Shown: positions 1 to 64,000 of the stretch, piece after piece | How the letters are laid out: the number at the start of each line of letters is the position of its first letter | Numbering within the stretch: the stretch's first letter is position 1 | Source of the DNA: Flavobacterium sp. | GTDB lineage: Bacteria > Bacteroidota > Bacteroidia > Flavobacteriales > Flavobacteriaceae | Length of the DNA: 64,000 nt | NCBI RefSeq assembly: GCF_027484205.1 | Contig: NZ_JAIXUB010000019.1 | Location: 62,001 to 126,000, forward strand | Direction: 5' to 3' | Translations under genes and position numbers: made by a program | The notes under the pieces: model-generated | What the model saw: the letters and a program-made list of their open reading frames with translations, nothing else | Database searches by the model: none | Told to the model about the DNA's origin: nothing

Positions 1-280
1 TTAAACCCTCAATTCCATCGTAGATTGCAGGTGTTATTTCTTTTGCATTGTTGTCTAAAATACCAAATTTGTTGTTTTTTAAATAGATAGCATACACCAA
101 AAGCGGCTTCATTGAAACGGTATCAAAGGCTGAGATGAGCTGGTATTTTTTTGTTGTAATTAACTTGTCGTAATCAACTTTGTTTAAAATACCATTTTTG
201 TCGTAGGTTAATTTAGTTTGTGCAAATTGATTACTTGTAATTAACAAAACAAGAAGCATAAATATTTTTTTCATTTTCAT
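1..280 (-). CDS. Secreted WG-repeat-like protein, 5' part only (runs off the window)
   Basis: An open frame starts at the ATG ending at 280 and runs left out of the window without a stop, giving 93 residues. The first 20 residues (MKMKKIFMLLVLLITSNQFA) form a signal peptide, with a likely cut before Gln. A later stretch, NKFGILDNNAKEITPAIYDG, is a typical WG/KWG-type beta unit (K-x-G-I-L-D then P-x-x-Y-D). It starts one base after the stop of the DUF1801 gene upstream, so they are probably cotranscribed. A second methionine (codon 3) is an equally good start. Function is unknown; WG-repeat proteins of Bacteroidota are usually exported. Confidence 0.7.
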   Translation of the reverse strand, partial: MKMKKIFMLLVLLITSNQFAQTKLTYDKNGILNKVDYDKLITTKKYQLISAFDTVSMKPLLVYAIYLKNNKFGILDNNAKEITPAIYDGIEGL

Positions 281-281
281 T

Positions 282-677
282 TTATTTTAATCGTTCTAAA
301 ACACCTTTTCGTTTTACAATATTTTTATAATCCCATTGAATTTCTTTTGATTTTTGAAGCCAACGTTCTATATCAGAAACATTTAATTCATCAACTGTAG
401 TATATGTTTTTGAGGCATCTTTAAATTTTCCTGTTCCTAAATTGAGTTGGTCTTCTTCAAAACTTGCGCCACTCCAAAATAGTAATCGTATTCCGTTTTT
501 TAGTTTATTATAACCTACAATTGGGTTACCATCATCAAACCAAACTGGATGCGCATGCCATACTTTATTTTCAAAATGAGGCAATTGTTTTTGAATAATT
601 TCTAACAGTTTATCGCAAATAGCTTTGTCGTTTTGTGATTTCGAATTGTTATAATTTAGGATGTCTTCATGAATCAT
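282..677 (-). CDS. DUF1801 (YdhG-like) domain protein
   Basis: 131 residues, soluble, with no signal peptide. It has the pattern of the small DUF1801/YdhG fold: an N-terminal helix pair, then VWHAHPVWFDDGNPIVGY, a core strand GIRLLFWSGASF and a C-terminal helical tail with WLQKSKEIQWDYKNIV. Family members are small cytosolic alpha/beta proteins of unclear role. The gene is 10 bp downstream of a VOC gene and directly upstream of a secreted WG-repeat gene, all on the minus strand. Family assignment is from memory of the motif pattern; no catalytic role can be inferred. Confidence 0.7.
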   Translation of the reverse strand: MIHEDILNYNNSKSQNDKAICDKLLEIIQKQLPHFENKVWHAHPVWFDDGNPIVGYNKLKNGIRLLFWSGASFEEDQLNLGTGKFKDASKTYTTVDELNVSDIERWLQKSKEIQWDYKNIVKRKGVLERLK

Positions 678-687
678 AGTTTATATT

Positions 688-1044
688 TTACAAGCTTTCG
701 CCAAAGGTCAATAAATTTTTATCAGGATCGAGTATCGAAAATTCTCTTTGTTGCCAAGGCTTATTTTCCAATTGTCCGTTAGGATGAATCCAAACTTTTG
801 CATCTAAAAAAGTTTGGTACAAATTGTCAATAGCAGTTGTTCTTATATAAACTTGACCGTAATTTTCATCTGGATTTAAATCTTTAAACTCAAAGAAATG
901 TATCTGAATTTCGTCTTTTTGTACCATCAAATAGCCATCAAAATCAGCACTTCCAAACAATTGAAAACCTAATTTATTGAGGTAAAAATCCATCGTAATC
1001 TTTTTGTTACGCATAGGAAGTTTTGGGTTGATGTTTGTGAGCAT
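688..1044 (-). CDS. VOC superfamily (glyoxalase/bleomycin-resistance fold) protein
   Basis: 118 residues, the usual length of a one-domain VOC protein. It opens with a strand and the typical MDFYLNKLGFQLFGSADFDG segment (helix, FY-x-x-x-LGF, then beta). It continues with EIQIHFFEF and ends with EFSILDPDKNLLTFGES, the classical DPDGN-L-x-x-F/GE ending. The His in IHFFEF and the Glu in FGES sit where metal ligands lie in the family. Substrate is unknown. Such proteins are often annotated as bleomycin resistance, which is not supported here. It lies 10 bp upstream of the DUF1801 gene and 6 bp downstream of the RhuM-like gene. Confidence 0.8.
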   Translation of the reverse strand: MLTNINPKLPMRNKKITMDFYLNKLGFQLFGSADFDGYLMVQKDEIQIHFFEFKDLNPDENYGQVYIRTTAIDNLYQTFLDAKVWIHPNGQLENKPWQQREFSILDPDKNLLTFGESL

Positions 1045-1050
1045 ACTGTT

Positions 1051-2046
1051 TTATTTCTTCAGTTTTTTAGAAGTGTTTTCTATTTGATTTATGAAATCTT
1101 TTTCTACTTTTGAGAGTTCGTTTTTAGTAGATTCTTTGAATTTATCATATTCTAATTTAGCTTTTTCAAGTGCTTTTTCATGACTTATGGTACCAAAATG
1201 ATCTAGAATTTCTTGACCTGACATTTTTAGAAAATCGTCTAATCGTTCTATCCAATCGTTCATGTACATTGGTTTTTGATTCAAAGCTTGAAGTTCTGCA
1301 AATTCTAAATATGCTGTTACAATTCTATTTAAAAGATTTAATTCTTTTTCGTTTAAATAGTTTTTAGCAACTTCAGTTTCTTGTAAAGTTGGCTTTTCTC
1401 CTTTAAAATTAGTTAGGCCAAGATTGGGTTTTGTCGCATCAATTCGTTTGTAAATAATTTCTGCTGCGGTATTTCCATGAGTTGCCCAATGCATTTTATT
1501 TTGAATTGTTTTGAAGAAATTTTGAGAAGTTTCTATTGTTGGATTGTAGTCAATACTTGTTGAATAAATATCTAAAATTTTTCTCCAAAATACTTTTTCA
1601 GATGATCGTATATCACGAATTCTCGCCAATAATTCGTCAAAATAATTTCCGCCACCAACTTGTTTTAGCAAGTCATCGTTCATTGCAAAACCTTTTACCA
1701 AATATTCTTTTAAACGTTGAGTAGCCCAGATTCTAAATTGCGTGCCACGATGAGATTTTACTCTGTAACCAACTGAAATTATTACATCTAAATTGTAGAA
1801 TAAAGTTTCGTAATTTTTTCCATCTGATGCAGTAGTTCGGAAATTCCGAACAACTCCATTTTCATTCAATTCGCCTTCTGAAAAAATGTTTTTTAAATGC
1901 TCGCTTATTGTAGATTTTGATTTTTGAAATAATTCACCAAGTTGAGCTTGAGTAAGCCAAACGGTTTCATCCAAAAGACGTGTTTCTATTTTAGTAACGC
2001 CATCTTCGGTCTGATAAATTAGGATAGTAGATTGATTTTTGTGCAT
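1051..2046 (-). CDS. RhuM-family protein
   Basis: 331 residues matching the virulence RhuM family. The N-terminal part carries ETVWLTQAQLGELFQKSKST, a helix-turn-helix-like segment, followed by ISEHLKNIF and then YNLDVIISVGYRVKSHRGTQ, the family hallmark. Next comes FRIWATQRLKEYLVKGFAMN, then a helical C-terminal half ending in a Lys/Glu-rich coiled tail (about residues 290-331). The first known member is from a Salmonella pathogenicity island. Homologues are common next to restriction-modification and toxin-like loci, and the molecular function is unknown. Here it is 6 bp from a VOC gene, with no restriction genes beside it. Confidence 0.85.
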   Translation of the reverse strand: MHKNQSTILIYQTEDGVTKIETRLLDETVWLTQAQLGELFQKSKSTISEHLKNIFSEGELNENGVVRNFRTTASDGKNYETLFYNLDVIISVGYRVKSHRGTQFRIWATQRLKEYLVKGFAMNDDLLKQVGGGNYFDELLARIRDIRSSEKVFWRKILDIYSTSIDYNPTIETSQNFFKTIQNKMHWATHGNTAAEIIYKRIDATKPNLGLTNFKGEKPTLQETEVAKNYLNEKELNLLNRIVTAYLEFAELQALNQKPMYMNDWIERLDDFLKMSGQEILDHFGTISHEKALEKAKLEYDKFKESTKNELSKVEKDFINQIENTSKKLKK

Positions 2047-2107
2047 GTAAAATGAATTGAATCGTAAATATACAAAAAATCTTTAAGCAACTTTTTGCCA
2101 GATTATT

Positions 2108-3534
2108 TTACTTTTTATAGAGTTCGTTGAAATCAAAATATTCTATTATTGAATTCTTTGAGGCTTCAATTTTCCTTGTCTTCTTATTGTATTCGATGGT
2201 GTCATATTCAATTGGAATCAAAATAATTCCTCTATCATCCAATAAGCCAAACTTTTTGTTTAGTTCTACTTTAATTTTATTGAAAAAATTAGTCATCGAA
2301 TCATAAATAAATTCAGTGTAAAATTTACGATTTTGATAAAGTGCTACTTTATTGTTTTTAGTTAATAGCAATGGAAATCCATCTTCTTTAGTATAATTGT
2401 CGGTATGATTGATAGCATCATATTCTATTGGTAAAATTACAGTTCCAGCATAATCTACAATTCCTAATTTTCCATTTTCCTCAACTATCATTTCTTTGTC
2501 ATCAATTACTTGAATTTTATCAAAAATTAAATTGGTTTCTTCCCATTTTGCAATGTCAAAAATGACTTTTTCCCGTTTCTTTCTAACAATAATCTATCGG
2601 GAATATTTTTGTAGGTAAAGAATGTGATTTTATCATAAATCAAAGGAAGTTTTTCTTCAAAATTATTGTTGACTAAGGTATATTTTTCTCCAATTTTCAC
2701 TTTGAAAAAATCTAAAACGGAATCGAAATATTGATTGAAATTAACTTCTACTTTGTCGTAATTCGTACTTATCTTTTTTCCTTTTTTATCAATAAAATAA
2801 TAGGTTTTATCTTCCTGAACCAGAATTCCCATTTTATACATTCTGATACTTTTATATTTAAAAGGCATCACAACTTTATTTTTATTGTTGATGATTCCAA
2901 ACAAACTATCTTTTTTATAAATAGCAATTTCATTATCAACATAACTAACATAATCCGATTTATCAATTTTATAAATCAACGGATTGATAAAATTACCACC
3001 ATTAGACTTTGTAAATTTGACTCTCGTGAATTTGTTATCAAAATAAGGTTTCTCTTTTTTTAAACTTATAAGCGTTCGATCTTGAAATGAAAAACTAGAT
3101 TTAGAATATTCTACAGCTAAATAATATTCAATGGGTGTTTTTCTTTCTCTATTGCTGTAAGGACTTCCTGTTCCATAGCCGCTTCCGCTTGCTTCTGTAA
3201 CTTCATTTTCGGTTACTTCAATTCTTTTTGTAAAATGTAAAGACACAACATAAGTTGCAGAACTTGAACCTTCATCATGAGTTTCATAGTTAGGTTCGTC
3301 ATAAATCAAAGAACTGAAAACATATCCTTTTTTATCCTCATAGATTTTAAAAACTGGAAAAAGTTTGGCTGTAGGTTTGTTGTTAAGCAAAGCCATAACT
3401 GATTTTTGCAAAATTTCATACATTTCTTTTTCGTCACCATTCATTTCAGAAATAGGCCGATATTGGTTTTTTTGTTGTGAAAAACTAAAAAACGTCATCA
3501 AAAGAATTGCTATAAAAAGAAATGATTTTTTCAT
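2108..3534 (-). pseudogene. Secreted WG-repeat protein interrupted by one frameshift
   Basis: Two adjacent minus-strand frames (start to about 2571, then to 2108) join into one protein of about 475 residues if one A is added to the A-run whose plus-strand copy is ttttt at 2567-2571. The first frame runs into RNGKKSFLTL and stops. The shifted frame gives RNGKKVIFDIAKWEETNLIF and continues unbroken into KLGIVDYAGTVILPIEYD, a WG repeat. The chosen start (3534) gives signal peptide MKKSFLFIAILLMTFFSFSQ; an upstream ATG ends at 3549. WG-type repeats such as SLFGIINNKNKVVMPFKYKS occur throughout. This may be a true recent pseudogene or a homopolymer sequencing error. Confidence 0.75.
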
Positions 3535-3609
3535 GTTAATAGAATTCATATTGCTTTACATTTTCGTATTTATCGGTTGATTTCATATGCTTTACAAAAA
3601 AGTAAATGT

Positions 3610-3647
3610 ATAAAAAAAACAGAGACCACAAAATGCAATCTCTGTTT
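3610..3647 (-). terminator. Rho-independent terminator of the 268-aa secreted-protein gene
   Basis: A 9-bp perfect stem (AAACAGAGA at 3618-3626 with TCTCTGTTT at 3639-3647) is followed, reading the minus strand, by a run of eight T. It lies just after the stop codon at 3669. Confidence 0.8.
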
Positions 3648-3668
3648 CCATCAACAAACTTAAATTAA

Positions 3669-4475
3669 CTATTCACACCAAACTACTAATGCAACTTCAA
3701 TAATATTGTCCTCGTTTAACAAACTGTCAGATAATGTAACTGTTGTTGAACTAGTTCCACAGAAATAATCTTGGAAAGAACCAAAATGATATGTTCCTGG
3801 AGTTAAATTGTAAAAGCAATTTCCATATCCATAATCTTGGTCATTTGGATTTCCTGGGTAAAAATATTCTCCTGTTGCTTCATTTTGAGCATAAAATCCA
3901 GCATTGTAAGTTGTTGGATTTCCATTACTGTCTACAGTTTTAATACAAACATTATACGTTTTTATACTAACCTTTATTGATTCTATTGACGTAATAATTG
4001 CACCCGATTTATTGAACTGTCTTGTCAAAGCACTGCGAATAGGTTGGATGTAAGTCAATGCCAAAGTATAATTATTTGCGTTGATTGCTGTTGTTATTTG
4101 AGCAGTCAACCCCATAATGATATCATTTTGGTTTACCAATTCATTTGCATTATTTACAATTGAAGTTGAAGAAAATGGAATTGTAGAATTTGATTGTGCT
4201 AAACCTACAAAGTATTGAATATCATCTGAATTATTTAAAACAGTATTCACGTGATAATTCATTTTGTCTTCAAATAAAGGTGCATTTGGATTGTTTAAAA
4301 CGGTCAATTGTTTTACCAATTGATTTACCGCTTTTCTAGCAACAACAACTTCTTGTTGTACATTTTCTGCCGATTGAATTGCGGAGTTCAAGTTTTGTTC
4401 TGCTACTGATTGAGCAAAGGTTTGTCCGAAGACCATAAACGTTAACGATAACGCATAAAAGATAATTTTTTTCAT
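3669..4475 (-). CDS. Secreted protein of unknown function
   Basis: 268 residues. Signal peptide MKKIIFYALSLTFMVFGQTFA with a cut before QS. Residues about 25-165 are predicted helical and rich in Asn/Gln/Ala (NSAIQSAENVQQEVVVARKA), like a small helical bundle. Residues 170-268 are beta-rich with four to five cysteines (NVCIKT, GYGNCFYNLTPGTYHFGSF, DYFCG, VVWCE) that could form disulfides outside the cytoplasm. The GxYHFGSF segment recalls small Ig-like or carboxypeptidase-regulatory-like domains, but I do not recognise the family. It has its own promoter and terminator, so it is monocistronic. Confidence 0.75.
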   Translation of the reverse strand: MKKIIFYALSLTFMVFGQTFAQSVAEQNLNSAIQSAENVQQEVVVARKAVNQLVKQLTVLNNPNAPLFEDKMNYHVNTVLNNSDDIQYFVGLAQSNSTIPFSSTSIVNNANELVNQNDIIMGLTAQITTAINANNYTLALTYIQPIRSALTRQFNKSGAIITSIESIKVSIKTYNVCIKTVDSNGNPTTYNAGFYAQNEATGEYFYPGNPNDQDYGYGNCFYNLTPGTYHFGSFQDYFCGTSSTTVTLSDSLLNEDNIIEVALVVWCE

Positions 4476-4503
4476 GATGAAAAGGTTTTGATTAATACTT
4501 TGT

Positions 4504-4536
4504 CAAAGTTAGAATGACTTTGTTTTTTTTAATCAA
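4504..4536 (-). promoter_or_regulatory. Bacteroidota-type promoter of the 268-aa secreted-protein gene
   Basis: On the minus strand TAACTTTG (4511-4504) matches the TAnnTTTG -7 box exactly, with TTG (4536-4534) 22 bp upstream as the -33 box. It lies 29 bp before the start codon. Confidence 0.6.
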
Positions 4537-4828
4537 TTTTTAAATTATCTAATAGTTAAAAATCAACTATTTAGAGGTTTAATTGTTGTTGTTTTATAAA
4601 TATTGGAATAATGTAATTTTAATGTGAATGAGGTAATTTTGAAGATTTATAACTCATAAAAATCATTTTGTTTTTTATTGAGTTTATAACTACCTTTTCA
4701 TTTTGAATAATTTTTTTCACAGATTTTTTTAAGGTGCGAAATCAAGAGGATTAGTAGAACTGGGTTCAGTTGCCAACTGATGATTAAAAAATATCTTTAG
4801 ATTAGTATCATAAATCAAATTTATTTGA

Positions 4829-4836
4829 TAGCTTTG
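4829..4836 (+). promoter_or_regulatory. -7 box of the 93-aa secreted-protein gene
   Basis: TAGCTTTG matches TAnnTTTG and lies 28 bp before the ATG at 4865; no clear TTG -33 element was found. The rest of the 389-bp divergent region (4476-4864) is AT-rich and shows no gene. Confidence 0.5.
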
Positions 4837-4864
4837 AATTATTAATAAACTTAAAATCAAACTT

Positions 4865-5146
4865 ATGAAACTTAAAAAAATTATTTTATCGGTTGCTTTT
4901 TTACTAGTTGCTAACTTGGCTAGTGCTTGGACAGTAAGATATTACAATAATGATTCGAAAAAGCACGTTATGGAAGTTCGTTCTAACGGTACAACGCAAC
5001 AAATCGAATTTGGTGCTTCAACAACAAGTTCTACTTCGGTTCAAACAAGTGCTTCTGAAATTGAAATTAAAACAGAATGTGGTTGGGTAAAAGTAAAAGA
5101 TGGTGCTAAAATCAGTATTAAAAACGGATGTATTAAAATAGAATAA
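4865..5146 (+). CDS. Small secreted beta-rich protein
   Basis: 93 residues. Signal peptide MKLKKIILSVAFLLVANLASA with a cut before WTVRYYNNDS. The mature part of about 72 residues alternates polar and apolar residues like a small beta sandwich (VRYYNNDSKKHVMEVRSN, EIEIKTECGWVKVKDGAKIS). It has two cysteines (TECGW and KNGCIKIE) that could pair in the periplasm. A matching promoter and a strong terminator make it a single-gene transcript. I do not recognise the family. Confidence 0.75.
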   Translation: MKLKKIILSVAFLLVANLASAWTVRYYNNDSKKHVMEVRSNGTTQQIEFGASTTSSTSVQTSASEIEIKTECGWVKVKDGAKISIKNGCIKIE

Positions 5147-5164
5147 TCCAAGACTATAAAATTT

Positions 5165-5194
5165 AAAAGCTCTGAATAATCAGAGCTTTTTTTA
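5165..5194 (+). terminator. Rho-independent terminator
   Basis: AGCTCTGA (5168-5175), loop ATAA, TCAGAGCT (5180-5187), then a T-run to 5193. It sits 20 bp after the stop of the 93-aa gene. Confidence 0.85.
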
Positions 5195-5286
5195 TTAAAT
5201 AGCATTAAAATCCTTTTAAGGTTTTGTAACTTTTTACTCTTATAACCTTATAACGACAAGCTGAGTATAGTTTACCAATATTTATA

Positions 5287-6072
5287 TTATTCTAATTTAA
5301 AATTTACTGGTAATGCAAATTCTGCCTGAACTAGTTTTCCTTCAAATGTTCCAGGTTTCCAATTAGGCATTTTTTTTACAATTCTTATTGCTTCATTATC
5401 CAAGTGCTTATCGACACTTTTAATAATTTTTGGATTTATTACAGAACCATCGGTATCAATTGTGAAACTCACATAAACTACACCTTCAATTAAATTGTTC
5501 ATGGCATCTTCTGGATAAACTAATGTTTGTCCTATAAATTTGTATAATTCGGTTACACCACCTATATATTCTGCCAATTCCTGATAAGAGCAATATGGTG
5601 TTTTATTTCCTTGTTCGTCGTAGCATTCTCCATTTTGCCATTCTCCATTTTGCCATAGTTCTAATCTTTTCAAATTTCCGTTTCTGTAGAAAACTTTGAA
5701 TTCACCATTGAGCTTATTTTCAGTATAAAAGCATGAAACTTTTTTCTCGCCACTAAGGTACCATTCTTCATATTTTCCGTTTTTAATTGGTAAAGTTGCG
5801 CTTACATTGTTATTAGTACTTTTTTTATCATATACTTCGTATGTAGCCATTAAATTTTCTGTATGCAAATAATAAATTTTATGAACATAAAGATTTGGAT
5901 TCATTGCCTCAGCAAAAGCAAATCCTTCAGCTCTAGATCTATGGCATTTAATAATAAATCCACTTTCATTTCTGTAAAAAAGGGAGTCTTTGTTTATGGT
6001 TAAAACATCCGATTGAGCTGAAATTTCTATTGCAAAAAACAACAGCAACAAGAGTAAATTATGTTTTTTCAT
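5287..6072 (-). CDS. TonB C-terminal-domain protein with MORN-like repeats
   Basis: 261 residues. Signal peptide MKKHNLLLLLLFFAIEISA. The middle (about residues 95-150) carries antitoxin/MORN-like repeats (NGKYEEWYLSGEKK, LNGEFKVFYRNGNLKR, GEWQNGECYDEQGN). The C-terminal 90 residues form a TonB carboxy-terminal domain: LVYPEDAMNNLIEGVVYVSF, then IDTDGSVINPKIIKS, then NEAIRIVKKMPNWKPG and the final FALPVNFKL. No N-terminal anchor helix remains after signal cleavage, so it is probably a soluble periplasmic or lipid-free TonB-like protein rather than the energising TonB. It is a stand-alone gene. Confidence 0.8.
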   Translation of the reverse strand: MKKHNLLLLLLFFAIEISAQSDVLTINKDSLFYRNESGFIIKCHRSRAEGFAFAEAMNPNLYVHKIYYLHTENLMATYEVYDKKSTNNNVSATLPIKNGKYEEWYLSGEKKVSCFYTENKLNGEFKVFYRNGNLKRLELWQNGEWQNGECYDEQGNKTPYCSYQELAEYIGGVTELYKFIGQTLVYPEDAMNNLIEGVVYVSFTIDTDGSVINPKIIKSVDKHLDNEAIRIVKKMPNWKPGTFEGKLVQAEFALPVNFKLE

Positions 6073-6150
6073 TGTGAATATTTGAAGTAAAAGTATAAAA
6101 AAAACTACAAGTTTTTAGGTTGTAGTTATTAACTTGAGATTTTTTTTTCA

Positions 6151-6603
6151 TTACAAATCCAACTCCATCACTGGCATAAACCTATCTTTTACAACTGTTT
6201 CTAGCTTGTCAACAGTTGTAAATCCGTGTTTTTTGTAAAAGCCTTCGGCGTAAGGTTCTGATTCGAGGTACACTCTTTTATAGTTTTGGTTTTGAATGCG
6301 GTTTAAAAAATCGGTGATGAGGTAATTGCCTAAACCTTTGCCAATGAATTGTGGTAATAGAAATAAATTATCGAGTTTGATGTTGTGTTCGTCTTTTATA
6401 ATATAGGAGTAGTAACCCACAATGCTTTCGTCTACAGAAAATTTATAAACATCGTTTTTCGTAATATAATCTTCAGTAATGGTCAATGCATCATCCCAAA
6501 CCAAAAGCAAATCTTCCGAATAACCCCAAAATGCTTTCGACTTTTTAGTGATGTTGGTGAGAATTTCGTGATCGGTGGTGTTGGCTGGTTGTATGGTCAT
6601 CAT
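6151..6603 (-). CDS. GNAT-family N-acetyltransferase
   Basis: 150 residues, the usual GNAT length. It has the N-terminal strand-helix, then IVGYYSYIIKDEHNIKLDNL, the motif A region LFLLPQFIGKGLGNYLITDF with the acetyl-CoA pyrophosphate loop (Q-x-x-G-x-G), and the motif B ending LESEPYAEGFYKKHGFTTVD. The acceptor substrate cannot be deduced. The start ATG is doubled with a preceding Met, so one codon is uncertain. It is not clearly coupled to a neighbour. Confidence 0.85.
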   Translation of the reverse strand: MMTIQPANTTDHEILTNITKKSKAFWGYSEDLLLVWDDALTITEDYITKNDVYKFSVDESIVGYYSYIIKDEHNIKLDNLFLLPQFIGKGLGNYLITDFLNRIQNQNYKRVYLESEPYAEGFYKKHGFTTVDKLETVVKDRFMPVMELDL

Positions 6604-6840
6604 GAGAAGGTTGGTTTCTCAAAGATAATAAAAAAAATAGAACGCGGATGAAACGGATTTTTTTGGTACTCAAAGTGTCACGAAGTTTTGCACAGAGTTA
6701 CTCAATGTTTTTTTTGTCTTTAAATGGAACGCGGATGAAACGGATGCGATGCAAACGCGGATGAAACGGATTTTTTTGAGTCATACTATGTTTTCTATTC
6801 TTCGTGACTTAGTGGCTTTGCGAGCTATTTTTAAAACAGA
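6604..6840. repeat. Intergenic repeats: three AACGCGGATGAAACGGAT units plus CTTTGCGAG modules
   Basis: The 18-mer AACGCGGATGAAACGGAT occurs at 6641-6658, 6728-6745 and 6754-6771, each run followed by T-stretches. Between them lie fragments resembling the CACGAAG...CTTTGCGAG modules found elsewhere in this window. No gene is visible in this stretch. Confidence 0.75.
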
Positions 6841-6876
6841 AAAGACCTAATAGGTTTTTTAATCCCATTAGGTCTA
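6840..6876 (-). terminator. Terminator of clpB
   Basis: AGACCTAAT (6844-6852) pairs with ATTAGGTCT (6868-6876). On the minus strand the stem is followed by TTTT. It lies 45 bp after the clpB stop. Confidence 0.65.
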
Positions 6877-6920
6877 ATCCAACTAAAACCAACCAATATT
6901 AATTGTAAATTTCTTAAATT

Positions 6921-9578
6921 TTAATTCATAATTACTTCCTCGCTTTGATTTCGAAATACTAATTGTCCGTCGAAAGCATCAAGTAGAATAATACTATCTG
7001 TAGTTACTTTTCCTGCTAAAATCTCTTTACTCAACTGATTCAAAACCTCTCTCTGAATGACTCTTTTCACAGGTCGCGCACCATATTGTGGATCGTAACC
7101 TTTTTGTGCTAAGTAATCTATAGCTTCTGGCGTGGCGTCCATTGTAATGTTTTGATGTGCTAACATTTTAGTAACGCTTTTCAATTGCAAACCAACGATT
7201 TGCTTAATATTCGCACTTGTTAATGGCGTAAACATTACAATTTCGTCAATACGGTTTATGAATTCAGGTCGAACCGTTTGTTTTAATAAACCTAAAACTT
7301 CTACTTTAGCAGCTTCGATTACGGCTTCAATATTACCTTTGAGGTTATCGAATTTCTCCTGTATAATCGCACTTCCCATATTAGAGGTCATGATGATAAT
7401 CGTGTTTTTGAAATCGGCCACACGACCTTTGTTGTCTGTCAATCTACCTTCATCCAAAACTTGTAATAAAATATTGAATATATCTGGATGCGCTTTTTCA
7501 ATTTCGTCTAACAGAATTACAGAATACGGTTTTCTACGAACAGCTTCGGTCAATTGTCCGCCTTCATCATAACCCACATAACCTGGAGGCGCACCAACTA
7601 ATCTACTTACTGAATGGCGTTCTTGGTATTCACTCATATCAATTCGAGTCATTGCGTTCTCATCGTCAAATAGATATTCGGCTAACGCTTTGGCCAATTC
7701 GGTTTTTCCAACACCTGTCGTTCCTAAGAATAAGAACGAACCAATTGGTTTTTTCATGTCTTGCAATCCAGCACGACTTCTACGAACTGCATCACTCACG
7801 GCTTCAATTGCTTCTTCTTGACCTACAACTCTGTGGTGCAATTCGTCTTCTAGTTTCAGGAGTTTTTCTCTTTCACCTTGCAACATTTTCATCACCGGAA
7901 TTCCAGTCCATTTGGCTACGACTTCGGCAATATCCTCGCGAGTAACTTCTTCTTTGATTAAGGAAGTTCCGGCTTGGTTTTCGGCTAGTTGAATTTGCAA
8001 AGCATCCAATCTTTCTTGCGCTTCTTTAATTTTCCCATAACGAATTTCGGCTACTTTTCCATAATCGCCGTTGCGTTCAGCTTGTTCGGCTTCGGTTTTG
8101 AAATCTTCAATTTCTTGTTTTATATTTTGGATATTATCTACAACATCTTTTTCTGATTTCCATTTGGTGAAAATTTCGTTTCGGTCTTCTTTTAAGTTTG
8201 CCAAATCCAAACCAAGCACTTTTAACTTAGTTTCATCATTTTGTCTCACATTGCTATCTTTTTCATAGGTGTTCGACGAATATTCTATTTCTCTTTTAAT
8301 AGCTTCAATTTCAATTTCCAATTGCATGATTTTTCTATCCAAAACGTCCAATTCTTCTGGTTTAGAATTGATTTCCATACGCAATTTTGAAGCCGCTTCG
8401 TCCATCAAGTCAATAGCTTTATCTGGTAGAAAACGATTGGTAATATAACGTTGCGATAATTCTACTGCTGCAATAATAGCGTCGTCTTTGATACGTACTT
8501 TATGGTGCGTTTCATATTTTTCTTTGATACCACGCAAAATAGAAATGGCACTTTCGGTATCAGGTTCATCGACCATTACTTTTTGGAAACGTCTTTCGAG
8601 TGCTTTGTCTTTTTCAAAATATTTTTGGTATTCGTCAAGCGTTGTTGCACCAATAGCACGTAACTCGCCACGAGCCAAAGCAGGTTTCAAAATATTTGCT
8701 GCATCCATGGCACCTTCACCACCGCCAGCACCAACCAAAGTATGGATTTCGTCAATAAAAAGTACAATATCGCCTTCAGCAGAAGTTACTTCTTTTACAA
8801 CCGCTTTTAGTCGTTCTTCAAATTCACCTTTGTATTTTGCACCGGCAATTAATGCGCCCATATCTAACGAATAAACGATTTTATCTTTTAGATTTTCAGG
8901 AACATCGCCATCTACAATTCGGTGTGCTAATCCTTCGGCAATGGCTGTTTTACCAACACCAGGTTCGCCAACTAACATCGGATTATTTTTGGTACGACGC
9001 GTTAGAATTTGTAATACTCTTCGAATTTCTTCATCACGACCAATCACTGGATCGAGTTTTCCACTTTTAGCTAGTTCGTTGAGGTTTTTTGCATATTTAT
9101 TCAATGAATTATAGGTTTCCTCCGCTGATGCAGATGTTACTCGTTCTCCTTTACGCATTTCGTCGATTGCAGCTTGCAAACCTTTTTCAGTAACGCCTTG
9201 ATCTTTCAAAATCTGAGCTACTTTACTTTTCGATTTGAAAATGGCTAGAATCAAATGTTCAATAGAAACGAATTCGTCTTTCATTTTTTTGGCAATGATT
9301 TCTGCTTCATTTAAAGTTGTGGATGCATCACGTGAAAACATTATATCACCACCAGAAACTTTGGGAAAACTTTGAATTGTGCTGTCCAATACTTTTTTGA
9401 AAAGCTCCACATTAACGTTGAGTTTTTTCAATATAAAAGGAGTTACATTTTCATCGACTTCGAGAATTCCTTTAAACAAGTGTTCGTTTTCGAGTTGTTG
9501 TTGCCCAAAACTTTGTGCAATTTGCTGTGCTTGTTGCAAAGCTTCTTGCGATTTGATTGTGAATTTATTGATGTTCAT
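6921..9578 (-). CDS. clpB: ATP-dependent disaggregase ClpB
   Basis: 885 residues, slightly longer than the usual 855-865. It is the Hsp100 protein that, with DnaK, extracts polypeptides from aggregates. Domains in order: Clp N-terminal repeats ([20 protein letters not shown]), AAA-1 with Walker [14 protein letters not shown] and Walker [15 protein letters not shown], the coiled-coil middle domain (about 410-535, rich in Glu/Lys), and AAA-2 with [31 protein letters not shown] and the small domain ending [14 protein letters not shown]. Arginine-finger motifs (ALERRFQ) are present. It is monocistronic with its own terminator. No CIRCE-type inverted repeat was seen upstream. Confidence 0.98.
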
Positions 9579-9874
9579 ATTTTTTTAGCAATTAAGTTAA
9601 TTAAGTTTTTTTTAAACCACATAGAAACATAGGTTAGATTGATTGTTTTGAGACACTTCGCTTAACATAGATTTCAATAGTTTTTTATAATTTGAAATTG
9701 ATTTTTGAATTAATTTGGACAATATGTGTTCCAATCCTAATTTTAGGACAAAATGACTGATTTTAAGGACTGAACACTATTAAAGTTACGACATTTCGTC
9801 GGATGAAATGACAAAAATTCTGTTTTTATTATACTAAATTTCAAAAGGTTTAGTTTTAATTTAAAAGAAACCAT
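9579..9874. other. Divergent clpB/archaemetzincin intergenic region
   Basis: 296 bp without a gene. Near 9610-9670 it holds a degraded copy of the intergenic repeat family seen at 21.7 kb (aaaccacatagaaacatag). At about 9790-9812 there is an imperfect hairpin, GACATTTC...GAAATGAC. No CIRCE element or clear TAnnTTTG box was identified for clpB. Confidence 0.5.
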
Positions 9875-10762
9875 ATGAAAGTACTGTATTTATTTTGTGT
9901 AGTTGCTATTTTTTTTACTTCATGTAAAGAGCAAACGACTAATGAAAATCAAAAAATTACTATCGCTAATTTTGATAATCTTAAAGCATTAGATGTAAAG
10001 TTAGATACCATTCCAGGAGATTGGTTGAGTCAACATGACGAAGCAGGTCAAACCTTTAAACAATATCTGAAGAGAAATCCAACTAAACCTTCAAGTGGCA
10101 TGGATTGTATTTATATTTTACCAATTGGGAATTTTACTGAATGGGAATTCAAAGTGGTGCAGTACAATGCAACCTATTTGCATTTATTTTTTGGGTTGAA
10201 AGTGAAAACAATGCAACCTATTTCTGATGCAGTTATTCCAAAAGATAAAAGACGCACTCAATTTGGAGTTGAACAATTAGACGCTTCCTACATTATTCAT
10301 GAAGTATTACCAGATGAATTGCCCAATGATGGTATTGTGATTATGGCTTTAACAGCAAAGGATTTGTATCCAAAACCTTCGTGGAATTTTGTATTTGGAT
10401 TAGCAAGTTATGCCGAAAGAACAGGTGTTACTTCAATGTATCGTTTTTCAGATTTGCCTTTAGACCAAAATAATTATTCCAAATGTTTAAGCCGATTAAT
10501 TAAAACATCATCACATGAAATCACGCATATGTTTTCGGTGAAGCATTGTATTAATGCAGTATGTCTGATGAATGGTGTAAATCATTTAGGAGAATCGGAC
10601 AGAAGACCAAACGCTTTGTGTTCGCAATGTCTAGCCAAACTTTCTTGGAATTTTAATTTTAAAGATGTAGAACGATTACAAGAATTAATTGTATTTTTGA
10701 AAAAACATGAATTGTATTCTGATGCTGACATTTTAGAAAGACAATTGGATGCTATAAAATAA
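9875..10762 (+). CDS. Archaemetzincin-type zinc metalloprotease, lipoprotein (M54)
   Basis: 295 residues. The signal ends in a lipobox (VAIFFTSC, Cys17), so it is probably a lipid-anchored envelope protein. The core motif is HEITHMFSVKHCINAVCLMN followed by GVNHLGESDRRPNAL and CSQC. This matches the archaelysin pattern HExxHxxxxxHC-x4-CxM...CxxC: three zinc His, the catalytic Glu, and a structural four-Cys zinc site. The Gly usual at the eighth position of the metzincin motif is Ser here. Bacterial and archaeal members have no well-defined physiological substrate. It starts a run with ytxJ (6 bp later) and a lactonase. Confidence 0.88.
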   Translation: MKVLYLFCVVAIFFTSCKEQTTNENQKITIANFDNLKALDVKLDTIPGDWLSQHDEAGQTFKQYLKRNPTKPSSGMDCIYILPIGNFTEWEFKVVQYNATYLHLFFGLKVKTMQPISDAVIPKDKRRTQFGVEQLDASYIIHEVLPDELPNDGIVIMALTAKDLYPKPSWNFVFGLASYAERTGVTSMYRFSDLPLDQNNYSKCLSRLIKTSSHEITHMFSVKHCINAVCLMNGVNHLGESDRRPNALCSQCLAKLSWNFNFKDVERLQELIVFLKKHELYSDADILERQLDAIK

Positions 10763-10768
10763 TTGAAT

Positions 10769-11167
10769 ATGAGTTTATTTAAAAATATATTTGGTTCCTC
10801 AGATGAAGAAAATCTAAATTCTAGAAGGAAACTCGATTGGGTTGCTTTTGAGCACATTGATCAATTAGATATGATTATTCAAAATTCTTGGCAAAAACCT
10901 GTTTTAATTTTCAAACACAGTACGCGTTGCATTATAAGTAAAACAGCATTGAGTAGTTTTGAAAATGAATTTCATTATGAAGATAAAATTACATTGTATT
11001 TTTTAGATTTACTAAAATATAGGACTATTTCAAATGAGGTTGCGGAAACATTTGTGATAACGCATCAGTCTCCACAGATTCTATTAATTAAAAATGGAAT
11101 AGTAATATATGATGCTTCACATGAAAGTATTGATGCTGCATTTTTAGAACGATTTGTAAACGATTAA
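10769..11167 (+). CDS. ytxJ: Bacillithiol-system redox protein YtxJ (monothiol bacilliredoxin-like)
   Basis: 132 residues from the ATG at 10769; a TTG two codons earlier is less likely. It has a thioredoxin fold of the YtxJ/DUF2847 type: PVLIFKHSTRCIISKTAL carries the single Cys of the family (H-S-x-R-C-x-I-S). It continues with a central strand YFLDLLKYR, the cis-Pro region VITHQSPQILLIKNG and a final VIYDASHESID helix. Family members are associated with bacillithiol, which many Bacteroidota make, and are thought to reduce protein-bacillithiol mixed disulfides. Here it is translated 6 bp after a metalloprotease gene and 2 bp before a lactonase gene. Confidence 0.88.
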   Translation: MSLFKNIFGSSDEENLNSRRKLDWVAFEHIDQLDMIIQNSWQKPVLIFKHSTRCIISKTALSSFENEFHYEDKITLYFLDLLKYRTISNEVAETFVITHQSPQILLIKNGIVIYDASHESIDAAFLERFVND

Positions 11168-11169
11168 TA

Positions 11170-12276
11170 ATGAAAATACATTCTGTTTTCTGTATTTTTA
11201 CGTTGTGTTTTATGGCAAGTTGCTCAAATACAAAAACGACTAATTATTTAGTTGGAACCTATACTAATGATGTTTCTCATGGAATTAATTTGGTTAATTT
11301 TAATCAAGAATCAAAATCCTTAACTACCGAAAAAGTAATTAGTGGTGTTGAAAATCCTTCGTTTGTAGTTGCCAATAAATCCAAAACTATTATTGTTACT
11401 GTTGAAGAAATAGCTCTTGCAAAAGGCGGAAAAGTAACTTCGTTTTCTTATGATGAAAAGACAAAAAGTATCACTAAATTAAACTCAATTTTTACCAATG
11501 GTGATCATCCATGTACTGTAGCTTTTAGTCCAAACGAAAATTTTGTTTTGGTAGGAAATTATTCAGGAGGAAGTTTGAGTGTATTTCCAATTGATAAAAA
11601 TGGAATGCTATCTGAAAGTTCTAATTTTATTCAGTATGAAGGGCAAAGTGTCAATAAAGAACGTCAAGAAAAACCTCATGTACATTGCATAGTTGTGCAC
11701 CCAAAAGAAAATATAATTGCAGTTGCTGATTTAGGTCGTGATGCTATCGAATTAATTCCATTTGATGAAAATTCTAAATCTTTTTTGATAAATGAAAAGG
11801 CAATAACAACAAATGTAAAAATGGGTTCTGGACCACGACATTTGGTTTGGAATAAAGCAGGAAATCGATTGTATGTAACTTATGAATTGACTAATGAAGT
11901 TGCGGCTTTTGAATATAACAAAGGCAAATTGACTGAACTTCAAACGATAGCCTTAACAAAAGAAAAAACAAATGGTTCAACAGCAGAATTGCGATTGTGT
12001 AAAGATGAAAAGTTTATTTACGCTTCGGTTAGAGGAGTTGATAATCACATTGTGGTGATGAAAATCATGAACGACAAAATTGAAAAAGTACAAACCATTG
12101 CAACAGAAAGAACACCAAGAAACTTTATATTATCTGAAAATCAAAAAAGTGTTTTAGTGGCTTCACAAGGTTCAAACTTGATTTCAGTATTCGATAGAAA
12201 TGAAAAAACAGGTTGGCTAACAAAAACTTCTATTACAGTTTCAATTAACCAACCTGTTTATTTGTTTCCTTTTTAA
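11170..12276 (+). CDS. Lactonase-family seven-bladed beta-propeller lipoprotein (6-phosphogluconolactonase-like)
   Basis: 368 residues. A lipobox near CFMASC (Cys17) points to a lipid-anchored, extracytoplasmic protein. The rest matches the Lactonase (PF10282) propeller, with repeated blades such as YLVGTYTNDVSHGINLVNF, HPCTVAFSPNENFVLVGNYS, KPHVHCIVVHPKENIIAVAD and GSGPRHLVWNKAGNRLYVTY. The cytosolic relative Pgl hydrolyses 6-phosphogluconolactone. An exported member more probably acts on another lactone, so the substrate is unassigned. It is two bases downstream of ytxJ and converges on a lipoprotein gene, leaving only 3 bp between stop codons. Confidence 0.85.
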   Translation: MKIHSVFCIFTLCFMASCSNTKTTNYLVGTYTNDVSHGINLVNFNQESKSLTTEKVISGVENPSFVVANKSKTIIVTVEEIALAKGGKVTSFSYDEKTKSITKLNSIFTNGDHPCTVAFSPNENFVLVGNYSGGSLSVFPIDKNGMLSESSNFIQYEGQSVNKERQEKPHVHCIVVHPKENIIAVADLGRDAIELIPFDENSKSFLINEKAITTNVKMGSGPRHLVWNKAGNRLYVTYELTNEVAAFEYNKGKLTELQTIALTKEKTNGSTAELRLCKDEKFIYASVRGVDNHIVVMKIMNDKIEKVQTIATERTPRNFILSENQKSVLVASQGSNLISVFDRNEKTGWLTKTSITVSINQPVYLFPF

Positions 12277-12279
12277 GTA

Positions 12280-13464
12280 CTATCGTCTAAATTTATTTCT
12301 GACGATAATATCTTTTAATTTGGCTTTCAAGTCTTCACCTGAGTCGTACACCATTTGTTCATTACTTGGAAATGGAACCGCTCTTTTATCAAAATAAGTG
12401 TAGTAACTTTCATCACAAGCACGTTTGTCTCCACTATATTTTGCGTAAATGTGTTCAAAAACAAACTCACTTGCAAGTGGAAAAGTTTCAATTAATTGAT
12501 TTGATTTGAAATCGATATAATCCACTTTAGCAGTTACTTGCGTTGATTTTAATTGTCTGAATTCATAAACAGAAGCTGTAATAGTTTTGAAATTATCAAC
12601 CATAATTGCATGGCCTAAACTATCTTTTACTTGCTGACCTTGAGCGTTTAAAAGTGGTTTAGTTCCGTCTTTTATTTGTTTTTCTTTTACAAACTCTTTC
12701 TCTTTTACTTGTTCTGGTGAAATGTTTATTTGACGAAAGTTTACAATCAAACCATAGTCATAAACAATATCTTTTACTTTATTACTATGGTAAACCGTCC
12801 ATTTATCATTTAATCCAAAAGTACTAAAATCCAATAAATCATTTTGCAAACGAATAGGTATAACCATATTAGTTTCGTTTTTTGTATAAACATTTACAAA
12901 ATCGGTTCCTTTAAATTTAGCTTCTTCAATAAGTTTTGAAACTTCTTTGTAACCTGTACTCAATTGGTTTACATACAACAAATCATCATAAGCTCTACGA
13001 ATACTCATTTTATCTTTTGAAGCAATCAAGGCAATTGAATTATCATACAAATGTTTTACTAAAGCATTTTTACTGCTCACAATTTGATCAGAATAATCGT
13101 CAAATGGAAAAATGGCGTTTCTACCTTCTTTCAATAATCGTAATGGTAAAAGTGGTCTAATTTTTTCTTGACGACTGTTCAATTGTTGATAGGTATTAAA
13201 TATTTTTTCAAGGTTATTTGGATTAGCATCTTTAAACCACGTTGCGATGTCACGTAAATCACGTTCTTTTGCTTTGGCAAATGCTTCTTCTAAAAGATAA
13301 ACATAGTCTTGTTTTCCTTTAGCATCTTTTCTGTTTTTTAGACTTTCAACTGCATTATCAATTGCAGCATCATAATCTCCTGAAGAGAGAGATTCTCTAG
13401 TTTGTCTTACTCCACAAGAAGAAATAAGAACAAAAAAGGCAAGTAGTAAAGTAGTTTTTCTCAT
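12280..13464 (-). CDS. Lipoprotein of unknown function with helical-repeat N-terminus
   Basis: 394 residues. Signal peptide with lipobox FFVLISSC (Cys17). Residues 25-100 look like TPR-type helices (LSSGDYDAAIDNAVESLKNR, YVYLLEEAFAKAKERDLRDI). The central and C-terminal parts are mixed alpha/beta, with a conserved-looking ending FDKRAVPFPSNEQMVYDSGE. I recall similar proteins in many Flavobacteriaceae, but no function is known. It is convergent with the lactonase gene and 65 bp upstream in coordinates of the fahA stop, on the same strand as fahA. Confidence 0.75.
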   Translation of the reverse strand: MRKTTLLLAFFVLISSCGVRQTRESLSSGDYDAAIDNAVESLKNRKDAKGKQDYVYLLEEAFAKAKERDLRDIATWFKDANPNNLEKIFNTYQQLNSRQEKIRPLLPLRLLKEGRNAIFPFDDYSDQIVSSKNALVKHLYDNSIALIASKDKMSIRRAYDDLLYVNQLSTGYKEVSKLIEEAKFKGTDFVNVYTKNETNMVIPIRLQNDLLDFSTFGLNDKWTVYHSNKVKDIVYDYGLIVNFRQINISPEQVKEKEFVKEKQIKDGTKPLLNAQGQQVKDSLGHAIMVDNFKTITASVYEFRQLKSTQVTAKVDYIDFKSNQLIETFPLASEFVFEHIYAKYSGDKRACDESYYTYFDKRAVPFPSNEQMVYDSGEDLKAKLKDIIVRNKFRR

Positions 13465-13529
13465 GGTATATAGTTTTAGTATTAATAATTGGAATTATCC
13501 AAATGTTAAGCCAAAATGTTAATTTTTTA

Positions 13530-14813
13530 TTATTTTCTTACGTAAGTTGGTAATAATTTGCTTGAAACTTCACCAAATCCAATTCTTATGGAACTATTTT
13601 GACAATAGCCTTTCATAATTACTGTATCATTATCATTGATAAATTTACGTTCACTTCCGTCTTTCATTTTGATTGGATTTTTTCCACCCCAAGTCAATTC
13701 AAGCATAGAACCGAAACTGTCTTCTGTTGGACCAGAAATTGTTCCTGAACCCATCATATCACCAGAATTTACTCTACAACCATTAGAAGTATGATGCGCT
13801 AATTGTTGACTCATTGACCAATACATGTATTTGAAATTTGATTTTGAAACTAATGTTTCTTCTACATTATCTGGTTTTATGTAAACTTCTAAATTGATAT
13901 CGTAAGCATGTTTTCCTTTTTGTTGTAAATAAGGAAGTGGAGTAGGTTCTTGATTTGGTCCTTTTGTTCTAAAAGGTTCTAAAGCATCCATTGTTACAAT
14001 CCATGGAGAAATTGATGAAGCAAAATTCTTTGCTAAAAATGGTCCAAGAGGAACGTATTCCCATTTTTGCATATCTCTTGCACTCCAATCGTTCAATAAT
14101 ACCATTCCAAAAATATAGTCTTCGGTTTCGTTAACAGGAATATTTTCTCCCATAACATTGGCATCTGTAGTAATAAATGCAGTTTCTAATTCAAAATCTA
14201 TGGCTTGCGAAGGACCAAAAACGGGTGTCGATTGACCGTTTGGTAAAGTTTGTCCCATAGGTCGATGTACAGGAACTCCTGATGGCACAATGGTTGAACT
14301 TCTTCCATGATAGCCAACTGGAATATGAAGCCAATTTGGTAACAAGGCATTTTCAGGATCGCGAAACATTTTTCCTACATTAGTAGCATGCTCTTTACTT
14401 GAATAAAAGTCAGTATAATCACCAATTTGAACTGGTAAAAGCATTTCAATATCGCTTATTTTGAAGATAACTACATCGCGATGAGCCTTATTATCTCGTA
14501 ATTTTGGGTTACTTTCTTCAAAAAGTTCAGATAAACGACTTCTAACCAAACGCCATGTTTTCTTTCCATCTGATATAAAATCATTCAAGGTATCTTGCAT
14601 GAACATATCATCTGTTAATTCGATGCCTTCAAAGTATCCTAACTGTTGTAAAGCACCCATATCAATAGCATAATCGCCTATTCGTGTTCCAATAGTGATA
14701 ACATCTTCTTTAGTTAAAAATACTCCAAAAGGTATATTTTGTATGGGAAAATCACTGTTTTTAGGAACAGCAATCCACGATTTTCTTGATGGGTCATTGA
14801 CTAGATTTGGCAT
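13530..14813 (-). CDS. fahA: Fumarylacetoacetase
   Basis: 427 residues, the size of eukaryotic and bacterial FAH. It catalyses the last step of tyrosine/homogentisate breakdown, fumarylacetoacetate to fumarate plus acetoacetate. Visible motifs are the N-terminal SH3-like part (IPFGVF, IGTRIGDYAIDM), DYTDFYSSKEHATNVGKMFR with the catalytic His environment, VGYHGRSSTIVPSG, the metal-binding DFELETAFIT, and DWSARDMQKWEYVPLGPFLA leading to KNFASSISPWIV. It ends with GSGTISGPTEDSFGSMLELT. It has its own promoter in the space shared with divergent glyA. Other homogentisate genes are not in the window. Confidence 0.96.
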   Translation of the reverse strand: MPNLVNDPSRKSWIAVPKNSDFPIQNIPFGVFLTKEDVITIGTRIGDYAIDMGALQQLGYFEGIELTDDMFMQDTLNDFISDGKKTWRLVRSRLSELFEESNPKLRDNKAHRDVVIFKISDIEMLLPVQIGDYTDFYSSKEHATNVGKMFRDPENALLPNWLHIPVGYHGRSSTIVPSGVPVHRPMGQTLPNGQSTPVFGPSQAIDFELETAFITTDANVMGENIPVNETEDYIFGMVLLNDWSARDMQKWEYVPLGPFLAKNFASSISPWIVTMDALEPFRTKGPNQEPTPLPYLQQKGKHAYDINLEVYIKPDNVEETLVSKSNFKYMYWSMSQQLAHHTSNGCRVNSGDMMGSGTISGPTEDSFGSMLELTWGGKNPIKMKDGSERKFINDNDTVIMKGYCQNSSIRIGFGEVSSKLLPTYVRK

Positions 14814-14850
14814 ATCTTTATTGTTGATTTGTTGTTGAAAAATTTGTAAT

Positions 14851-14880
14851 CAAATATATCATTTAGAATTTATTTGACAA
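14851..14880 (-). promoter_or_regulatory. Promoter of fahA
   Basis: On the minus strand TTG (14880-14878), 19 bp, TATATTTG (14858-14851). Both boxes and the spacing match the Bacteroidota sigma-A consensus. Confidence 0.7.
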
Positions 14881-14890
14881 ACATATTTCG

Positions 14891-14898
14891 TAATTTTG
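14891..14898 (+). promoter_or_regulatory. -7 box of glyA
   Basis: TAATTTTG fits TAnnTTTG, 28 bp before the glyA ATG. The nearest TTG is only 14 bp upstream, so the -33 element is weak. Confidence 0.5.
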
Positions 14899-14926
14899 AA
14901 AAGTTTTTAACAAAAATCTAAAATAA

Positions 14927-16201
14927 ATGCAACGCGACGAACAAATTTTTGACTTAATTCTTGATGAACAAGACAGACAAATACATGGAATAGAGCTAAT
15001 TGCCTCTGAAAACTTTGTAAGCGACCAAGTAATGGAAGCTGCAGGTTCTTGTTTAACCAATAAATATGCTGAAGGTTATCCTGGAAAAAGATATTATGGT
15101 GGCTGTGAAGTAGTGGATATTGTAGAGCAAATCGCAATTGACAGAGCCAAACAACTTTTTGGTGCTGAATATGTAAATGTGCAACCACACTCAGGTTCGC
15201 AAGCAAATACAGCTGTTTTTGCAGCTTGTTTGAAACCAGGAGATAAAATTTTAGGTTTCGATTTATCGCACGGTGGACATTTAACTCATGGTTCTGCTGT
15301 AAATTTTTCAGGAAAATTATATACACCTTCCTTTTATGGTGTTGAACCTGAAACAGGACAATTTGATTATGATAAAATTCAAGCAATCGCTACAAAAGAA
15401 CAACCTAAATTAATCATTGCTGGAGCTTCTGCTTATTGTCGTGATATGGATTTTAAACGTTTTAGAGAAATTGCTGATTCTGTTGGAGCTTTGCTTCTAG
15501 CAGATATTTCGCATCCTGCTGGATTAATTGCTAAAGGTTTGATGAACGATCCTATTCCTCATTGTCATATCGTTACTACAACTACACACAAAACATTGCG
15601 TGGTCCAAGAGGTGGAATGATCATGATGGGTAAAGATTTTGAAAATCCATGGGGTTTGACTACACCAAAAGGTGAAATCAGAATGATGTCTTCAATTTTA
15701 GATTTAGCTGTTTTTCCTGGAAATCAAGGTGGACCTTTAATGCATATTATTGCTGCGAAAGCGGTTGCGTTTGGAGAATGTCTTACAGATGAATTCTTTA
15801 GATATGCAATGCAAGTACAAAAAAATGCAAAAGCAATGGCTGAAGCTTTCAATAAAAGAGGATACAATTTAATTTCTGGCGGAACAGATAATCATATGAT
15901 GTTGATTGACTTACGTAATAAAAATATTACTGGTAAAGAAGCTGAGAATGCTTTAGTTAAAGCTGAAATTACTGTAAATAAAAATATGGTACCTTTTGAT
16001 GATAAATCACCATTTATCACTTCAGGAATTCGTATTGGAACACCAGCTATTACAACACGTGGTTTAGTTGAAAGCGATATGGAAACTGTGGTTGAATTCA
16101 TTGATAGAGTTTTAATGAACCATACTAATGAAGAAATTATTGAGCAAGTTGCCGATGAAGTAAACGAAATGATGAGCGAAAGAGCTATGTTTGTTTTTTA
16201 A
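14927..16201 (+). CDS. glyA: Serine hydroxymethyltransferase
   Basis: 424 residues, PLP-dependent. It interconverts serine plus tetrahydrofolate with glycine plus 5,10-methylene-THF in the cytosol, the main one-carbon source. Motifs are [51 protein letters not shown] and the PLP-lysine segment [18 protein letters not shown]. Conserved C-terminal parts FPGNQGGP and [13 protein letters not shown] are also present. The start is fixed by the [12 protein letters not shown]-terminus typical of the family. A clear terminator follows. It is divergent from fahA and monocistronic. Confidence 0.98.
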
Positions 16202-16220
16202 GAATAAAAATAAATACATT

Positions 16221-16253
16221 AAAAAATCCCGATTAAATTTCGGGATTTTTTAT
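16221..16253. terminator. Bidirectional terminator between glyA and the pentapeptide-repeat gene
   Basis: AAAAATCCCGA (16222-16232), loop TTAAATT, TCGGGATTTTT (16240-16250), with an A-run on one side and a T-run on the other. It can serve glyA (+) and the convergent 190-aa gene (-). Confidence 0.85.
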
Positions 16254-16291
16254 TTTTAATAACTCGCAACCTTCAACTTGAAACTCGCAAC

Positions 16292-16864
16292 TTATTTAAC
16301 TACAATATCATATTTCTCTAAAAGTCCTTTCAAACCTTCTTGTGAAAAAATAGCTTTCTTAATTTTATTCTTATCAGGATCAAAAGTATAATCGTAGCTT
16401 GTAGAAAAATCAGCTTTGTTAGCAACGGTGTCAATAAAAACTGCTCTTCTCAAATTGCAATTATCAAACAATACTTCGGTTAAGTCACTTCCCATAAAGT
16501 CGGCAGCAATTAAACTACAATTGATGAATTGCATTTTCTTCATTTTTAAAGCATAAAATTTGGCATAATCTAATAAGCAATCTTTAAAGTGAAATTCATA
16601 TAACATTTGATCGGTCATAGCAAAATTCACATTAGTAAAATTACATTTTGTAAAAAATACACCACGCAAGGATACATAATTGATTTTGGTATCAGTAAAA
16701 TTGCAATCAAAAAAATTAGAATCAATAAAAGTTACTGTTTGAAAAGTACAATGTGTGAAATCACAATTATAAAACGTACAATTTTCAAAGTCTTTAAATT
16801 TTGTATTAGTATCGTCAAAAGTTTGATTTCTAAATTCTTGGTCTAAAATATAATCTGTGTGCAT
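16292..16864 (-). CDS. Pentapeptide-repeat protein
   Basis: 190 residues, almost all made of pentapeptide repeats of the A(D/N)LxX/CxFxx type, e.g. CTFYNCDFTHCTFQTVTF, FFDCNFTDTKINYVSL and LTEVLFDNCNLRRAVFID. They should form a right-handed quadrilateral beta helix of about six coils. It has no signal peptide and an unusually high content of Cys and Phe in the repeat positions. The best known relatives (Qnr, MfpA) mimic DNA and protect gyrase, but most family members have no known role and this one shows nothing that ties it to gyrase. Confidence 0.85.
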   Translation of the reverse strand: MHTDYILDQEFRNQTFDDTNTKFKDFENCTFYNCDFTHCTFQTVTFIDSNFFDCNFTDTKINYVSLRGVFFTKCNFTNVNFAMTDQMLYEFHFKDCLLDYAKFYALKMKKMQFINCSLIAADFMGSDLTEVLFDNCNLRRAVFIDTVANKADFSTSYDYTFDPDKNKIKKAIFSQEGLKGLLEKYDIVVK

Positions 16865-17028
16865 GGTTTTTGAATTTGGATGGTAAATTTACTAAAAAGG
16901 ATTCAGTTTTAAACTACGAATTGATTGAACGTAACAAATCTTTTGTTTGGCGAAAGCAATTAATCTTTAACTAAAAATTAGTATTCGTTTTGTTAATTTT
17001 TGTGGTTAAAATATTAATTTTATAACCT

Positions 17029-18147
17029 ATGGAAAAGAACAAAAAAAAAGGATTTTTCTTCAAACAGTATGAAGCACCGAATCTTTCACCATTTGATAAA
17101 CTTTTTGAGATTTTCAAGGAGTTAATCACACATACTTCGGGCGATTTTGACGAAGCAATTGATTGGTTGCGTCAATTGGATATTGAGTATAAATTAACAG
17201 ACGAAAATTACACCATCGACGATTTTATTGAAGATTTAAAGAAAAAAGGATACATCCGTGAAGAATTAAAAGACGACGGAACATCAGGAACAGGAATCAC
17301 TGCAAAAACAGAAAGAGCTATTCGTCAATCAGCACTTGATCAAATTTTTGGTAATCTTAAAAAAACGGGTAACGGTAATCACAAAACTAAATATTCTGGT
17401 AGTGGCGATGAAAAAACAGGTGAATTTCGCGACTATCACTTTGGCGATGGATTAGAGAGTATTTCTTTGACTGAAAGTTTACGTAATGCCCAAATCAATA
17501 ATGGCGTTGATGAATTTCGATTAACTGAAAATGATTTAGTGGTTGAAGATGCACAATTCAAATCTCAAATGAGTACTGTTTTGATGATTGATATTAGTCA
17601 TAGTATGATTTTGTATGGTGAAGATCGAATTACACCTGCTAAAAAAGTAGCCATGGCTTTGGCAGAATTAATTACAACGCGATATCCCAAAGACACTATT
17701 GATATTTTGGTTTTTGGTAATGATGCATGGCCAATTGCTATTAAAGAATTACCTTACTTGAAAGTTGGACCTTATCATACTAATACTGTTGCAGGTTTGC
17801 AGTTAGCTATGGATATGTTGCGAAGAAAACGAAATACCAACAAGCAAATTTTCATGATTACTGACGGTAAACCAAGTTGTGTGCGTGAAAAGGACGGAAC
17901 TTATTACATGAATTCAAATGGTTTAGACGAGTATATTGTCGAGCAATGTTATAATCAAGCCGCACAAGCAAGAAAATTACATATTCCAATCACTACTTTT
18001 ATGATTGCAAATGATCCTTATCTGCAAAAATTTGTAAACAGATTTACAGAAGCCAATCAAGGAAAAGCTTTTTACACAGGATTAAAAGGTTTAGGTGAGA
18101 TGATTTTTGAGGATTATGAAACGAATAGAAAGAAGAAGATTAGATAA
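17029..18147 (+). CDS. von Willebrand factor A (vWA) domain protein paired with a MoxR-type ATPase
   Basis: 372 residues. The N-terminal 150 residues are helical and charged (LFEIFKELITHTSGDFDEAI). Residues about 180-360 form a vWA domain with the MIDAS motif: DISHSMILYGEDR (D-x-S-x-S), the threonine in HTNTVAGLQLAMD and the aspartate in MITDGKPSC. vWA proteins of this kind act with AAA+ partners of the MoxR/ChlI type in metal insertion or complex assembly. The ATPase gene follows 65 bp downstream, which fits such a pair. The target is unknown. Confidence 0.88.
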   Translation: MEKNKKKGFFFKQYEAPNLSPFDKLFEIFKELITHTSGDFDEAIDWLRQLDIEYKLTDENYTIDDFIEDLKKKGYIREELKDDGTSGTGITAKTERAIRQSALDQIFGNLKKTGNGNHKTKYSGSGDEKTGEFRDYHFGDGLESISLTESLRNAQINNGVDEFRLTENDLVVEDAQFKSQMSTVLMIDISHSMILYGEDRITPAKKVAMALAELITTRYPKDTIDILVFGNDAWPIAIKELPYLKVGPYHTNTVAGLQLAMDMLRRKRNTNKQIFMITDGKPSCVREKDGTYYMNSNGLDEYIVEQCYNQAAQARKLHIPITTFMIANDPYLQKFVNRFTEANQGKAFYTGLKGLGEMIFEDYETNRKKKIR

Positions 18148-18212
18148 GAATTAAGAATATACCATTAAACATAAAAAAACATTTAGCGCACTTTGCGGTT
18201 AATTAAAAAAAT

Positions 18213-19676
18213 ATGAAAGTAGAAAACATAAAAACATTAGGTGAGTTAAAAAAAGCAGGATACGTTTCTCGTAGTATAAAAGACGAATTGCGTGACAATT
18301 TACGTACTAAAATCAAATCGGGTAAGCCAGTATTTGAAGGTGTTCACGGATTCGAAAACACGGTTATTCCTGAACTTGAACGTGCCATTTTATCACGACA
18401 TAATATTAATCTTTTAGGTCTTCGCGGTCAAGCCAAAACGCGTTTGGCTCGAAAAATGATAGAATTATTAGACGAATATATACCTATCGTTGCTGGTTCA
18501 GAAATCAATGATGATCCTTTGAATCCTATTTCGAGATTTGCCAAAGATCTTATTGCCGAAAAAGGAGATGAAACTCCAATTCATTGGATGCACCGAAGCG
18601 AACGTTTTTCTGAAAAATTAGCAACGCCAGATGTCACAGTTGCCGATTTAATTGGAGATGTCGATCCGATAAAGGCTGCTAATTTGAAATTATCGTATGC
18701 TGATGACAGAGTAATTCACTTTGGAATGATTCCAAGAGCGAACCGTTGCATATTTGTAATCAACGAATTACCCGATTTACAAGCAAGGATTCAAGTTGCC
18801 TTATTTAATATTTTGCAAGAAGGCGATGTTCAAATTCGTGGTTTCAAATTAAGAATGCCTTTAGACATGCAGTTTGTTTTTACTGCTAATCCTGAAGATT
18901 ATACTAATCGTGGTAGTATTGTAACACCATTGAAAGACCGAATAGGTTCTCAAATTTTAACCCATTATCCTGAATCGGTTGCTATTGCCAGAACAATAAC
19001 ACAACAAGAAGCTAAATTAGACCAAGGACAATCTGATGTGGTTTATGTACCAAGTTTAGCTAGAGATATTTTAGAACAAGTCAGTTTTGAAGCGCGCGAT
19101 AGCGAATATATTGATGCTAAAAGTGGTGTGAGTGCTCGAATGAGTATTACTGCATTTGAGAATTTATTATCTACTGCTGAAAGAAGAGCATTACTATCAG
19201 GAACAGAAAAAACATCAGTGAGATTATCTGATTTTATGGGAATTATTCCAGCAATTACGGGTAAAGTAGAATTAGTTTACGAAGGCGAACAAGAAGGCGC
19301 TGCTGTGGTTGCACAATATTTAATTGCTGATGCCATTAAAACATTTTTCCCTGCTTATTTTCCTAAAATTGAGAAATTAGAACGCGATGCTGATGCAAGT
19401 CCTTATGCTAAAATATTAGAATGGTTTTTTGCAGAAACAGGTTTCGAATTATTAGATGATGCCTCTGAAGAAGAATATAAGAAACAATTGGATGCTATTG
19501 GACCATTGGAGGATTTAATTCAAAAATACCAATCAGAAATTCCTTTAGAAGACAAATATTTCTTGAAAGAATTTGTACTTTGGGGATTGGTAGAATATGA
19601 TAAATTAAGTAAAGACAGAGTTGAGGTTGGTTATCAATTCAAAGATTTATACAGTAGTTACATTAATAAGTTGTAA
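18213..19676 (+). CDS. MoxR/magnesium-chelatase-type AAA+ ATPase
   Basis: 487 residues. The AAA+ core has Walker A LLGLRGQAKTRLARKM (G-x-x-G-x-x-K-T), Walker B CIFVINELPDLQARIQVALF with Asn-Glu, sensor-like FVFTANPEDYTNRG and an arginine-rich PLKDRIGSQI. The insertion DPLNPISRFAKDLI and the helix after Walker B are typical of the ChlI/MoxR clade. A C-terminal helical region of about 200 residues follows. Such ATPases remodel a client together with a vWA protein, here encoded just upstream. Cofactor insertion into an enzyme is one option, but nothing nearby identifies the client. Confidence 0.87.
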   Translation: MKVENIKTLGELKKAGYVSRSIKDELRDNLRTKIKSGKPVFEGVHGFENTVIPELERAILSRHNINLLGLRGQAKTRLARKMIELLDEYIPIVAGSEINDDPLNPISRFAKDLIAEKGDETPIHWMHRSERFSEKLATPDVTVADLIGDVDPIKAANLKLSYADDRVIHFGMIPRANRCIFVINELPDLQARIQVALFNILQEGDVQIRGFKLRMPLDMQFVFTANPEDYTNRGSIVTPLKDRIGSQILTHYPESVAIARTITQQEAKLDQGQSDVVYVPSLARDILEQVSFEARDSEYIDAKSGVSARMSITAFENLLSTAERRALLSGTEKTSVRLSDFMGIIPAITGKVELVYEGEQEGAAVVAQYLIADAIKTFFPAYFPKIEKLERDADASPYAKILEWFFAETGFELLDDASEEEYKKQLDAIGPLEDLIQKYQSEIPLEDKYFLKEFVLWGLVEYDKLSKDRVEVGYQFKDLYSSYINKL

Positions 19677-19716
19677 TATCAAAAGAAAATAAATTTATAA
19701 ACATTAATGTCCGATT

Positions 19717-19745
19717 AAAATAGTTATTGCTAAAAACTATTTTAT
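19717..19745 (+). terminator. Probable terminator of the vWA-MoxR operon
   Basis: AAAATAGTT (19717-19725) pairs with AACTATTTT (19735-19743), followed by T/A-rich DNA. Confidence 0.55.
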
Positions 19746-19750
19746 TTATT

Positions 19751-19816
19751 TTCTCGCAAAGCCACAAAGCCGCAGTTTATATCCAAATTCTTTGTGCCTT
19801 TGTACCTTTGCGAGAA
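19751..19816. repeat. Copy of the CGCAAAG intergenic repeat, inverted arms
   Basis: TTCTCGCAAAG (19751-19761) and CTTTGCGAGAA (19806-19816) form an 11-bp perfect inverted repeat around a CACAAAG...CTTTGTG core. It belongs to the family also seen at 50.3, 57.0 and 60.7 kb. Confidence 0.7.
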
Positions 19817-19921
19817 TACATTAAAAATTAAGTTGAATCTAATTTTTTTCAATATTTATAAGGCTTAACAAGGTAATTGTTAGTTTTATCGGACAACGAT
19901 GATTTATAAATTATTATCAAG

Positions 19922-19953
19922 AAAGCCCACTTTAACTAGTTGGGCTTTTTTTG
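19922..19953 (+). terminator. Terminator-like hairpin upstream of guaC
   Basis: AAGCCCA, a loop, TGGGCTTTTTTT lies about 135 bp upstream of guaC in its direction. It could end a short leader RNA or attenuate guaC. The 408-bp gap 19677-20084 holds this hairpin, a second terminator and a repeat, and no convincing gene. Confidence 0.65.
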
Positions 19954-20084
19954 TTTCACCATTCTTTTTTAATGCACAACTCTTACTAACAATTGTTAAT
20001 AAATTCTCCAAACAAAATTGCTTAAAACACTACCTGTATTTTGTCGAATATGATACATTTGAATTCAATGAAAACGTATAAGAA

Positions 20085-21125
20085 ATGAGAATAGAAACCG
20101 AACTAAAATTAGGATTTAAAGATGTAATGATTCGTCCAAAACGTTCTACATTAAATAGTAGAGCACAAGTGTCGTTAGAGCGTGAATTTAAGTTTAAGCA
20201 CAGTACAGCAACTTGGACAGGAATTCCAATTATGGCTGCTAATATGGATACTGTTGGTACTTTTGAAATGGCATTGGCTTTAGCAAAAGAAAAGCTATTT
20301 TCATGCATTCACAAACATTATACAGTTCAAGAATGGAATGATTTCATCAAAAAAGCTCCAATAGATATACATAATTATATTGCGGTAAGCACAGGAACAG
20401 GAAAAGACGATTTTAAAAAGATTGCCGAAATATTCGAGCATAATCCGCAACTCAAATTTATTTGTATCGATGTCGCTAATGGTTATTCAGAACATTTTGT
20501 TGGTTTTTTGAAACAAGCTCGCAAACAATATCCTGATAAAGTCATCATTGCAGGAAATGTTGTTACGGGTGAAATGGTAGAAGAATTATTATTAGAAGGT
20601 GCTGATATTGTTAAAGTTGGAATTGGTCCTGGTTCAGTTTGTACCACAAGAGTTAAAACAGGCGTAGGTTATCCACAACTTTCCGCTATTATAGAATGTG
20701 CTGATGCTGCGCATGGTCTTGGCGGACACATTATTAGTGATGGTGGATGTGCTATTCCAGGTGATGTTTCTAAAGCTTTTGGTGCTGGCGCTGATTTTGT
20801 AATGCTAGGCGGAATGCTAGCTGGACATACAGAAAGTGGTGGCGAAACAATAGAAATAAATGGTGAAAAATTCAAACAATTTTACGGAATGAGTTCAGAA
20901 ACAGCCATGAAAAAACATGTTGGAGGTGTTGCAGAATATCGTGCAAGTGAAGGAAAAACGGTTCAAGTGCCATTTAAAGGCGATGTTATCGATACATTAC
21001 ACGATATACTTGGCGGAATTAGAAGTACGTGTACTTATGTAGGCGCATCTAAATTGAAAGAATTGACTAAACGAACTACTTTTATTAGAGTTTTAGAACA
21101 AGAAAACCGCATTTACACCAAATAA
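20085..21125 (+). CDS. guaC: GMP reductase
   Basis: 346 residues. It reduces GMP to IMP plus ammonia with NADPH, feeding the purine salvage pool. It is a TIM barrel without the CBS pair of IMP dehydrogenase. Motifs are [20 protein letters not shown] at the start, [19 protein letters not shown] and the active-site loop [19 protein letters not shown] with the catalytic Cys. [20 protein letters not shown] and [15 protein letters not shown] follow. Its length and start fit the GuaC1 type of proteobacteria and animals. The Nudix gene starts one base after its stop, so they are translationally coupled. Confidence 0.95.
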
Positions 21126-21126
21126 A

Positions 21127-21654
21127 ATGGCAGAAAACGAAGCATCATTTTTTAAATATTGTCCCAATTGCAGTTCACAAAACTTGACCTATGTAAACAA
21201 TTTTAAATTGCATTGTTCTGATTGTGATTTTATATTGTATCACAACATAGCAGCAGCAGTAGCTTTAGTATTCACTTATGAAGATAAAATTCTTTTCGCA
21301 GAAAGAAATGTGGAACCCGACAAAGGGAAACTTGATTTACCTGGAGGATTTATCGATCCAAACGAAACTGCCGAAGAAGCTGCTTGTCGTGAAGTTAACG
21401 AAGAGTTAGGATTAGAATTAACACCTGATGATTTAAAATATATCACTACAGCTCCAAACAATTATTTATATAGAAATGTTCCTTACAGAACCATGGATAT
21501 TTTCTATGAATGTTCACTTAAAACGAATGTTATTTCAATTAAGGCTGCTGACGAAATTAAATCACTAACTTGGATAAAAAGAAACGAAATAGACCTGAAC
21601 AAAATTGGTTTTGCATCAATCAGAAAAGTAATTGGAGAAAGGTATTTGGTTTGA
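21127..21654 (+). CDS. Nudix hydrolase with N-terminal zinc ribbon
   Basis: 175 residues. The N-terminus has a four-Cys ribbon (KYCPNCSSQN and LHCSDCDFILYHN), as in NudC-like and ADP-ribose Nudix enzymes. The Nudix box is intact: GGFIDPNETAEEAACREVNE followed by ELG, fitting G-x5-E-x7-REUxEExGU. The C-terminus has YRTMDIFYECSL and a final helical segment. Likely substrates are nucleoside diphosphate compounds; the exact one cannot be told. It is coupled to guaC (1-bp gap), suggesting a role in nucleotide housekeeping or salvage. Confidence 0.9.
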   Translation: MAENEASFFKYCPNCSSQNLTYVNNFKLHCSDCDFILYHNIAAAVALVFTYEDKILFAERNVEPDKGKLDLPGGFIDPNETAEEAACREVNEELGLELTPDDLKYITTAPNNYLYRNVPYRTMDIFYECSLKTNVISIKAADEIKSLTWIKRNEIDLNKIGFASIRKVIGERYLV

Positions 21655-21687
21655 GTTTTTAATGTTTAGTTATTAGTTTATGATTCT

Positions 21688-21975
21688 GTCCTTTTTTTGT
21701 TAAATCCTTAAAAACCTTATTATACAGTTTATTCTATGTACGCTATGTAAAACGTAGCAACTTCATGCACAAAAAAAAATCTATGATTCTATGTGGTTTA
21801 AAAAAAGCTTCTTGTCCTTTTTGGCTAAACCATAACTAACCTTATTATATAGATTATTCTATGTACGCTATGTAAAGCGAATCGACTTCATGCGCAAAAA
21901 AAAAAAATCTATGATTCTATGTGGTTTAAAAAAAACTTCGACTCCTTTTTGGTCAAACCCAGACTAACCATTGAC
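21688..21975. repeat. About 2.3 tandem copies of a 125-127 bp intergenic repeat
   Basis: Units start at about 21688, 21814 and 21939 (the last truncated). Each contains accttattata, attctatgtacgctatgta, ttcatg-c-caaaaaaaa and tctatgattctatgtggttt. The last part resembles sequence near 9611 and 57411. The 420-bp gap 21655-22074 holds nothing else recognisable. Confidence 0.8.
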
Positions 21976-22074
21976 CACAATAAATTTCCATATAATTATT
22001 TCAGTCACCTTCCAACAAAATAAACCAACTTTCCGTAAATTTGCTCAATACTTATTTCAAGAAAGAACCTCTAA

Positions 22075-23358
22075 ATGCAAAAAGAAAATCCTTCATCACT
22101 CACTACTACAGGTTTTTTTTATAAAAATCCCTCTTTAAAGATCAAAGAGTTTCAAGCATTTTTAATCTCTCGTTTCGGAATCATTCTTGCCCTAAATATG
22201 CAATCGACAATTTTGTATTATTGGGTTTACCAACTCACTAACAACAAACTCTCACTTGGTTTAGTCGGTTTAGCTGAGGTAATTCCTGCCATAGGTTGTT
22301 CGCTCATTGCTGGTCATTATGTCGATCAAAATGAAAAACGTAAAATGGTACTCTTATGTTTATCAGGTTATGTTTTTACAGCTATTTGTTTGTTTTTATT
22401 GGCGTTACCTTACATTGAAACACAATTATCAATATCCTTTTTGGTTGGTTTGATTTACTTTTTAGTTTTTCTTGGAGGTATTTTTCGATCCTTTTATGCA
22501 CCATCCATGTTTTCACTTTTCGGATTGATTGTACCACGCGAACATTATCCTAATGCCACAAGTTGGAGTAGTATGTCTTGGCAATTAGGAGCAGTCATTG
22601 GACCTTTAGTAGCGGGTTTTTTTATTGCTTTTTTTGGAATAAAGATAGGATTACTTGCAGTACTTGCTGTTTTAGTTATCATTCATATTCCATTACTTTC
22701 AATAGCCGTAAAACCAATATTAAAAAGAGAAAAGGAACCCATGTTGCAAAGTATTTCTGAAGGACTAAAGTTTGTAATGCGAACACCAACATTGCTTGCA
22801 GCCCAACTTTTAGACATGTTTTCTGTACTATTTGGTGGTGCTGTTGCTTTACTTCCTGTATATCAAAAAGAAATCCTTCATGTGGATGAAATTGGGTTTG
22901 GTATTCTTCGTTCTGCTCCGGGAATTGGTGCAATTTTAACTCTAGGTTTACTAGCATTTCTGCCTTTAAAAAATAAACCAGGACAAAAGCTTTTTTTATG
23001 TGTAGCAGGTTTTGCTTTATCCATTATTGTATTCGGAATATCAACTAACTTTTATCTTTCCTTCATAATGTTGTTACTCTCAGGAATGTTTGATGCTGTA
23101 AGTGTTGTAATTCGAAGTACCATTTTACAATTAGTAACACCCGATGCCATGCGAGGAAGAGTTTCTGCTGTGAATACTATTTTCGTAAGTTCTTCTAATG
23201 AATTTGGTGATTTTGAAAGTGGTGTAATGGCAAATTGGTTAGGAACTGTAAGAGCAGTTGTCGTTGGCGGTTGCTTAACATTAGGTGTTGTAGCATTTAC
23301 TTTTTTCAAAGTACCACAATTGCGTAATTTTACTTTTGAAGATAAAAAAGAAGAATAG
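22075..23358 (+). CDS. MFS transporter (MFS_3/EntS-like exporter)
   Basis: 427 residues with about 12 hydrophobic segments. It resembles the enterobactin-exporter-like MFS_3 group: FQAFLISRFGIILALNMQST, the motif A-like region ASLIAGHYVDQNEKRKMVLL (loop 2-3, D-x-x-x-x-R/K), then FYAPSMFSLFGLIVPREHYP and WQLGAVIGPLVAGFFIAFFG. LQLVTPDAMRGRVSAVNTIF before the last helices is very typical of this group. Substrate is unknown (siderophore, drug or lipid). It is not obviously linked to the neighbouring genes. Confidence 0.85.
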   Translation: MQKENPSSLTTTGFFYKNPSLKIKEFQAFLISRFGIILALNMQSTILYYWVYQLTNNKLSLGLVGLAEVIPAIGCSLIAGHYVDQNEKRKMVLLCLSGYVFTAICLFLLALPYIETQLSISFLVGLIYFLVFLGGIFRSFYAPSMFSLFGLIVPREHYPNATSWSSMSWQLGAVIGPLVAGFFIAFFGIKIGLLAVLAVLVIIHIPLLSIAVKPILKREKEPMLQSISEGLKFVMRTPTLLAAQLLDMFSVLFGGAVALLPVYQKEILHVDEIGFGILRSAPGIGAILTLGLLAFLPLKNKPGQKLFLCVAGFALSIIVFGISTNFYLSFIMLLLSGMFDAVSVVIRSTILQLVTPDAMRGRVSAVNTIFVSSSNEFGDFESGVMANWLGTVRAVVVGGCLTLGVVAFTFFKVPQLRNFTFEDKKEE

Positions 23359-23379
23359 TAGTTGTAAATACTTCAGCCA

Positions 23380-24033
23380 TTATTCAGAAATTGAAGTGTT
23401 GTGTGATGAGGTATTTGAAACTTCTTTTTTTCTATATTCTTCAATCCAATCCAAATTTCTTTTGTATACCACAACTGTTCCAGCTATCATATCAGTTAAA
23501 CTCCTTTTTCTGTCGTTTAATAAAAATAAAATTAAACTAGAAAAATAAAATACATTAGGTAAAATTACAATTACAGTTCTTCCAAAAAAAGGATAGAAAG
23601 ATTGAAGGTATTGTTGTTTGTCAAACCAACCCATATCATTAAAAGTAGTAGCATCAGCTTGACTTATTCCATAAAAACTAAAAATTTGGGCTATAATTGT
23701 AATAATAATTAAAGGTACAAGTTTTAGAAAAGCTTCTTTATATCCAATATAACCACCATCGGTTTTTAAAATAAACAATCCCATAGCAAGTTTACCTGGA
23801 GTTGCACCATAATGAACGGGTAAAACTATATGATACACAAAGTTCAATAGTAATGCTAGTGGTCCAGTGAAGTAAGTATAATATAAATTTTGATTGTTTA
23901 ATAACAAAATGATAATTGTTACGGGAGACAAAATTAGTCCATCTAAAAGAAGAGCGGCAAACCGTTCTCCAAAGTTTCCATATAATGATTGATAGCTATT
24001 TTCTTTATAAATTGGAAGTATTCTGTTTTTCAT
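23380..24033 (-). CDS. RDD-family membrane protein
   Basis: 217 residues. The RDD domain signature is visible: GNFGERFAALLLDGLILSPV (R...D), then GATPGKLAMGLFILKTDGGY and LNDRKRSLTDMIAGTVVVYK (the closing D...A-G-T-x-V). There are about four transmembrane segments. RDD proteins are poorly understood; some act in ion or proton exchange. The gene starts 4 bp after the stop of the upstream LacI-type gene, so both may be read together, but a functional link to the sugar locus is not evident. Confidence 0.85.
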   Translation of the reverse strand: MKNRILPIYKENSYQSLYGNFGERFAALLLDGLILSPVTIIILLLNNQNLYYTYFTGPLALLLNFVYHIVLPVHYGATPGKLAMGLFILKTDGGYIGYKEAFLKLVPLIIITIIAQIFSFYGISQADATTFNDMGWFDKQQYLQSFYPFFGRTVIVILPNVFYFSSLILFLLNDRKRSLTDMIAGTVVVYKRNLDWIEEYRKKEVSNTSSHNTSISE

Positions 24034-24037
24034 AGTT

Positions 24038-25060
24038 TTAATTCAGGGTAGATTCTCTTTCAATAATATTTGTATCTAATTCAATAGTTCTTGGAGCGTA
24101 ATCAAGAAATTCTTTTTTATGATTCATTTCTTCAAGTAATAGATGGAATGAAGCAACACCCATTTCATAACTTGGTTGGTCAACAGTACTTAATTTTGGC
24201 GTGATTACTTGCGACATGAACCAATTGCTAAAACCAATTACCTTTATTTGATTAGGTACTTTGATGTTATGTTCATTAAAATACGCTAAAACACCTACAG
24301 CTACTAAATCAGTAATCACAAAGATGCCATCAACATCAGGATGTTCATTCATAATTTTACTAGCAAAATCTTTTCCTTCATCAAAGGTCACATTCTTACA
24401 AGTATAAACCAGTTTAGAATCATAAGGAATATTGTATTTTTCTAAAGCTTTTTTGTAACCTAAAAAACGATCAATTGCATTTTGAGGATTAACAGGTCCA
24501 CGAATGTGCGCAATTTTTTTACATCCTTTATTGATGAGATGTTCCACTGCATGGAATGCTGCCTTTTGGTCATTAATGATAACTTTAGAACAATTAATCA
24601 GTTTGGAAATTTTATCAAACATAACAAAAGGAATCTCACGTTTAATAATTTCCTTAATATGTTTATCGTCATTTGATTCGTTAGAAAGCGACATTATAAT
24701 TCCATCCACTCTTTTATTCAATAGCAATCCCACTTGTTTTCTTTCAAGCTCAATTGACTCGTTTGATTGCAATATAATGACTAAATAGCCATTTTTTTCG
24801 GCTTCGGCAATAATACCATTAATCACATTGGAAAAAAAGTGATGCACCACTTCAGGAATTATTAAGCCAATGGTTCGCGACTCTTTAGTCCTTAAATTCA
24901 CGGCAAAACTATTTGGAGTATATTGCAATGATTGTGCGAGTTCTAAAACCTTATTTTTAGTTTTAGCGCTCACATCGGGATAATCTTTTAATGCTTTTGA
25001 AACCGTCGTAATGGATATTCCTAAAGTTTCAGCAATTTGTTTTAAAGTTGTCTCTTTCAT
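24038..25060 (-). CDS. LacI-family transcriptional regulator of the adjacent sugar locus
   Basis: 340 residues. The N-terminal helix-turn-helix MKETTLKQIAETLGISITTV, then SKALKDYPDVSAKTK and the hinge region YTPNSFAVNLRTKESRTIG, are classical LacI. A periplasmic-binding-like effector domain follows (IGLIIPEVVHHFFSNVINGI, RVDGIIMSLSNE, GVLAYFNEHNIKVPNQIKVI). It is divergent from the TonB receptor gene. Two perfect palindromes of the LacI type lie in between, so it most likely represses the receptor and perhaps itself. The inducer is inferred to be a sucrose-derived sugar or sugar phosphate from the gene content downstream. Confidence 0.93.
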   Translation of the reverse strand: MKETTLKQIAETLGISITTVSKALKDYPDVSAKTKNKVLELAQSLQYTPNSFAVNLRTKESRTIGLIIPEVVHHFFSNVINGIIAEAEKNGYLVIILQSNESIELERKQVGLLLNKRVDGIIMSLSNESNDDKHIKEIIKREIPFVMFDKISKLINCSKVIINDQKAAFHAVEHLINKGCKKIAHIRGPVNPQNAIDRFLGYKKALEKYNIPYDSKLVYTCKNVTFDEGKDFASKIMNEHPDVDGIFVITDLVAVGVLAYFNEHNIKVPNQIKVIGFSNWFMSQVITPKLSTVDQPSYEMGVASFHLLLEEMNHKKEFLDYAPRTIELDTNIIERESTLN

Positions 25061-25096
25061 TTAACAAATATGATGAAAATAATTTAAAATAAAAAT

Positions 25097-25131
25097 CGAA
25101 AACGTTTTCGTTATTTTCGAAAACGTTTTCG
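25097..25131. promoter_or_regulatory. Twin LacI-type operators
   Basis: Two identical 14-bp palindromes CGAAAACGTTTTCG at 25097-25110 and 25118-25131. Their centres are exactly 21 bp apart (two helical turns), so two repressor dimers would bind the same DNA face. They lie 36 bp from the lacI-like start and 87 bp from the receptor start. Between them TTATTTTCG resembles a -7 box with one mismatch. Confidence 0.88.
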
Positions 25132-25218
25132 ATAAGAAAATCATAATAAATTAATAACATAAAAATTAATTTCGGAAAAATTATTAACCATTTTTACTAA
25201 TCAAACAAATTTTAAAAA

Positions 25219-27645
25219 ATGAAAAAAAGTACTTTATTTTTAAAAAGATTGTTGCTTATTGTAGCATTTATGCTTTCGAATTTGTCTTTTTCACAAGAAG
25301 TGAAACCAGCAGAGACTGATTCTATTAAAGGAGGCAAAATTGAAGAAGTTGTGATAACAGGTGTTGTCAATCAACGTTCTAAAATTAAATCAAGTGTTTC
25401 TGTAAGCTCAATCAGTGCTGTTCAAGTTGAACAATCTGCTCCAAGATCTACAGCAGAAATTTTTAGAACCATTCCTGGAATTCGCTCAGAATCATCTGGA
25501 GGTGAAGGAAATGCTAACATTACTGTTCGTGGTGTGCCAATCTCTTCTGGTGGTTCTAAATATTTACAAATTCAAGAAGATGGTTTACCAGTTCTTTTAT
25601 ATGGTGACATAGCTTTTGCTACTTCTGACATCTTTACAAGATTTGATAGAAATGTAGCTAGAGTTGAGGCTATTCGTGGAGGTTCTGCTTCTACATTATC
25701 TTCTAATTCTCCTGGAGGTATCATCAACTTTATCAGTAAAACAGGTAAAACAGAAGGAGGAAGCATGGCAACAAGCTTTGGTTTAGATTACAATGATTTT
25801 AGAACAGATATTGAATATGGTTCTAAAATAGGTGATGGTTTATACTTCCACGCAGGTGGTTTTTACAGAACAGGTGAAGGTGTTAGAGATGCTGGTTTTA
25901 CTGCAAATAACGGTGGACAAGTAAAATTCAATCTTACTAAAGAATTTGAAAACGGTTCAGTAACAATTTATACTAAATTCTTAAACGATAGAGCTGCGGC
26001 TTATATGCCAATGCCAGTTAAAGTAACAGGTACAAACTCTGACCCAAATTGGGATAGCGTATCAGGTTATGATGCAACTTCAGGTACACAACAATCAGTA
26101 TATTTAAGTCACAATGTTGGTCTTGGTCCTGATGGTCAATTAAGAAGAGGTGTAGTAAGCGACGGTATGCATCCAGTTTCTAAATCTATTGGAGCAAGTG
26201 CTACTTTTAACCTTGAAGGCGATTGGAAAATTACTAACAACGGACGTTTTTCATCTAACAGCGGTCAGTTCATTACACCATTTCCAGCAGAAGTAGCTTC
26301 AGCAACATCAATTGCAAATTCTTTTGGTGCAGGTTCAACATTAACGTATGCTAATGATGGTACGCCATTTAATACTGCTAATGGTTTAGTTTCTAGAATT
26401 CACATGTTTGATGTTCAATTGAACAACATGAACAATTTTATGAACGACTTAAGAGTGACAAAAAAATTCGATAAATTAGGAATTACAGCAGGTTATTTCA
26501 AATCGATTCAAAACATTTCTATGTCATGGTTATGGAATTCTTATCTTCAAGAAGTATCAGATAACAATCCTCGTTTAATTAATGTAACAGATGCATCTGG
26601 AAACTTACTTTCTGATAACGGATTGTATGCTTATGGTGTGCCATTCTGGGGTAACTGTTGTACAAGAAACTACGATACACAATATAATGTTTCTGCTCCA
26701 TACGCAAACTTAACTCTTGATGCTACAGATAAATTGACATTAGAAGGTGGTATTCGTTTTGACAAAGGTCAAGTAAATGGTTCTTTTGCAGGAAGCGTTC
26801 AAACTACTTATGACATCAACAATGATGGTGTTATTTCAACTCCAGAATCTAGTGTTTCTGCTGTAGATACTGCTAATGCAACTGCTGTAGATTATGATTA
26901 CGACTATGTTTCTTATACTTTAGGTGGTAACTATCTTTTAGATGCTAATCAATCGGTTTTTGCTCGTTACAGTAAAGGTGCTTCTGCAAAAGCAGATAGA
27001 ATTTTATTTTCAGGTTTAAATTATTTAGATGGTGATCAAATCAACTCTTTAGATTATTTAGCACAAGCTGAAGTTGGATACAAAAGAAAATTCTCTAAAG
27101 GATATGTGTATGCAACATTCTTTACTTCAACAACTACAGAAGAAGGTGGATATGAAGCTACTTCAAACTCTATCATCGAAAACGATTACAAATCTTTAGG
27201 TCTTGAGTTAGAATCTTCTTATAGTTTAAATAAAGATTTCAACATTAGAGGTGGACTTACTTATACAAAAGCAGAAATCACTTCGGGTGCAAACGATGGA
27301 AACACACCAAGAAGACAACCTACTGTAATGTATAACTTAATTCCAACGTATAAATTCTCTCAAAATAAAAATAATACATTAGGATTAAGCTTCATTGGAC
27401 AATCTAAAGCGTATGCTCAAGATAATAATGACTTAGTAATGAACGGTTTCTTGATTGTTAACGGATTTGTTGAAGTTGGAATCACTAAAGGACTTTCATT
27501 GAACTTAGCAGGTAACAATCTTTTCAACACTTTAGCAATTACTGAAGTTGAAGAAGGAAGTATTGTAAACAATGCTACAAATATTGTAAGAGCAAGACCA
27601 TTGCCAGGACGTTCATTGTCAATGGCTTTAAATTATAAGTTCTAA
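25219..27645 (+). CDS. TonB-dependent outer-membrane receptor, probable sugar (sucrose) importer
   Basis: 808 residues. Signal peptide up to LSNLSFSQ, a short linker with EEVVITGVVNQRSKIKSSVS, and a plug domain (STAEIFRTIPGIRSESSGGE, NITVRGVPISSG, RVEAIRGGSASTLSSNSPGG, IINFISKTG). A 22-strand barrel follows, ending in the aromatic SLSMALNYKF. There is no SusC-type N-terminal carboxypeptidase-like domain and no SusD gene beside it, so it is a classical TonB receptor like SuxA or MalA rather than a SusCD pair. Twin LacI operators lie upstream and a strong hairpin downstream. The substrate is inferred from the neighbours. Confidence 0.93.
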   Translation: MKKSTLFLKRLLLIVAFMLSNLSFSQEVKPAETDSIKGGKIEEVVITGVVNQRSKIKSSVSVSSISAVQVEQSAPRSTAEIFRTIPGIRSESSGGEGNANITVRGVPISSGGSKYLQIQEDGLPVLLYGDIAFATSDIFTRFDRNVARVEAIRGGSASTLSSNSPGGIINFISKTGKTEGGSMATSFGLDYNDFRTDIEYGSKIGDGLYFHAGGFYRTGEGVRDAGFTANNGGQVKFNLTKEFENGSVTIYTKFLNDRAAAYMPMPVKVTGTNSDPNWDSVSGYDATSGTQQSVYLSHNVGLGPDGQLRRGVVSDGMHPVSKSIGASATFNLEGDWKITNNGRFSSNSGQFITPFPAEVASATSIANSFGAGSTLTYANDGTPFNTANGLVSRIHMFDVQLNNMNNFMNDLRVTKKFDKLGITAGYFKSIQNISMSWLWNSYLQEVSDNNPRLINVTDASGNLLSDNGLYAYGVPFWGNCCTRNYDTQYNVSAPYANLTLDATDKLTLEGGIRFDKGQVNGSFAGSVQTTYDINNDGVISTPESSVSAVDTANATAVDYDYDYVSYTLGGNYLLDANQSVFARYSKGASAKADRILFSGLNYLDGDQINSLDYLAQAEVGYKRKFSKGYVYATFFTSTTTEEGGYEATSNSIIENDYKSLGLELESSYSLNKDFNIRGGLTYTKAEITSGANDGNTPRRQPTVMYNLIPTYKFSQNKNNTLGLSFIGQSKAYAQDNNDLVMNGFLIVNGFVEVGITKGLSLNLAGNNLFNTLAITEVEEGSIVNNATNIVRARPLPGRSLSMALNYKF

Positions 27646-27668
27646 TAATAATTTCATGTTTAATTTTG

Positions 27669-27710
27669 AATAATTCCTATACCAGATAATTTGGTATGGG
27701 AATTATTTTT
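27669..27710 (+). terminator. Strong hairpin between the receptor gene and the catabolic genes
   Basis: A 15-bp stem (27669-27683 with 27693-27707, one G-U pair, arms AATAATTCCTATACC and GGTATGGGAATTATT) with a 9-nt loop, followed by T-run to 27710. It should reduce read-through from the receptor into the metabolic genes. Confidence 0.9.
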
Positions 27711-27738
27711 AAATTTATAATTATTAAAATTACTCGAA

Positions 27739-28068
27739 ATGCGAAAAATAGTACTCTTCTTATTCTTTTTTATAGCACTATCTTCTAATGAGTTAGCCGC
27801 ACAGGAAACATCAAAAAAAGTGATGATTGTATATGGTAGCGATGAATGTCATCATTGCACAGATACTAAAGCGTATCTTAAAAAGAACAACATCGACTTC
27901 ATTTTTTTTGATATTGACAAAAATGCAGCGGCTTTAAATGAAATGCTAGCCAAATTAAGAAAAGCAGGAATAAGTACTTCAAATCTGGGTATTCCGGTAA
28001 TTGATAAACAAGGTGAAATTTTTACCAATAATGGTGTTTTCGAGGAATTTCTTAAAAAATTAAACTAG
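27739..28068 (+). CDS. Exported glutaredoxin/thioredoxin-fold protein with CHHC
   Basis: 109 residues. Signal peptide MRKIVLFLFFFIALSSNELA (cut before AQE). The mature domain of about 85 residues has the glutaredoxin order: VMIVYGSDECHHCTDTKAYL with a CxxC active site, then NNIDFIFFDIDKN, and GIPVIDKQGEIFTNNGVFEE with the cis-Pro and the Gly-containing last strand. It is probably a periplasmic or envelope thiol-disulfide protein. It is oddly placed: first gene after the hairpin in the sugar cluster and only 2 bp before the transporter gene, so it should be cotranscribed with it. Confidence 0.85.
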   Translation: MRKIVLFLFFFIALSSNELAAQETSKKVMIVYGSDECHHCTDTKAYLKKNNIDFIFFDIDKNAAALNEMLAKLRKAGISTSNLGIPVIDKQGEIFTNNGVFEEFLKKLN

Positions 28069-28070
28069 TT

Positions 28071-29375
28071 ATGATAAAGAAACCATCCTTAAGCTTTATG
28101 CAAATCATCAATATGAATGTGGGTTTCTTCGGAATCCAATACAGTTTTGGTTTGCAACAAAGTGCGGTTAATCCTATATACGATTTTCTTGGTGCAAGCC
28201 CAGACGAATTACCTCTTTTAAATCTTGCTGGACCTTTAACAGGACTTCTAATCCAACCGATAATTGGTGCTTTGAGTGATAAAACGTGGTTACCAAAATT
28301 AGGAGGAAGAAGAAAGCCGTACTTTTTTATTGGTGCTTTGGTTTGCAGTTTGGCTCTTTTTCTATTTCCATTCAGTAGTTCACTTTGGATGGCTGCCGGA
28401 TTGTTATGGATTTTAGATGCTGGAAATAACACCGCAATGGAACCTTATCGTGCTTTTATAGCCGATAAATTGGACGAATCACAACAGCCAACGGGTTTTC
28501 AAGCACAAAGTTTTTTTACAGGTTTCGGACAAACCTTAGCTAATGTCTCTCTTTTTATTTTTCCATTAATTTTTATTGGAACCACAGGTAAATTGCCTAC
28601 ATGGGTTTTTGCCTCGTTTTTTTTAGGTGCAGTTTGTTCCATTGCTTCGGTTTGGTGGAGTTCGCATACCACTAAAGAAATTCCTCCATCTGATGAAGAA
28701 TTGCAAAAAATACAAGCAGAAAAAGTGAATTTGTTTACACCTTTCATTGATATTTTTGCTGCCGTAAAAGACATGCCTAAAGTAATGTGGCAATTGGCAT
28801 TAGTATATCTTTTTCAATGGTATGCTTTGTTTTGCTATTGGCAAAATTCTTCTAAAAGTATCGCACTTTCAGTTTGGAATACTTCACCTGAAAAGGACAT
28901 GAAATTGTATGGTGAAGCGGTAAGTTGGACAGGATTAGTGAACGGTTGGTATAATGTAGTTACTTTTTTAGTGGCTTTTCTATTGGTAGGTTTTGCCAAA
29001 AAATATTCTGCAAGATATGTTCACTTTACGTGTTTGCTGCTTGCTGCTATAGGATTTTTAGTATTTCCGCACATCGAAAATAAATACTTGCTTTTTCCTG
29101 CCATTACAGGTTTCGGAATTGGATGGGCAAGCATGATGGGAATTCCTTATTTGATGGTAGTTTCTAACATCCCAAAAGAACGTTACGGCGTTTACATGGG
29201 AATTATTAACATGATGATTGTGATTCCAATGTTTATTCAAACTATAACTTTTGGTTACATCATGAAGCATTTCTTAAATAATGATGCGCGTTCAGCCATA
29301 ACCTTTGCAGGAATTTTATTGATTTTGAGTGCTGTTTTTACTTTGTTTATCAAAACCAAGAAAGCAAATGAATAA
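28071..29375 (+). CDS. MFS/GPH sugar transporter of the SUT/SLC45 type
   Basis: 434 residues, 12 hydrophobic segments. Features shared with plant sucrose carriers and SLC45 proteins are the N-terminal INMNVGFFGIQYSFGLQQSA, NLAGPLTGLLIQPIIGALSD, the loop 2-3 motif GGRRKPYFFIGAL and later LDAGNNTAMEPYRAFIADKL. It has the same general set-up as SuxC of Xanthomonas sux loci. It should carry a disaccharide with protons across the inner membrane. The next gene starts inside its 3' end (8-nt overlap), a sign of tight coupling. Confidence 0.9.
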   Translation: MIKKPSLSFMQIINMNVGFFGIQYSFGLQQSAVNPIYDFLGASPDELPLLNLAGPLTGLLIQPIIGALSDKTWLPKLGGRRKPYFFIGALVCSLALFLFPFSSSLWMAAGLLWILDAGNNTAMEPYRAFIADKLDESQQPTGFQAQSFFTGFGQTLANVSLFIFPLIFIGTTGKLPTWVFASFFLGAVCSIASVWWSSHTTKEIPPSDEELQKIQAEKVNLFTPFIDIFAAVKDMPKVMWQLALVYLFQWYALFCYWQNSSKSIALSVWNTSPEKDMKLYGEAVSWTGLVNGWYNVVTFLVAFLLVGFAKKYSARYVHFTCLLLAAIGFLVFPHIENKYLLFPAITGFGIGWASMMGIPYLMVVSNIPKERYGVYMGIINMMIVIPMFIQTITFGYIMKHFLNNDARSAITFAGILLILSAVFTLFIKTKKANE

Positions 29376-30543
29376 TCTAAATTACATAAAAGCTATTGAA
29401 TTACTGCAAAAATGTTCTTCTTCCGAAGGATTTCTTGCCAGTGCTCAAGATGTTTCAAATTATAAAAGAGTTTGGGCTCGCGATGGTGTAATCTGTGGCT
29501 TGGCAGCTTTGGCTTCAGGTGAAGAGGATTTGATTGAAACCTTCAAAAAAACTTTAGAGGTTCTTGCGGCACACCAACACGAAAACGGAACCATTCCTTC
29601 TAATGTAATGATTTCAGCAGGTAAGGCTGAGGTAAGTTATGGCGGTTTGGCTGGCAGAGTCGACGCAGTTACTTGGTTCATTATTGGCGTTTGTCAATAT
29701 GCTTTTTATAAAAAAGACATTGATTTTGTGGCGCAATATGATGTTGAAATAGAAAAATGTCTGTCGCTTTTAAATGCTTGGGAATTCAATAACAAGCATC
29801 TTCTTTATGTGCCACTTTCTGGCAATTGGGCAGACGAATACATTACAGATGGTTATGTTTTATACGATCAATTGCTCCGGGTTTGGGCTTTAAAAAGTTA
29901 TAATCATTTTGCAAATAGCTCTGAAATTGAAACTAAAATCCAACAGATTATTTCGCAAATCGAGATTAATTTCACATCGAATGCTGTCGGTGAAAAATAC
30001 CACGAAAGAGCTTACAACGAAGCAACAATTTCTGATTTTATGCCATGTTCGTTTTCGCCTGCAGGATACAAATCGCAATTTGATGCTTTCGCCAATTCAC
30101 TAGCAGTGTTATTAAACATTGGTTCAAAAGAATTTCAAAGTAAGATAATTGCTCACGCTGAAAACATCCAAAAAAGTACCAAGTTGCAATTGCTTCCTGC
30201 TTTTTGGCCACCGATTCAGGAAACCGATTTGGATTGGAATTTACTAAAGAACAATTGCAAATACGAATTCAGAAATTATCCAAATGAGTTTCACAACGGC
30301 GGCAGTTGGTCCATGGTCAACGGATTCTATGGTTTAGCTCTGTTACAATCAAATAAAAAAGCAGAAGCCACAGTGCTTCTTGAAGCCATTGATAAAGCAA
30401 ATGCCGTTGAGGATTACGGATATTATGAAAATTTCAATACGGCTTTGGCCATTCCAAACGGTGTAAAATATTGCGCTTGGAGTGCAGCTGCGGCTGTTAT
30501 ATTACATCAAAACATCAATACAAATTTTAAATTTCTTGTTTAA
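29368..30543 (+). CDS. (alpha/alpha)6-barrel glycoside hydrolase, candidate intracellular sucrose hydrolase
   Basis: 391 residues from the ATG at 29368; the frame is open further upstream, but this ATG gives an 8-nt overlap with the transporter gene and the start MNNLNYIKAIELLQ. It looks like GH100 neutral invertase and debranching-type enzymes: NYKRVWARDGVICGLAALAS, ENGTIPSNVM, AGRVDAVTWFIIGVCQYAFY, GNWADEYITDGYVLYDQLLR and HNGGSWSMVNGFYGLALL. There is no signal peptide, so it is cytosolic. With a sucrose-type carrier before it and a fructokinase-type kinase after it, hydrolysis of sucrose to glucose plus fructose is the natural guess. Another oligosaccharide or a fructan fragment is possible. 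Confidence 0.75.
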   Translation: MNNLNYIKAIELLQKCSSSEGFLASAQDVSNYKRVWARDGVICGLAALASGEEDLIETFKKTLEVLAAHQHENGTIPSNVMISAGKAEVSYGGLAGRVDAVTWFIIGVCQYAFYKKDIDFVAQYDVEIEKCLSLLNAWEFNNKHLLYVPLSGNWADEYITDGYVLYDQLLRVWALKSYNHFANSSEIETKIQQIISQIEINFTSNAVGEKYHERAYNEATISDFMPCSFSPAGYKSQFDAFANSLAVLLNIGSKEFQSKIIAHAENIQKSTKLQLLPAFWPPIQETDLDWNLLKNNCKYEFRNYPNEFHNGGSWSMVNGFYGLALLQSNKKAEATVLLEAIDKANAVEDYGYYENFNTALAIPNGVKYCAWSAAAAVILHQNINTNFKFLV

Positions 30544-30544
30544 A

Positions 30545-31477
30545 TTGGAAAAAACAATTGACATAATATGCATAGGAGAGGTCTTGATTGATTTTATTGG
30601 TCACGAAGTAAATACCTCTATTAACAGAACAAAAGACTATCATCGATTTCTTGGTGGTTCGCCCACTAATGTTGCGGTTAATGCTTCACGATTGGGATTG
30701 AATCCCATTCTTGTTGCTACTTGCGGACAAGACGGTTTGGGTGATTATGTAGTTAGAAAGTTAAAGTCGAATAATGTAAATACGACGCACATAAGAAAGT
30801 CGGATGACAATCCAACGTCTGTAATTTTTGTTTCCAAATCAACTGAAACACCCGATTTTATTCCTTATCGTCAAGCTGATTGTGAGATTTTAGAATCACA
30901 ATTGCCAGATGATGTTATTGAAAAAGCCAAAATATTTCATACGACTTGTTTTGCCTTGAGTAAGAATCCTGCAAGAACAACTATTTTAAACAGAGCCAAA
31001 AAGGCAAAGGAGTTAGGATTAAAATTGAGTATTGATATTAATTTTTCAGAAAGGATTTGGCCTGATAGAGCAGAGGCAAAGCAAATTATTAAAGAATACC
31101 TTTCTAACGATCCTTTGGTAAAATTAAGTGAAGACGATTGCTACCGACTTTTCGCCGAAGTAAAATCGGAGGATTATATTTTTGAGTATTTCCATAATCT
31201 TGGTGCATCTACCATTTGTTTGACCAAAGGGAAAAATGGCGTTGTCGTTTCAGATGTAAATCACGGATTATTTTTTCAAAAAGCGGTGCAAATCAATGAA
31301 ATTAAAGATGCGACTGGTGCAGGCGATGCCTTTTGGACTGGATTTTTATATGCCCAATTGCACGATAAAAATATAGAAGACAGCATCACGATTGCCCAAA
31401 AATTAGCTTCCATAAAATTACAAAACGTAGGACGTTTACCGGATAATATTAATATTAAAAAAATTATTGAAGAATAA
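30545..31477 (+). CDS. PfkB-family carbohydrate kinase, probable fructokinase
   Basis: 310 residues if translation starts at the TTG at 30545, one base after the glycosidase stop; no in-frame ATG gives a sensible N-terminus. EKTIDIICIGEVLIDFIG is the usual ribokinase-fold start. The first signature FLGGSPTNVAVNASRLGLNP and the second signature IKDATGAGDAFWTGFLYAQL, with catalytic Asp in GAGD, are both intact. It would phosphorylate fructose at C6 to enter glycolysis, completing sucrose use. The specificity is inferred from context; other PfkB sugar kinases look alike. Confidence 0.88.
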   Translation: MEKTIDIICIGEVLIDFIGHEVNTSINRTKDYHRFLGGSPTNVAVNASRLGLNPILVATCGQDGLGDYVVRKLKSNNVNTTHIRKSDDNPTSVIFVSKSTETPDFIPYRQADCEILESQLPDDVIEKAKIFHTTCFALSKNPARTTILNRAKKAKELGLKLSIDINFSERIWPDRAEAKQIIKEYLSNDPLVKLSEDDCYRLFAEVKSEDYIFEYFHNLGASTICLTKGKNGVVVSDVNHGLFFQKAVQINEIKDATGAGDAFWTGFLYAQLHDKNIEDSITIAQKLASIKLQNVGRLPDNINIKKIIEE

Positions 31478-31499
31478 AATTGTTTGAGTTTGGTTTAAC

Positions 31500-31536
31500 G
31501 GAAAGCTGTAATTAAATATTACAGATTTCCTATTTT
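31500..31536 (+). terminator. Probable terminator of the sugar operon
   Basis: GGAAA-g-CTGTAAT pairs with ATTACAG-a-TTTCC (31500-31530, one mismatch), followed by TATTTT. The stem is convincing but the T-run is short. Confidence 0.55.
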
Positions 31537-31708
31537 AGGGTGGCTGAGGCACTCGAAGCCACTACTGAAATTTTCCTTGAACAATAAATATGGATGATTT
31601 ACTGTAAATTAAGCTTGTCGACATGTACTCTAAAGCAACATTATGGTAAGACCACAACCACCGCTGATAAATCCTCAAAATGTAAAGAACCACTTTGGAT
31701 GGCTGAGT

Positions 31709-32002
31709 TCACTTGAAGCCATCCCTATATGCTTTTGCTAATTCAGGTAATAAATCAATATTACCTTGCATTAATGCCTCTTTCTTTTTTCTACTCCAAC
31801 CTTGGATTTGTTTTTCACGATAGAAAGCTTCGTCAATCCTTGAGTACTCTTCATAATATAAAAGTGATACAGGTAATCGTTTTTTTGTATGATTTGCACC
31901 TTCACCATTTTGGTGTTCGTTCAATCTTCTTTCTAAATCAATAGTACTACCTGTATAGTAACTTCCATCTGAACACAGTAAAATGTACATATAACCTTTC
32001 AT
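31709..32002 (-). CDS. GIY-YIG nuclease-domain protein (UPF0213/YhbQ-like)
   Basis: 97 residues from the ATG at 32002. A longer frame starting at 32053 would begin inside the palindromic repeat and is less likely. [20 protein letters not shown] has the Y-x-L...Y-T-G form of the GIY-YIG motif. Then [20 protein letters not shown] carries the conserved Arg and His, and the Glu in [20 protein letters not shown] is the metal ligand. Members are small DNA nucleases or structure-specific enzymes of unclear physiological role. The stop codon and final GFK are encoded by the flanking hairpin repeat. Confidence 0.9.
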
Positions 32003-32040
32003 AGAGATAAATATAATAAATAAAATTGGCTTCGAGTGCC

Positions 32041-32195
32041 TCAGCCACCGCAATACGAATGTAGTGATTTTTTAAATTTCAGCCACCGCAATACGAATGA
32101 AGTGATTTTGATTAACCTCAGCCACCGCAATACGAATGTAGTGATTTTGATAAACTTCAGCCATCGAAATACGAATGTAGCGATTTTGATTAAGC
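32041..32195. repeat. Four tandem 38-39 bp repeats
   Basis: Copies start at 32041, 32079, 32118 and 32157. The unit opens with tcagccaccgcaatacgaat and continues gtagtgattttgattaa; the last copy is the most diverged. There are no unique spacers, so it is not a CRISPR. The first 9 bp of the array overlap the inverted palindrome at 32027-32049. Confidence 0.85.
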
Positions 32196-32247
32196 TTAGT
32201 TATCGTCACAAAAATCTTGAAGTTAATGTTACGTATATATTTTAAAC

Positions 32248-33051
32248 TTACTTTTTATAAAACACCCCAAATTGTCTAGCTGTTTCTAACATGTCATCGC
32301 CTTCTTCTACGAACATTGCCTCTAATGGAAATTCTAATTGTTGCCCAATCATACCATCATTGATGCTTGATTGTGCTGCGAGGATGGCATTTTCTGTTTT
32401 AGGTTCTAATAAAATAATGAGAAGAAATACCTGTTCACCGTGTTTTGTAATTCCAAAATGATAGACTTCTTTAATGCTGCTTACTTTGGCAAACGCTTCT
32501 TGGAATTGCTGTTGATGTACGCCACTAATGGGATTTTTTGGTATCCAAATCAATATTTCGGTGTCTTCTTGTATCGTTTCCAAGGTATGATTTTTTACAT
32601 CGCGTTCGAGTACAAACATCGTCTCTTGATCGCTATCGATAACAATTCTACCAAATCCTTGCTCTTCTGCAATTTCCAAAACCGTTTTAGAAGGCATTGC
32701 CAAAAACGATGTGGGTTGTGTAATCCATTTGGACAAAGTTTCTTCTGAGGTAAAAACGCCAAAAACCAGCAAACCGTCCACGTTAAAAACGGTTGTAAAC
32801 CCAATAGTTTCTCCGGCTTTCAAGGTGTCCCATTGATCACTAACTGCTGATGAAGTCCTACCATCTTTAGGAACTAGCAGAAAGGCCTCGTCGCCATACA
32901 ATTCATTTAAAACTGCTTTGTAATTTTCACTGCTTAGGTCTTGATGGTACTTTTTTATCAAGCGAAGTAAGTTGGTATTATTTGGTGTAAATGTTTTTTC
33001 TGTTGCAGGTTCTGGTGCTTTGGAACCAAAAAGTTTTTTAAATAAATTCAT
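32248..33051 (-). CDS. SseB-family protein (enhanced serine sensitivity)
   Basis: 267 residues, cytosolic. It has the SseB arrangement of two related alpha/beta domains: EAFLLVPKDGRTSSAVSDQW and GFTTVFNVDGLLVFGVFTSE with FLAMPSKTVLEIAEEQGFGR in the N-terminal domain. The C-terminal domain has ETEILIWIPKNPI-like strands and VYHFGITKHGEQVFLLIILL. E. coli SseB affects serine sensitivity by an unknown mechanism, and the domain is found in various contexts. It starts 14 bp after the PD-(D/E)XK gene stop and may be the last gene read from the defence operon, although it has no known defence role. Confidence 0.8.
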   Translation of the reverse strand: MNLFKKLFGSKAPEPATEKTFTPNNTNLLRLIKKYHQDLSSENYKAVLNELYGDEAFLLVPKDGRTSSAVSDQWDTLKAGETIGFTTVFNVDGLLVFGVFTSEETLSKWITQPTSFLAMPSKTVLEIAEEQGFGRIVIDSDQETMFVLERDVKNHTLETIQEDTEILIWIPKNPISGVHQQQFQEAFAKVSSIKEVYHFGITKHGEQVFLLIILLEPKTENAILAAQSSINDGMIGQQLEFPLEAMFVEEGDDMLETARQFGVFYKK

Positions 33052-33065
33052 TAGTCTATTGTAAT

Positions 33066-34304
33066 TTAATTATTTATCAGAAATGTAGCTAATTTATCGT
33101 GATGTGAGTTTATATAATTAATAGATTTAGTTACTATATAATCAGTAAAATCTTTATAAAAATCATTATCTAAAGACAGTTTTTTTAAAGTATCTGAATC
33201 ACACAAATCAACTTTGTAACCTTTAAAATCTTCAAAAAGGTAATCTTCTAGCCACCAATTACTTCGTTTTCTACCTAATTCAATATATTCATCTTTATAA
33301 TCTCCATTAAAAATAAAGATTCCAACAAAAAGTTGACCAAAATAATTGTCTTTGTTTACTGCAAAACTTTGGATTCCAAAGAAAAGCTTTTGTTCTTCTT
33401 TACCTTTTAATTTAATCCAAATTTGTGAATAGCTACTTTCGATGTTACTTCCTTTGTAAATTAAATAATCATTACCAAGTTTTTCTTGAAGCTTTTTAAA
33501 AACAGTTTCTCGTAAACGTCCTTTAAATTTTGATAATGCTTTATTTACGTTTTCAGCAAGATATACTGCTTCATCATAGTTTTTTAAAATCAAGCTAAAC
33601 AATTCATTTTCTTCTTCGTTATTCATCGTATGAGTAAGTTTTTTAATCAATAAAGTGTATTGTTTTATAGATTCTCGGAGAGTAGGATAATCATAAGTTT
33701 CTTTCATGCACAGAGTAAGCCATTCAATAATATGCTTTTTATATGAAATGATATGATAATCACTTTCTGAAAGGCTTCCACAACTGTTTATAGATGGTTT
33801 ATTTCCCCAAAGTGTCAAATAATAAACGGTATTCTTTCCCTCATTATGTTTATAATAACGCTCAATTTGTGCATATTGATCGACAGCATATATTTTATTT
33901 TCAATGCTGATGCAATTGTTGTTTTTATCCCAAAGGTAAATATCTATTCTTCCACCTGTTTTGTCCTTATCATTTCTAGGTCCAATATAATGTTCTGTTT
34001 TTACTTTGGTAGAGGGAATATCAAGTTTGTGAATTTTATTAAAATTTTCTTCCTTCTGTTCATCTGTAATTGATTTCAGAAATAACTCCAAAAACAAGGT
34101 ACCACAAAGATGTGTCCCTTTTGGATTAAGAAGTTCGGCTATAAATGCTGAATGGGTATCATTTTCACGATGCTCCATTTTAAGAATAGAAAAAATATTG
34201 AATTTTTCACCTCTTAATTTTTCCTTTTCCTGTTGATGGCGAATAAGTTTGCAAGTATCTGTAAGCATTTGCTCACATTGTTTAAGATCTATTTTTTTAA
34301 TCAT
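33066..34304 (-). CDS. PD-(D/E)XK nuclease-superfamily protein (PDDEXK_4-like) at the end of the defence operon
   Basis: 412 residues from the ATG at 34304, 8 bp after the upstream stop; an ATG at 34325 would overlap that gene by 13 nt. The nuclease core is in the N-terminal third: FSILKMEHRENDTHSAFIAE, LLNPKGTHLCGTLFLELFLK, then TGGRIDIYLWDKNNNCISIE and NKIYAVDQYAQIERYYKHNE. The order Asp (GRIDIY), Glu-Asn-Lys (IENK) and Gln fits the PD-(D/E)XK fold. The C-terminal half (GIQSFAVNKDNYFGQLFVGI) looks like the DNA- or ligand-recognition part common in this family. It probably cuts nucleic acid; the target is unknown. Its place after hsdM suggests a defence role. Confidence 0.8.
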   Translation of the reverse strand: MIKKIDLKQCEQMLTDTCKLIRHQQEKEKLRGEKFNIFSILKMEHRENDTHSAFIAELLNPKGTHLCGTLFLELFLKSITDEQKEENFNKIHKLDIPSTKVKTEHYIGPRNDKDKTGGRIDIYLWDKNNNCISIENKIYAVDQYAQIERYYKHNEGKNTVYYLTLWGNKPSINSCGSLSESDYHIISYKKHIIEWLTLCMKETYDYPTLRESIKQYTLLIKKLTHTMNNEEENELFSLILKNYDEAVYLAENVNKALSKFKGRLRETVFKKLQEKLGNDYLIYKGSNIESSYSQIWIKLKGKEEQKLFFGIQSFAVNKDNYFGQLFVGIFIFNGDYKDEYIELGRKRSNWWLEDYLFEDFKGYKVDLCDSDTLKKLSLDNDFYKDFTDYIVTKSINYINSHHDKLATFLINN

Positions 34305-34312
34305 TATATTTT

Positions 34313-34654
34313 TTAAGCGAGCCAATATGAAATAGCAATTTGTCTATTGTTCATAAGAAATCCTTCACCAATAAATAAAGTTTTTTCATTACCTAATAAC
34401 CTCCATTCAGCGATGTAAATACCATTAGTGATTCTGAAAGTCAATGTACAGTCTACTCTTCCTTCAACGGCATCAAAATAGAATGAATCATAAATATGAA
34501 CTTCTGTGCCATTTTCAACTAAGGTATCATCTTTAAGTTTTGCGGTTTCGGTATATATCTCTGCATTAGGGGTTAAATTATTGGTATATACACCATTCAA
34601 GTTTCCATTTAATTCTATGTTAAATAAAATTATTCCTCTAAATTGTTTTTCCAT
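34313..34654 (-). CDS. Small beta-rich protein of unknown function in the defence operon
   Basis: 113 residues, no signal peptide or transmembrane helix. Alternating strands (FRGIILFNIELNGNLNGVYT, DSFYFDAVEGRVDCTLTFRI, NGIYIAEWRLLGNEKTLFIG) suggest a single beta barrel or sandwich. It starts 9 bp after the hsdM stop and ends just before the PD-(D/E)XK gene, so it is translated between the methylase and a nuclease. I do not recognise the family. A role as a regulator, adaptor or inhibitor of the adjacent nuclease would fit its size and place, but this is inference only. Confidence 0.7.
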   Translation of the reverse strand: MEKQFRGIILFNIELNGNLNGVYTNNLTPNAEIYTETAKLKDDTLVENGTEVHIYDSFYFDAVEGRVDCTLTFRITNGIYIAEWRLLGNEKTLFIGEGFLMNNRQIAISYWLA

Positions 34655-34663
34655 TTTTATTTC

Positions 34664-36154
34664 TTATTTCAAACCATTTAAAATAGCTCTAAAACTAGCT
34701 AAACCAGCTTCAATATTTTCTACAATATCTAAAGCCAAAACATCAGGGTCGGGTAGGTTGTCTAAATCGGCTAAGGATTTATCTTTTAGCCAAGTGATGT
34801 CTAAACTGGTTTTATCTCTGGCAATGATTTCATCATAGGTGAACTTTCTCCAACGTCCTTCGGGATTGGTTTCCGCATTATACGTTTCGGTTCTTTTATT
34901 GATGTTTTCCGATTGGTATAAATTTATAAAATCACGTAAGTCCTCCAACTTCAACGGATTCTTTTTCAACGTATGATGAATGTTTGTTCGGTAATCATAC
35001 ACCCATACTTCTTTTGTCCATGGGTCTTTGCTTGAAGGTTTACCATCAAAGAACAAAACGTTTGCTTTTACACCATTAGCATAAAAAATTCCTGTTGGTA
35101 AACGTAAGATAGTATGCAAATTAGTCGTGTCCAATAATTTTTTGCGAACGGTTTCACCAACGCCACCTTCAAACAAAACGTTATCAGGTAATACTACAGC
35201 GGCTTGACCTGTTGTTTTTAGCATGGTGCGAATGTGTTGTACAAAGTTTAATTGCTTATTACTTGTGGTTACCCAAAAGTCTTGACGATTATAGGTCAAA
35301 TCTTCTTTTTCTTGTTCGCCTGCTTCATTGGTAAACGTCATGCTACTTTTTTTACCGAATGGTGGATTCGCAAGGATATAATCATAACGTGTTCCCGAAT
35401 CTGTAATCAAAGAATCATTAGGTGAAATAAAATTATCAGAATCGATATCACCAATGTTGTGCAAGAACAAGTTCATTAAAGCCAAACGTCGAGTACTAGC
35501 AACAATTTCATTGCCAAAAAACGTTTCATATTTCAAGAACTTAGCTGCATCTTTGTCCAGTTCTCTATTGGCTACAATCCAATCGTAAGCTGCCAAAAAG
35601 AAACCACCTGTTCCACAAGCTGGGTCGGCTATGGTTTTGTTAGGTTCTGGACGCAAACATTCTACCATCGCTTTGATTAATGGGCGAGGAGTGAAGTACT
35701 GACCAGCACCACTTTTGGTATCTTCTGCGTTTTTCTCTAAAATACCTTCATAGATGTCGCCTTTGTCTTTTACACCCATCAATATCCAGTTCTCGGCATT
35801 GATTAGTGCAATTAGTTTATACAACTTGGCTGGGTCTTGTATTTTGTTTTGACTTTTTACAAATATTTGTCCTAAGATACCTTTTTCTTTGGCTAACTCT
35901 CGCAACATAGTGTTGTAATGCGTTTCCAACTCACTACCACTTTTGCTGATTAAGGTCTCCCATGCAAACTCGCTTGGAATAGGCATGGTTCTGTTATGTG
36001 GTGGTTTGGTGTATTCGTCTGCCATTTTTAGGAATAACAAATACGTTAGTTGCTCCAAGTAGTCGCCATAACCCACACCATCGTCTCGCAAGGTTTGGCA
36101 AAATGCCCATACTTTACTAACTATACTGGATGCGTTTGAGTTTTCTTTGCTCAT
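34664..36154 (-). CDS. hsdM: Type I restriction-modification methylase subunit HsdM
   Basis: 496 residues, standard length. The N-terminal helical HsdM domain (SIVSKVWAFCQTLRDDGVGY, YLEQLTYLLFLKMADE) is followed by the methylase domain with SAM motif ADPACGTGGFFLAAYDWIV, the catalytic NPPFGKK (N6-adenine type) and ANVLFFDGKP near the end. With HsdS it methylates the bipartite target and with HsdR it restricts. It is separated from its partner hsdS by about 5.8 kb of other defence genes and a transposable element. The usual neighbour order is hsdM-hsdS, so this is abnormal. Codon use looks less AT-rich than in the inserted genes. Confidence 0.96.
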   Translation of the reverse strand: MSKENSNASSIVSKVWAFCQTLRDDGVGYGDYLEQLTYLLFLKMADEYTKPPHNRTMPIPSEFAWETLISKSGSELETHYNTMLRELAKEKGILGQIFVKSQNKIQDPAKLYKLIALINAENWILMGVKDKGDIYEGILEKNAEDTKSGAGQYFTPRPLIKAMVECLRPEPNKTIADPACGTGGFFLAAYDWIVANRELDKDAAKFLKYETFFGNEIVASTRRLALMNLFLHNIGDIDSDNFISPNDSLITDSGTRYDYILANPPFGKKSSMTFTNEAGEQEKEDLTYNRQDFWVTTSNKQLNFVQHIRTMLKTTGQAAVVLPDNVLFEGGVGETVRKKLLDTTNLHTILRLPTGIFYANGVKANVLFFDGKPSSKDPWTKEVWVYDYRTNIHHTLKKNPLKLEDLRDFINLYQSENINKRTETYNAETNPEGRWRKFTYDEIIARDKTSLDITWLKDKSLADLDNLPDPDVLALDIVENIEAGLASFRAILNGLK

Positions 36155-36240
36155 GTTTTTTTATCTTTTATTTTACAACGGATTAAAATCATGTTGTTAC
36201 AATATTTGTCGTTCCGAACTTTTTTATTATCTATTTTTAT

Positions 36241-36389
36241 TTACAACGGATTGAAATCCATTGCTACAATATGGGGTCATCCCTATGGGATTTTTACATT
36301 ACGTATAAGAATCATAGGTTCGGTTTGTGTAAGGCTGGACTTCAGTCCAGTGATAATACGCTACACAAGAAAAGAACCATAGGCACGAC
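36241..36389 (+). repeat. RAYT-associated hairpin repeat, left copy
   Basis: It contains in order ACGGATTGAAATCCATTGC, ATCCCTATGGGAT, a degenerate AATCATAGGTT, CTGGACTTCAGTCCAG (36335-36350, 7-bp stem) and GAACCATAGGCAC. A partial unit (aacggattaaaatc) precedes it near 36177. The right-hand copy at 36938-37097 has the same order of modules. Confidence 0.8.
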
Positions 36390-36851
36390 CTATTTTAACT
36401 CCTCAAAAATATAACGTTCATCATAAGGAATTTCAAATTTTTCTAGATATTTCAAATATTCCTCCTTAAAACTTTCTTTTTTATGATGTTCCTCTTGATT
36501 GGCGACGTAATTATAAACTTCTTTGATATGCGAATGACTGTATGAAAAAGCTCCATAACCTTCTTGCCATTCAAATCGATTTAATAAAAGTCTATTATCA
36601 TTAATATATTTTGAAGATTTGGCTTTAACTGTTTTCATTAATTCTGATATAGAAACTGTTGGTTTTAATCCTAAAAAGCAATGCACATGGTCTTCAACTC
36701 CATTTACAATGATGGTTTTGCAACCTGTTTCATTGATTAGATTTCCTATTACTGCAAAAACATCTTTTCTCCAATCTTTGTGAAGAACAGCTTGTCTGTA
36801 TTTTACCGCAAAAACGGCTTGAATATATATTTGATGATAGGTGTTTGCCAT
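36390..36851 (-). CDS. IS200-like / REP-associated tyrosine (HUH) transposase
   Basis: 153 residues with the full Y1 transposase pattern: the N-terminal strand YHQIYIQAVFAVKYRQAVLH, the HUH metal motif VEDHVHCFLGL (His55, His57), SISELMKTVKAKSSKYIND, and FEWQEGYGAFSYSHS. The catalytic Tyr (115) lies in EVYNYVANQEEHH. Such enzymes cut single-stranded DNA at hairpins. It looks intact. The hairpin-rich repeats on both sides would be its natural substrates, as for RAYT/REP systems. It is oriented with the defence operon and could be read through from it. Confidence 0.93.
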   Translation of the reverse strand: MANTYHQIYIQAVFAVKYRQAVLHKDWRKDVFAVIGNLINETGCKTIIVNGVEDHVHCFLGLKPTVSISELMKTVKAKSSKYINDNRLLLNRFEWQEGYGAFSYSHSHIKEVYNYVANQEEHHKKESFKEEYLKYLEKFEIPYDERYIFEELK

Positions 36852-36937
36852 ATTTTTATTTTTTCATTTTATGCAACGGATTGAAATCCATCGCACAAAA
36901 TTAATCATCCCTACGGGATTTTATATTATCATTTTAT

Positions 36938-37097
36938 TTACACAACGGATTAAAATCGATTGCTACAAAATGTTTCATACCTACGGGATTTTTACATCAT
37001 GTGATAGAGCCATAGGCTCGACCTATTTTGTAAGGCTGGACTTCAGTCCAGTCGATTTAACAAGCTACACGAGAAAAGAGCCATAGGCTCGGCCCAT
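36938..37097 (+). repeat. RAYT-associated hairpin repeat, right copy
   Basis: A direct copy of the left repeat: AACGGATTAAAATCGATTGC, ACCTACGGGAT, GAGCCATAGGCTC (5-bp stem), CTGGACTTCAGTCCAG at 37036-37051, then GAGCCATAGGCTC again. A shorter partial copy (acggattgaaatccat ... atccctacgggat) lies at about 36872-36920 next to the transposase start. Confidence 0.8.
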
Positions 37098-37172
37098 ATC
37101 GTCTCGCAACGTTTTGCAAAACGCCCATACTTTACTTACTATACTGGTGGCGTTTGTGTTTTCTTTGCTCAT
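37098..37172 (-). pseudogene. Relic of a second hsdM 5' end (first 25 codons)
   Basis: 75 bp aligned without gaps to the first 75 bp of intact hsdM (36154-36080), with 68 identical positions. It encodes MSKENTNATSIVSKVWAFCK then TLRDD, against MSKENSNASSIVSKVWAFCQ in the intact gene: three amino-acid changes and four silent ones. It starts 9 bp after the DUF262 gene stop, normal operon spacing, and is cut off by the RAYT element. This is the level of divergence expected between alleles, so it looks like the stump of an earlier hsdM. Confidence 0.9.
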
Positions 37173-37181
37173 TATATATTT

Positions 37182-39026
37182 TTATTTCCAAATAATTTTT
37201 ATTAAATCAAAAAGCAATTTATGTCTTTCTTCAAGTTCTTCTTTTCCAAATTGATCCATAAATCTGAAATTTAAATCATAATCATTAATCATCTTTTTAA
37301 AATCCAATTTAGATTTATAGGTATCTTCTCTTAAGGTCTCATTCCAGTATAAAGTATTAGCATATGATTTTAATTTTTTCTTATAGGTTTCATTATTACT
37401 GGAAATGTTATCTAAGCCTTTTAATAGTAATAATCCTCCAAGTCTATTTCTTTCTCTTTCAAAAAGTTCTTCATCGTTATCAAAAAGTGCTTTATTCTCA
37501 GTATTGTACGATAAGATGTGCTCAACATGAAAGCCATTTTTCCAGCCTGTATTTTGAATTAAGTCATAAAATGTGTGTTTCATGTTCATTTTGGTATTAT
37601 CAGCGATGAATTTTTCAATTCGGGAAAAGAAATATCTCTTAAATCGCTTGTCCAATTCAATTCCAGTTTCTTTAAAGAAAGCATAATTCAAAATATTGTC
37701 AACTGTCACACCTCTTACATCAGATAATTGTTGCATTAAGTATTTGTCAAACACTTGATTTATAACTAATAAAGGTTGATTTCTGATTTCAGCACTTAGT
37801 TTATTTATTTCCGTTGCAAATGTGTTACTGTTATAACTTCTTTGCAACTGTAAAAGACAGAACATTCTATCAAGTTGTCTGCTTATAGTTACTATTTTTT
37901 GTTCTTCTTCTTCATCATTTATGTTGCATGCAGACAAAATCAACAAAAATTGCGTATTCATTTCGGTTAGATTATTGTAAAATACATATGGTTGATTCTC
38001 ATCAAATTCTATTGCATAACTATATATCTTCGCGTACAGATTTGTATAATAAATAAAATCATTAAGAATAAATTTTTTAACACCCTTTGGATTATGTTTA
38101 AGTTGTAAAACTCTATCATATTCATCTTCAAACATTACGCGGTGATAATCTTTGTCAAATTTTTGTGCGAGACCACGAGTATCTGCTAGTTTAGATTTTA
38201 AGAAATAGGTAAAAAACTCGTCAATTTCATCTTCTCTAAAATCGTTCAGTTTTTTTACCTGATCTTCCCAAATTTCATTAAGTTTTAAATTTAATAATTC
38301 ATCCTTATCAATTTGCCCTAATAATTTACCCTTAAGAATCTCATATGGTTTTAACTTAACACCTCTGTCATTTATTACTTCAAACACCATCGGTACTTCA
38401 GTTTGTTCAACTGAAAGATTAATCAACACTAATCTGTTTAAGAAAAAGAATATGAAAGATTCTAATTTGTGTTCTTTACCTGAGAATTCTGCATCCAACC
38501 ATTTTGAAATAATTTGATAATTAGTTAACATATTTTGAGCAGTTATTCCAGATGATGAGTCAATTTTATCAAGAGAAATTCCATCAAGAAGCCCTTGTAA
38601 AGCAGCTTTATGTAACTCATGATTCATCCAGAACTCTCTATTAAATCCCGAATGTCCAGTTATTTTATTTTTAACCCAGTCAGTTAATTTTGAGTTATTA
38701 CTTTCAGCTAGATGTTTTAACTTAATTAATATTAAAGTTATTGTCGTTAGTCTTTGTTGACCATCAACAATAAATATTTTGCCATCAACCGTATTAGTCA
38801 CATAGGTATTTAAATAATACCAAGAATATTTTGCAATTAATTGGTCTAGAGGAATATCCGAATCTTTGTGTTTTAAATATTCTTCATTAAATTTATAGAA
38901 CACATCTTCCAACAGCCGTTTTACAGGAATTTCGTTCCATTTATATTGTCTTTGATAAAAATCTATATAGTAAGTAGTGTTTGAAAATACCCTATCAATA
39001 TTTTGCTTGTCTGGTGATATGTCCAT
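37182..39026 (-). CDS. DUF262-DUF1524 protein (GmrSD-like type IV restriction enzyme, single chain)
   Basis: 614 residues. The N-terminal DUF262 domain (GmrS-like, ParB/Srx fold) has YYIDFYQRQYKWNEIPVKRL and the hallmark FIVDGQQRLTTITLILIKL, followed by MVFEVINDRGVKLKPYEILK. The C-terminal DUF1524 domain (GmrD-like HNH) has FHVEHILSYN with the catalytic His, and NRLGGLLLLKGLDNISSNNE. GmrSD enzymes cleave modified phage DNA in an NTP-dependent way. The fused form like this is the usual one in many bacteria. It is 30 bp downstream of the HNH gene and immediately before the hsdM relic. Confidence 0.88.
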   Translation of the reverse strand: MDISPDKQNIDRVFSNTTYYIDFYQRQYKWNEIPVKRLLEDVFYKFNEEYLKHKDSDIPLDQLIAKYSWYYLNTYVTNTVDGKIFIVDGQQRLTTITLILIKLKHLAESNNSKLTDWVKNKITGHSGFNREFWMNHELHKAALQGLLDGISLDKIDSSSGITAQNMLTNYQIISKWLDAEFSGKEHKLESFIFFFLNRLVLINLSVEQTEVPMVFEVINDRGVKLKPYEILKGKLLGQIDKDELLNLKLNEIWEDQVKKLNDFREDEIDEFFTYFLKSKLADTRGLAQKFDKDYHRVMFEDEYDRVLQLKHNPKGVKKFILNDFIYYTNLYAKIYSYAIEFDENQPYVFYNNLTEMNTQFLLILSACNINDEEEEQKIVTISRQLDRMFCLLQLQRSYNSNTFATEINKLSAEIRNQPLLVINQVFDKYLMQQLSDVRGVTVDNILNYAFFKETGIELDKRFKRYFFSRIEKFIADNTKMNMKHTFYDLIQNTGWKNGFHVEHILSYNTENKALFDNDEELFERERNRLGGLLLLKGLDNISSNNETYKKKLKSYANTLYWNETLREDTYKSKLDFKKMINDYDLNFRFMDQFGKEELEERHKLLFDLIKIIWK

Positions 39027-39056
39027 AATTTATGTTTTCTATTTAATTAGTAATTT

Positions 39057-40031
39057 TTATTTTATTAGTTCTAATTGTCTTGCTATATCTTGTGTAAATT
39101 TTGAAAACGGTCTTTTATAACATTCTTCAGGAGTTGAATAATTGCCTATAATTAATCTATCGATGAAGGCTTCATCAGGAAAAAGTTTATCATCTTTTAA
39201 AATACTCAATAAGTCTTTTTTATAAGTAGGACTGTAAATTTTTTTAAGATAAATTAATTCTTCAATTAAGTCCTTTTGAGTATCATAAATTTCCTCTATT
39301 CTAAATGTATCGTTGTATTTTTTTTTATCGTAACCAATTATATCAAAGTCAGATTTTAAATCAGATTTTTTATTAGTTTCCCAATATAATTGTTCTGTTT
39401 TTCTATCTAATTTAAATTTTATTAGTTCGAGATTATTAGGATCTTCCTCAAAAAAATTAAATTCAATATCATTATTTGTTTTTGCTTTGTTACAAATTGA
39501 ACATGATGGAATTAAATTAAAAAAACTGGTTGCTAAAAACGGATATTTTGATTTTGCTTTGATATGGTCTAATTCAAAAGTTGCTTTCCTTTTTCTTATT
39601 TGACCTTTTAACTTTTTGGTTTTAAAGTATTCCACAGGAATTATTACTGTTAATTGAGCATTGCAATAAAAACAAGTTTTATATTGTAATTCATTTGCAA
39701 AATCTAAATACTCTTTACTTCTTAAATCTTCATATCTTAAGCATTCGACAATGGCTTCCCAAAATTTTGGGGTTATATTTTTCTGTTTTATGATATTATC
39801 AAATTCCTCACATAGTTCGACAATTCTATTTGGTTTAGCTTTTAAAATGTCTCTGTATTCAACTATAATTTTGTTTATGTATTTTACTTTATCAGCACTT
39901 TTAAATCCATTTCTTTTTTTTAAAAGTTCTAATTTATCAATAGGTTTTGTGAAATTTCTAGATTTAAATAGGTTGTCCGAGAAATTAATAACTTTTTTTT
40001 CAAGGCTTTTGTTAATTAAAATTTTTCTCAT
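39057..40031 (-). CDS. HNH endonuclease, PtuB-like partner of the adjacent ATPase
   Basis: 324 residues. An N-terminal helical part of about 110 residues precedes the HNH nuclease: KTCFYCNAQL (Cys120, Cys123), TFELDHIKAKSKYPFLATSF (Asp155-His156) and FNLIPSCSICNKAKTN (Asn172, Cys177, Cys180, Asn181). This is the zinc-containing CxxC...DH...N...CxxCN layout of PtuB-type HNH nucleases in Septu defence. It starts one base after the stop of the ATPase gene, matching the ptuA-ptuB order. In Septu the ATPase and HNH act as a complex that degrades DNA. It is assigned as Septu-like by architecture, not by a database match. Confidence 0.82.
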   Translation of the reverse strand: MRKILINKSLEKKVINFSDNLFKSRNFTKPIDKLELLKKRNGFKSADKVKYINKIIVEYRDILKAKPNRIVELCEEFDNIIKQKNITPKFWEAIVECLRYEDLRSKEYLDFANELQYKTCFYCNAQLTVIIPVEYFKTKKLKGQIRKRKATFELDHIKAKSKYPFLATSFFNLIPSCSICNKAKTNNDIEFNFFEEDPNNLELIKFKLDRKTEQLYWETNKKSDLKSDFDIIGYDKKKYNDTFRIEEIYDTQKDLIEELIYLKKIYSPTYKKDLLSILKDDKLFPDEAFIDRLIIGNYSTPEECYKRPFSKFTQDIARQLELIK

Positions 40032-40032
40032 A

Positions 40033-41946
40033 TCAATTACCTTTTAATCTTTTAATTTCATCTTTAAGTTCTAAAATTATTTCATCTTTTGTTTTAACTC
40101 CTCTTTTTTCTGAAAGTAAAAACTCTAATCTTTCTTTTAAAATTGGTTCCCCAATAATATTGATAATTTTTTCAATTTCATCTAATCTTTCTTTATTAGG
40201 TTTAATATCCTCATTAATTAATTCTTTCCCTATTTCTTCAATTTTTTCTCTTGCAAAATCTCCCATAAAAGTATTTTCTAAATAAAACTTGTCAGCTAAA
40301 AGTTCATGTATATTTGCTCCAAAGGTATTTTTTATTGTAAATCTGTAATCATCACTTTCACCAATACTTACTACATCTTCAATTTGTAAGTCACTTAATA
40401 AATATGGCGAGTGAGATGTTATAATAAAGTGTTTTTTAATTGGATTTATTTGATTAGTGTAGAGAATTAATCTTTTTAAAAACTCTTTTTGCCATTGAGG
40501 GTGAAAACCTGTTGAACCTTCATCAATTAGTATGTACAATAAATTAACCTCATTAAATTTTTCTTTGATATTAATTTTTTCAAATAATCCATAATGTATT
40601 CTAGAAAATAAATTTAAATAAGCTTTTTCTCCTGTACTAAGATTTGGCCAATCAAAATTAAATAATGCTAGTTCACCTTTAGGTGATATAAGTTCAAAAA
40701 TATCTCTTTCACTTCTTAAAAAATCCTTGACAACTTCAACATTATATATATAAAAGTCATCATTCAAATCATATCTTTTAAATTTACTAATTATTTCATT
40801 AACACATACTTGAATTCTTTTATATAATTCATTATTGTCAATTCCAATATTTAGATTTAAAATAAATTTTTCAAATAAATGTGAAATACCTTTTTCATAG
40901 TCCTCTTTTGTGAAATTGTATGTTTGAATTTTTGGTCTGTAATTATTCTTTTCATCTGTTTTTGGTTCTGGTCTATATTCGAAATTATAATATAATATTT
41001 CTAAAATTCTTTTGTAAAATGAATCTCGAGCAATAAAAAATTCATAATCTCGAACAGTTTTCCCTTTTAAATAATCTCTAGTTGAACGTAATGCTCGCAT
41101 GTAAATCTTATCGAACTCTTCATAAAACTCAACATCATCAAAATCAATATATCTTTGTTGAGTATCAAATTTTTTAATTTTACCATTTAAAAAAACACTT
41201 ATTCCTTGATGTATGAATTCTTTGTAAAATCTGTGTGACTCATCTAATATATTGTCTCCAAACTCAATAAATGATATTTGTCTTTTAATTTCTTCACGTC
41301 TAAAATTTATAGTTTGTGATAATGTTTGTTCGTCTACTTCTTTTGTTTGTCTTGATTCATTAAAAAGGTAATCATTTGAAACATCAATATAATCAATAGG
41401 ATCTATTTTAGTTTCTTCAAATTCAAAAAAAGGTGAATAATATAATGAAGTTGATTTTGTTTTAGCCTCTAGAATACCTTTATCAATATCAAATTCAATT
41501 TGTTTTCTTTCAATATTGAACAAGTCATCAAAAAGAGCAAAATCATTTTCATTAGTAAATAATTTTACTCGATTTTGTTTTCTTTCTTTCTTTTCAGGAT
41601 TCGATTCTGAATAGTAAAGCTTATCATCTTTAGTATGTATTGCACACCAATGCCACCATACAAAAGGATATTCATAAACTTTATGCTTATCATTCAATTT
41701 GCAAATAATGTATTGAAGGAATTTTAATAAAGTTGTTTTACCCAAACCATTTTTACCAACAATAGAATTAATTTTAGTATCATTTTCATAAAAATTATTA
41801 ATATAATTTTCATTGATTTGAAAACTAATTTGCTTTGTTTTTAAATCAACAGAAAAATTATAACGACCATCTAAATTAAAATCTTTATTGCAAATTTTTA
41901 ATTGTTTACCAGGTATTTCAAAAACCTTAAAATATAATAGCTCCAT
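40033..41946 (-). CDS. ABC/SMC-type defence ATPase (PtuA-like)
   Basis: 637 residues, soluble. It has the Walker A INSIVGKNGLGKTTLLKFLQ (Lys70) and, after a long insertion of about 380 residues, the ABC signature NLSTGEKAYLNLF. Walker B is LYILIDEGSTGFHPQWQKEF and the His switch is FIITSHSPYLLSDL. This is the layout of OLD/PtuA-like ATPases (AAA_21 type) without a Toprim domain. The C-terminal tail after about residue 560 is Lys/Glu-rich and helical. It is coupled to an HNH gene (1-bp gap), so a Septu-type pair is the best interpretation. It is notably AT-rich compared with hsdR and hsdM. Confidence 0.85.
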   Translation of the reverse strand: MELLYFKVFEIPGKQLKICNKDFNLDGRYNFSVDLKTKQISFQINENYINNFYENDTKINSIVGKNGLGKTTLLKFLQYIICKLNDKHKVYEYPFVWWHWCAIHTKDDKLYYSESNPEKKERKQNRVKLFTNENDFALFDDLFNIERKQIEFDIDKGILEAKTKSTSLYYSPFFEFEETKIDPIDYIDVSNDYLFNESRQTKEVDEQTLSQTINFRREEIKRQISFIEFGDNILDESHRFYKEFIHQGISVFLNGKIKKFDTQQRYIDFDDVEFYEEFDKIYMRALRSTRDYLKGKTVRDYEFFIARDSFYKRILEILYYNFEYRPEPKTDEKNNYRPKIQTYNFTKEDYEKGISHLFEKFILNLNIGIDNNELYKRIQVCVNEIISKFKRYDLNDDFYIYNVEVVKDFLRSERDIFELISPKGELALFNFDWPNLSTGEKAYLNLFSRIHYGLFEKINIKEKFNEVNLLYILIDEGSTGFHPQWQKEFLKRLILYTNQINPIKKHFIITSHSPYLLSDLQIEDVVSIGESDDYRFTIKNTFGANIHELLADKFYLENTFMGDFAREKIEEIGKELINEDIKPNKERLDEIEKIINIIGEPILKERLEFLLSEKRGVKTKDEIILELKDEIKRLKGN

Positions 41947-41958
41947 AACTTTTTTACT

Positions 41959-43347
41959 TTAAACCAACTCCCCACTAAACGCCTTCTTCAAGATACTTTG
42001 CCTCAATGCCTCGGCTTGTTGCAAGCTTTGAGCAATACTTTCCTCCATTTTATCAGCCACACTCAAACGGCTTTCGATTTCTTGAACGATTTGGTGTTGT
42101 TCTTCGAGTTGAGGAAGTGGAATTGGCGCTTGTCTAATAGTTGCCATTGATAATGAGGGTTGCGCAACAGCTTTCACAGCTGTCATCATAAGACTTTTGC
42201 CAATTGTAGATTGATAAAAATATTCAATATATTTTGAGTTTGCATCAATATATGGTCTTGCCATTCCAATATTTGGACCTAAAAAATATTCACCAGTAGG
42301 AACTGTACCTATATTCCCTGTACCAGCACCAACAAATACTATTAATAATTCTCCTCCATGAAGCTTTGACCTTTTAAGCATTTCTACGCTTTCTGATTTG
42401 ACCTTTGAAAAATCTGTATATTTAAAACCATTATTACCCACATTTTCAGCTTTCAGAACTGGTAAATTTCCATTATCATCATATTTCACATAATCTGTGT
42501 ATTCAAAACCAGCTAATTTTGTTACAAAACAAATAGTTCCTAATTGTGTCCATAACCAATTACTAGGAATTTCCCATTTTTTTTCATTATGTAAATCACT
42601 TGGTTTATCAGGAATGGTTAATGATTTTGGTTTACTAGGTTTTTTAATATTATTTTTATCAAATTGAACTAGTTCTTTTTTCCATTCATTTAATTGTTTT
42701 AGATAAAAAGCTTCTTTTTCTAATAGTATTTTGTTTGTTATATCGCTAGAACTTTGTATATCTACTTTTTTTAACCTCCAATTTTTTGTTAACTTCCCTT
42801 CAAAAGCCCATTTCAATACACTTTGTCTATAGGTTTTGAGTTGTTGTTGTGCGGTTTTTAAATCTTCTATGCCTTTGTCTAACTCACTAAAGAGTTCTTC
42901 TATTTTTGAGACAATGGCTTGTTGGGTTTCAGGATTAGGAAATGGAATAAGAGTTTCTCTTATTGTTTCACCAGAAATAGCTTTAAATGTTGTGCCAGTT
43001 CCTTTGCTGTCGAGTTCATGCTGAATGCTTCTTAAAAAATAAAAACCATATTTGTAATTTTCAAATCTTATTGCGGCTAATCCTCGCCCAATACAACATT
43101 GTTGATTAGCAATATTTGTAGTACCAACTGGAGCTCTTACAGATAACAAAATATCAAGTGGCTCAGCAATTTTTGTTGGTTTTGAACAATATTTTTTTAC
43201 TACAGGATATAAATCAGTAAACTCAGCTTTACCTTGAAAAAAAGGCATTCCCTTAGCGTTTTCATTATAAGTATCACTTGGTGGTGATTGCCCCATAATT
43301 ATTTTACTAACTTCATTCAGTTTTTTTATTTGCCAGTTTTGTTCCAT
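41959..43347 (-). CDS. hsdS: Type I restriction-modification specificity subunit HsdS
   Basis: 462 residues with the expected two target-recognition domains and two conserved helical spacers. TRD1 is at about 1-130 (WQIKKLNEVSKIIMGQSPPS, LLSVRAPVGTTNIAN), then spacer 1 (QAIVSKIEELFSELDKGIED, LKTAQQQLKTYRQSVLKWAF). TRD2 is at about 255-405 (EIPSNWLWTQLGTICFVTKL), then spacer 2 (HQIVQEIESRLSVADKMEES, AEALRQSILKKAFSGELV). It is a full-length protein. It sits between hamB-like and ATPase genes and away from hsdM. The conserved ends look richer in G+C than the recognition domains, typical of shuffled HsdS. Confidence 0.94.
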   Translation of the reverse strand: MEQNWQIKKLNEVSKIIMGQSPPSDTYNENAKGMPFFQGKAEFTDLYPVVKKYCSKPTKIAEPLDILLSVRAPVGTTNIANQQCCIGRGLAAIRFENYKYGFYFLRSIQHELDSKGTGTTFKAISGETIRETLIPFPNPETQQAIVSKIEELFSELDKGIEDLKTAQQQLKTYRQSVLKWAFEGKLTKNWRLKKVDIQSSSDITNKILLEKEAFYLKQLNEWKKELVQFDKNNIKKPSKPKSLTIPDKPSDLHNEKKWEIPSNWLWTQLGTICFVTKLAGFEYTDYVKYDDNGNLPVLKAENVGNNGFKYTDFSKVKSESVEMLKRSKLHGGELLIVFVGAGTGNIGTVPTGEYFLGPNIGMARPYIDANSKYIEYFYQSTIGKSLMMTAVKAVAQPSLSMATIRQAPIPLPQLEEQHQIVQEIESRLSVADKMEESIAQSLQQAEALRQSILKKAFSGELV

Positions 43348-43352
43348 TTATT

Positions 43353-45542
43353 TTAATTAATAGACTTTATTTTATCTATTTCATATTTTATTAAACCTAT
43401 TTGTTTTAATCTTTGTTCAACACCTTCTCTTTTAAAACTTGCAATTAGATTTTCTGTAGTAATGTCATTTACTCTTAATGTTTTTTGAATTTTAGAAATC
43501 GCAGAATGGGGAACATCATATTCTAATAATGCTGCTAAATTAATAGGCAAAAATCCATTTTCTAACTGAGAAGCATAAAATGTGTAATTGCCATAAGTTA
43601 AGCCTCTTTTATTAAAAGCATATTTTTGTATGTCATTAACTAAACTAATCCATTTGGGTAATTTATAATCAAACCAATGTCTAGTCACATTCAACACAAA
43701 ATAGGATAAGTAATTAATTCTACCTAATTCATCTGGAATTTTATTTACCCAATATTCATCATCAATTAATTCATCAATTACTCCTCTGGTAGACTTTTTA
43801 AAATTATATTTCATTGCTAAAGAAGCTAATTGCTTTCCAGAAAGTACACCTGCTTTATTGTCTTTACTTTTCAAGAGATTATTCCAACATAATTCAAATA
43901 CAACCTCTAAATTTTTATATCTAGGGTAATTGTCCCAGTTTAATAGTTCAAAATATTTATCAATGTTTTCTTCTATTTCGTTCAAGATATTAATTTGTCC
44001 TTGTATTGGTAAAGATGCATTTCTTCTTAAAATTTCTTTAAACTCATCATCAAATCCATCAAATTCTTGTAATCTTAATTTAGAAGATTCTTTTAATTCA
44101 GATTCATCTAGATTAATTAATATTTCAAGTGGAGCATCATCTTGCGAAAAAATGGGAATATCTACATCAAGTTCTAATTGATTGGGTCTAGCTTCAAATC
44201 GATATACGTTGCCAATAAAATAATTATTCATTCTTCCACTTCTCCCTGCTATATTTTTGTAATCAAAAAAATCAATATCTTTTGTGCCTTTCTTTTTGTC
44301 AAACAAAATTACATTTTTGGCAGAAGTATTAACACCTTCAATTAATGTAGAGGTACAAAACAAATATCTAATACTTCTCTTATTAAATAAATCAACAATT
44401 GTGCTTCCTAAATGTCTTGGAACTGCTCCGTGATGAATGGCTGTATATCTTTTTAAACCATCAATTAAAAACCAACTTTTGTTTATGTTTTCATGCAACC
44501 ATTCCATAACTGAGCCATTTTCTTTATCAGAAATAAAGTCTGGTCTATTCTCATTCAAGTAGGAGACAAAATCAACAGCTAATTCAGTAGCTTTCTTTGG
44601 AGATGAACAATATATAAGTGTAGGTTCTTCAGTATTTAAAAGCAAGTCAAAAAGTTCTTCCTTTTTCTTTAACTCTTTTTCCTTCTTTTTTAATTTTTCA
44701 CTAATTTCCATTGAAATTTCATCTACTGCAACTGTTCTAAAATCTGATGGAAACCAAAGTAAATCATATTTTTGTTTAAATTCTATTGGTATCTCTTTTA
44801 TCATTGGACCCAACATATAAAATTTATTGGTATGCTTTAATAATCTATGTAAAGCTGTATTCAATGTAATAGCCCTATCATCATCCCTTTTTAGACTAAG
44901 CTTATAAAACTCATCTATGATAAAAAAATCTATTTGTGGAAACATATTATATTCAACAACACGTTCACCAGTAAACAAAAATAAATTTCCTTTATCTTGA
45001 GAAGGAGTTTGTGAAGTTGATACAATTACTTTATATATATCATTATATTTTGATAATTTTTTTCTTGTTTCATCTAATAATGCTAAAGTGGGTTGAATAA
45101 TTACAATGTTTTTATATTTTTTACTTGCGACAACTTCTTCAATAAGTAAACTTTTTCCAAAACTAGTTGGGGCACTTAAAACAACACTCTTATCACTCTG
45201 TAAGGCAGTTGAAATTTCAAATTGTTCCTCGTGTAAATATACATTCTCTAAAAAAGGAGATTTGTGTAACTCATATCTAAGAAAAGAACTACCAGTTAGT
45301 AAGTTCTCGTCAACATAAGGATATAAACCATAGCTTTCAATTATATCATTAAAAAAAGATTTACAATTCTCATCTATAAAATCCCACTTTTCAAGTAGTC
45401 TTATGACAAGATCTCTACCATCATTTTCATTTTTAGTAAAAAGTTTATTAATAAAACTCAAAAGACCATATGTTTCTTCAAAATTGAATTCAAATTTTGA
45501 ACTTATAAAATCAATAGCATTTTCATAATTTTCAAAACTCAT
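43353..45542 (-). CDS. Superfamily 2 helicase, HamB/AbpB-like (Hachiman-type defence)
   Basis: 729 residues. SF2 motifs of the Ski2-like group are visible: Walker A VVLSAPTSFGKSLLIEEVVA (124-131), motif II FFIIDEFYKLSLKRDD (Asp210-Glu211), motif III-like FYMLGPMIKE, motif IV-like PTLIYCSSPKKATELA, motif V FCTSTLIEGVNTSAKNVILF and motif VI KNIAGRSGRMNN. Its start overlaps the stop of the DUF1837 gene by 4 nt (ATGA). A DUF1837 protein plus SF2 helicase defines Hachiman (HamAB) and the related AbpAB. The length here is closer to the shorter AbpB-like forms. It should sense or unwind foreign DNA and license the nuclease partner. Confidence 0.87.
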   Translation of the reverse strand: MSFENYENAIDFISSKFEFNFEETYGLLSFINKLFTKNENDGRDLVIRLLEKWDFIDENCKSFFNDIIESYGLYPYVDENLLTGSSFLRYELHKSPFLENVYLHEEQFEISTALQSDKSVVLSAPTSFGKSLLIEEVVASKKYKNIVIIQPTLALLDETRKKLSKYNDIYKVIVSTSQTPSQDKGNLFLFTGERVVEYNMFPQIDFFIIDEFYKLSLKRDDDRAITLNTALHRLLKHTNKFYMLGPMIKEIPIEFKQKYDLLWFPSDFRTVAVDEISMEISEKLKKKEKELKKKEELFDLLLNTEEPTLIYCSSPKKATELAVDFVSYLNENRPDFISDKENGSVMEWLHENINKSWFLIDGLKRYTAIHHGAVPRHLGSTIVDLFNKRSIRYLFCTSTLIEGVNTSAKNVILFDKKKGTKDIDFFDYKNIAGRSGRMNNYFIGNVYRFEARPNQLELDVDIPIFSQDDAPLEILINLDESELKESSKLRLQEFDGFDDEFKEILRRNASLPIQGQINILNEIEENIDKYFELLNWDNYPRYKNLEVVFELCWNNLLKSKDNKAGVLSGKQLASLAMKYNFKKSTRGVIDELIDDEYWVNKIPDELGRINYLSYFVLNVTRHWFDYKLPKWISLVNDIQKYAFNKRGLTYGNYTFYASQLENGFLPINLAALLEYDVPHSAISKIQKTLRVNDITTENLIASFKREGVEQRLKQIGLIKYEIDKIKSIN

Positions 45543-46378
45543 ATTTTTTGCATGTTTTTTAATCTAACATCTAGTTCAGAATTCAATTCATCTTTATTTG
45601 GGACAGGGAGTAGTAATAAAATTAACTCAACATCTGTAGCAACTTTTGTGTTGAAAGTGTTGAATAAATCTCTACACTCGCTTTCAAGAGCTTCAAAATA
45701 TTCTTTTGAATTACTATCATGTGAAGTAAAAATTGAACTTGAATATGTACATACTAATGGAATTACAATAGTATCGAATACTTCATCTAAATTTTTATGT
45801 TTATGCATTAAATTAGTCCAAAATTCAACTTCAGGAATATCTTGAGGGATTTTCCTTCTGATTAGTTCAAATTCTTTTTTTAAATAATCAGCATTAACAT
45901 GATTAACAACATCTTTAGCTAATTCTTTTACTCCATCAAATCCATCTAAATATAGTTTGGATTCACCTAACCATAACTTTTTTTTATCTTCTTCAATTGT
46001 TATGTGTATCGCATCAAAGCCATGGACTGTTGCATTATGAGCATCTTTAAAGTATATTTTGGAAACGAGTGGAATTGTATTACACCAATCTCTCAATAAA
46101 AGATGTAAAATTAATTCACCAAATTCTCCTCTTTTTTTGTATTTATCGGTTAAATAGACTGTATTGGCTGCTTCGACTATTCTTTCAACCATTTCAGTGT
46201 AGGGAATACTCATGCCAGCATGATACCCAAAAGCAAATTCAGGAATAACTTTACGTATAACTTCAACAAGTGGTGTTAATCTAAATTTATTAGTTTCAAA
46301 ACCAACATGATAAACTCTCAAATTGGCTTCTGAAATATGCTCACTTAATACTAAATCTGATTCAAATGGTTTACTCAT
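45539..46378 (-). CDS. DUF1837 nuclease, HamA/AbpA-like (Hachiman-type defence)
   Basis: 279 residues. The DUF1837 fold is a PD-(D/E)XK-type nuclease. YKKRGEFGELILHLLLRDWC is followed by VHGFDAIHITIEEDKKKLWL and GESKLY, giving Asp122 and the Glu139-x-Lys141 pair, plus an upstream Glu in the GEFGE helix. All expected catalytic residues are present. In Hachiman, HamA is held inactive by HamB and released to degrade DNA on infection. It is translated 8 bp after hsdR and overlaps hamB by 4 nt, so the pair is embedded in the restriction operon rather than having its own promoter. Confidence 0.88.
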   Translation of the reverse strand: MSKPFESDLVLSEHISEANLRVYHVGFETNKFRLTPLVEVIRKVIPEFAFGYHAGMSIPYTEMVERIVEAANTVYLTDKYKKRGEFGELILHLLLRDWCNTIPLVSKIYFKDAHNATVHGFDAIHITIEEDKKKLWLGESKLYLDGFDGVKELAKDVVNHVNADYLKKEFELIRRKIPQDIPEVEFWTNLMHKHKNLDEVFDTIVIPLVCTYSSSIFTSHDSNSKEYFEALESECRDLFNTFNTKVATDVELILLLLPVPNKDELNSELDVRLKNMQKI

Positions 46379-46386
46379 AATGTATT

Positions 46387-49185
46387 TTAAGCCGCTAAAA
46401 CTTCATTTAATTCATTAATAATCTTATCTGTTTCCTCTCCAAACAACTGCCACATTTTACTCAAACCGCCTTCGGCATTAAATGGGCTTAGGTCAAAGTC
46501 GTCTTTGTCTATGCTAAAACTATTGGCTACATAGTCTTTCATCATGCGCAACCATTGCATTTGGGCTTCGGTAAAAGCATTATGTTGTCCTGCGTTTTTA
46601 TCAAAAATCCACTTTTTAAAATTCGCATCCACCGTTTTATCATAAGCGGTTAAGTTGTTATCAATTCCTACTACACGTCTTATCAATGAAACCAGAGCAA
46701 TCAACTCGTTTTTTACCGATCCTCTGGCTGAGCTTGTTGAAGTCTCTAGTTGCTCATAAGCGCGCCAAACGGCTAAAGGTGCTAATAGTGGTTTTTCGGT
46801 TTTTAGTTTTTCGCACAAGTCTTTTATCATTTTGTATGTAAACGTGCGGTGTCTGTAGTCTTGGGCATAAAAAATCTGCAAAGCCGTAATTTCGTCTTTG
46901 TGGCTTTCAATCCATGTTTTAAAATCTCCAATCAATGCTGAGCTTGCCGAAGTATGGTCTTTTACCCAACCTATATTGGTTATAGTGTCAATATTGCTAG
47001 TATCAATAATTTGGTCTAACTTTTTGCGTATATCAACAATAAAATCACGCAAGTAAGGGTTATGAAATACAGCAACTGCTTCTTCAATTAGTTTTTTCTT
47101 TTCGGTTTCAATTGCTTTTTCAATCTCCATAGGAGCGAAGCCAAGTAGGTTTCCTTTTACACTAGTTTCAATTTGTTGGTTAGCATCTGGGTCATAGGCA
47201 TGCAACAATTGTTTTACTACATGGTTAATAGTAAATCCATTGGCATTTTCGGCAAATTTAGCTTTGTCTTTATCGCTCAATTGTCGGTCTAAACGAATCA
47301 ATCGGTTGGCTAAAGTAGTCAACATATCTTCGCTAGTATTTCCCATTGCTACACTTTGCAACACATCTTTTAACGAAATGCCTGGAGCTTTTTCCAAAGG
47401 TCGGCTGTCTGTTTTTTGCGATTGCTCCACACCAATTGCATCAATAATTACAAAATGGTCTTTACTGAATTTGGCTGTGGGTGTGCCTTTGGCTTTCAAT
47501 TCTTCTATAGAGCAAGTTCGTGTACCACGACCTTTCATTTGTTCGTAATAGCTACGACTTTTTACATCACGCATAAACAACAATACTTCCAATGGTCTTA
47601 TGTCAGTTCCTGTGGCAATCATATCTACTGTAACAGCAATACGTGGGTAATAATCGTTCCTAAATTGTTGTAACACACTTTTTGGGTCTTCCTCACTGCG
47701 GTAGGTTATCTTTTTGCAAAACTTGTTTTCTTCGCCAAATTCTTCTCGAACAATTTCAATAATATCCTCGGCGTGACTATCGGTTTTGGCGAAAATCAAA
47801 AGTTTCGGCACTTCAAAATTACCATTGTTATCCCTACGGTCAGGAAACATGGCAGGCAAGTTGTCTTTGGTTGCTCTTATAATAGTGCGTATAGTACTTG
47901 GGTTTACAATGTCTTTGTCCAATTGTTTACCGCTGTATTCTACATCTTCATCTAAATGTTCCCAAAAACGTTTACGAGTCAAGCGTTCACGTCGGTCAAC
48001 AGGTTCTCCGAAACTTTTTAAAATACTACCGTTTTTGGTGATTTCGGTTTCAATGGTAAAGACATTATAAGGTACTAAAACCCCATCAATGACCGCTTTT
48101 TCAAAACCATAATCCGAAACCAAATTTTGATTGAAATAACCAAATGTTCTATTGTCTGGAGTAGCTGTTAAGCCAACTTGAAATACATCAAAGTAATCCA
48201 ATACTTGTTTCCAAAGGTTGTAAATACTGCGGTGACATTCGTCAATAACTATAAAATCAAAAAACTCTATTGGCACTTTTTCGTTATACCCAACAGGAAC
48301 GGGTTCTTTGGGTTCAAAACGAGTTTCATTTGGGTTTTCTTCTTCGGCACTTTCATCCAATTCCGTTTCTTTTAAAATGGAATACATACGTTGAATAGTG
48401 CTAATATATACTTGTGAATCGTTAGGGATAAAGGAACTACTCAATCGAGTGACGCCATACAATTCGGTAAACAAACGATTGTCTTCTTGTGCTGTAAACG
48501 CTCTAAATTCGCCTTCGGCTTGTTCTCCTAAGTTTTTAGTATCTACCAAAAACAAAATGCGTTTGGCTTTGGCATATTTCAACAAACGATACACAGCAGT
48601 AATAGCAGTAAATGTTTTACCAGAACCTGTTGCCATTTGAATTAACGCTTTAGGCTTTTGGTCTTGAAACGATTTCTCTAGGTTGTTGATTGCCGTAATT
48701 TGGCAATCACGCAAACCATCTTCAGGAAGTGATGGCAAATCATGCAAACGACCACGCAAGGATTTAGTCTCTTTGAACCAATTTAAAAGTGTTTCGGGTC
48801 TATGAAACGTGAATACATTTCGAGCACGAGGTTTTGGGTCTCTAAAATCGGTGAATTTTATAATTTCTCCATTACTCAAATAAACAAAAGGTAATGGGGC
48901 ATTGTTTAATAAACGAAGTTTGGCTTTAGCATAACCTTCCGCTTGATCTTCGGCAACAGTTAACGTACCAATTTCAGCACGCTTGGCTTCAATAATTCCT
49001 ACAGGAGTTTTGCCCACAAACAGCACATAATCAGCAGGACCAACATCGGTAACGTATTCTTTGATGGCAATACCCAAACCCGCAGCAAGATTGAATTTCT
49101 TCTTATCTTGTATAATCCAACCACTAGCAATCAATTGCTTGTCGATATTATCGCGTGCTATTTGTTCTGGGTTCTGGTTGGTCAT
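46387..49185 (-). CDS. hsdR: Type I restriction endonuclease/translocase subunit HsdR
   Basis: 932 residues. The N-terminal PD-(D/E)XK nuclease has TDVGPADYVLFVGKTPVGII and EAKRA (Asp52, Glu66-x-Lys68). The SF2 translocase has LIQMATGSGKTFTAITAVYR, FIVIDECHRSIYNLW (DECH box), VGLTATPDNRTFGYF, then MIATGTDIRPLEVLLFMRDV and EQMKGRGTRTCS (motif VI). A C-terminal helical region contacts HsdM. It is the first gene of the operon, next to a -7 box, and is followed after 8 bp by the HamA-like gene. It appears intact; G+C is higher than in the inserted genes. Confidence 0.96.
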   Translation of the reverse strand: MTNQNPEQIARDNIDKQLIASGWIIQDKKKFNLAAGLGIAIKEYVTDVGPADYVLFVGKTPVGIIEAKRAEIGTLTVAEDQAEGYAKAKLRLLNNAPLPFVYLSNGEIIKFTDFRDPKPRARNVFTFHRPETLLNWFKETKSLRGRLHDLPSLPEDGLRDCQITAINNLEKSFQDQKPKALIQMATGSGKTFTAITAVYRLLKYAKAKRILFLVDTKNLGEQAEGEFRAFTAQEDNRLFTELYGVTRLSSSFIPNDSQVYISTIQRMYSILKETELDESAEEENPNETRFEPKEPVPVGYNEKVPIEFFDFIVIDECHRSIYNLWKQVLDYFDVFQVGLTATPDNRTFGYFNQNLVSDYGFEKAVIDGVLVPYNVFTIETEITKNGSILKSFGEPVDRRERLTRKRFWEHLDEDVEYSGKQLDKDIVNPSTIRTIIRATKDNLPAMFPDRRDNNGNFEVPKLLIFAKTDSHAEDIIEIVREEFGEENKFCKKITYRSEEDPKSVLQQFRNDYYPRIAVTVDMIATGTDIRPLEVLLFMRDVKSRSYYEQMKGRGTRTCSIEELKAKGTPTAKFSKDHFVIIDAIGVEQSQKTDSRPLEKAPGISLKDVLQSVAMGNTSEDMLTTLANRLIRLDRQLSDKDKAKFAENANGFTINHVVKQLLHAYDPDANQQIETSVKGNLLGFAPMEIEKAIETEKKKLIEEAVAVFHNPYLRDFIVDIRKKLDQIIDTSNIDTITNIGWVKDHTSASSALIGDFKTWIESHKDEITALQIFYAQDYRHRTFTYKMIKDLCEKLKTEKPLLAPLAVWRAYEQLETSTSSARGSVKNELIALVSLIRRVVGIDNNLTAYDKTVDANFKKWIFDKNAGQHNAFTEAQMQWLRMMKDYVANSFSIDKDDFDLSPFNAEGGLSKMWQLFGEETDKIINELNEVLAA

Positions 49186-49206
49186 TAATTATGCTATTCA
49201 ATTTAT

Positions 49207-49214
49207 CAAAGATA
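49207..49214 (-). promoter_or_regulatory. -7 box of the defence operon
   Basis: On the minus strand TATCTTTG (49214-49207) fits TAnnTTTG, 21 bp before the hsdR ATG. No good TTG -33 box lies at the normal distance. No further promoter of this quality was noticed between the operon genes. Confidence 0.5.
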
Positions 49215-49262
49215 AATATTTCTATAAGATTAAAACTACGTATAAATACTTAATTTTTGTAA

Positions 49263-49299
49263 AAGTAAAAACCGTAAAACAATATATTTTACGGTTTTC
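49263..49299 (-). terminator. Terminator of the DUF4328 gene, insulating the defence operon
   Basis: AAAACCGTAAAA (49268-49279) pairs perfectly with TTTTACGGTTTT (49287-49298) around a 7-nt loop. On the minus strand T-rich DNA follows. Confidence 0.75.
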
Positions 49300-49320
49300 C
49301 ACATTTGGGTTAAAAAACTT

Positions 49321-50175
49321 TTATTGGGTAAGGTTTTCGGGTTGTGGTTCGGGCATTTTTTGTTCTTCGGCAACGAGTGCGGCTTCTTTATCGGCGTAGT
49401 TTTTAACCATAAAAATGGTAACCATTCCTAAAACTAATATTAAAAAGGAGGTTATGAGTTCAAGGATAGTAATATTTATATAATGGTTGACTGTTTCGCC
49501 TCTTAAAAATACCTTAAATACAGTGTTTCCTAAAAAGGTAATGACAATCCACATGGTCCACCAAATGCCAATTAGCGTAGCGTTTGTATTTATTTCTTTT
49601 TTTGTAGCTTTTTCAAGTAAATCGGTAGTGTCATTATCTAGTTCCAACATGATTTTGTAGGGACGCACCAAGCAAATGATAGGTACAAACCAACATCCAG
49701 CAGCCCAACCTTCGCTATATTCACAGTTGTCTGTTCGAATATCAAGGTTATAGTAGGCTCTACGAAACCACAAGATAAAAAATACACCACTAATAATATA
49801 AGAAATTAGGTAAAATATACTTGTTATTTGCTCTCTAGAATCATTAGAAGTAAGCAGTTCATCACTAACATAAACACCATTTTTTAAATCTATTAAAAGG
49901 CGGTATTGCATATAGGAAGAAAGGACATTGATGATAGCAAAAAAAGAAACTACTAAAATGGCAATAATGGCATATTTGGCTCTTTTGTCGTTGGGTTTTA
50001 AATACAATAGCTTGTTGTGTGTTTCAGGAACTACTTGTTTGTCTTGCTCAAAGTAGGGACAAGCTTCATCGTCTTTGGGTTGAAATCCTCTAATGTTACA
50101 AATATCAAGAGGATCAAGAGTGCCTTTTTTTCGGTTTAAACAGGTTTTGCATTGCGCAAGTTGGACGTCAGTCAT
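49321..50175 (-). CDS. DUF4328 membrane protein with cysteine-rich N-terminus
   Basis: 284 residues from the ATG at 50175; the frame is open to 50274, but the upstream part has no conserved look. Residues 1-45 contain CKTCLNRKKGTLDPLDICNI and DEACPYFEQD, four cysteines that could hold a metal. Then come about six transmembrane helices with the DUF4328 core: FFILWFRRAYYNLDIRTDNC, EGWAAGCWFVPIICLVRPYK and WTMWIVITFLGNTVFKVFL. The function of the domain is unknown. It is separated from the defence operon by a strong terminator and so is probably unrelated to it. Confidence 0.82.
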   Translation of the reverse strand: MTDVQLAQCKTCLNRKKGTLDPLDICNIRGFQPKDDEACPYFEQDKQVVPETHNKLLYLKPNDKRAKYAIIAILVVSFFAIINVLSSYMQYRLLIDLKNGVYVSDELLTSNDSREQITSIFYLISYIISGVFFILWFRRAYYNLDIRTDNCEYSEGWAAGCWFVPIICLVRPYKIMLELDNDTTDLLEKATKKEINTNATLIGIWWTMWIVITFLGNTVFKVFLRGETVNHYINITILELITSFLILVLGMVTIFMVKNYADKEAALVAEEQKMPEPQPENLTQ

Positions 50176-50274
50176 AAAGAAAGTTATAGGGTTATATAAT
50201 TTCCAAACGTAGTAAAAATAGTTTGTTTTGGCAATTATTTTTGTTGGTGGATTTTTTGTTTCATAAAGTTTCAC

Positions 50275-50570
50275 GGAGTTAACACAAAGTACTACAAAGT
50301 TGTTTTTTAGAATTTTCTTTGCGACTATGTGTCTTTGCGAGAAAACTAATTAATCTGCGAATTTGTGATGGATTTTTTTGTTACACAAAGTTTCGCAAAG
50401 TTTGACACAGAAAGCATCATAATGTTTTTTAACCACACTTCGACTAGCTCAGTGCAGGCTACGAATCATAGATTTTCATTGAACATAAATTATATATATT
50501 ACATAGAATAATTTGCGGCTTTGTGTCTTTGCGAGAATATAAATTAATTTGTAAATCTGTGGTGGCTTTT
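50275..50570. repeat. Intergenic repeats of the CTTTGTG/CGCAAAG family with a TGAG...TCGAA palindrome
   Basis: It contains several modules such as tttcgcaaagt, gtgtctttgcgagaa (twice) and catagattttcattgaaca. The hairpin CACTTCGACTAGCTCAGTG lies at 50436-50454. This is the reverse orientation of the blocks at 57.0 and 60.7 kb. No gene is seen here. Confidence 0.75.
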
Positions 50571-51029
50571 TATAGCGTTACTTAGAGCGATTAATTTTGT
50601 GTGTAGCTGGTCCTATTTTTTTTGTAGCTGGATTTATTTTGTGAAACACTTTTCTGTTTTTTTTAAAATCTAGCATTTTGCTTTTTAAATCGTGTATTTT
50701 GTTTTTTAAATCCAGAAAAAAAATAGATTGGAGTTTATTTTTTATAAATGGGAGTAGCTCAAGGCAAAAAAAGGAGTGTATTTTTTACAAAAAATCGTGT
50801 CCTTGTCTAGTCAAATCTAGCACCAATGTTTTTTGAAGCAGCACTTGTCTTGTCAAATCTAGCACATGACACGATAAAGAACCTAGAGAAAACGGGCGGT
50901 TGGTGGGTTTTTGAACCTCTTTAACAAATTTTTAAATTATATTTAACGTAGTGAATTGCAATAGTGGGGAATAGGTTTTCGTTGTTTATGTAGTTAAAAT
51001 CTGAATGTTTAATTTAATATTTTTAAAGA
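50571..51029. other. T-rich intergenic stretch with imperfect direct repeats upstream of the 204-aa gene
   Basis: No gene. It holds two close copies of cttgtctagtcaaatctagca starting at 50802 and 50844 (42-bp period), two gtagctgg units followed by T-runs (near 50605 and 50625), and repeated attttg-tttttaaat units around 50675-50715. The origin is unknown. Confidence 0.5.
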
Positions 51030-51644
51030 ATGGCAAGATCGTATTTTCCATCAGCAGACCCAACGTTGTCAGTATGGGCAACAAATTACAAAGAAAAAAT
51101 TAGTAGTTATGCAACTGCGTTAGGCTTAACGGCCGAGCAAGTAGCAATTGAGCAGGCGTATTGTGACGCTTTGATTGCGGCAGTAAATAATGTGAGTAAC
51201 AAGCGAAGTCAGGTCAAGTCTGCCATAGACGGCAGGAAGGCTACTTTAGCTTTTGAAGGAGGTGCTTTGAGAGCTGAAATAGGTAGGCACAAGGCTATGG
51301 CAAATTTTACAGATGCTATAGGTCAGGATTTGGGAATTATTAGTCATAGTGTGGCTGTTGATTTTGCTACTTACAAGGCAAAAATTTCGGTAGAGCTTTA
51401 TGGAGGTATGATTCGTGTTAAGTTCAAAAAAATGTATGCGGATGGTATAAATCTTTACCGCAGAAAAAAGGGAACTATGGATTGGTTATTTGTGGCAAGA
51501 GCCACTAAGAATCCGTTTGATCATAGTTTTACATTGCAAGTAAGTGGGCAACCAGAACATTGGGAGTATCGCGCTTTTGGAGTTGTTGATGATATTGAGG
51601 TTGGTACTGCCAGCGATATCGTTGAGGTTATTTATGGGGTGTAG
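51030..51644 (+). CDS. Conserved Bacteroidota protein of unknown function, possibly with a C-terminal beta-sandwich
   Basis: 204 residues, no signal peptide. The N-terminal half is helical and Ala-rich (ISSYATALGLTAEQVAIEQA, CDALIAAVNNVSNKRSQVKS). The C-terminal half has strands like a fibronectin-type-III sandwich (GMIRVKFKKMYADGINLYRR, WLFVARATKNPFDHSF, WEYRAFGVVDDIEVGTASDI). I remember proteins with this start (M-A-R/K-S-Y-x-P) in many Bacteroidota, all uncharacterised. The gene is visibly richer in G+C than its surroundings, stands alone after a repeat-filled gap and has a clean terminator, which hints at transfer. Confidence 0.7.
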   Translation: MARSYFPSADPTLSVWATNYKEKISSYATALGLTAEQVAIEQAYCDALIAAVNNVSNKRSQVKSAIDGRKATLAFEGGALRAEIGRHKAMANFTDAIGQDLGIISHSVAVDFATYKAKISVELYGGMIRVKFKKMYADGINLYRRKKGTMDWLFVARATKNPFDHSFTLQVSGQPEHWEYRAFGVVDDIEVGTASDIVEVIYGV

Positions 51645-51680
51645 TTAATTTTTTACTACATATTTCACAAATTAGTAGAG

Positions 51681-51706
51681 TCGTCCTTTTTAGGGCGATT
51701 TTTTTT
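51681..51706 (+). terminator. Terminator of the 204-aa gene
   Basis: TCGTCC (51681-51686) pairs with GGGCGA (51693-51698, one G-U pair), followed by TTTTTTTT. Confidence 0.8.
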
Positions 51707-51739
51707 AAACCTGACAGGTTTTTAAAACCTGTCAGGTTT
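51707..51739. repeat. Long palindrome AAACCTGACAGG...CCTGTCAGGTTT
   Basis: A 15-bp perfect inverted repeat with almost no loop. It is abutted to the preceding terminator and looks like a dispersed REP-like unit. Confidence 0.75.
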
Positions 51740-51806
51740 GAAAAGTCATTTATTAAACTTAGAATTTTTAATTTCTTTGTTTACGTTAATCAGGAAATTA
51801 TTCATA

Positions 51807-52730
51807 TTAGTTATTATTAGATCTTTCTAATATTCCAAATTTTACTCCAAATGCAGTGAAAATATCTTTCTGTTCATCAAAGTTTTTACCAAATGACGCA
51901 ACAGCTACCATACCAGGGATTATTTGGTAATTAGCAATAAATGCTAATCTGTCATAATTGATATCAAGTGTTGAATCTCTTCTATAAACATATTCTATTT
52001 GAAAGTCATAATTATTTGTTTGTCTGGAAAGACTTCCTCCAAAATCTAAAAATGAAGAGTTATTAGTTCCGCCAATTTCTTTACTATATCTCGCTAAAGC
52101 AACAATGTCAAGAAAAGAATTAGCAATTGGAGTATATCTAAAATTTGCCCATGCACTAATTTTTGATCCAGACAGGTTTTTATAATTTGTACCTTGGCCA
52201 GCATAAGCACCAGCTAATTCTAAATTATATAAAGTACGCCCACGCTCAGCTTGTAATTTGTCATTTTCAACTTGAAGTGCTGCAATATCAATTATAGGAT
52301 TTGATAAAATCCCTTGTATAGTACTCTTGTATCCAAGAATAGCAGTTTCATTAAAATATTTTCTAAATAATTGGACTCTAAAACCTAATGAAACAGTTGT
52401 TGTATCAGTATTTTTGATTGATGCTACTGAAATAGCAAAAGTTTGTAAAATTGGAAAATGATTTGCAACATCATCTGTGAAAGAATAGTTAGCGTGATTA
52501 GTTAACCAATATGGAGAAGTTTCAATGGCACCTCCATTATTTCCTACATTAAGTAAGCTAATTGCAAACGCTTTCGGATTTGTTGGTTTTTCGATGTTTG
52601 CTGGTGATTCATCAAGCATTACAAAAGCAGGTGAACTCGGAATATTCAATTCATCTAATTTTGGAAGATTCTGACTCTGAGTTGTATAATAAGCTGCAGT
52701 CAGTAGCAAAAGTGTCGTAATTTTTTTCAT
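51807..52730 (-). CDS. Probable outer-membrane beta-barrel protein of unknown function
   Basis: 307 residues. Signal peptide MKKITTLLLLTAAYYTTQSQ. The body is made of alternating strands with tight turns (FAISVASIKNTDTTTVSLGF, SGSKISAWANFRYTPIANSF, LDIVALARYSKEIGG, FDFGG-like turns, QIEYVYRRDSTLDI, YQIIPGMVAVASFGKNF). It ends GVKFGILERSNNN without a terminal Phe. A barrel of about 10-12 strands in the outer membrane is likely. It is the last gene of a three-gene set beginning with a SPOR-like membrane protein, 7 bp after the 119-aa gene. It is not similar to a family I can name. Confidence 0.7.
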   Translation of the reverse strand: MKKITTLLLLTAAYYTTQSQNLPKLDELNIPSSPAFVMLDESPANIEKPTNPKAFAISLLNVGNNGGAIETSPYWLTNHANYSFTDDVANHFPILQTFAISVASIKNTDTTTVSLGFRVQLFRKYFNETAILGYKSTIQGILSNPIIDIAALQVENDKLQAERGRTLYNLELAGAYAGQGTNYKNLSGSKISAWANFRYTPIANSFLDIVALARYSKEIGGTNNSSFLDFGGSLSRQTNNYDFQIEYVYRRDSTLDINYDRLAFIANYQIIPGMVAVASFGKNFDEQKDIFTAFGVKFGILERSNNN

Positions 52731-52737
52731 TTTTATA

Positions 52738-53097
52738 TTAATTAAAAATTATATCTAAACCTAATGAGAAAACATCACCATGATTATTAACAGTATCATC
52801 AAAAGTTACTGATGGAGCATTTGCATTGTGAAAGTAATAGGTAGCTACTACACCATTAGTCATTGGATTCACATCAAGAATGTTTGTGAATATTTCTAGA
52901 GTTTTACCAATAATAGTTGATCCTTTACCTAAATTTAAGTTTGATATTTCGCCTTTTGCCAAAATATTTGAACTATCCTTCCATTTAATTATATTACCTC
53001 CAATTTGAGCATTACCAATAGTGATAGTTAAATAAACATCCGAATTTTGATTTACTACTTGGCTATTGAATGTTTCTTTTCTTGTTTTAATTTTCAT
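52738..53097 (-). CDS. Small beta-rich protein of unknown function
   Basis: 119 residues without signal peptide. Regular strands (VYLTITIGNAQIGGNIIKW, LAKGEISNLNLGKGSTIIGK, TNGVVATYYFHNANAPSVTF, DVFSLGLDIIF) suggest a beta sandwich of eight strands. It sits 58 bp after the SPOR-like gene and 7 bp before the barrel gene, so it is translated with both. I do not recognise the family. It may be a cytosolic partner or a protein exported by an unusual route. Confidence 0.65.
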   Translation of the reverse strand: MKIKTRKETFNSQVVNQNSDVYLTITIGNAQIGGNIIKWKDSSNILAKGEISNLNLGKGSTIIGKTLEIFTNILDVNPMTNGVVATYYFHNANAPSVTFDDTVNNHGDVFSLGLDIIFN

Positions 53098-53155
53098 AAT
53101 TTCTAAAATTTTATTTTGCCTACTCTATAATCCTCTTTTCGGCATACGAGGTTTT

Positions 53156-53917
53156 TTACAAATTGTTGTTATTTTTAACGATATAGGCAGTTTTATTTAG
53201 TTTTTGTCTGGCTTGTGTTAGTACTTTTGAAGCTTCAGATTTATCATTAAATCCAAAAATTATAGTACGATAAAAAGTCCCTTTTTTTATTATCCTCGAA
53301 TTAGGATTGAATGCTAATACTTTTTTTAACTCATTTTCAGCATCTTCAAGTTTTTTGTCAGCACCAGTAATGATTATCCATTCTTCATTATCTAATTTGT
53401 AGGATGTCTGTAATGGTTTTTCGAGCTGATTAATTTTTTCTTCTACTTTTTCAATATTAAAAAGTTGTTTTTCGTTTGGACTAAGAATAGTATTGTTCTT
53501 TAGTTGAACATTTTTTAAATTTAAATATTCAGTATATTCTTTGTCAACTATAGAGTAATATTGTTCCCATGATTTTCTCAATTCACCACTAGGCGATACA
53601 ATGGATAAGTATTTTGAAAGTTGCCATCTTTCATAAACACCATCAGCCTTTTTTATGTCTGTTACATACTTATCAAAATATTCAAGTTCTTTAATATCTT
53701 GATCTCTTTCCTTAAATAAATTTGAGACAACTAAAGTTACCGTTGCTATGCAAGTTGAGACAATAGTGTATTTAAACAATTCAATCATCTTATCTAATTT
53801 TTCAGATGAGATAATATCTTTTTTCATGTAAATGAAAGCTAGTATCATAGCAATAATTGAAATTAACATGAAAAAACCATAAAGAATAAATGATGCGGTA
53901 CCTGTGTTTGTTAACAT
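53156..53917 (-). CDS. Two-TM membrane protein with a C-terminal SPOR-like domain
   Basis: 253 residues. Two transmembrane helices (about 8-29, ILYGFFMLISIIAMILAFIY, and 46-66, KYTIVSTCIATVTLVVSNLF) are followed by a charged helical linker of about 110 residues. A C-terminal 75-residue domain follows, EEWIIITGADKKLEDAENEL, then TFYRTIIFGFNDKSEASKVL and ARQKLNKTAYIVK. This order (W-x-I, paired helices, Y-R-x-x-x-F, A-x-x-V) is that of SPOR domains, which bind denuded peptidoglycan. It heads the operon and is divergent from the two-component operon. Confidence 0.72.
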   Translation of the reverse strand: MLTNTGTASFILYGFFMLISIIAMILAFIYMKKDIISSEKLDKMIELFKYTIVSTCIATVTLVVSNLFKERDQDIKELEYFDKYVTDIKKADGVYERWQLSKYLSIVSPSGELRKSWEQYYSIVDKEYTEYLNLKNVQLKNNTILSPNEKQLFNIEKVEEKINQLEKPLQTSYKLDNEEWIIITGADKKLEDAENELKKVLAFNPNSRIIKKGTFYRTIIFGFNDKSEASKVLTQARQKLNKTAYIVKNNNNL

Positions 53918-53942
53918 GATATATGATTTTAAAATTATATTC

Positions 53943-53950
53943 CAAAACTA
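53943..53950 (-). promoter_or_regulatory. -7 box of the SPOR-barrel operon
   Basis: On the minus strand TAGTTTTG (53950-53943) fits TAnnTTTG, 25 bp before the start. There is no TTG at the -33 position, which fits a promoter that depends on an activator. Confidence 0.5.
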
Positions 53951-53996
53951 CTTTGCACTACTAACTTCCTGCTTATGGATATCACTAAAAAAGCAA

Positions 53997-54116
53997 TAGG
54001 TTTTTACCTAATAAGTTGAAATACTACAAATTATATGGTTTAAGTGAAATAAATTGTTATTTTAGCAAGAGAATAGGCGTGTAGGGAAAACACCTAAACA
54101 AATAGGGTTTTACCTA
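53997..54116. promoter_or_regulatory. Three TAGG...CCTA palindromes between the divergent operons
   Basis: TAGGTTTTTACCTA (53997-54010), TAGGGAAAACACCTA (54082-54096) and TAGGGTTTTACCTA (54103-54116). The outer two are extended by flanking A/T (AATA...AATA direct similarity). Sites two and three are about 20 bp apart centre to centre. Site three lies about 35 bp upstream of CATCTTTG (54141-54148), a near-match -7 box for the plus-strand operon. These are good candidates for the binding sites of the NarL-type regulator encoded at 56339. Confidence 0.7.
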
Positions 54117-54179
54117 ATAGAAGTTAGAAGTAATAAATGGCATCTTTGCTACAGTTATTAACCCTTAAAACTATAAATT

Positions 54180-54944
54180 ATGAAGAAATTATTTTTAACT
54201 TTTATTGTTGTCTTGAGTGTATTCGGAAATGTTAAAGCTCAAAACTGTTCAGAAAACATTATTTATGTAAAGAAAAGGTTAGTAGGAAACCAATCAGTTT
54301 GGGAGGAAACTAATAGAAACTATATTTGTGAAAATCAACCTGAGGATTTTACTGTTGATTTGAATAAAATGGAAAAGTTAGAAATTCCAAATTGGTTGAA
54401 AGCTAATTCTTTTTGTATAAATTTTGATAAGTCTTTTGAATTAATTCATAATACACATCAATTAGATATAAATAATGATGTTCATAAAAGATATATTATT
54501 GCTGCGGATTATGAGATTATTGTAAAAAAGAATTTTTATGGAATAGTATTTCAAGATTTAAAAATTGGACTAAATGATGTTGATATTACAAGAATTGATC
54601 AATCAAAATATTACAGCAATTATAAAAGAGCAATTGATAAAAATATTTTTCATGGAGTAAAACTTAAAAGTACAGATGGATTTATTTTGGGAAGTCATAA
54701 TTTTTCAGCTCCACTTTTGTTGAGTATCATTGAAAAAATTGAGAAACAAACCAATGAAGAAGCATTGGATGAAAAAATATGTTTTTTTCAATTTACTTTT
54801 ATTGAAGAGGATACTAAAGCAGTTATGAAAGTTACATATAAAAATCAAACACTTTACTATGATTTTTCAGATGAACCAGGTAGAAAATCTTTGAAAACAA
54901 TTAAAAATGTTTCAAAGAATGAAATAATAAAAAACAGCTTATAA
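54180..54944 (+). CDS. Secreted protein of unknown function, first gene of a two-component operon
   Basis: 254 residues. Signal peptide MKKLFLTFIVVLSVFGNVKA, cut before QNC. The mature part is mixed alpha/beta (KFEL-type strands, DFTVDLNKMEKLEIPNWLKA, KRYIIAADYEIIVKKNFYGI, CFFQFTFIEEDTKAVMKVTY) with a few cysteines. There is no recognisable family. It lies 8 bp before a 7-TM gene, and is followed by a kinase and a regulator, so it could be a periplasmic input or output component of that signalling chain. Confidence 0.72.
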   Translation: MKKLFLTFIVVLSVFGNVKAQNCSENIIYVKKRLVGNQSVWEETNRNYICENQPEDFTVDLNKMEKLEIPNWLKANSFCINFDKSFELIHNTHQLDINNDVHKRYIIAADYEIIVKKNFYGIVFQDLKIGLNDVDITRIDQSKYYSNYKRAIDKNIFHGVKLKSTDGFILGSHNFSAPLLLSIIEKIEKQTNEEALDEKICFFQFTFIEEDTKAVMKVTYKNQTLYYDFSDEPGRKSLKTIKNVSKNEIIKNSL

Positions 54945-54952
54945 ATTTAATA

Positions 54953-55585
54953 ATGATACAATTCTTAAACCCAATTAAAATTATTGTTTTACTAACTTTT
55001 TTAGTTGGGTTACTTTTTTTGAATTACAAAAATAGCACTCATTTTAAATTGCTTTGTATTTTATTTATTTGTTTTATTAATGAGTATGTTGCTCTGATAT
55101 TAAAATATAAAGACTTATCTATTGATAATTTATTTAATGTAAATATTTTAATTCATAATTCGTTGTGGATTTTTATTATCGGTTCATTTTTTAGTAAAAA
55201 GTATTCAAATAGCGTTTTAGTTGTACACTTAATTTTTTGTGTTATAAATATGTTCTTCTTTGAAGGCTATTCTAAATTTGACTACTATAGTTTTGTTTTT
55301 GGCGCGTTATTGTATACCGTTCTATTTATTTATCTAAGCTTTATTAAGTTGAAGAATGATGACTTATTTTTTTTTCAATCTAATATTTATATATTGATGT
55401 TTGCACCTGTATTGTTTTTTTTAGGATTGAGTTTTATGTTTAGTTTTAAATCAAAAGAACTTACATCAACTGAAGTTTTTTTTGGAATTAAGTTGTATAA
55501 ATTTATTAATTACTTCGTAAACATTTTTTATTATTTTTTCATAAACTTATACATTTTTAAAGAAAAAAAGAAAGCTTATGTATGA
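54953..55585 (+). CDS. Seven-TM membrane protein, candidate sensor for the adjacent kinase
   Basis: 210 residues, almost wholly hydrophobic, with seven predicted helices at about 8-24, 30-50, 64-80, 87-103, 110-130, 142-163 and 180-202. The C-terminus is short and positive (FKEKKKAYV). The histidine kinase gene starts 8 nt before its stop. The kinase itself has no sensor domain, so this protein may supply the missing input, in the manner of 7TM sensor modules that are usually fused to kinases. No family can be named with certainty. Confidence 0.72.
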   Translation: MIQFLNPIKIIVLLTFLVGLLFLNYKNSTHFKLLCILFICFINEYVALILKYKDLSIDNLFNVNILIHNSLWIFIIGSFFSKKYSNSVLVVHLIFCVINMFFFEGYSKFDYYSFVFGALLYTVLFIYLSFIKLKNDDLFFFQSNIYILMFAPVLFFLGLSFMFSFKSKELTSTEVFFGIKLYKFINYFVNIFYYFFINLYIFKEKKKAYV

Positions 55586-56336
55586 TATTGCTATAGGAAT
55601 TATAATTGGCTTTTTACTTGTATGTATAGTTGTAATTTTTTGTGCGATAACAATAAAACTCTACATAAAAAAAGTAAAAGAACACAACCAAAAAGAAATA
55701 GCTTTTCAAAAGTCACTTAACGAAACTATTCTTGAAACTCAAGAACAAGTTTTAAACAATATCTCGCAAGATTTACATGACGATGCAGGACAACAATTAA
55801 CCTACATTAACTTTCAATTAGAAAACCTAAAACTTGATTCACCAGAGTTGCAATCGTTATTGGAACCAGTTTCGCAATCGGTTAGTAACTTGTCTAGTTC
55901 TATTAGAAGTATTAGTCATTCTTTGAACAATCAGTTGTTGTTGCAGCAAGACTTGTTTAAAGCCATCGAAAATGAAGTAGAACGTTTGCAAAAAAATCCT
56001 AAAGTGACGATTACTTTTAAGCAAGAAAGTGACTCAAAAAAAGTATTTTCTGCCAATGAAAAGATTGTAATTTATCGTATTTTTCAGGAAGTCATCAATA
56101 ATGCTTTTAAACATGCTAAAGCCAAAAAGATTTCGATTATACTAAAAACAACACCTCAATTCTCAATGACGATTATTGATAATGGTAAGGGTTTTGACAA
56201 GGAAAAACTCAACAATAAAGCCACTCTTGGATTGCAAAATATGATTAATCGTGCCACCATTATTGGCTATAACTTAACGGTGCAATCAGAAGTAGGAGTT
56301 GGCACCACCATAATAGTAAACGAAACCCAAAATTGA
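55578..56336 (+). CDS. NarL-type sensor histidine kinase (HisKA_3) without periplasmic sensor
   Basis: 252 residues. One N-terminal transmembrane helix (IGIIIGFLLVCIVVIFCAIT) is followed directly by a dimerisation/phosphoacceptor domain, NISQDLHDDAGQQLTYINFQ (H-box His, HisKA_3 type). The ATPase domain has RIFQEVINNAFKHAKAKKIS (N-box), TIIDNGKGFDKEKL and TLGLQNMINRATIIGYNLTV (G-boxes). All catalytic motifs are intact. Its start overlaps the 7-TM gene by 8 nt and its stop lies close to the regulator start. With only a short membrane anchor it must receive signals from a partner. Confidence 0.9.
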   Translation: MYDIAIGIIIGFLLVCIVVIFCAITIKLYIKKVKEHNQKEIAFQKSLNETILETQEQVLNNISQDLHDDAGQQLTYINFQLENLKLDSPELQSLLEPVSQSVSNLSSSIRSISHSLNNQLLLQQDLFKAIENEVERLQKNPKVTITFKQESDSKKVFSANEKIVIYRIFQEVINNAFKHAKAKKISIILKTTPQFSMTIIDNGKGFDKEKLNNKATLGLQNMINRATIIGYNLTVQSEVGVGTTIIVNETQN

Positions 56337-56338
56337 TT

Positions 56339-56995
56339 ATGGAAAAAATTAAACTTTGCCTCATTGATGATCATGCTATTGTCCGACATGGACTTAAAGA
56401 ATTGTTAGAAAAAATCAGTAATTTCGAAGTCATTCACGAGTTTGATAGTGGTGAAGAGTTTCTGGAAACCTTGCCACTGCAACCACTACCAGATATGTAT
56501 ATTCTAGATTATTCTATGCCTAATATGAATGGACTTGAAGTATTACAAGCATTGGAAGAGAAAGAAGAGGAATATAAAGTCATGTTGTTAACCCAACATT
56601 TTGACGAACAAATTATTAATGATGCGTATCATCATGGAGCAAGAGGTTTTTTGCATAAGAATTGTACGGCGCATGACTTGAAGTTTGCTATTGAAAATAT
56701 AGTAACTATTGGGTATAATAATGTCACTGAGATTTTAAAAAGAATCAGAAATCATCAATCGAGTGATAAAGAAAGTAAAGAACCTATTGTGCTTTCAAAA
56801 AGAGAATTAGATTTTTTAACTTTAGTCTGCGATGAAAGAGAACTAACCTATGAGCAAATGGCTGACATCATGAATCTTTCTGTCAAATCAATTGAATCTT
56901 ACAGAGCGGCTTTATTTGAAAGGTTCAATATCAAATCGAAAGTAGGATTGGTTTTGTTTTCATTTAAATATAAATTAACGGAACCTTTTTTGTAA
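56339..56995 (+). CDS. NarL/FixJ-type response regulator
   Basis: 218 residues from the ATG at 56339; a TTG at 56333 overlaps the kinase stop. The receiver domain has the acidic pair LCLIDDHAIVRHGLKELLEK, the phosphoacceptor Asp in DMYILDYSMPNMNGLEVLQA, the Thr in VMLLTQHFDE and the Lys in GFLHKNC. The C-terminal LuxR-type helix-turn-helix is VLSKRELDFLTLVCDERELT then YEQMADIMNLSVKSIESYRA. It is the cognate partner of the upstream kinase. The TAGG...CCTA palindromes in front of the operon are its likely sites, giving autoregulation and control of the divergent envelope operon. Confidence 0.92.
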   Translation: MEKIKLCLIDDHAIVRHGLKELLEKISNFEVIHEFDSGEEFLETLPLQPLPDMYILDYSMPNMNGLEVLQALEEKEEEYKVMLLTQHFDEQIINDAYHHGARGFLHKNCTAHDLKFAIENIVTIGYNNVTEILKRIRNHQSSDKESKEPIVLSKRELDFLTLVCDERELTYEQMADIMNLSVKSIESYRAALFERFNIKSKVGLVLFSFKYKLTEPFL

Positions 56996-57029
56996 AATCT
57001 CATCATAAAAAGTCAGCCAAAGAATTTTC

Positions 57030-57570
57030 GATTTATTTTCTCGCAAAGCTACAAAGACGCAAAGAAAATTTAAATAAGACTTTGTGATACTTTGTGTACA
57101 AAAAAATCCACCGCAAAGCCACAAAGGCGCGAAGAGAATTCTAAAAAAAACTTTGTGATGCTTTGTGTCAAACTTCGTGAAACTTTGTGTTAAAAAAAAA
57201 ACGCCACAGATTCACAGATTTATTTTCTCGCAAAGACACAAAGGCGCAAAGGAAATTCTAAAAACAACTTTGTGATACTTTGTGTCAAACTCCGTGTAAC
57301 TTTGTGAAACTAAAAAAAACGCCACAGATTCACATATTTATTTTCTCGCAAAGGCATAAAGGCGCAAAGAGAATTCTAAAAATAACTTTGTGAAACGAAA
57401 AAAACACTGCAAATTATTCTATGCAATCTATCCAGAGCAAAGCGACTTTATGTTCAAAGAAAATCTATGCTTCGTAGCCTGCACTGAGCTAGTCGAAGTG
57501 TGGTTAAAAAACCTCGTGATACTTTGTGTACCAAAAAAATCCATCACAAATCCTCAGGTTTTTGTATTTA
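57030..57570. repeat. Tandem intergenic repeats (CGCAAAGGCGCAAAG / CTTTGTG modules)
   Basis: About four diverged units of 100-140 bp. Each runs ttttctcgcaaag...cgcaaag, aattctaaaa, then actttgtgatactttgtg. The last part adds attctatgcaatctatcc, caaagcgactttatgttc and the hairpin CACTGAGCTAGTCGAAGTG (57482-57500). The 95-bp tail is about 90 percent identical to 60760-60860. The 679-bp gap 56996-57674 holds no convincing gene. Confidence 0.8.
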
Positions 57571-57674
57571 ATCATTGAAAAAAGACGGTATATTGAAAAA
57601 CAAATTTCAACTACTATGAGTATTTTTTTTATATTTGAAAAAATTAAGATAAAAAAGAACTAAACTTTAATAAC

Positions 57675-58193
57675 ATGGAAAACAATCAAATCATTCGCAC
57701 ACTAGATACTAACGGAGATAAAGAAACAAATCTAAAAAATGTAGCTACTACTTTAATGACCAAACTTAAAAATCAATTTGGAAGTACGCATACTGTTTCT
57801 GCTGGAGAATTTGGGGTTTTTGATAAAGATTGGACGCATGAAATCAAAATTAGAAAAGGCGATAAAATTGGAGCTGAGGTTACATTAAAATGGGAGGAAA
57901 CTAAACCAACGGTTCTTACAATAGATGTTGATCAATCTTCAAAAATGGGTTCGATGATTACTTATGGCGTTTTGTTTCCTTTTGCAATTGTTGGAGCTTA
58001 TTTAGGGTACAATGATATGGCACCTTTAGCATTTTTACCTGGACAGAAAATCGCAGGAGGTTTAGGAGGATTAATCGCACTTATTCCAGGATTATTGGTT
58101 GTATATGTTTTAAAATCATTATTATTAAAGAACGAAAAAGAAGAAAACAAGCAATTGGTGAGCGATGTTGTAAATGCTTGCAAAAATGAATAA
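57675..58193 (+). CDS. Membrane protein of unknown function, first of a three-gene cluster
   Basis: 172 residues. The N-terminal 100 residues are soluble alpha/beta (TLMTKLKNQFGSTHTVSAGE, WTHEIKIRKGDKIGAEVTLK, TVLTIDVDQSS). Two transmembrane helices follow (SMITYGVLFPFAIVGAYLGY and GLGGLIALIPGLLVVYVLKS) and a short charged tail. There is no signal peptide, so the soluble part is probably cytosolic. The next gene starts 8 nt before its stop. No family was recognised. Confidence 0.7.
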   Translation: MENNQIIRTLDTNGDKETNLKNVATTLMTKLKNQFGSTHTVSAGEFGVFDKDWTHEIKIRKGDKIGAEVTLKWEETKPTVLTIDVDQSSKMGSMITYGVLFPFAIVGAYLGYNDMAPLAFLPGQKIAGGLGGLIALIPGLLVVYVLKSLLLKNEKEENKQLVSDVVNACKNE

Positions 58194-58857
58194 GTTTTTT
58201 AAAATTGGTTGTTTAGTTGTTGTCGTTTTTGTTGTAATAGCTATTATAGGTGTTACAATAGAAAAATGGAATGATGCACCAACGCAATCTATTGCTTTTT
58301 TAAATTCTAGCACCGTGACAAGATCGGTAACATTGGAACGAATTGGTAAAGATGGAAAACTTTCTGATATGTACACGGTTGATAGTACTGTTGAACCAAA
58401 TCAGACTTTAATTGAAAAAGTACCAGAAGGCAATTATAAAATTAGTGTTTGGAATCTTGACAAAAACTTATACAAATCAACGGAGTGTACAATTACTCTT
58501 AAAAATCCGAAAGAATCAAACTATCAACTTTATCGGTTTGATCTTGCCATGGATAAGATTTATACAATCGTTAATCTTAATGCCTTGTATGAAGGAAATT
58601 CATTTGCCGATTACATGTCGAAAGCTGTAGGAACGAAACATGAAAAACTTAAAATTGAAAAATTTTATGATGGTAGTTCTCTATTCTTTGTTCCTGAGAC
58701 GTACACTTTTCGAACATTTGTTGATTTGGAAGACAAAATTCCAACTAAAGTTAAATATGGCGAAGTAGTTTATGGATTATTTGAATTTCCAAAAACGCTA
58801 CCCGAAGATCAAATTCAAGAGACACTTTTCGATAAGATTAGTAAAAAGATAGAATAA
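58186..58857 (+). CDS. Membrane-anchored protein of unknown function
   Basis: 223 residues from the ATG at 58186, overlapping the upstream gene by 8 nt; an ATG at 58174 is possible. One N-terminal transmembrane helix (FFKIGCLVVVVFVVIAIIGV) precedes a periplasmic beta-rich domain (RSVTLERIGKDGKLSDMYTV, IEKVPEGNYKISVWNLDKNL) that looks like a transthyretin- or carboxypeptidase-regulatory-like unit. A mixed C-terminal part follows. The function is unknown; it is cotranscribed with its neighbours. Confidence 0.68.
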   Translation: MNKFFKIGCLVVVVFVVIAIIGVTIEKWNDAPTQSIAFLNSSTVTRSVTLERIGKDGKLSDMYTVDSTVEPNQTLIEKVPEGNYKISVWNLDKNLYKSTECTITLKNPKESNYQLYRFDLAMDKIYTIVNLNALYEGNSFADYMSKAVGTKHEKLKIEKFYDGSSLFFVPETYTFRTFVDLEDKIPTKVKYGEVVYGLFEFPKTLPEDQIQETLFDKISKKIE

Positions 58858-58878
58858 GATTTTTACAAATTTATATCA

Positions 58879-59490
58879 ATGAAAACAGATCAATATATTT
58901 ACGTTGCACAACATTCCGATGGAATAAAAAAAGCGTTGCGAAATATTGCAATACTTCTTGTAATTAGTGTTTTGGCTATGATAGTGGCTCAGTTTTTTTA
59001 CGAAGGCAGAGTGCATGATGCTGTGGTGTATAAAAGAGGAATGCGATTGAATGTGGAAGTAGGATGGCCAGCAACAATAAATGCTATTGCTAGTTGGGGT
59101 TTAGTTATATCTTCGTTAGGATTAGTTTATCTATTTTTCAAGCAAGACTTAAAAAGACCACCATTAGCAGTTTCTAACGATGGGTTATTTATTAATCAAC
59201 AAATTTTTCGCAATGCTTTTGTGCCATGGAATGAAATTGAAAGTGTAGAATTGCGAGGTCATATTTCTAGCCCAGTTATGCGTGTGTTTTTTAAAGATGC
59301 ATCTACAGTTTTAAAAGGTCAATCTTTTATCTTAAAGTCAATAGCCAATGCCACATTAAAATCAAATCCAAGTATCGGAATTTCTAAAGATGAGGTTATA
59401 GGCGATTTGGTTGTTATGTTTGATTTTATTTCAGAAAAAGGTGTAACGACAAAAGAACAAATGGCAGGACGTTCAAAAAATAACAGTTAA
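58879..59490 (+). CDS. Membrane protein with a PH-like domain
   Basis: 203 residues. Two transmembrane helices lie at about 21-40 (IAILLVISVLAMIVAQFFYE) and 66-87 (AIASWGLVISSLGLVYLFF). A C-terminal domain, PPLAVSNDGLFINQQIFRNA then FVPWNEIESVELRGHISSPV and MRVFFKD, has the strand-turn-strand pattern of bacterial PH (bPH/YdbS-like) domains. It is probably cytosolic and membrane-facing. Third gene of the cluster, 21 bp after the previous one. Role unknown. Confidence 0.7.
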   Translation: MKTDQYIYVAQHSDGIKKALRNIAILLVISVLAMIVAQFFYEGRVHDAVVYKRGMRLNVEVGWPATINAIASWGLVISSLGLVYLFFKQDLKRPPLAVSNDGLFINQQIFRNAFVPWNEIESVELRGHISSPVMRVFFKDASTVLKGQSFILKSIANATLKSNPSIGISKDEVIGDLVVMFDFISEKGVTTKEQMAGRSKNNS

Positions 59491-59546
59491 TAGATTGCTA
59501 ATTAATTAAAAATAATTCTATAGTAAGTGTAAAGCTTTTTTTTGAT

Positions 59547-59765
59547 TGGATTTTGCTGTGCAACATCCATCAAAGCTCCGCTTTGAAAATACTATATAAA
59601 AGAAAAAACGCTCAAGCAAGCTTAGCGTTTTTATGGTGATTGATTATTTTGTTTTAGTTTAATAATAACTTTCACGAATGGATTTTGCTACGCAACATCC
59701 ATCAAAGCTCCGCTTTGAAAATACTATATAAAAGAAAAAACGCTCAAGCAAGCTTAGCGTTTTTT
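59547..59765. repeat. Two direct copies of an 86-bp hairpin-containing unit
   Basis: Copies at 59547-59632 and 59679-59765 share tggattttgct-g-caacatcc, atcaaagctccgctttgaaa (itself a hairpin), atactatataaaag and aaaaaacgctcaagcaag. Only the second keeps the long right arm that completes the tRNA-side hairpin. Confidence 0.85.
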
Positions 59766-59781
59766 CTTTTATATAGTATTT
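59719..59781 (-). terminator. Exceptionally long hairpin terminator behind tRNA-Arg
   Basis: A perfect 26-bp inverted repeat (59719-59744 with 59756-59781, outer arm AAATACTATATAAAAG, inner arm AAAAAACGCT) with an 11-nt loop CAAGCAAGCTT. It starts 6 nt after the tRNA 3' end on the minus strand. The inner stem plus T-run alone would terminate. Confidence 0.85.
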
Positions 59782-59786
59782 ATTCG

Positions 59787-59860
59787 TGACCTCGACTGGA
59801 TTCAAACCAGTAACCTTCTGAGCCGTAATCAGATGCGCTATTCAGTTGCGCCACGAGGCC
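59787..59860 (-). tRNA. tRNA-Arg (anticodon ACG)
   Basis: 74 nt. The acceptor stem GGCCTCG pairs with CGAGGTC (one G-U). D-arm is GCGC...GCGC, anticodon stem TCTGA/TCAGA with loop TTACGGC, T-arm ACTGG-TTTGAAT-CCAGT, and discriminator A. The CCA end is not encoded. The anticodon ACG is normally deaminated to ICG and reads CGN codons. Confidence 0.95.
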
Positions 59861-59873
59861 TTTTTTGTGGGTG

Positions 59874-59903
59874 CAAATATAAGTATATTTGTGTAACTTG
59901 CAA
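59874..59903 (-). promoter_or_regulatory. Promoter of tRNA-Arg
   Basis: On the minus strand TTG (59903-59901), 19 bp, TATATTTG (59881-59874), 13 bp before the tRNA 5' end. It is a full consensus match. Confidence 0.75.
59884..59891 (+). promoter_or_regulatory. -7 box of apt
   Basis: TATATTTG, 39 bp before the chosen apt start, with TTG at 59865-59867 (16-bp spacing). It is interleaved with the divergent tRNA promoter. Confidence 0.5.
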
Positions 59904-59930
59904 ATCAAATTTACTTTAAAATTTAAAAAT

Positions 59931-60443
59931 ATGCCACTAAAAAAGTACATCCGTGATATTCAGGATTTTCCAAAACCAGGAATTGGATTCAAAGACATTA
60001 CTCCGTTGCTTAATGACCCAATAGCAAGACAAGAAACTCTAGCGATATTACTTTCAAGTTTAAAAGATAAAAAAATTGATAAAGTAATTGGAGTAGAAAG
60101 TAGAGGTTTCTTTTTTGGAATTCTTCTCGCAGAAGCTTTACATGCAGGTTTTATACCTGTTCGTAAACCAAATAAACTGCCATTCGAAACGATTTCTGCT
60201 ACTTACGATTTAGAGTATGGCACAGACACACTAGAAATTCATATCGATGCAATTGAAAAAGGTGATAAAGTATTGATTCACGATGATGTTTTAGCTACAG
60301 GTGGAACTGCAAAAGCTGTTTGCGAACTTGTAGAACGATTAGGCGGAGAAATAGTTCAATGTAATTTTCTAATGGAATTGTCTTTTTTAAATGGAAGAGA
60401 CAAATTAGGAACTAACGAAATTTTTGCCGCAATGACTTATTAA
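59931..60443 (+). CDS. apt: Adenine phosphoribosyltransferase
   Basis: 170 residues from the ATG at 59931, the normal length. Starting at 59889 would add 14 residues and lie inside the promoter. It converts adenine plus PRPP to AMP, purine salvage in the cytosol. Motifs are the N-terminal IRDIQDFPKPGIGFKDITPL, VIGVESRGFFFGILLAEALH, FIPVRKPNKLPFETISATYD and the PRPP-binding motif VLIHDDVLATGGTAKAVCEL. A 47-aa gene converges on it with a 4-nt overlap. Confidence 0.97.
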   Translation: MPLKKYIRDIQDFPKPGIGFKDITPLLNDPIARQETLAILLSSLKDKKIDKVIGVESRGFFFGILLAEALHAGFIPVRKPNKLPFETISATYDLEYGTDTLEIHIDAIEKGDKVLIHDDVLATGGTAKAVCELVERLGGEIVQCNFLMELSFLNGRDKLGTNEIFAAMTY

Positions 60444-60583
60444 TCATTGGCACGACAAGTAACATAATAACGATAAGCAATAAGAGCCAATTGCCACTTT
60501 TTAGCTTTAGCCAAATCCAATTGCTGTTTGGTAAAACTTGGTAGTAATAACTTGTTGATTTTTGCTAAGACTTTGAACATCAT
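60440..60583 (-). CDS. Conserved-looking 47-aa basic protein
   Basis: 47 residues: MMFKVLAKINKLLLPSFTKQ, then QLDLAKAKKWQLALIAYRYY and VTCRAND. It is basic and helical. I remember very similar short proteins (M-F-K-x-L-A-K-I-N-K start, K-K-W-Q-L-A ending in Y-x-x-T-x-R-A) in other Flavobacteriaceae, sometimes named SsrA-binding protein; that name is not supported by the sequence. Its stop overlaps the apt stop by 4 nt in convergent orientation. The clean amphipathic composition and apparent conservation speak for a real gene despite its size. Either of two adjacent ATGs may be the start. Confidence 0.65.
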   Translation of the reverse strand: MMFKVLAKINKLLLPSFTKQQLDLAKAKKWQLALIAYRYYVTCRAND

Positions 60584-60654
60584 TTTTTTGCAAAGATAGT
60601 TTTTTTATTTTTTTTAATTTAATTGGTTTATAAAATTCTATATTTCAAAAAAGT

Positions 60655-60990
60655 AACCGAGATTACGCAGATTACTTATTTCTCTCGCGAAGGCGCAAAG
60701 AAAATTCTAAAAAACAATTCTGTGAAACAAAAGAATCCACTTCAATTTCGCAAATTATTCTTTGTAATCTATCAAGAGCAAAGCGACTTTATGTTCGAAG
60801 AAAATCTATGCTTCGTAGCCTGCACTGAGCTAGTCGAAGTGTGGTTAAAAAAAACATTTTCAAACTTTGTGTCAAACTTCGCGAAACTTTGTGAAACAAA
60901 AAAACGTCACAGATTACTTATTTCTCTCGCAAAGGCGCAAAGGCGCAAAAGATTTAAGTATTGCGAAACTTTGTGAAAAAAAAACGTCAC
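60655..60990. repeat. Intergenic repeat block related to that at 57 kb
   Basis: It contains tctctcgc-aaggcgcaaag, aattctaaaa, caaagcgactttatgttc, the hairpin CACTGAGCTAGTCGAAGTG (60823-60841), then cttcgcgaaactttgtgaaac and a second cgcaaaggcgcaaag. The 516-bp gap 60584-61099 holds only this block and a terminator. Confidence 0.8.
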
Positions 60991-61031
60991 CGATTCTAAT
61001 TTAAATCCGTAATAATATTTAATTTTTCTTT

Positions 61032-61076
61032 CCATAAAAAATGCCCCAAATAGTGTCTAACTTTTTGGGGCATTTT
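61032..61076 (-). terminator. Terminator of the M56-partner operon
   Basis: AAAATGCCCCAAA (61037-61049) pairs with TTTGGGGCATTTT (61064-61076). Reading minus, the stem ends in TTTTTT. It lies 24 bp after the stop at 61100. Confidence 0.9.
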
Positions 61077-61099
61077 CAATTACGAATGATATTTAGTTT

Positions 61100-62014
61100 T
61101 TAAGTTTTTCTTATTTTAGTTGTCGCTTTCGCTTTTTCTAATTCTAATCTTGCTTTTTCAAGTTCTTCTTTGGCTTTAACCATTTCCTCTTTTGCTTTTT
61201 GCATTTCTTCTTTTGTTTTTTTTAAATCTCCATCTTCTTTAGAACTTCCAAAAGACGACTTCATTTCTTCCATTTGTTTTTTAAAGTTTTCTAACCCTTC
61301 ATTACTGCGGAAATCAAATTGTTTTTCGCCTAAGTTATTTCCAAAACCATCAGAAAATTCAAATTTATTGTTCTTTTTGATTTCTTCAATTTCTTCAGTA
61401 GAATAATCGTCAGCACCTTCAATAACTACACCATCTTCTATTACTAAAGGTTTTCTTCCATCTTTTTGAATTTGGATGCGAGATTTAGATTTACTTAATC
61501 CATCACCATCATTAGGAAAAGTAAAACTATACGATTGAGAATTTTTGTCTCCACCAAAGTTGAAACGTTTCATAAGTTCATCTGCACCAGCAAAACCACC
61601 CATCATAGGATTTCCGGCAAAGAAGTCGTTCCCATTTGAAGGTTCACCAAAACCTACGGTATCACCTTGTTTAAAAAACTTGATTGTTGCAATTGGATTA
61701 GTGTTGTCCAATTCCATTTTGCCTTTATTTCCTTTTCTATCGGAATATTCTACTTTAATTGCCGTAATCTCCTCTTTACTATTGCGTTTTACACCTGAAT
61801 ATTTGATAGTAATCCCTTTTTCACCCAAAGCTTTAATATCATCTTTCATTTCGCTTTCAGGAGTATTCTTGTTCCAAGTCATTACAATGTCATCACTATT
61901 GGCTTGATTATTCCAAGAAAACGGATTTTGTTGTGCAAAAGTTGCGTTGTGAGTAAAAAGAAACGTAACTAAAACAGGAAGCACAAAAGCAAAGTTTCTA
62001 AATTGTGTTTTCAT
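61100..62014 (-). CDS. Secreted protein sharing a domain with the upstream BlaR1-like protein; C-terminal coiled coil
   Basis: 304 residues. Signal peptide MKTQFRNFAFVLPVLVTFLF plus THNATFA. Residues 52-99 (PESEMKDDIKALGEKGITIK, YSGVKRNSKEEITAIKVEYS, DRKGNKG) closely match a segment in the C-terminal, extracytoplasmic part of the BlaR1-like protein next door. A Gly/Asn-rich middle follows (FFAGNPMMGGFAGADELMKR), then a Lys/Glu coiled coil at about 250-300 (KKTKEEMQKAKEEMVKAKEE). It probably acts in the envelope as a partner or ligand of the M56 protein. No enzyme motif is visible. Confidence 0.75.
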   Translation of the reverse strand: MKTQFRNFAFVLPVLVTFLFTHNATFAQQNPFSWNNQANSDDIVMTWNKNTPESEMKDDIKALGEKGITIKYSGVKRNSKEEITAIKVEYSDRKGNKGKMELDNTNPIATIKFFKQGDTVGFGEPSNGNDFFAGNPMMGGFAGADELMKRFNFGGDKNSQSYSFTFPNDGDGLSKSKSRIQIQKDGRKPLVIEDGVVIEGADDYSTEEIEEIKKNNKFEFSDGFGNNLGEKQFDFRSNEGLENFKKQMEEMKSSFGSSKEDGDLKKTKEEMQKAKEEMVKAKEELEKARLELEKAKATTKIRKT

Positions 62015-62130
62015 AAGATTTGTTATTTGATTTATTGATTGATAAAATTCTGAAACAAATTTATAAAGTTGACAATTTCAACGAATATAGATTTACAATT
62101 TTTTAACTTTTTTATGTAAGATTTAGCAAA

Positions 62131-63975
62131 TTACTTAGTAGTAATTACAATTTTCTTGGTTTGTGATCCTGGAGTTTCTTTTCCATTTTCATCATAAACT
62201 CTCACTGATTTTACATTTTGTAAATTCATTTGATTCAAAGTTTCTAATGGATTCGATTTTTGTACTCCATTTACTGTAAGCACTAAACCTTCATCATTTA
62301 ATCGAATTGATGGATAGCGAGGTAATTTTAAAATTTTTTCTGATGGAATGAAAACAATATCATCACCATTATCGTTTGAAAAAATTATTGTTTTTCTCTC
62401 AGACATTTCCTTCGAAATATTAATCTTCTCAAGTGTAGTAACGCCATCGAAAACCATTGCACCATCTTTAGCTTTTTCTCCAAATTTTTTAACGGCTTCT
62501 TCTTCATCATAATACGTAATGGAACCATCACATTTTAAAGTGTAGCCTTTTAATTCATTTTGAAAATATTCTTTACCGTTTATAATGTAAAATCTGTTTT
62601 TTTCTTCATTTATCTCAATTTTATTATAACTGATTTTTTTTCTTCCAACTGGTGGTGTTGGAGGTGGTGGTGGTGGAATTGGATAACCTTTTTGAGAAGT
62701 TATTTTTTTTACTTTAATTTCAGTTCCAAATTGTTTAGAAAGTTTTTCATCAACTTCGAATCCAGATAAATCGTTGGTATCAGAAAACCCAATTTTATCT
62801 TCATCAATTGTGAAATAGATAGGTTCAATAGGTTCGTATCCATCAGTTTCTGAAATTCCTTTATGACCTTTGTGATCGTCAAATTCAATTTTAATAGCCG
62901 TTATTTCACCTTTTGCATTTCGTTTGATTTTTGAAAAGGTATAGTCAATACCGTGTTGTTCTTTTAAAATTCGAGAATCTTCTTTCATTTCTGAGTCAGT
63001 GGCATCTTTGTCGGTCATAGTTTTTACAAGAATTGCTTTTACACTATCAATAACAGTGTTATTTAGTTCCTTTTTAGCTTTTACTTGTTTCTCTTGTGCG
63101 ACAACTTTTATTTGAAATAAAAATACGAAAGCAGTAATTACTGGAAGAATTAACGCATACTTCCAAATGTTTCTTTTGTTGGATTGATTTTTGTTTAACA
63201 TAACGATTCGTTTTTTGATTAATGATTGATAAAAATGATTGGTGATGGATAAGCAGTTTTGATGAGTAACTACCTTTAAAAGTGCCATTTGATAACACTT
63301 TTTGTCTTCTATATTTTGTATTGCTTTGCTATCGGCAATGTATTCTAGATTTTGAATAATAGCTTTTTGATATAACCAAACTAATGGATTGAACCAAAAA
63401 ACAATGGTAAATAATTTTGACACCATAACATCAATAGAGTGCTTTTCTTTGCTGTGAATTGTCTCATGCAATAAGATACTTTTTAGTTCTTCTTGCGAGT
63501 ATAGACTTGAATTAAACACAATATAATTAAAGAATGAGAAAGGCGCTATATCTTGATTTATGTTGATATAAGACAAGTCTTCTTGCTTCTGAATGTTTTG
63601 TTTTCTCAACAGTTTAGCAAGCGAAATCATATCAATAATGACTTTAATAATTAAGATTGTTGCGACAATACCGTAGACAATAAGCAAGATTTGAAGCCAA
63701 TCAATACTTTCCGTTGGAATTGGTGTTGCTTTGTCAATAATTACAGGTAAGTCATTTTTTTTTGTTGCAACAGGTAAAGTAATTTTCGGACTTTCAACGT
63801 AAACAATTTTAGTAATAAAAAATAAAGGCAATAGGATGGAAGCAAATAATCCCGAAAGTAAAAACCAACGATTGCTTGTAAAGAATGTTTCTTTTCGCAA
63901 CAAAAAGTAATAAGCAAGAAAGAAAGTAGCTAACAATCCGCTTGATTTTAATAAGTAAGTTACAATTTCTTCCAT
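62131..63975 (-). CDS. BlaR1/MecR1-type M56 membrane metallopeptidase
   Basis: 614 residues from the ATG at 63975; an ATG at 63996 adds seven residues. Four transmembrane helices surround the M56 zinc-protease domain: ELKSILLHETIHSKEKHSID has HExxH, and NPLVWLYQKAIIQNLEYIAD has the downstream Glu/Asp. After the last helix (near IWKYALILPVITAFVFLFQI) lies a long extracytoplasmic part with a domain shared with the neighbouring secreted protein, a Pro-rich run, and a TonB-plug-like C-terminus. In BlaR1 systems ligand binding triggers cleavage of a BlaI-type repressor, and such a gene would be expected just outside the right edge. Confidence 0.88.
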   Translation of the reverse strand: MEEIVTYLLKSSGLLATFFLAYYFLLRKETFFTSNRWFLLSGLFASILLPLFFITKIVYVESPKITLPVATKKNDLPVIIDKATPIPTESIDWLQILLIVYGIVATILIIKVIIDMISLAKLLRKQNIQKQEDLSYININQDIAPFSFFNYIVFNSSLYSQEELKSILLHETIHSKEKHSIDVMVSKLFTIVFWFNPLVWLYQKAIIQNLEYIADSKAIQNIEDKKCYQMALLKVVTHQNCLSITNHFYQSLIKKRIVMLNKNQSNKRNIWKYALILPVITAFVFLFQIKVVAQEKQVKAKKELNNTVIDSVKAILVKTMTDKDATDSEMKEDSRILKEQHGIDYTFSKIKRNAKGEITAIKIEFDDHKGHKGISETDGYEPIEPIYFTIDEDKIGFSDTNDLSGFEVDEKLSKQFGTEIKVKKITSQKGYPIPPPPPPTPPVGRKKISYNKIEINEEKNRFYIINGKEYFQNELKGYTLKCDGSITYYDEEEAVKKFGEKAKDGAMVFDGVTTLEKINISKEMSERKTIIFSNDNGDDIVFIPSEKILKLPRYPSIRLNDEGLVLTVNGVQKSNPLETLNQMNLQNVKSVRVYDENGKETPGSQTKKIVITTK

Positions 63976-64000
63976 GATTTTTAATGTCAATTTCAATTTC

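Follow-up and report, generated by a model that had tools for sequence, protein, structure and literature searches.

A type I restriction-modification locus of Flavobacterium sp. holds other whole modules of predicted defence function interleaved with hsdR, hsdS and hsdM. We consider it probable that such a locus, with predicted defence modules in both of its internal gaps, is an exchangeable unit of layered defence, in which nucleases that act separately, and whose co-transcription is predicted, would attack phages that escape restriction. This reading draws on the gene order in the window (the whole stretch of 64,000 nucleotides that was analysed) and on related loci, in which the hsd genes form a frame of hsdR, slot 1, hsdS, slot 2 and hsdM, and the genes in the slots are the cargo.

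Gene content of the locus

From 49185 to 33066 on the minus strand, the order is hsdR, HamA, HamB, hsdS, PtuA-like ATPase, PtuB-like HNH nuclease, GmrSD-like enzyme, hsdM, a 113-aa protein and a PD-(D/E)XK nuclease, and all ten genes have the place, strand and order that were originally predicted for them. The features are as follows:

49207..49214, minus strand: TATCTTTG, weak candidate for a Bacteroidota -7 box, 29 nt upstream of the start of hsdR
46387..49185, minus strand: hsdR, 932-aa restriction/translocase subunit (motifs EAK, GSGKT, DECH; match to the solved type I R subunit 3h1t, E 1e-21)
45539..46378, minus strand: HamA-like nuclease subunit, slot 1 (PF08878, E 9e-54; PADLOC HamA)
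43353..45542, minus strand: HamB-like helicase, slot 1 (PADLOC HamB, E 3e-227; PDB 8zue chain B, E 6.5e-87)
41959..43347, minus strand: hsdS, specificity subunit with two recognition domains (Methylase_S)
40033..41946, minus strand: PtuA-like ATPase, PADLOC PDC-M62A, directly behind hsdS (AAA_21/AAA_15, PDC-M62A and PtuA models)
39057..40031, minus strand: PtuB-like HNH nuclease, PADLOC PDC-M62B (HNH, PDC-M62B and PtuB models)
37182..39026, minus strand: predicted GmrSD-like modification-dependent nuclease, DUF262 and DUF1524 (PF03235, PF07510; HEC-06/Orf5/SspE models)
37098..37172, minus strand: first part (5' end) of a second hsdM copy, about 25 codons (identical in 68 of 75 bases to the intact hsdM start)
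36863..37099, minus strand: array of palindromic repeats to the left of the transposase gene, with a similar array to the right
36390..36851, minus strand: intact IS200/IS605-type Y1 transposase, 153 aa (PF01797, NF033573 above cut-off)
36163..36397, minus strand: second array of palindromic repeats, to the right of the transposase gene and resembling the left one
34664..36154, minus strand: hsdM, methyltransferase subunit, 496 aa (PF02384, N6_Mtase; PF12161, HsdM_N)
34313..34654, minus strand: 113-aa protein, slot 3 (no family above its cut-off)
33066..34325, minus strand: PD-(D/E)XK nuclease, slot 3 (PDDEXK_4 / PADLOC PDC-S26)

Intact R, M and S subunits are encoded together, and by its genes the locus is a type I restriction-modification system, for which sequence-specific methylation and HsdR-dependent restriction are predicted. 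The identity of hsdR rests on its match to 3h1t, its motifs and 51 long homologues among the fetched hsd loci. The genome holds one copy of it. In hsdS, residues 141-180 and 421-462 form conserved blocks. The modules had originally been named from motifs; for the genes other than hsdR, searches of Pfam and PADLOC back these names, and the catalytic motifs that we take to mark the proteins are intact by string search.

Slot 1 of the window holds HamA, a DUF1837 nuclease, adjoining the helicase HamB, as in Hachiman, and the pair is a predicted anti-phage module. A sequence search of solved structures gave no match for the HamA protein at E 0.001. Among 397 genomes of the family, HamA was found in two at E 1e-30, the second without hsd genes nearby; HamAB in L134 had no hsd genes within the roughly 20 kb fetched. 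Across the 80 named relative loci, neither HamA nor HamB was the best match of any ORF, and the window is the one place where HamAB was seen in slot 1.

In slot 2 lie the PtuAB-like pair and the GmrSD-like enzyme, with the hsdM scar and the IS200-type element at its end. The predicted fold of the PtuA-like ATPase is closest to PtuA complexes, making it a PtuA-type ATPase by predicted fold; its neighbour is a candidate PtuB-type HNH partner, whose predicted fold is closest to PtuB-type chains in VIA-align. As the curated NCBIfam cut-offs were not reached (39.8 of 500 bits for PtuA and 18 of 150 bits for PtuB) and those models describe the retron Ec78 type, we file the pair as PtuAB-like, or PDC-M62, and not as Septu proper. 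Neither protein matched a solved structure at E 0.001 in the sequence search. The GmrSD-like gene encodes both a GmrS (DUF262) and a GmrD (DUF1524) domain, with the DGQQR and HNH-type motifs present, and is predicted to cleave DNA that carries modified cytosine.

In slot 3, the 113-aa protein has 42 homologues, of which the named ones are from Flavobacterium; one relative follows hsdM in Flavobacterium soli (L021). A relative of the PD-(D/E)XK gene lies directly behind hsdM in another locus (L109).

The genes had been said to follow each other mostly with gaps of 1 to 30 bp. This holds for eight of the nine junctions, whereas the ninth, between the GmrSD-like gene and hsdM, spans 1,027 bp, the content of which had been missed. 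By ORF coordinates, the junctions from hsdR through hsdM measure 8 bp, an overlap of 4 bp, and 5, 12, 1, 30 and 1027 bp; the 113-aa gene follows hsdM after 9 bp, and the PD-(D/E)XK gene follows after about 8 bp if it starts at an internal ATG (34304). The long junction contains the second hsdM fragment, which was recovered again in a search for core-gene-end fragments, as well as the two repeat arrays and the transposase gene. In F. soli, which has the window's slot-2 trio but two Argonaute-pair genes in slot 1, the colinear block continues into hsdM at the position of this scar. The left array forms stable hairpins (RNA folding z -4.5). The palindromic repeat is confined to this locus in the genome, and in two related loci (L020, L022) the array is present without a transposase.

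The transposase has the HVHC motif of Y1 HUH enzymes. Two further copies are present in the genome at 49 and 54% identity, but the repeat, a candidate for the mobile ends of the element, was found at this locus alone. All eight Y1 hits lay inside hsd spans and none outside (p 0.0013), two of them being tandem copies in L082 and two lying in L091; targeting and tolerance would both produce this clustering, which cannot separate them. Transposition as the engine that moves cassettes was not adopted, as the Y1 gene occurs in only 6 of 79 loci tested.

Related loci and exchange of their cargo

The gene order is not a one-off assembly artefact, the fate that the original prediction had allowed for. 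Complete frames were found in 73 of 104 related loci, 59 in a named set (the 80 nearest of 572 relatives, hence not a random sample) and 14 in a second set, and homologues of the window's hsdR head all 73. The 104 loci were counted after dropping four duplicates (L115-L118, of L030, L029, L032 and L040), and 5 of 24 other class hits were left out because they lay at contig ends or were broken (G668, G670, G714, G720, G748). With the frame defined as R-S-M, 31 of the 104 loci had no complete frame in view; five (L113, L114, L128, L130, L132) gave no hsdR match in up to 12 ORFs before hsdM. The frame also occurs on a Gemmobacter plasmid, where a DUF262 gene separates hsdS from hsdM. A match on a Methylomonas plasmid was rejected as a frame: hsdM is present, and hsdR and hsdS were not recognised in the stretch.

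Counting ORFs of at least 90 aa, slot 1 is loaded in 50 of the 73 frames and slot 2 in 66; 48 are loaded in both slots and five in neither, so that 68 carry cargo in at least one. The cargo falls into 105 clusters, and 18 of the 22 recurrent ones are slot-exclusive. Of 20 chosen cargo representatives, 11 matched PADLOC models at E 1e-8, including Argonaute with REase, Septu PtuA and PtuB, AbiZ, PD-Lambda-2 and HEC-06, and nine had no match. The PADLOC candidates PDC-M62, PDC-S26 and HEC-06 reportedly come from guilt by embedding, in a 2024 preprint by Payne et al. As evidence of defence, PDC and HEC matches are partly circular, because those models were themselves found by embedding. The window's PtuAB-like pair and PD-(D/E)XK gene match PDC models, which means that embedding has already been used for discovery.

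The two slots appear to be exchanged independently. The 46 doubly loaded loci, including the window and not counting Y1 as cargo, have 46 different combinations. Cargo is shared by 89 pairs of loci in slot 1 and by 108 in slot 2, and three pairs share some in both, compared with 3.6 in permutations (3 against 3.1 with Y1 removed). Thinning at 95, 90 and 85% HsdM identity gave 2 against 2.3, 1 against 1.4 and 1 against 0.9. No linkage was detected in any of the six pairings of slot 1, slot 2, TRD1 and TRD2 (p 0.08-0.92, lowest for TRD1-TRD2), although a two- to three-fold linkage could escape detection, as the expected counts are small (1.6-3.6). By comparison, hsdR and hsdM stay together: 216 pairs fall into the top tenth of identities for both genes, where 27 would be expected.

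DNA homology breaks at the ends of hsdR and hsdM and within the conserved parts of hsdS. Of 17 core-gene fragments in slots, 12 represent the slot-facing end, five are internal and none is from the far end, which suggests recombination at those ends. Cassettes would enter and leave by recombination at conserved core-gene blocks. An empty chromosomal insertion site was sought and given up, as the two genes on either side occur in too few genomes of the genus to define one (3 of 101 at E 1e-30 and 9 of 101 at E 1e-20; the window's own genome is the only one on both lists).

These data also bear on whether the interleaved proteins form one new multi-subunit restriction complex unlike its parts. 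Interleaving and tight spacing are all that speaks for such a complex, whereas the modules are unlinked between loci and occur elsewhere without hsd genes, and close relatives of the hsd subunits accompany entirely different cargo; we regard it as highly improbable.

Shared expression and the place behind hsdS

Joint transcription of the locus from a promoter before hsdR is predicted from the layout of the frames. Across the 73 frames, 211 ORFs of at least 90 aa between hsdR and hsdM are co-oriented and 9 opposite (209 and 9 in a separate count), compared with 395 and 246 among ORFs outside the frames of the same loci. The median same-strand gap is 6 bp inside frames and 80 bp outside; over frame junctions it is 9 bp (n=355). 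In promoter scans, boxes of the form TANNTTTG, which we take to be the Bacteroidota -7 consensus, showed no excess, and sigma-70-like sites were at shuffle level (86 against 87.3), so transcription units are not definable by such a scan. A single transcript is least certain between the GmrSD-like gene and hsdM because of the 1,027-bp gap with its scar, hairpin repeat and transposase; the hairpin array with its terminator-like site and the IS make separate expression of hsdM possible.

An ordinary defence island, in which insertions between hsd genes are merely tolerated and bring neither shared expression nor benefit, would also explain why every doubly loaded locus differs in combination and why the slots hold IS200-type elements too. 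However, the excess of co-orientation (211:9 against 395:246) and the short gaps argue for selection on co-transcription, and nearly all frames are loaded, with recurrent cargo keeping to one slot. Such passive accumulation seems to us quite unlikely.

Under the preferred reading of layered defence, one transcript would span the locus. HsdRMS would cut unmethylated DNA, the GmrSD-like enzyme would cut modified phage DNA, and the HamAB-like and PtuAB-like modules may respond to other features of infection, with the result that phages escaping the restriction enzyme would meet separately acting nucleases.

The position of the PtuA-like ATPases allows a further possibility. In hsd loci, they lie behind hsdS in 20 of 20 cases with hsdS in view, as counted with two profiles derived from members in slot 2 and from the family of the window's protein, leaving out hits in L077 and L144, where hsdS was not recognised. 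The PtuAB-like pair could be held inactive by HsdS or HsdM2S and freed once the restriction enzyme is put out of action by a phage inhibitor, as in PrrC/EcoprrI. We consider such guarding unlikely. HsdS is not obligatory, as the pair occurs in three loci (L136, L137, L140) where the roughly 20 kb fetched contain no hsd genes, and cassette exchange within slots, with most recurrent clusters slot-exclusive, would also explain the position. The origin of the profiles and the two omitted hits further weaken the count, and two slot-1 members match an AriA model.

A bolder reading, which we hold only tentatively, combines exchange and guarding: the type I operons of this lineage would be a natural combinatorial immunity machine, a mobile hsdR/hsdS/hsdM chassis on which slot 1, two recognition domains and slot 2 are reshuffled independently by recombination at core-gene ends, and PtuA-type guards, stationed directly behind hsdS, would monitor HsdS for antirestriction by phages.

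Implications and comparison with known systems

If layered, exchangeable defence is the correct reading, a common restriction enzyme doubles as a cassette platform, and a single recombination event could bring in a defence module that is new to the bacterium and part of an operon from the outset, independently of DNA specificity. It also yields a search rule for new defence genes, namely to read both gaps of R-S-M loci, given their 105 cargo clusters and the nine of 20 representatives without a PADLOC match. The PtuA-behind-hsdS rule would moreover open a direct test of an old question, namely whether effectors embedded in such loci act as guards of the restriction enzyme.

That accessory genes nest in type I loci is, as originally stated, already published, with C. 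jejuni rlo/mlo, TgvAB, DarTG2 and PrrC as cases that place defence genes within such loci. In the literature searched, whose scope left out preprints and most subscription papers, independent exchange of two type I slots was not recognised in any paper; what appears to be new is the measured independent exchange, together with the scars and the position of PtuA.

In EcoprrI, the restriction enzyme keeps the anticodon nuclease PrrC silent (PMC2610378, PMC12707154). Like the window's modules, PrrC is an accessory effector in a type I locus, although its coupling to the enzyme is described and that of the window is hypothetical. In the RRDM island, DarTG2 lies inside an EPEC type I system and is repressed by RptR (PMC12255303). 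There too a defence module sits between hsd genes, but shared promoter control, present in RRDM, is only predicted for the window; the RRDM cargo is a toxin-antitoxin system and a dedicated repressor gene leads the operon, whereas no window gene matched a repressor in the family searches.

TgvAB, a GmrSD-like pair in the type I operon of V. cholerae VPI-2, protects without HsdR activity, and complementary action with the type I system has been proposed (PMC11411939). As predicted for the window, a modification-dependent nuclease lies within a type I operon. However, TgvAB is a two-protein GmrSD between hsdR and hsdS, whereas the window has one fused protein between hsdS and hsdM, plus further modules.

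Miller et al. (2005) reportedly described C. jejuni hsd loci with rlo and mlo ORFs. The rlo ORFs lie in the hsdR-hsdS gap and the mlo ORFs in the hsdS-hsdM gap (PMC5183652), and RloF has the GmrS domain DUF262 (PMC4619093). The window's locus is of this kind, since non-hsd genes occupy both of these gaps in it as well. The C. jejuni case, as described there, concerns one species, whereas the lineage of the window carries recognisable multi-gene modules in both gaps, across phyla and with their independent exchange measured.

The hsd frame in related loci

The original prediction described an operon in which other defence modules sit between the subunits of a type I restriction system. This order is not a one-off, as a frame of complete hsdR, hsdS and hsdM in R-S-M order was found in 73 of 104 related loci (ORFs called mechanically, four duplicates removed). 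We refer to the hsdR-hsdS gap as slot 1, to the hsdS-hsdM gap as slot 2 and to the genes within them as cargo. The named set contained the best 80 of 572 HsdM relatives, mostly from Bacteroidota with some from other phyla, and thus represents nearest relatives, not a random sample. Searches with hsdM in 397 family and 395 class genomes (E 1e-120 or 1e-150) identified hsdM relatives in 10 family and 25 class genomes, counts that include the genome of the window, and regions were retrieved for 28 of the 33 others. The 31 loci that lacked a complete frame were cut by contig ends or had no hsdR match; in L113, L114, L128, L130 and L132, none was found among up to 12 ORFs 5' of hsdM. Certain relatives have a core gene broken into two ORFs (hsdR in L022; hsdM in L027, L126 and L131), so some frames may be decayed.

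Cargo was present in slot 1 of 50 of the 73 frames and in slot 2 of 66; 48 frames had both slots loaded and five had neither. Cargo ORFs of at least 90 aa were nearly all co-oriented with the frame (209-211 versus 9 opposite), compared to 395 versus 246 for ORFs of these loci that lie outside the frames, and the median same-strand gap was 6 bp inside versus 80 bp outside. The 209 cargo proteins formed 105 clusters. PADLOC models, some of which were reportedly themselves derived by embedding, matched 11 of 20 chosen cargo representatives (E 1e-8), leaving nine without a match. On viral-classed IMG/VR contigs (L145-L149, L152 and L153; 10 viral loci fetched), both slots were empty in six of seven complete frames, versus five of 73 cellular ones (p 1e-5), with several of the viral frames looking related. 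A frame with overlapping genes, hsdR-hsdS-DUF262-hsdM, lies on Gemmobacter aquarius plasmid unnamed2 (L143, 6759-14470), which has mobC and a relaxase gene, yet is classed as non-mobilizable in PLSDB.

Gap content and core-gene fragments

The original prediction, which gave gaps of mostly 1 to 30 bp, did not mention a 1,027-bp gap between the GmrSD-like gene and hsdM, and this gap has content. At its start lie roughly the first 25 codons of an additional hsdM copy (68 of 75 bases match the intact gene). Behind this fragment come two similar palindromic arrays with an IS200/IS605 transposase gene between them:

36863-37099 and 36163-36397: multi-hairpin palindromic arrays, either side of the transposase gene

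The array folds far more stably than shuffled sequences (z -4.5), contains a terminator-like site and matches only this locus in the window's genome, where two more transposase copies lie at other places. The same array, without transposase, is found in slot 2 of L020 (9757-9985) and L022 (9076-9283), and thus in three Flavobacteriaceae frames. IS200/IS605-type (Y1) transposase genes recur in the hsd slots of L047, L080, L082, L084, L091 and L092, mostly before hsdM and in several cases surrounded by short palindromes; eight Y1 matches lie inside hsd spans and none outside. Elsewhere in the window, a DUF805b cis-regulatory RNA match above the Rfam gathering score lies at 53117-53152 (minus strand), and the 113-aa gene behind hsdM (34313-34654) belongs to an uncharacterised family of which 42 proteins were found, those with an organism name being from Flavobacterium.

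Across the 74 frames scanned, 17 hsd-gene fragments were located within the slots or immediately after them. Twelve of these, with that of the window among them, come from whichever end of the core gene adjoins the slot: in slot 1 the end of hsdR, in slot 2 the start of hsdM or the end of hsdS, and behind hsdM its own end. The other five are internal pieces, and there are no far ends. Outside the complete set, L032 has an hsdM start ahead of further cargo. A single crossover within a core-gene end would produce a fragment of this type, and local duplication would give a similar picture.

Cargo exchange and linkage

By its nearest matches, the window is Flavobacterium-like. When it was aligned at the DNA level to its nearest relatives, homology reached the last base of hsdR, covered the conserved central and C-terminal regions of hsdS and resumed from the start of hsdM; apart from the IS-side array, the slots had no match. 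The exception is F. soli (L021), where colinearity with the window (82%) runs from the hsdS tail, spans the PtuAB-like pair and the GmrSD-like gene and extends into hsdM. Its slot 1 holds an Argonaute and a helical REase partner, related to slot-1 cargo of a Planctomycetia locus (L085). L024 and L052 also have a PtuAB-like pair in slot 2.

Across 74 frames (the 73 and the window), 89 locus pairs had common cargo in slot 1, 108 in slot 2 and three in both, where permutation expects 3.6 (3 versus 3.1 with Y1 excluded). Thinning at 95, 90 and 85% HsdM identity left 2, 1 and 1 pairs versus 2.3, 1.4 and 0.9 expected; as expected counts are small, the power of these tests is limited. For the HsdS recognition domains, TRD1 and TRD2, no linkage was detectable with slot 1, with slot 2 or between the two domains (p 0.08-0.92, lowest for TRD1-TRD2). 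hsdR and hsdM clearly co-travel (216 versus 27). The 46 doubly loaded loci carry 46 combinations. Recurrent cargo was slot-exclusive in 18 of 22 clusters versus 3.2 expected; once clusters with identical locus sets were merged, the figure was 14 of 17. Such fidelity is what replacement within a slot would produce, and shared descent also contributes to it.

PtuA-like genes, mechanism and known systems

A PtuA-like ATPase, detected with two profiles for which slot-2 members and the family of the window's protein had served as input, occurred in 13 of the 73 frames, always in slot 2; 12 were the first gene behind hsdS, four overlapping it by 4 bp. Counting also the window, three diverged loci (L113, L114 and L132) and the differently ordered L135, L138 and L139 (hsdM-hsdS-PtuA-PtuB), the gene lies downstream of hsdS in 20 of 20 cases, directly so in 19. 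L077 and L144, partial or unclear with no recognised hsdS in view, were left out, and three further PtuA-like relatives (L136, L137 and L140) had no hsd genes within the 20 kb fetched. Slot 1 does contain ATPases of other kinds, as two of its proteins match an AriA model. L139 also has a GmrSD-like gene between hsdR and hsdM.

The main rival interpretation, which chiefly concerns the PtuAB-like pair, is a guard model, in which HsdS or HsdM2S would keep the pair inactive until a phage inhibitor disables the restriction enzyme. We favour layered, separately acting nucleases that probably share one transcript, because modules also occur away from hsd genes, their exchange shows no detectable linkage and TgvAB offers an analogy. 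HsdRMS would act against unmethylated DNA, the GmrSD-like enzyme against modified DNA, and the HamAB-like and PtuAB-like modules against other features of infection.

Guilt by embedding is reportedly the subject of a 2024 preprint by Payne et al. In the literature searched, we found no description of two slots and two recognition domains measured to be independent, nor of the end-fragment scars or the PtuA position. Embedding of genes in type I loci is itself already known: it is described for rlo and mlo ORFs (PMC5183652), RloF (PMC4619093), DarTG2 (PMC12255303), PrrC (PMC2610378) and TgvAB, the last being protective without HsdR activity (PMC11411939).
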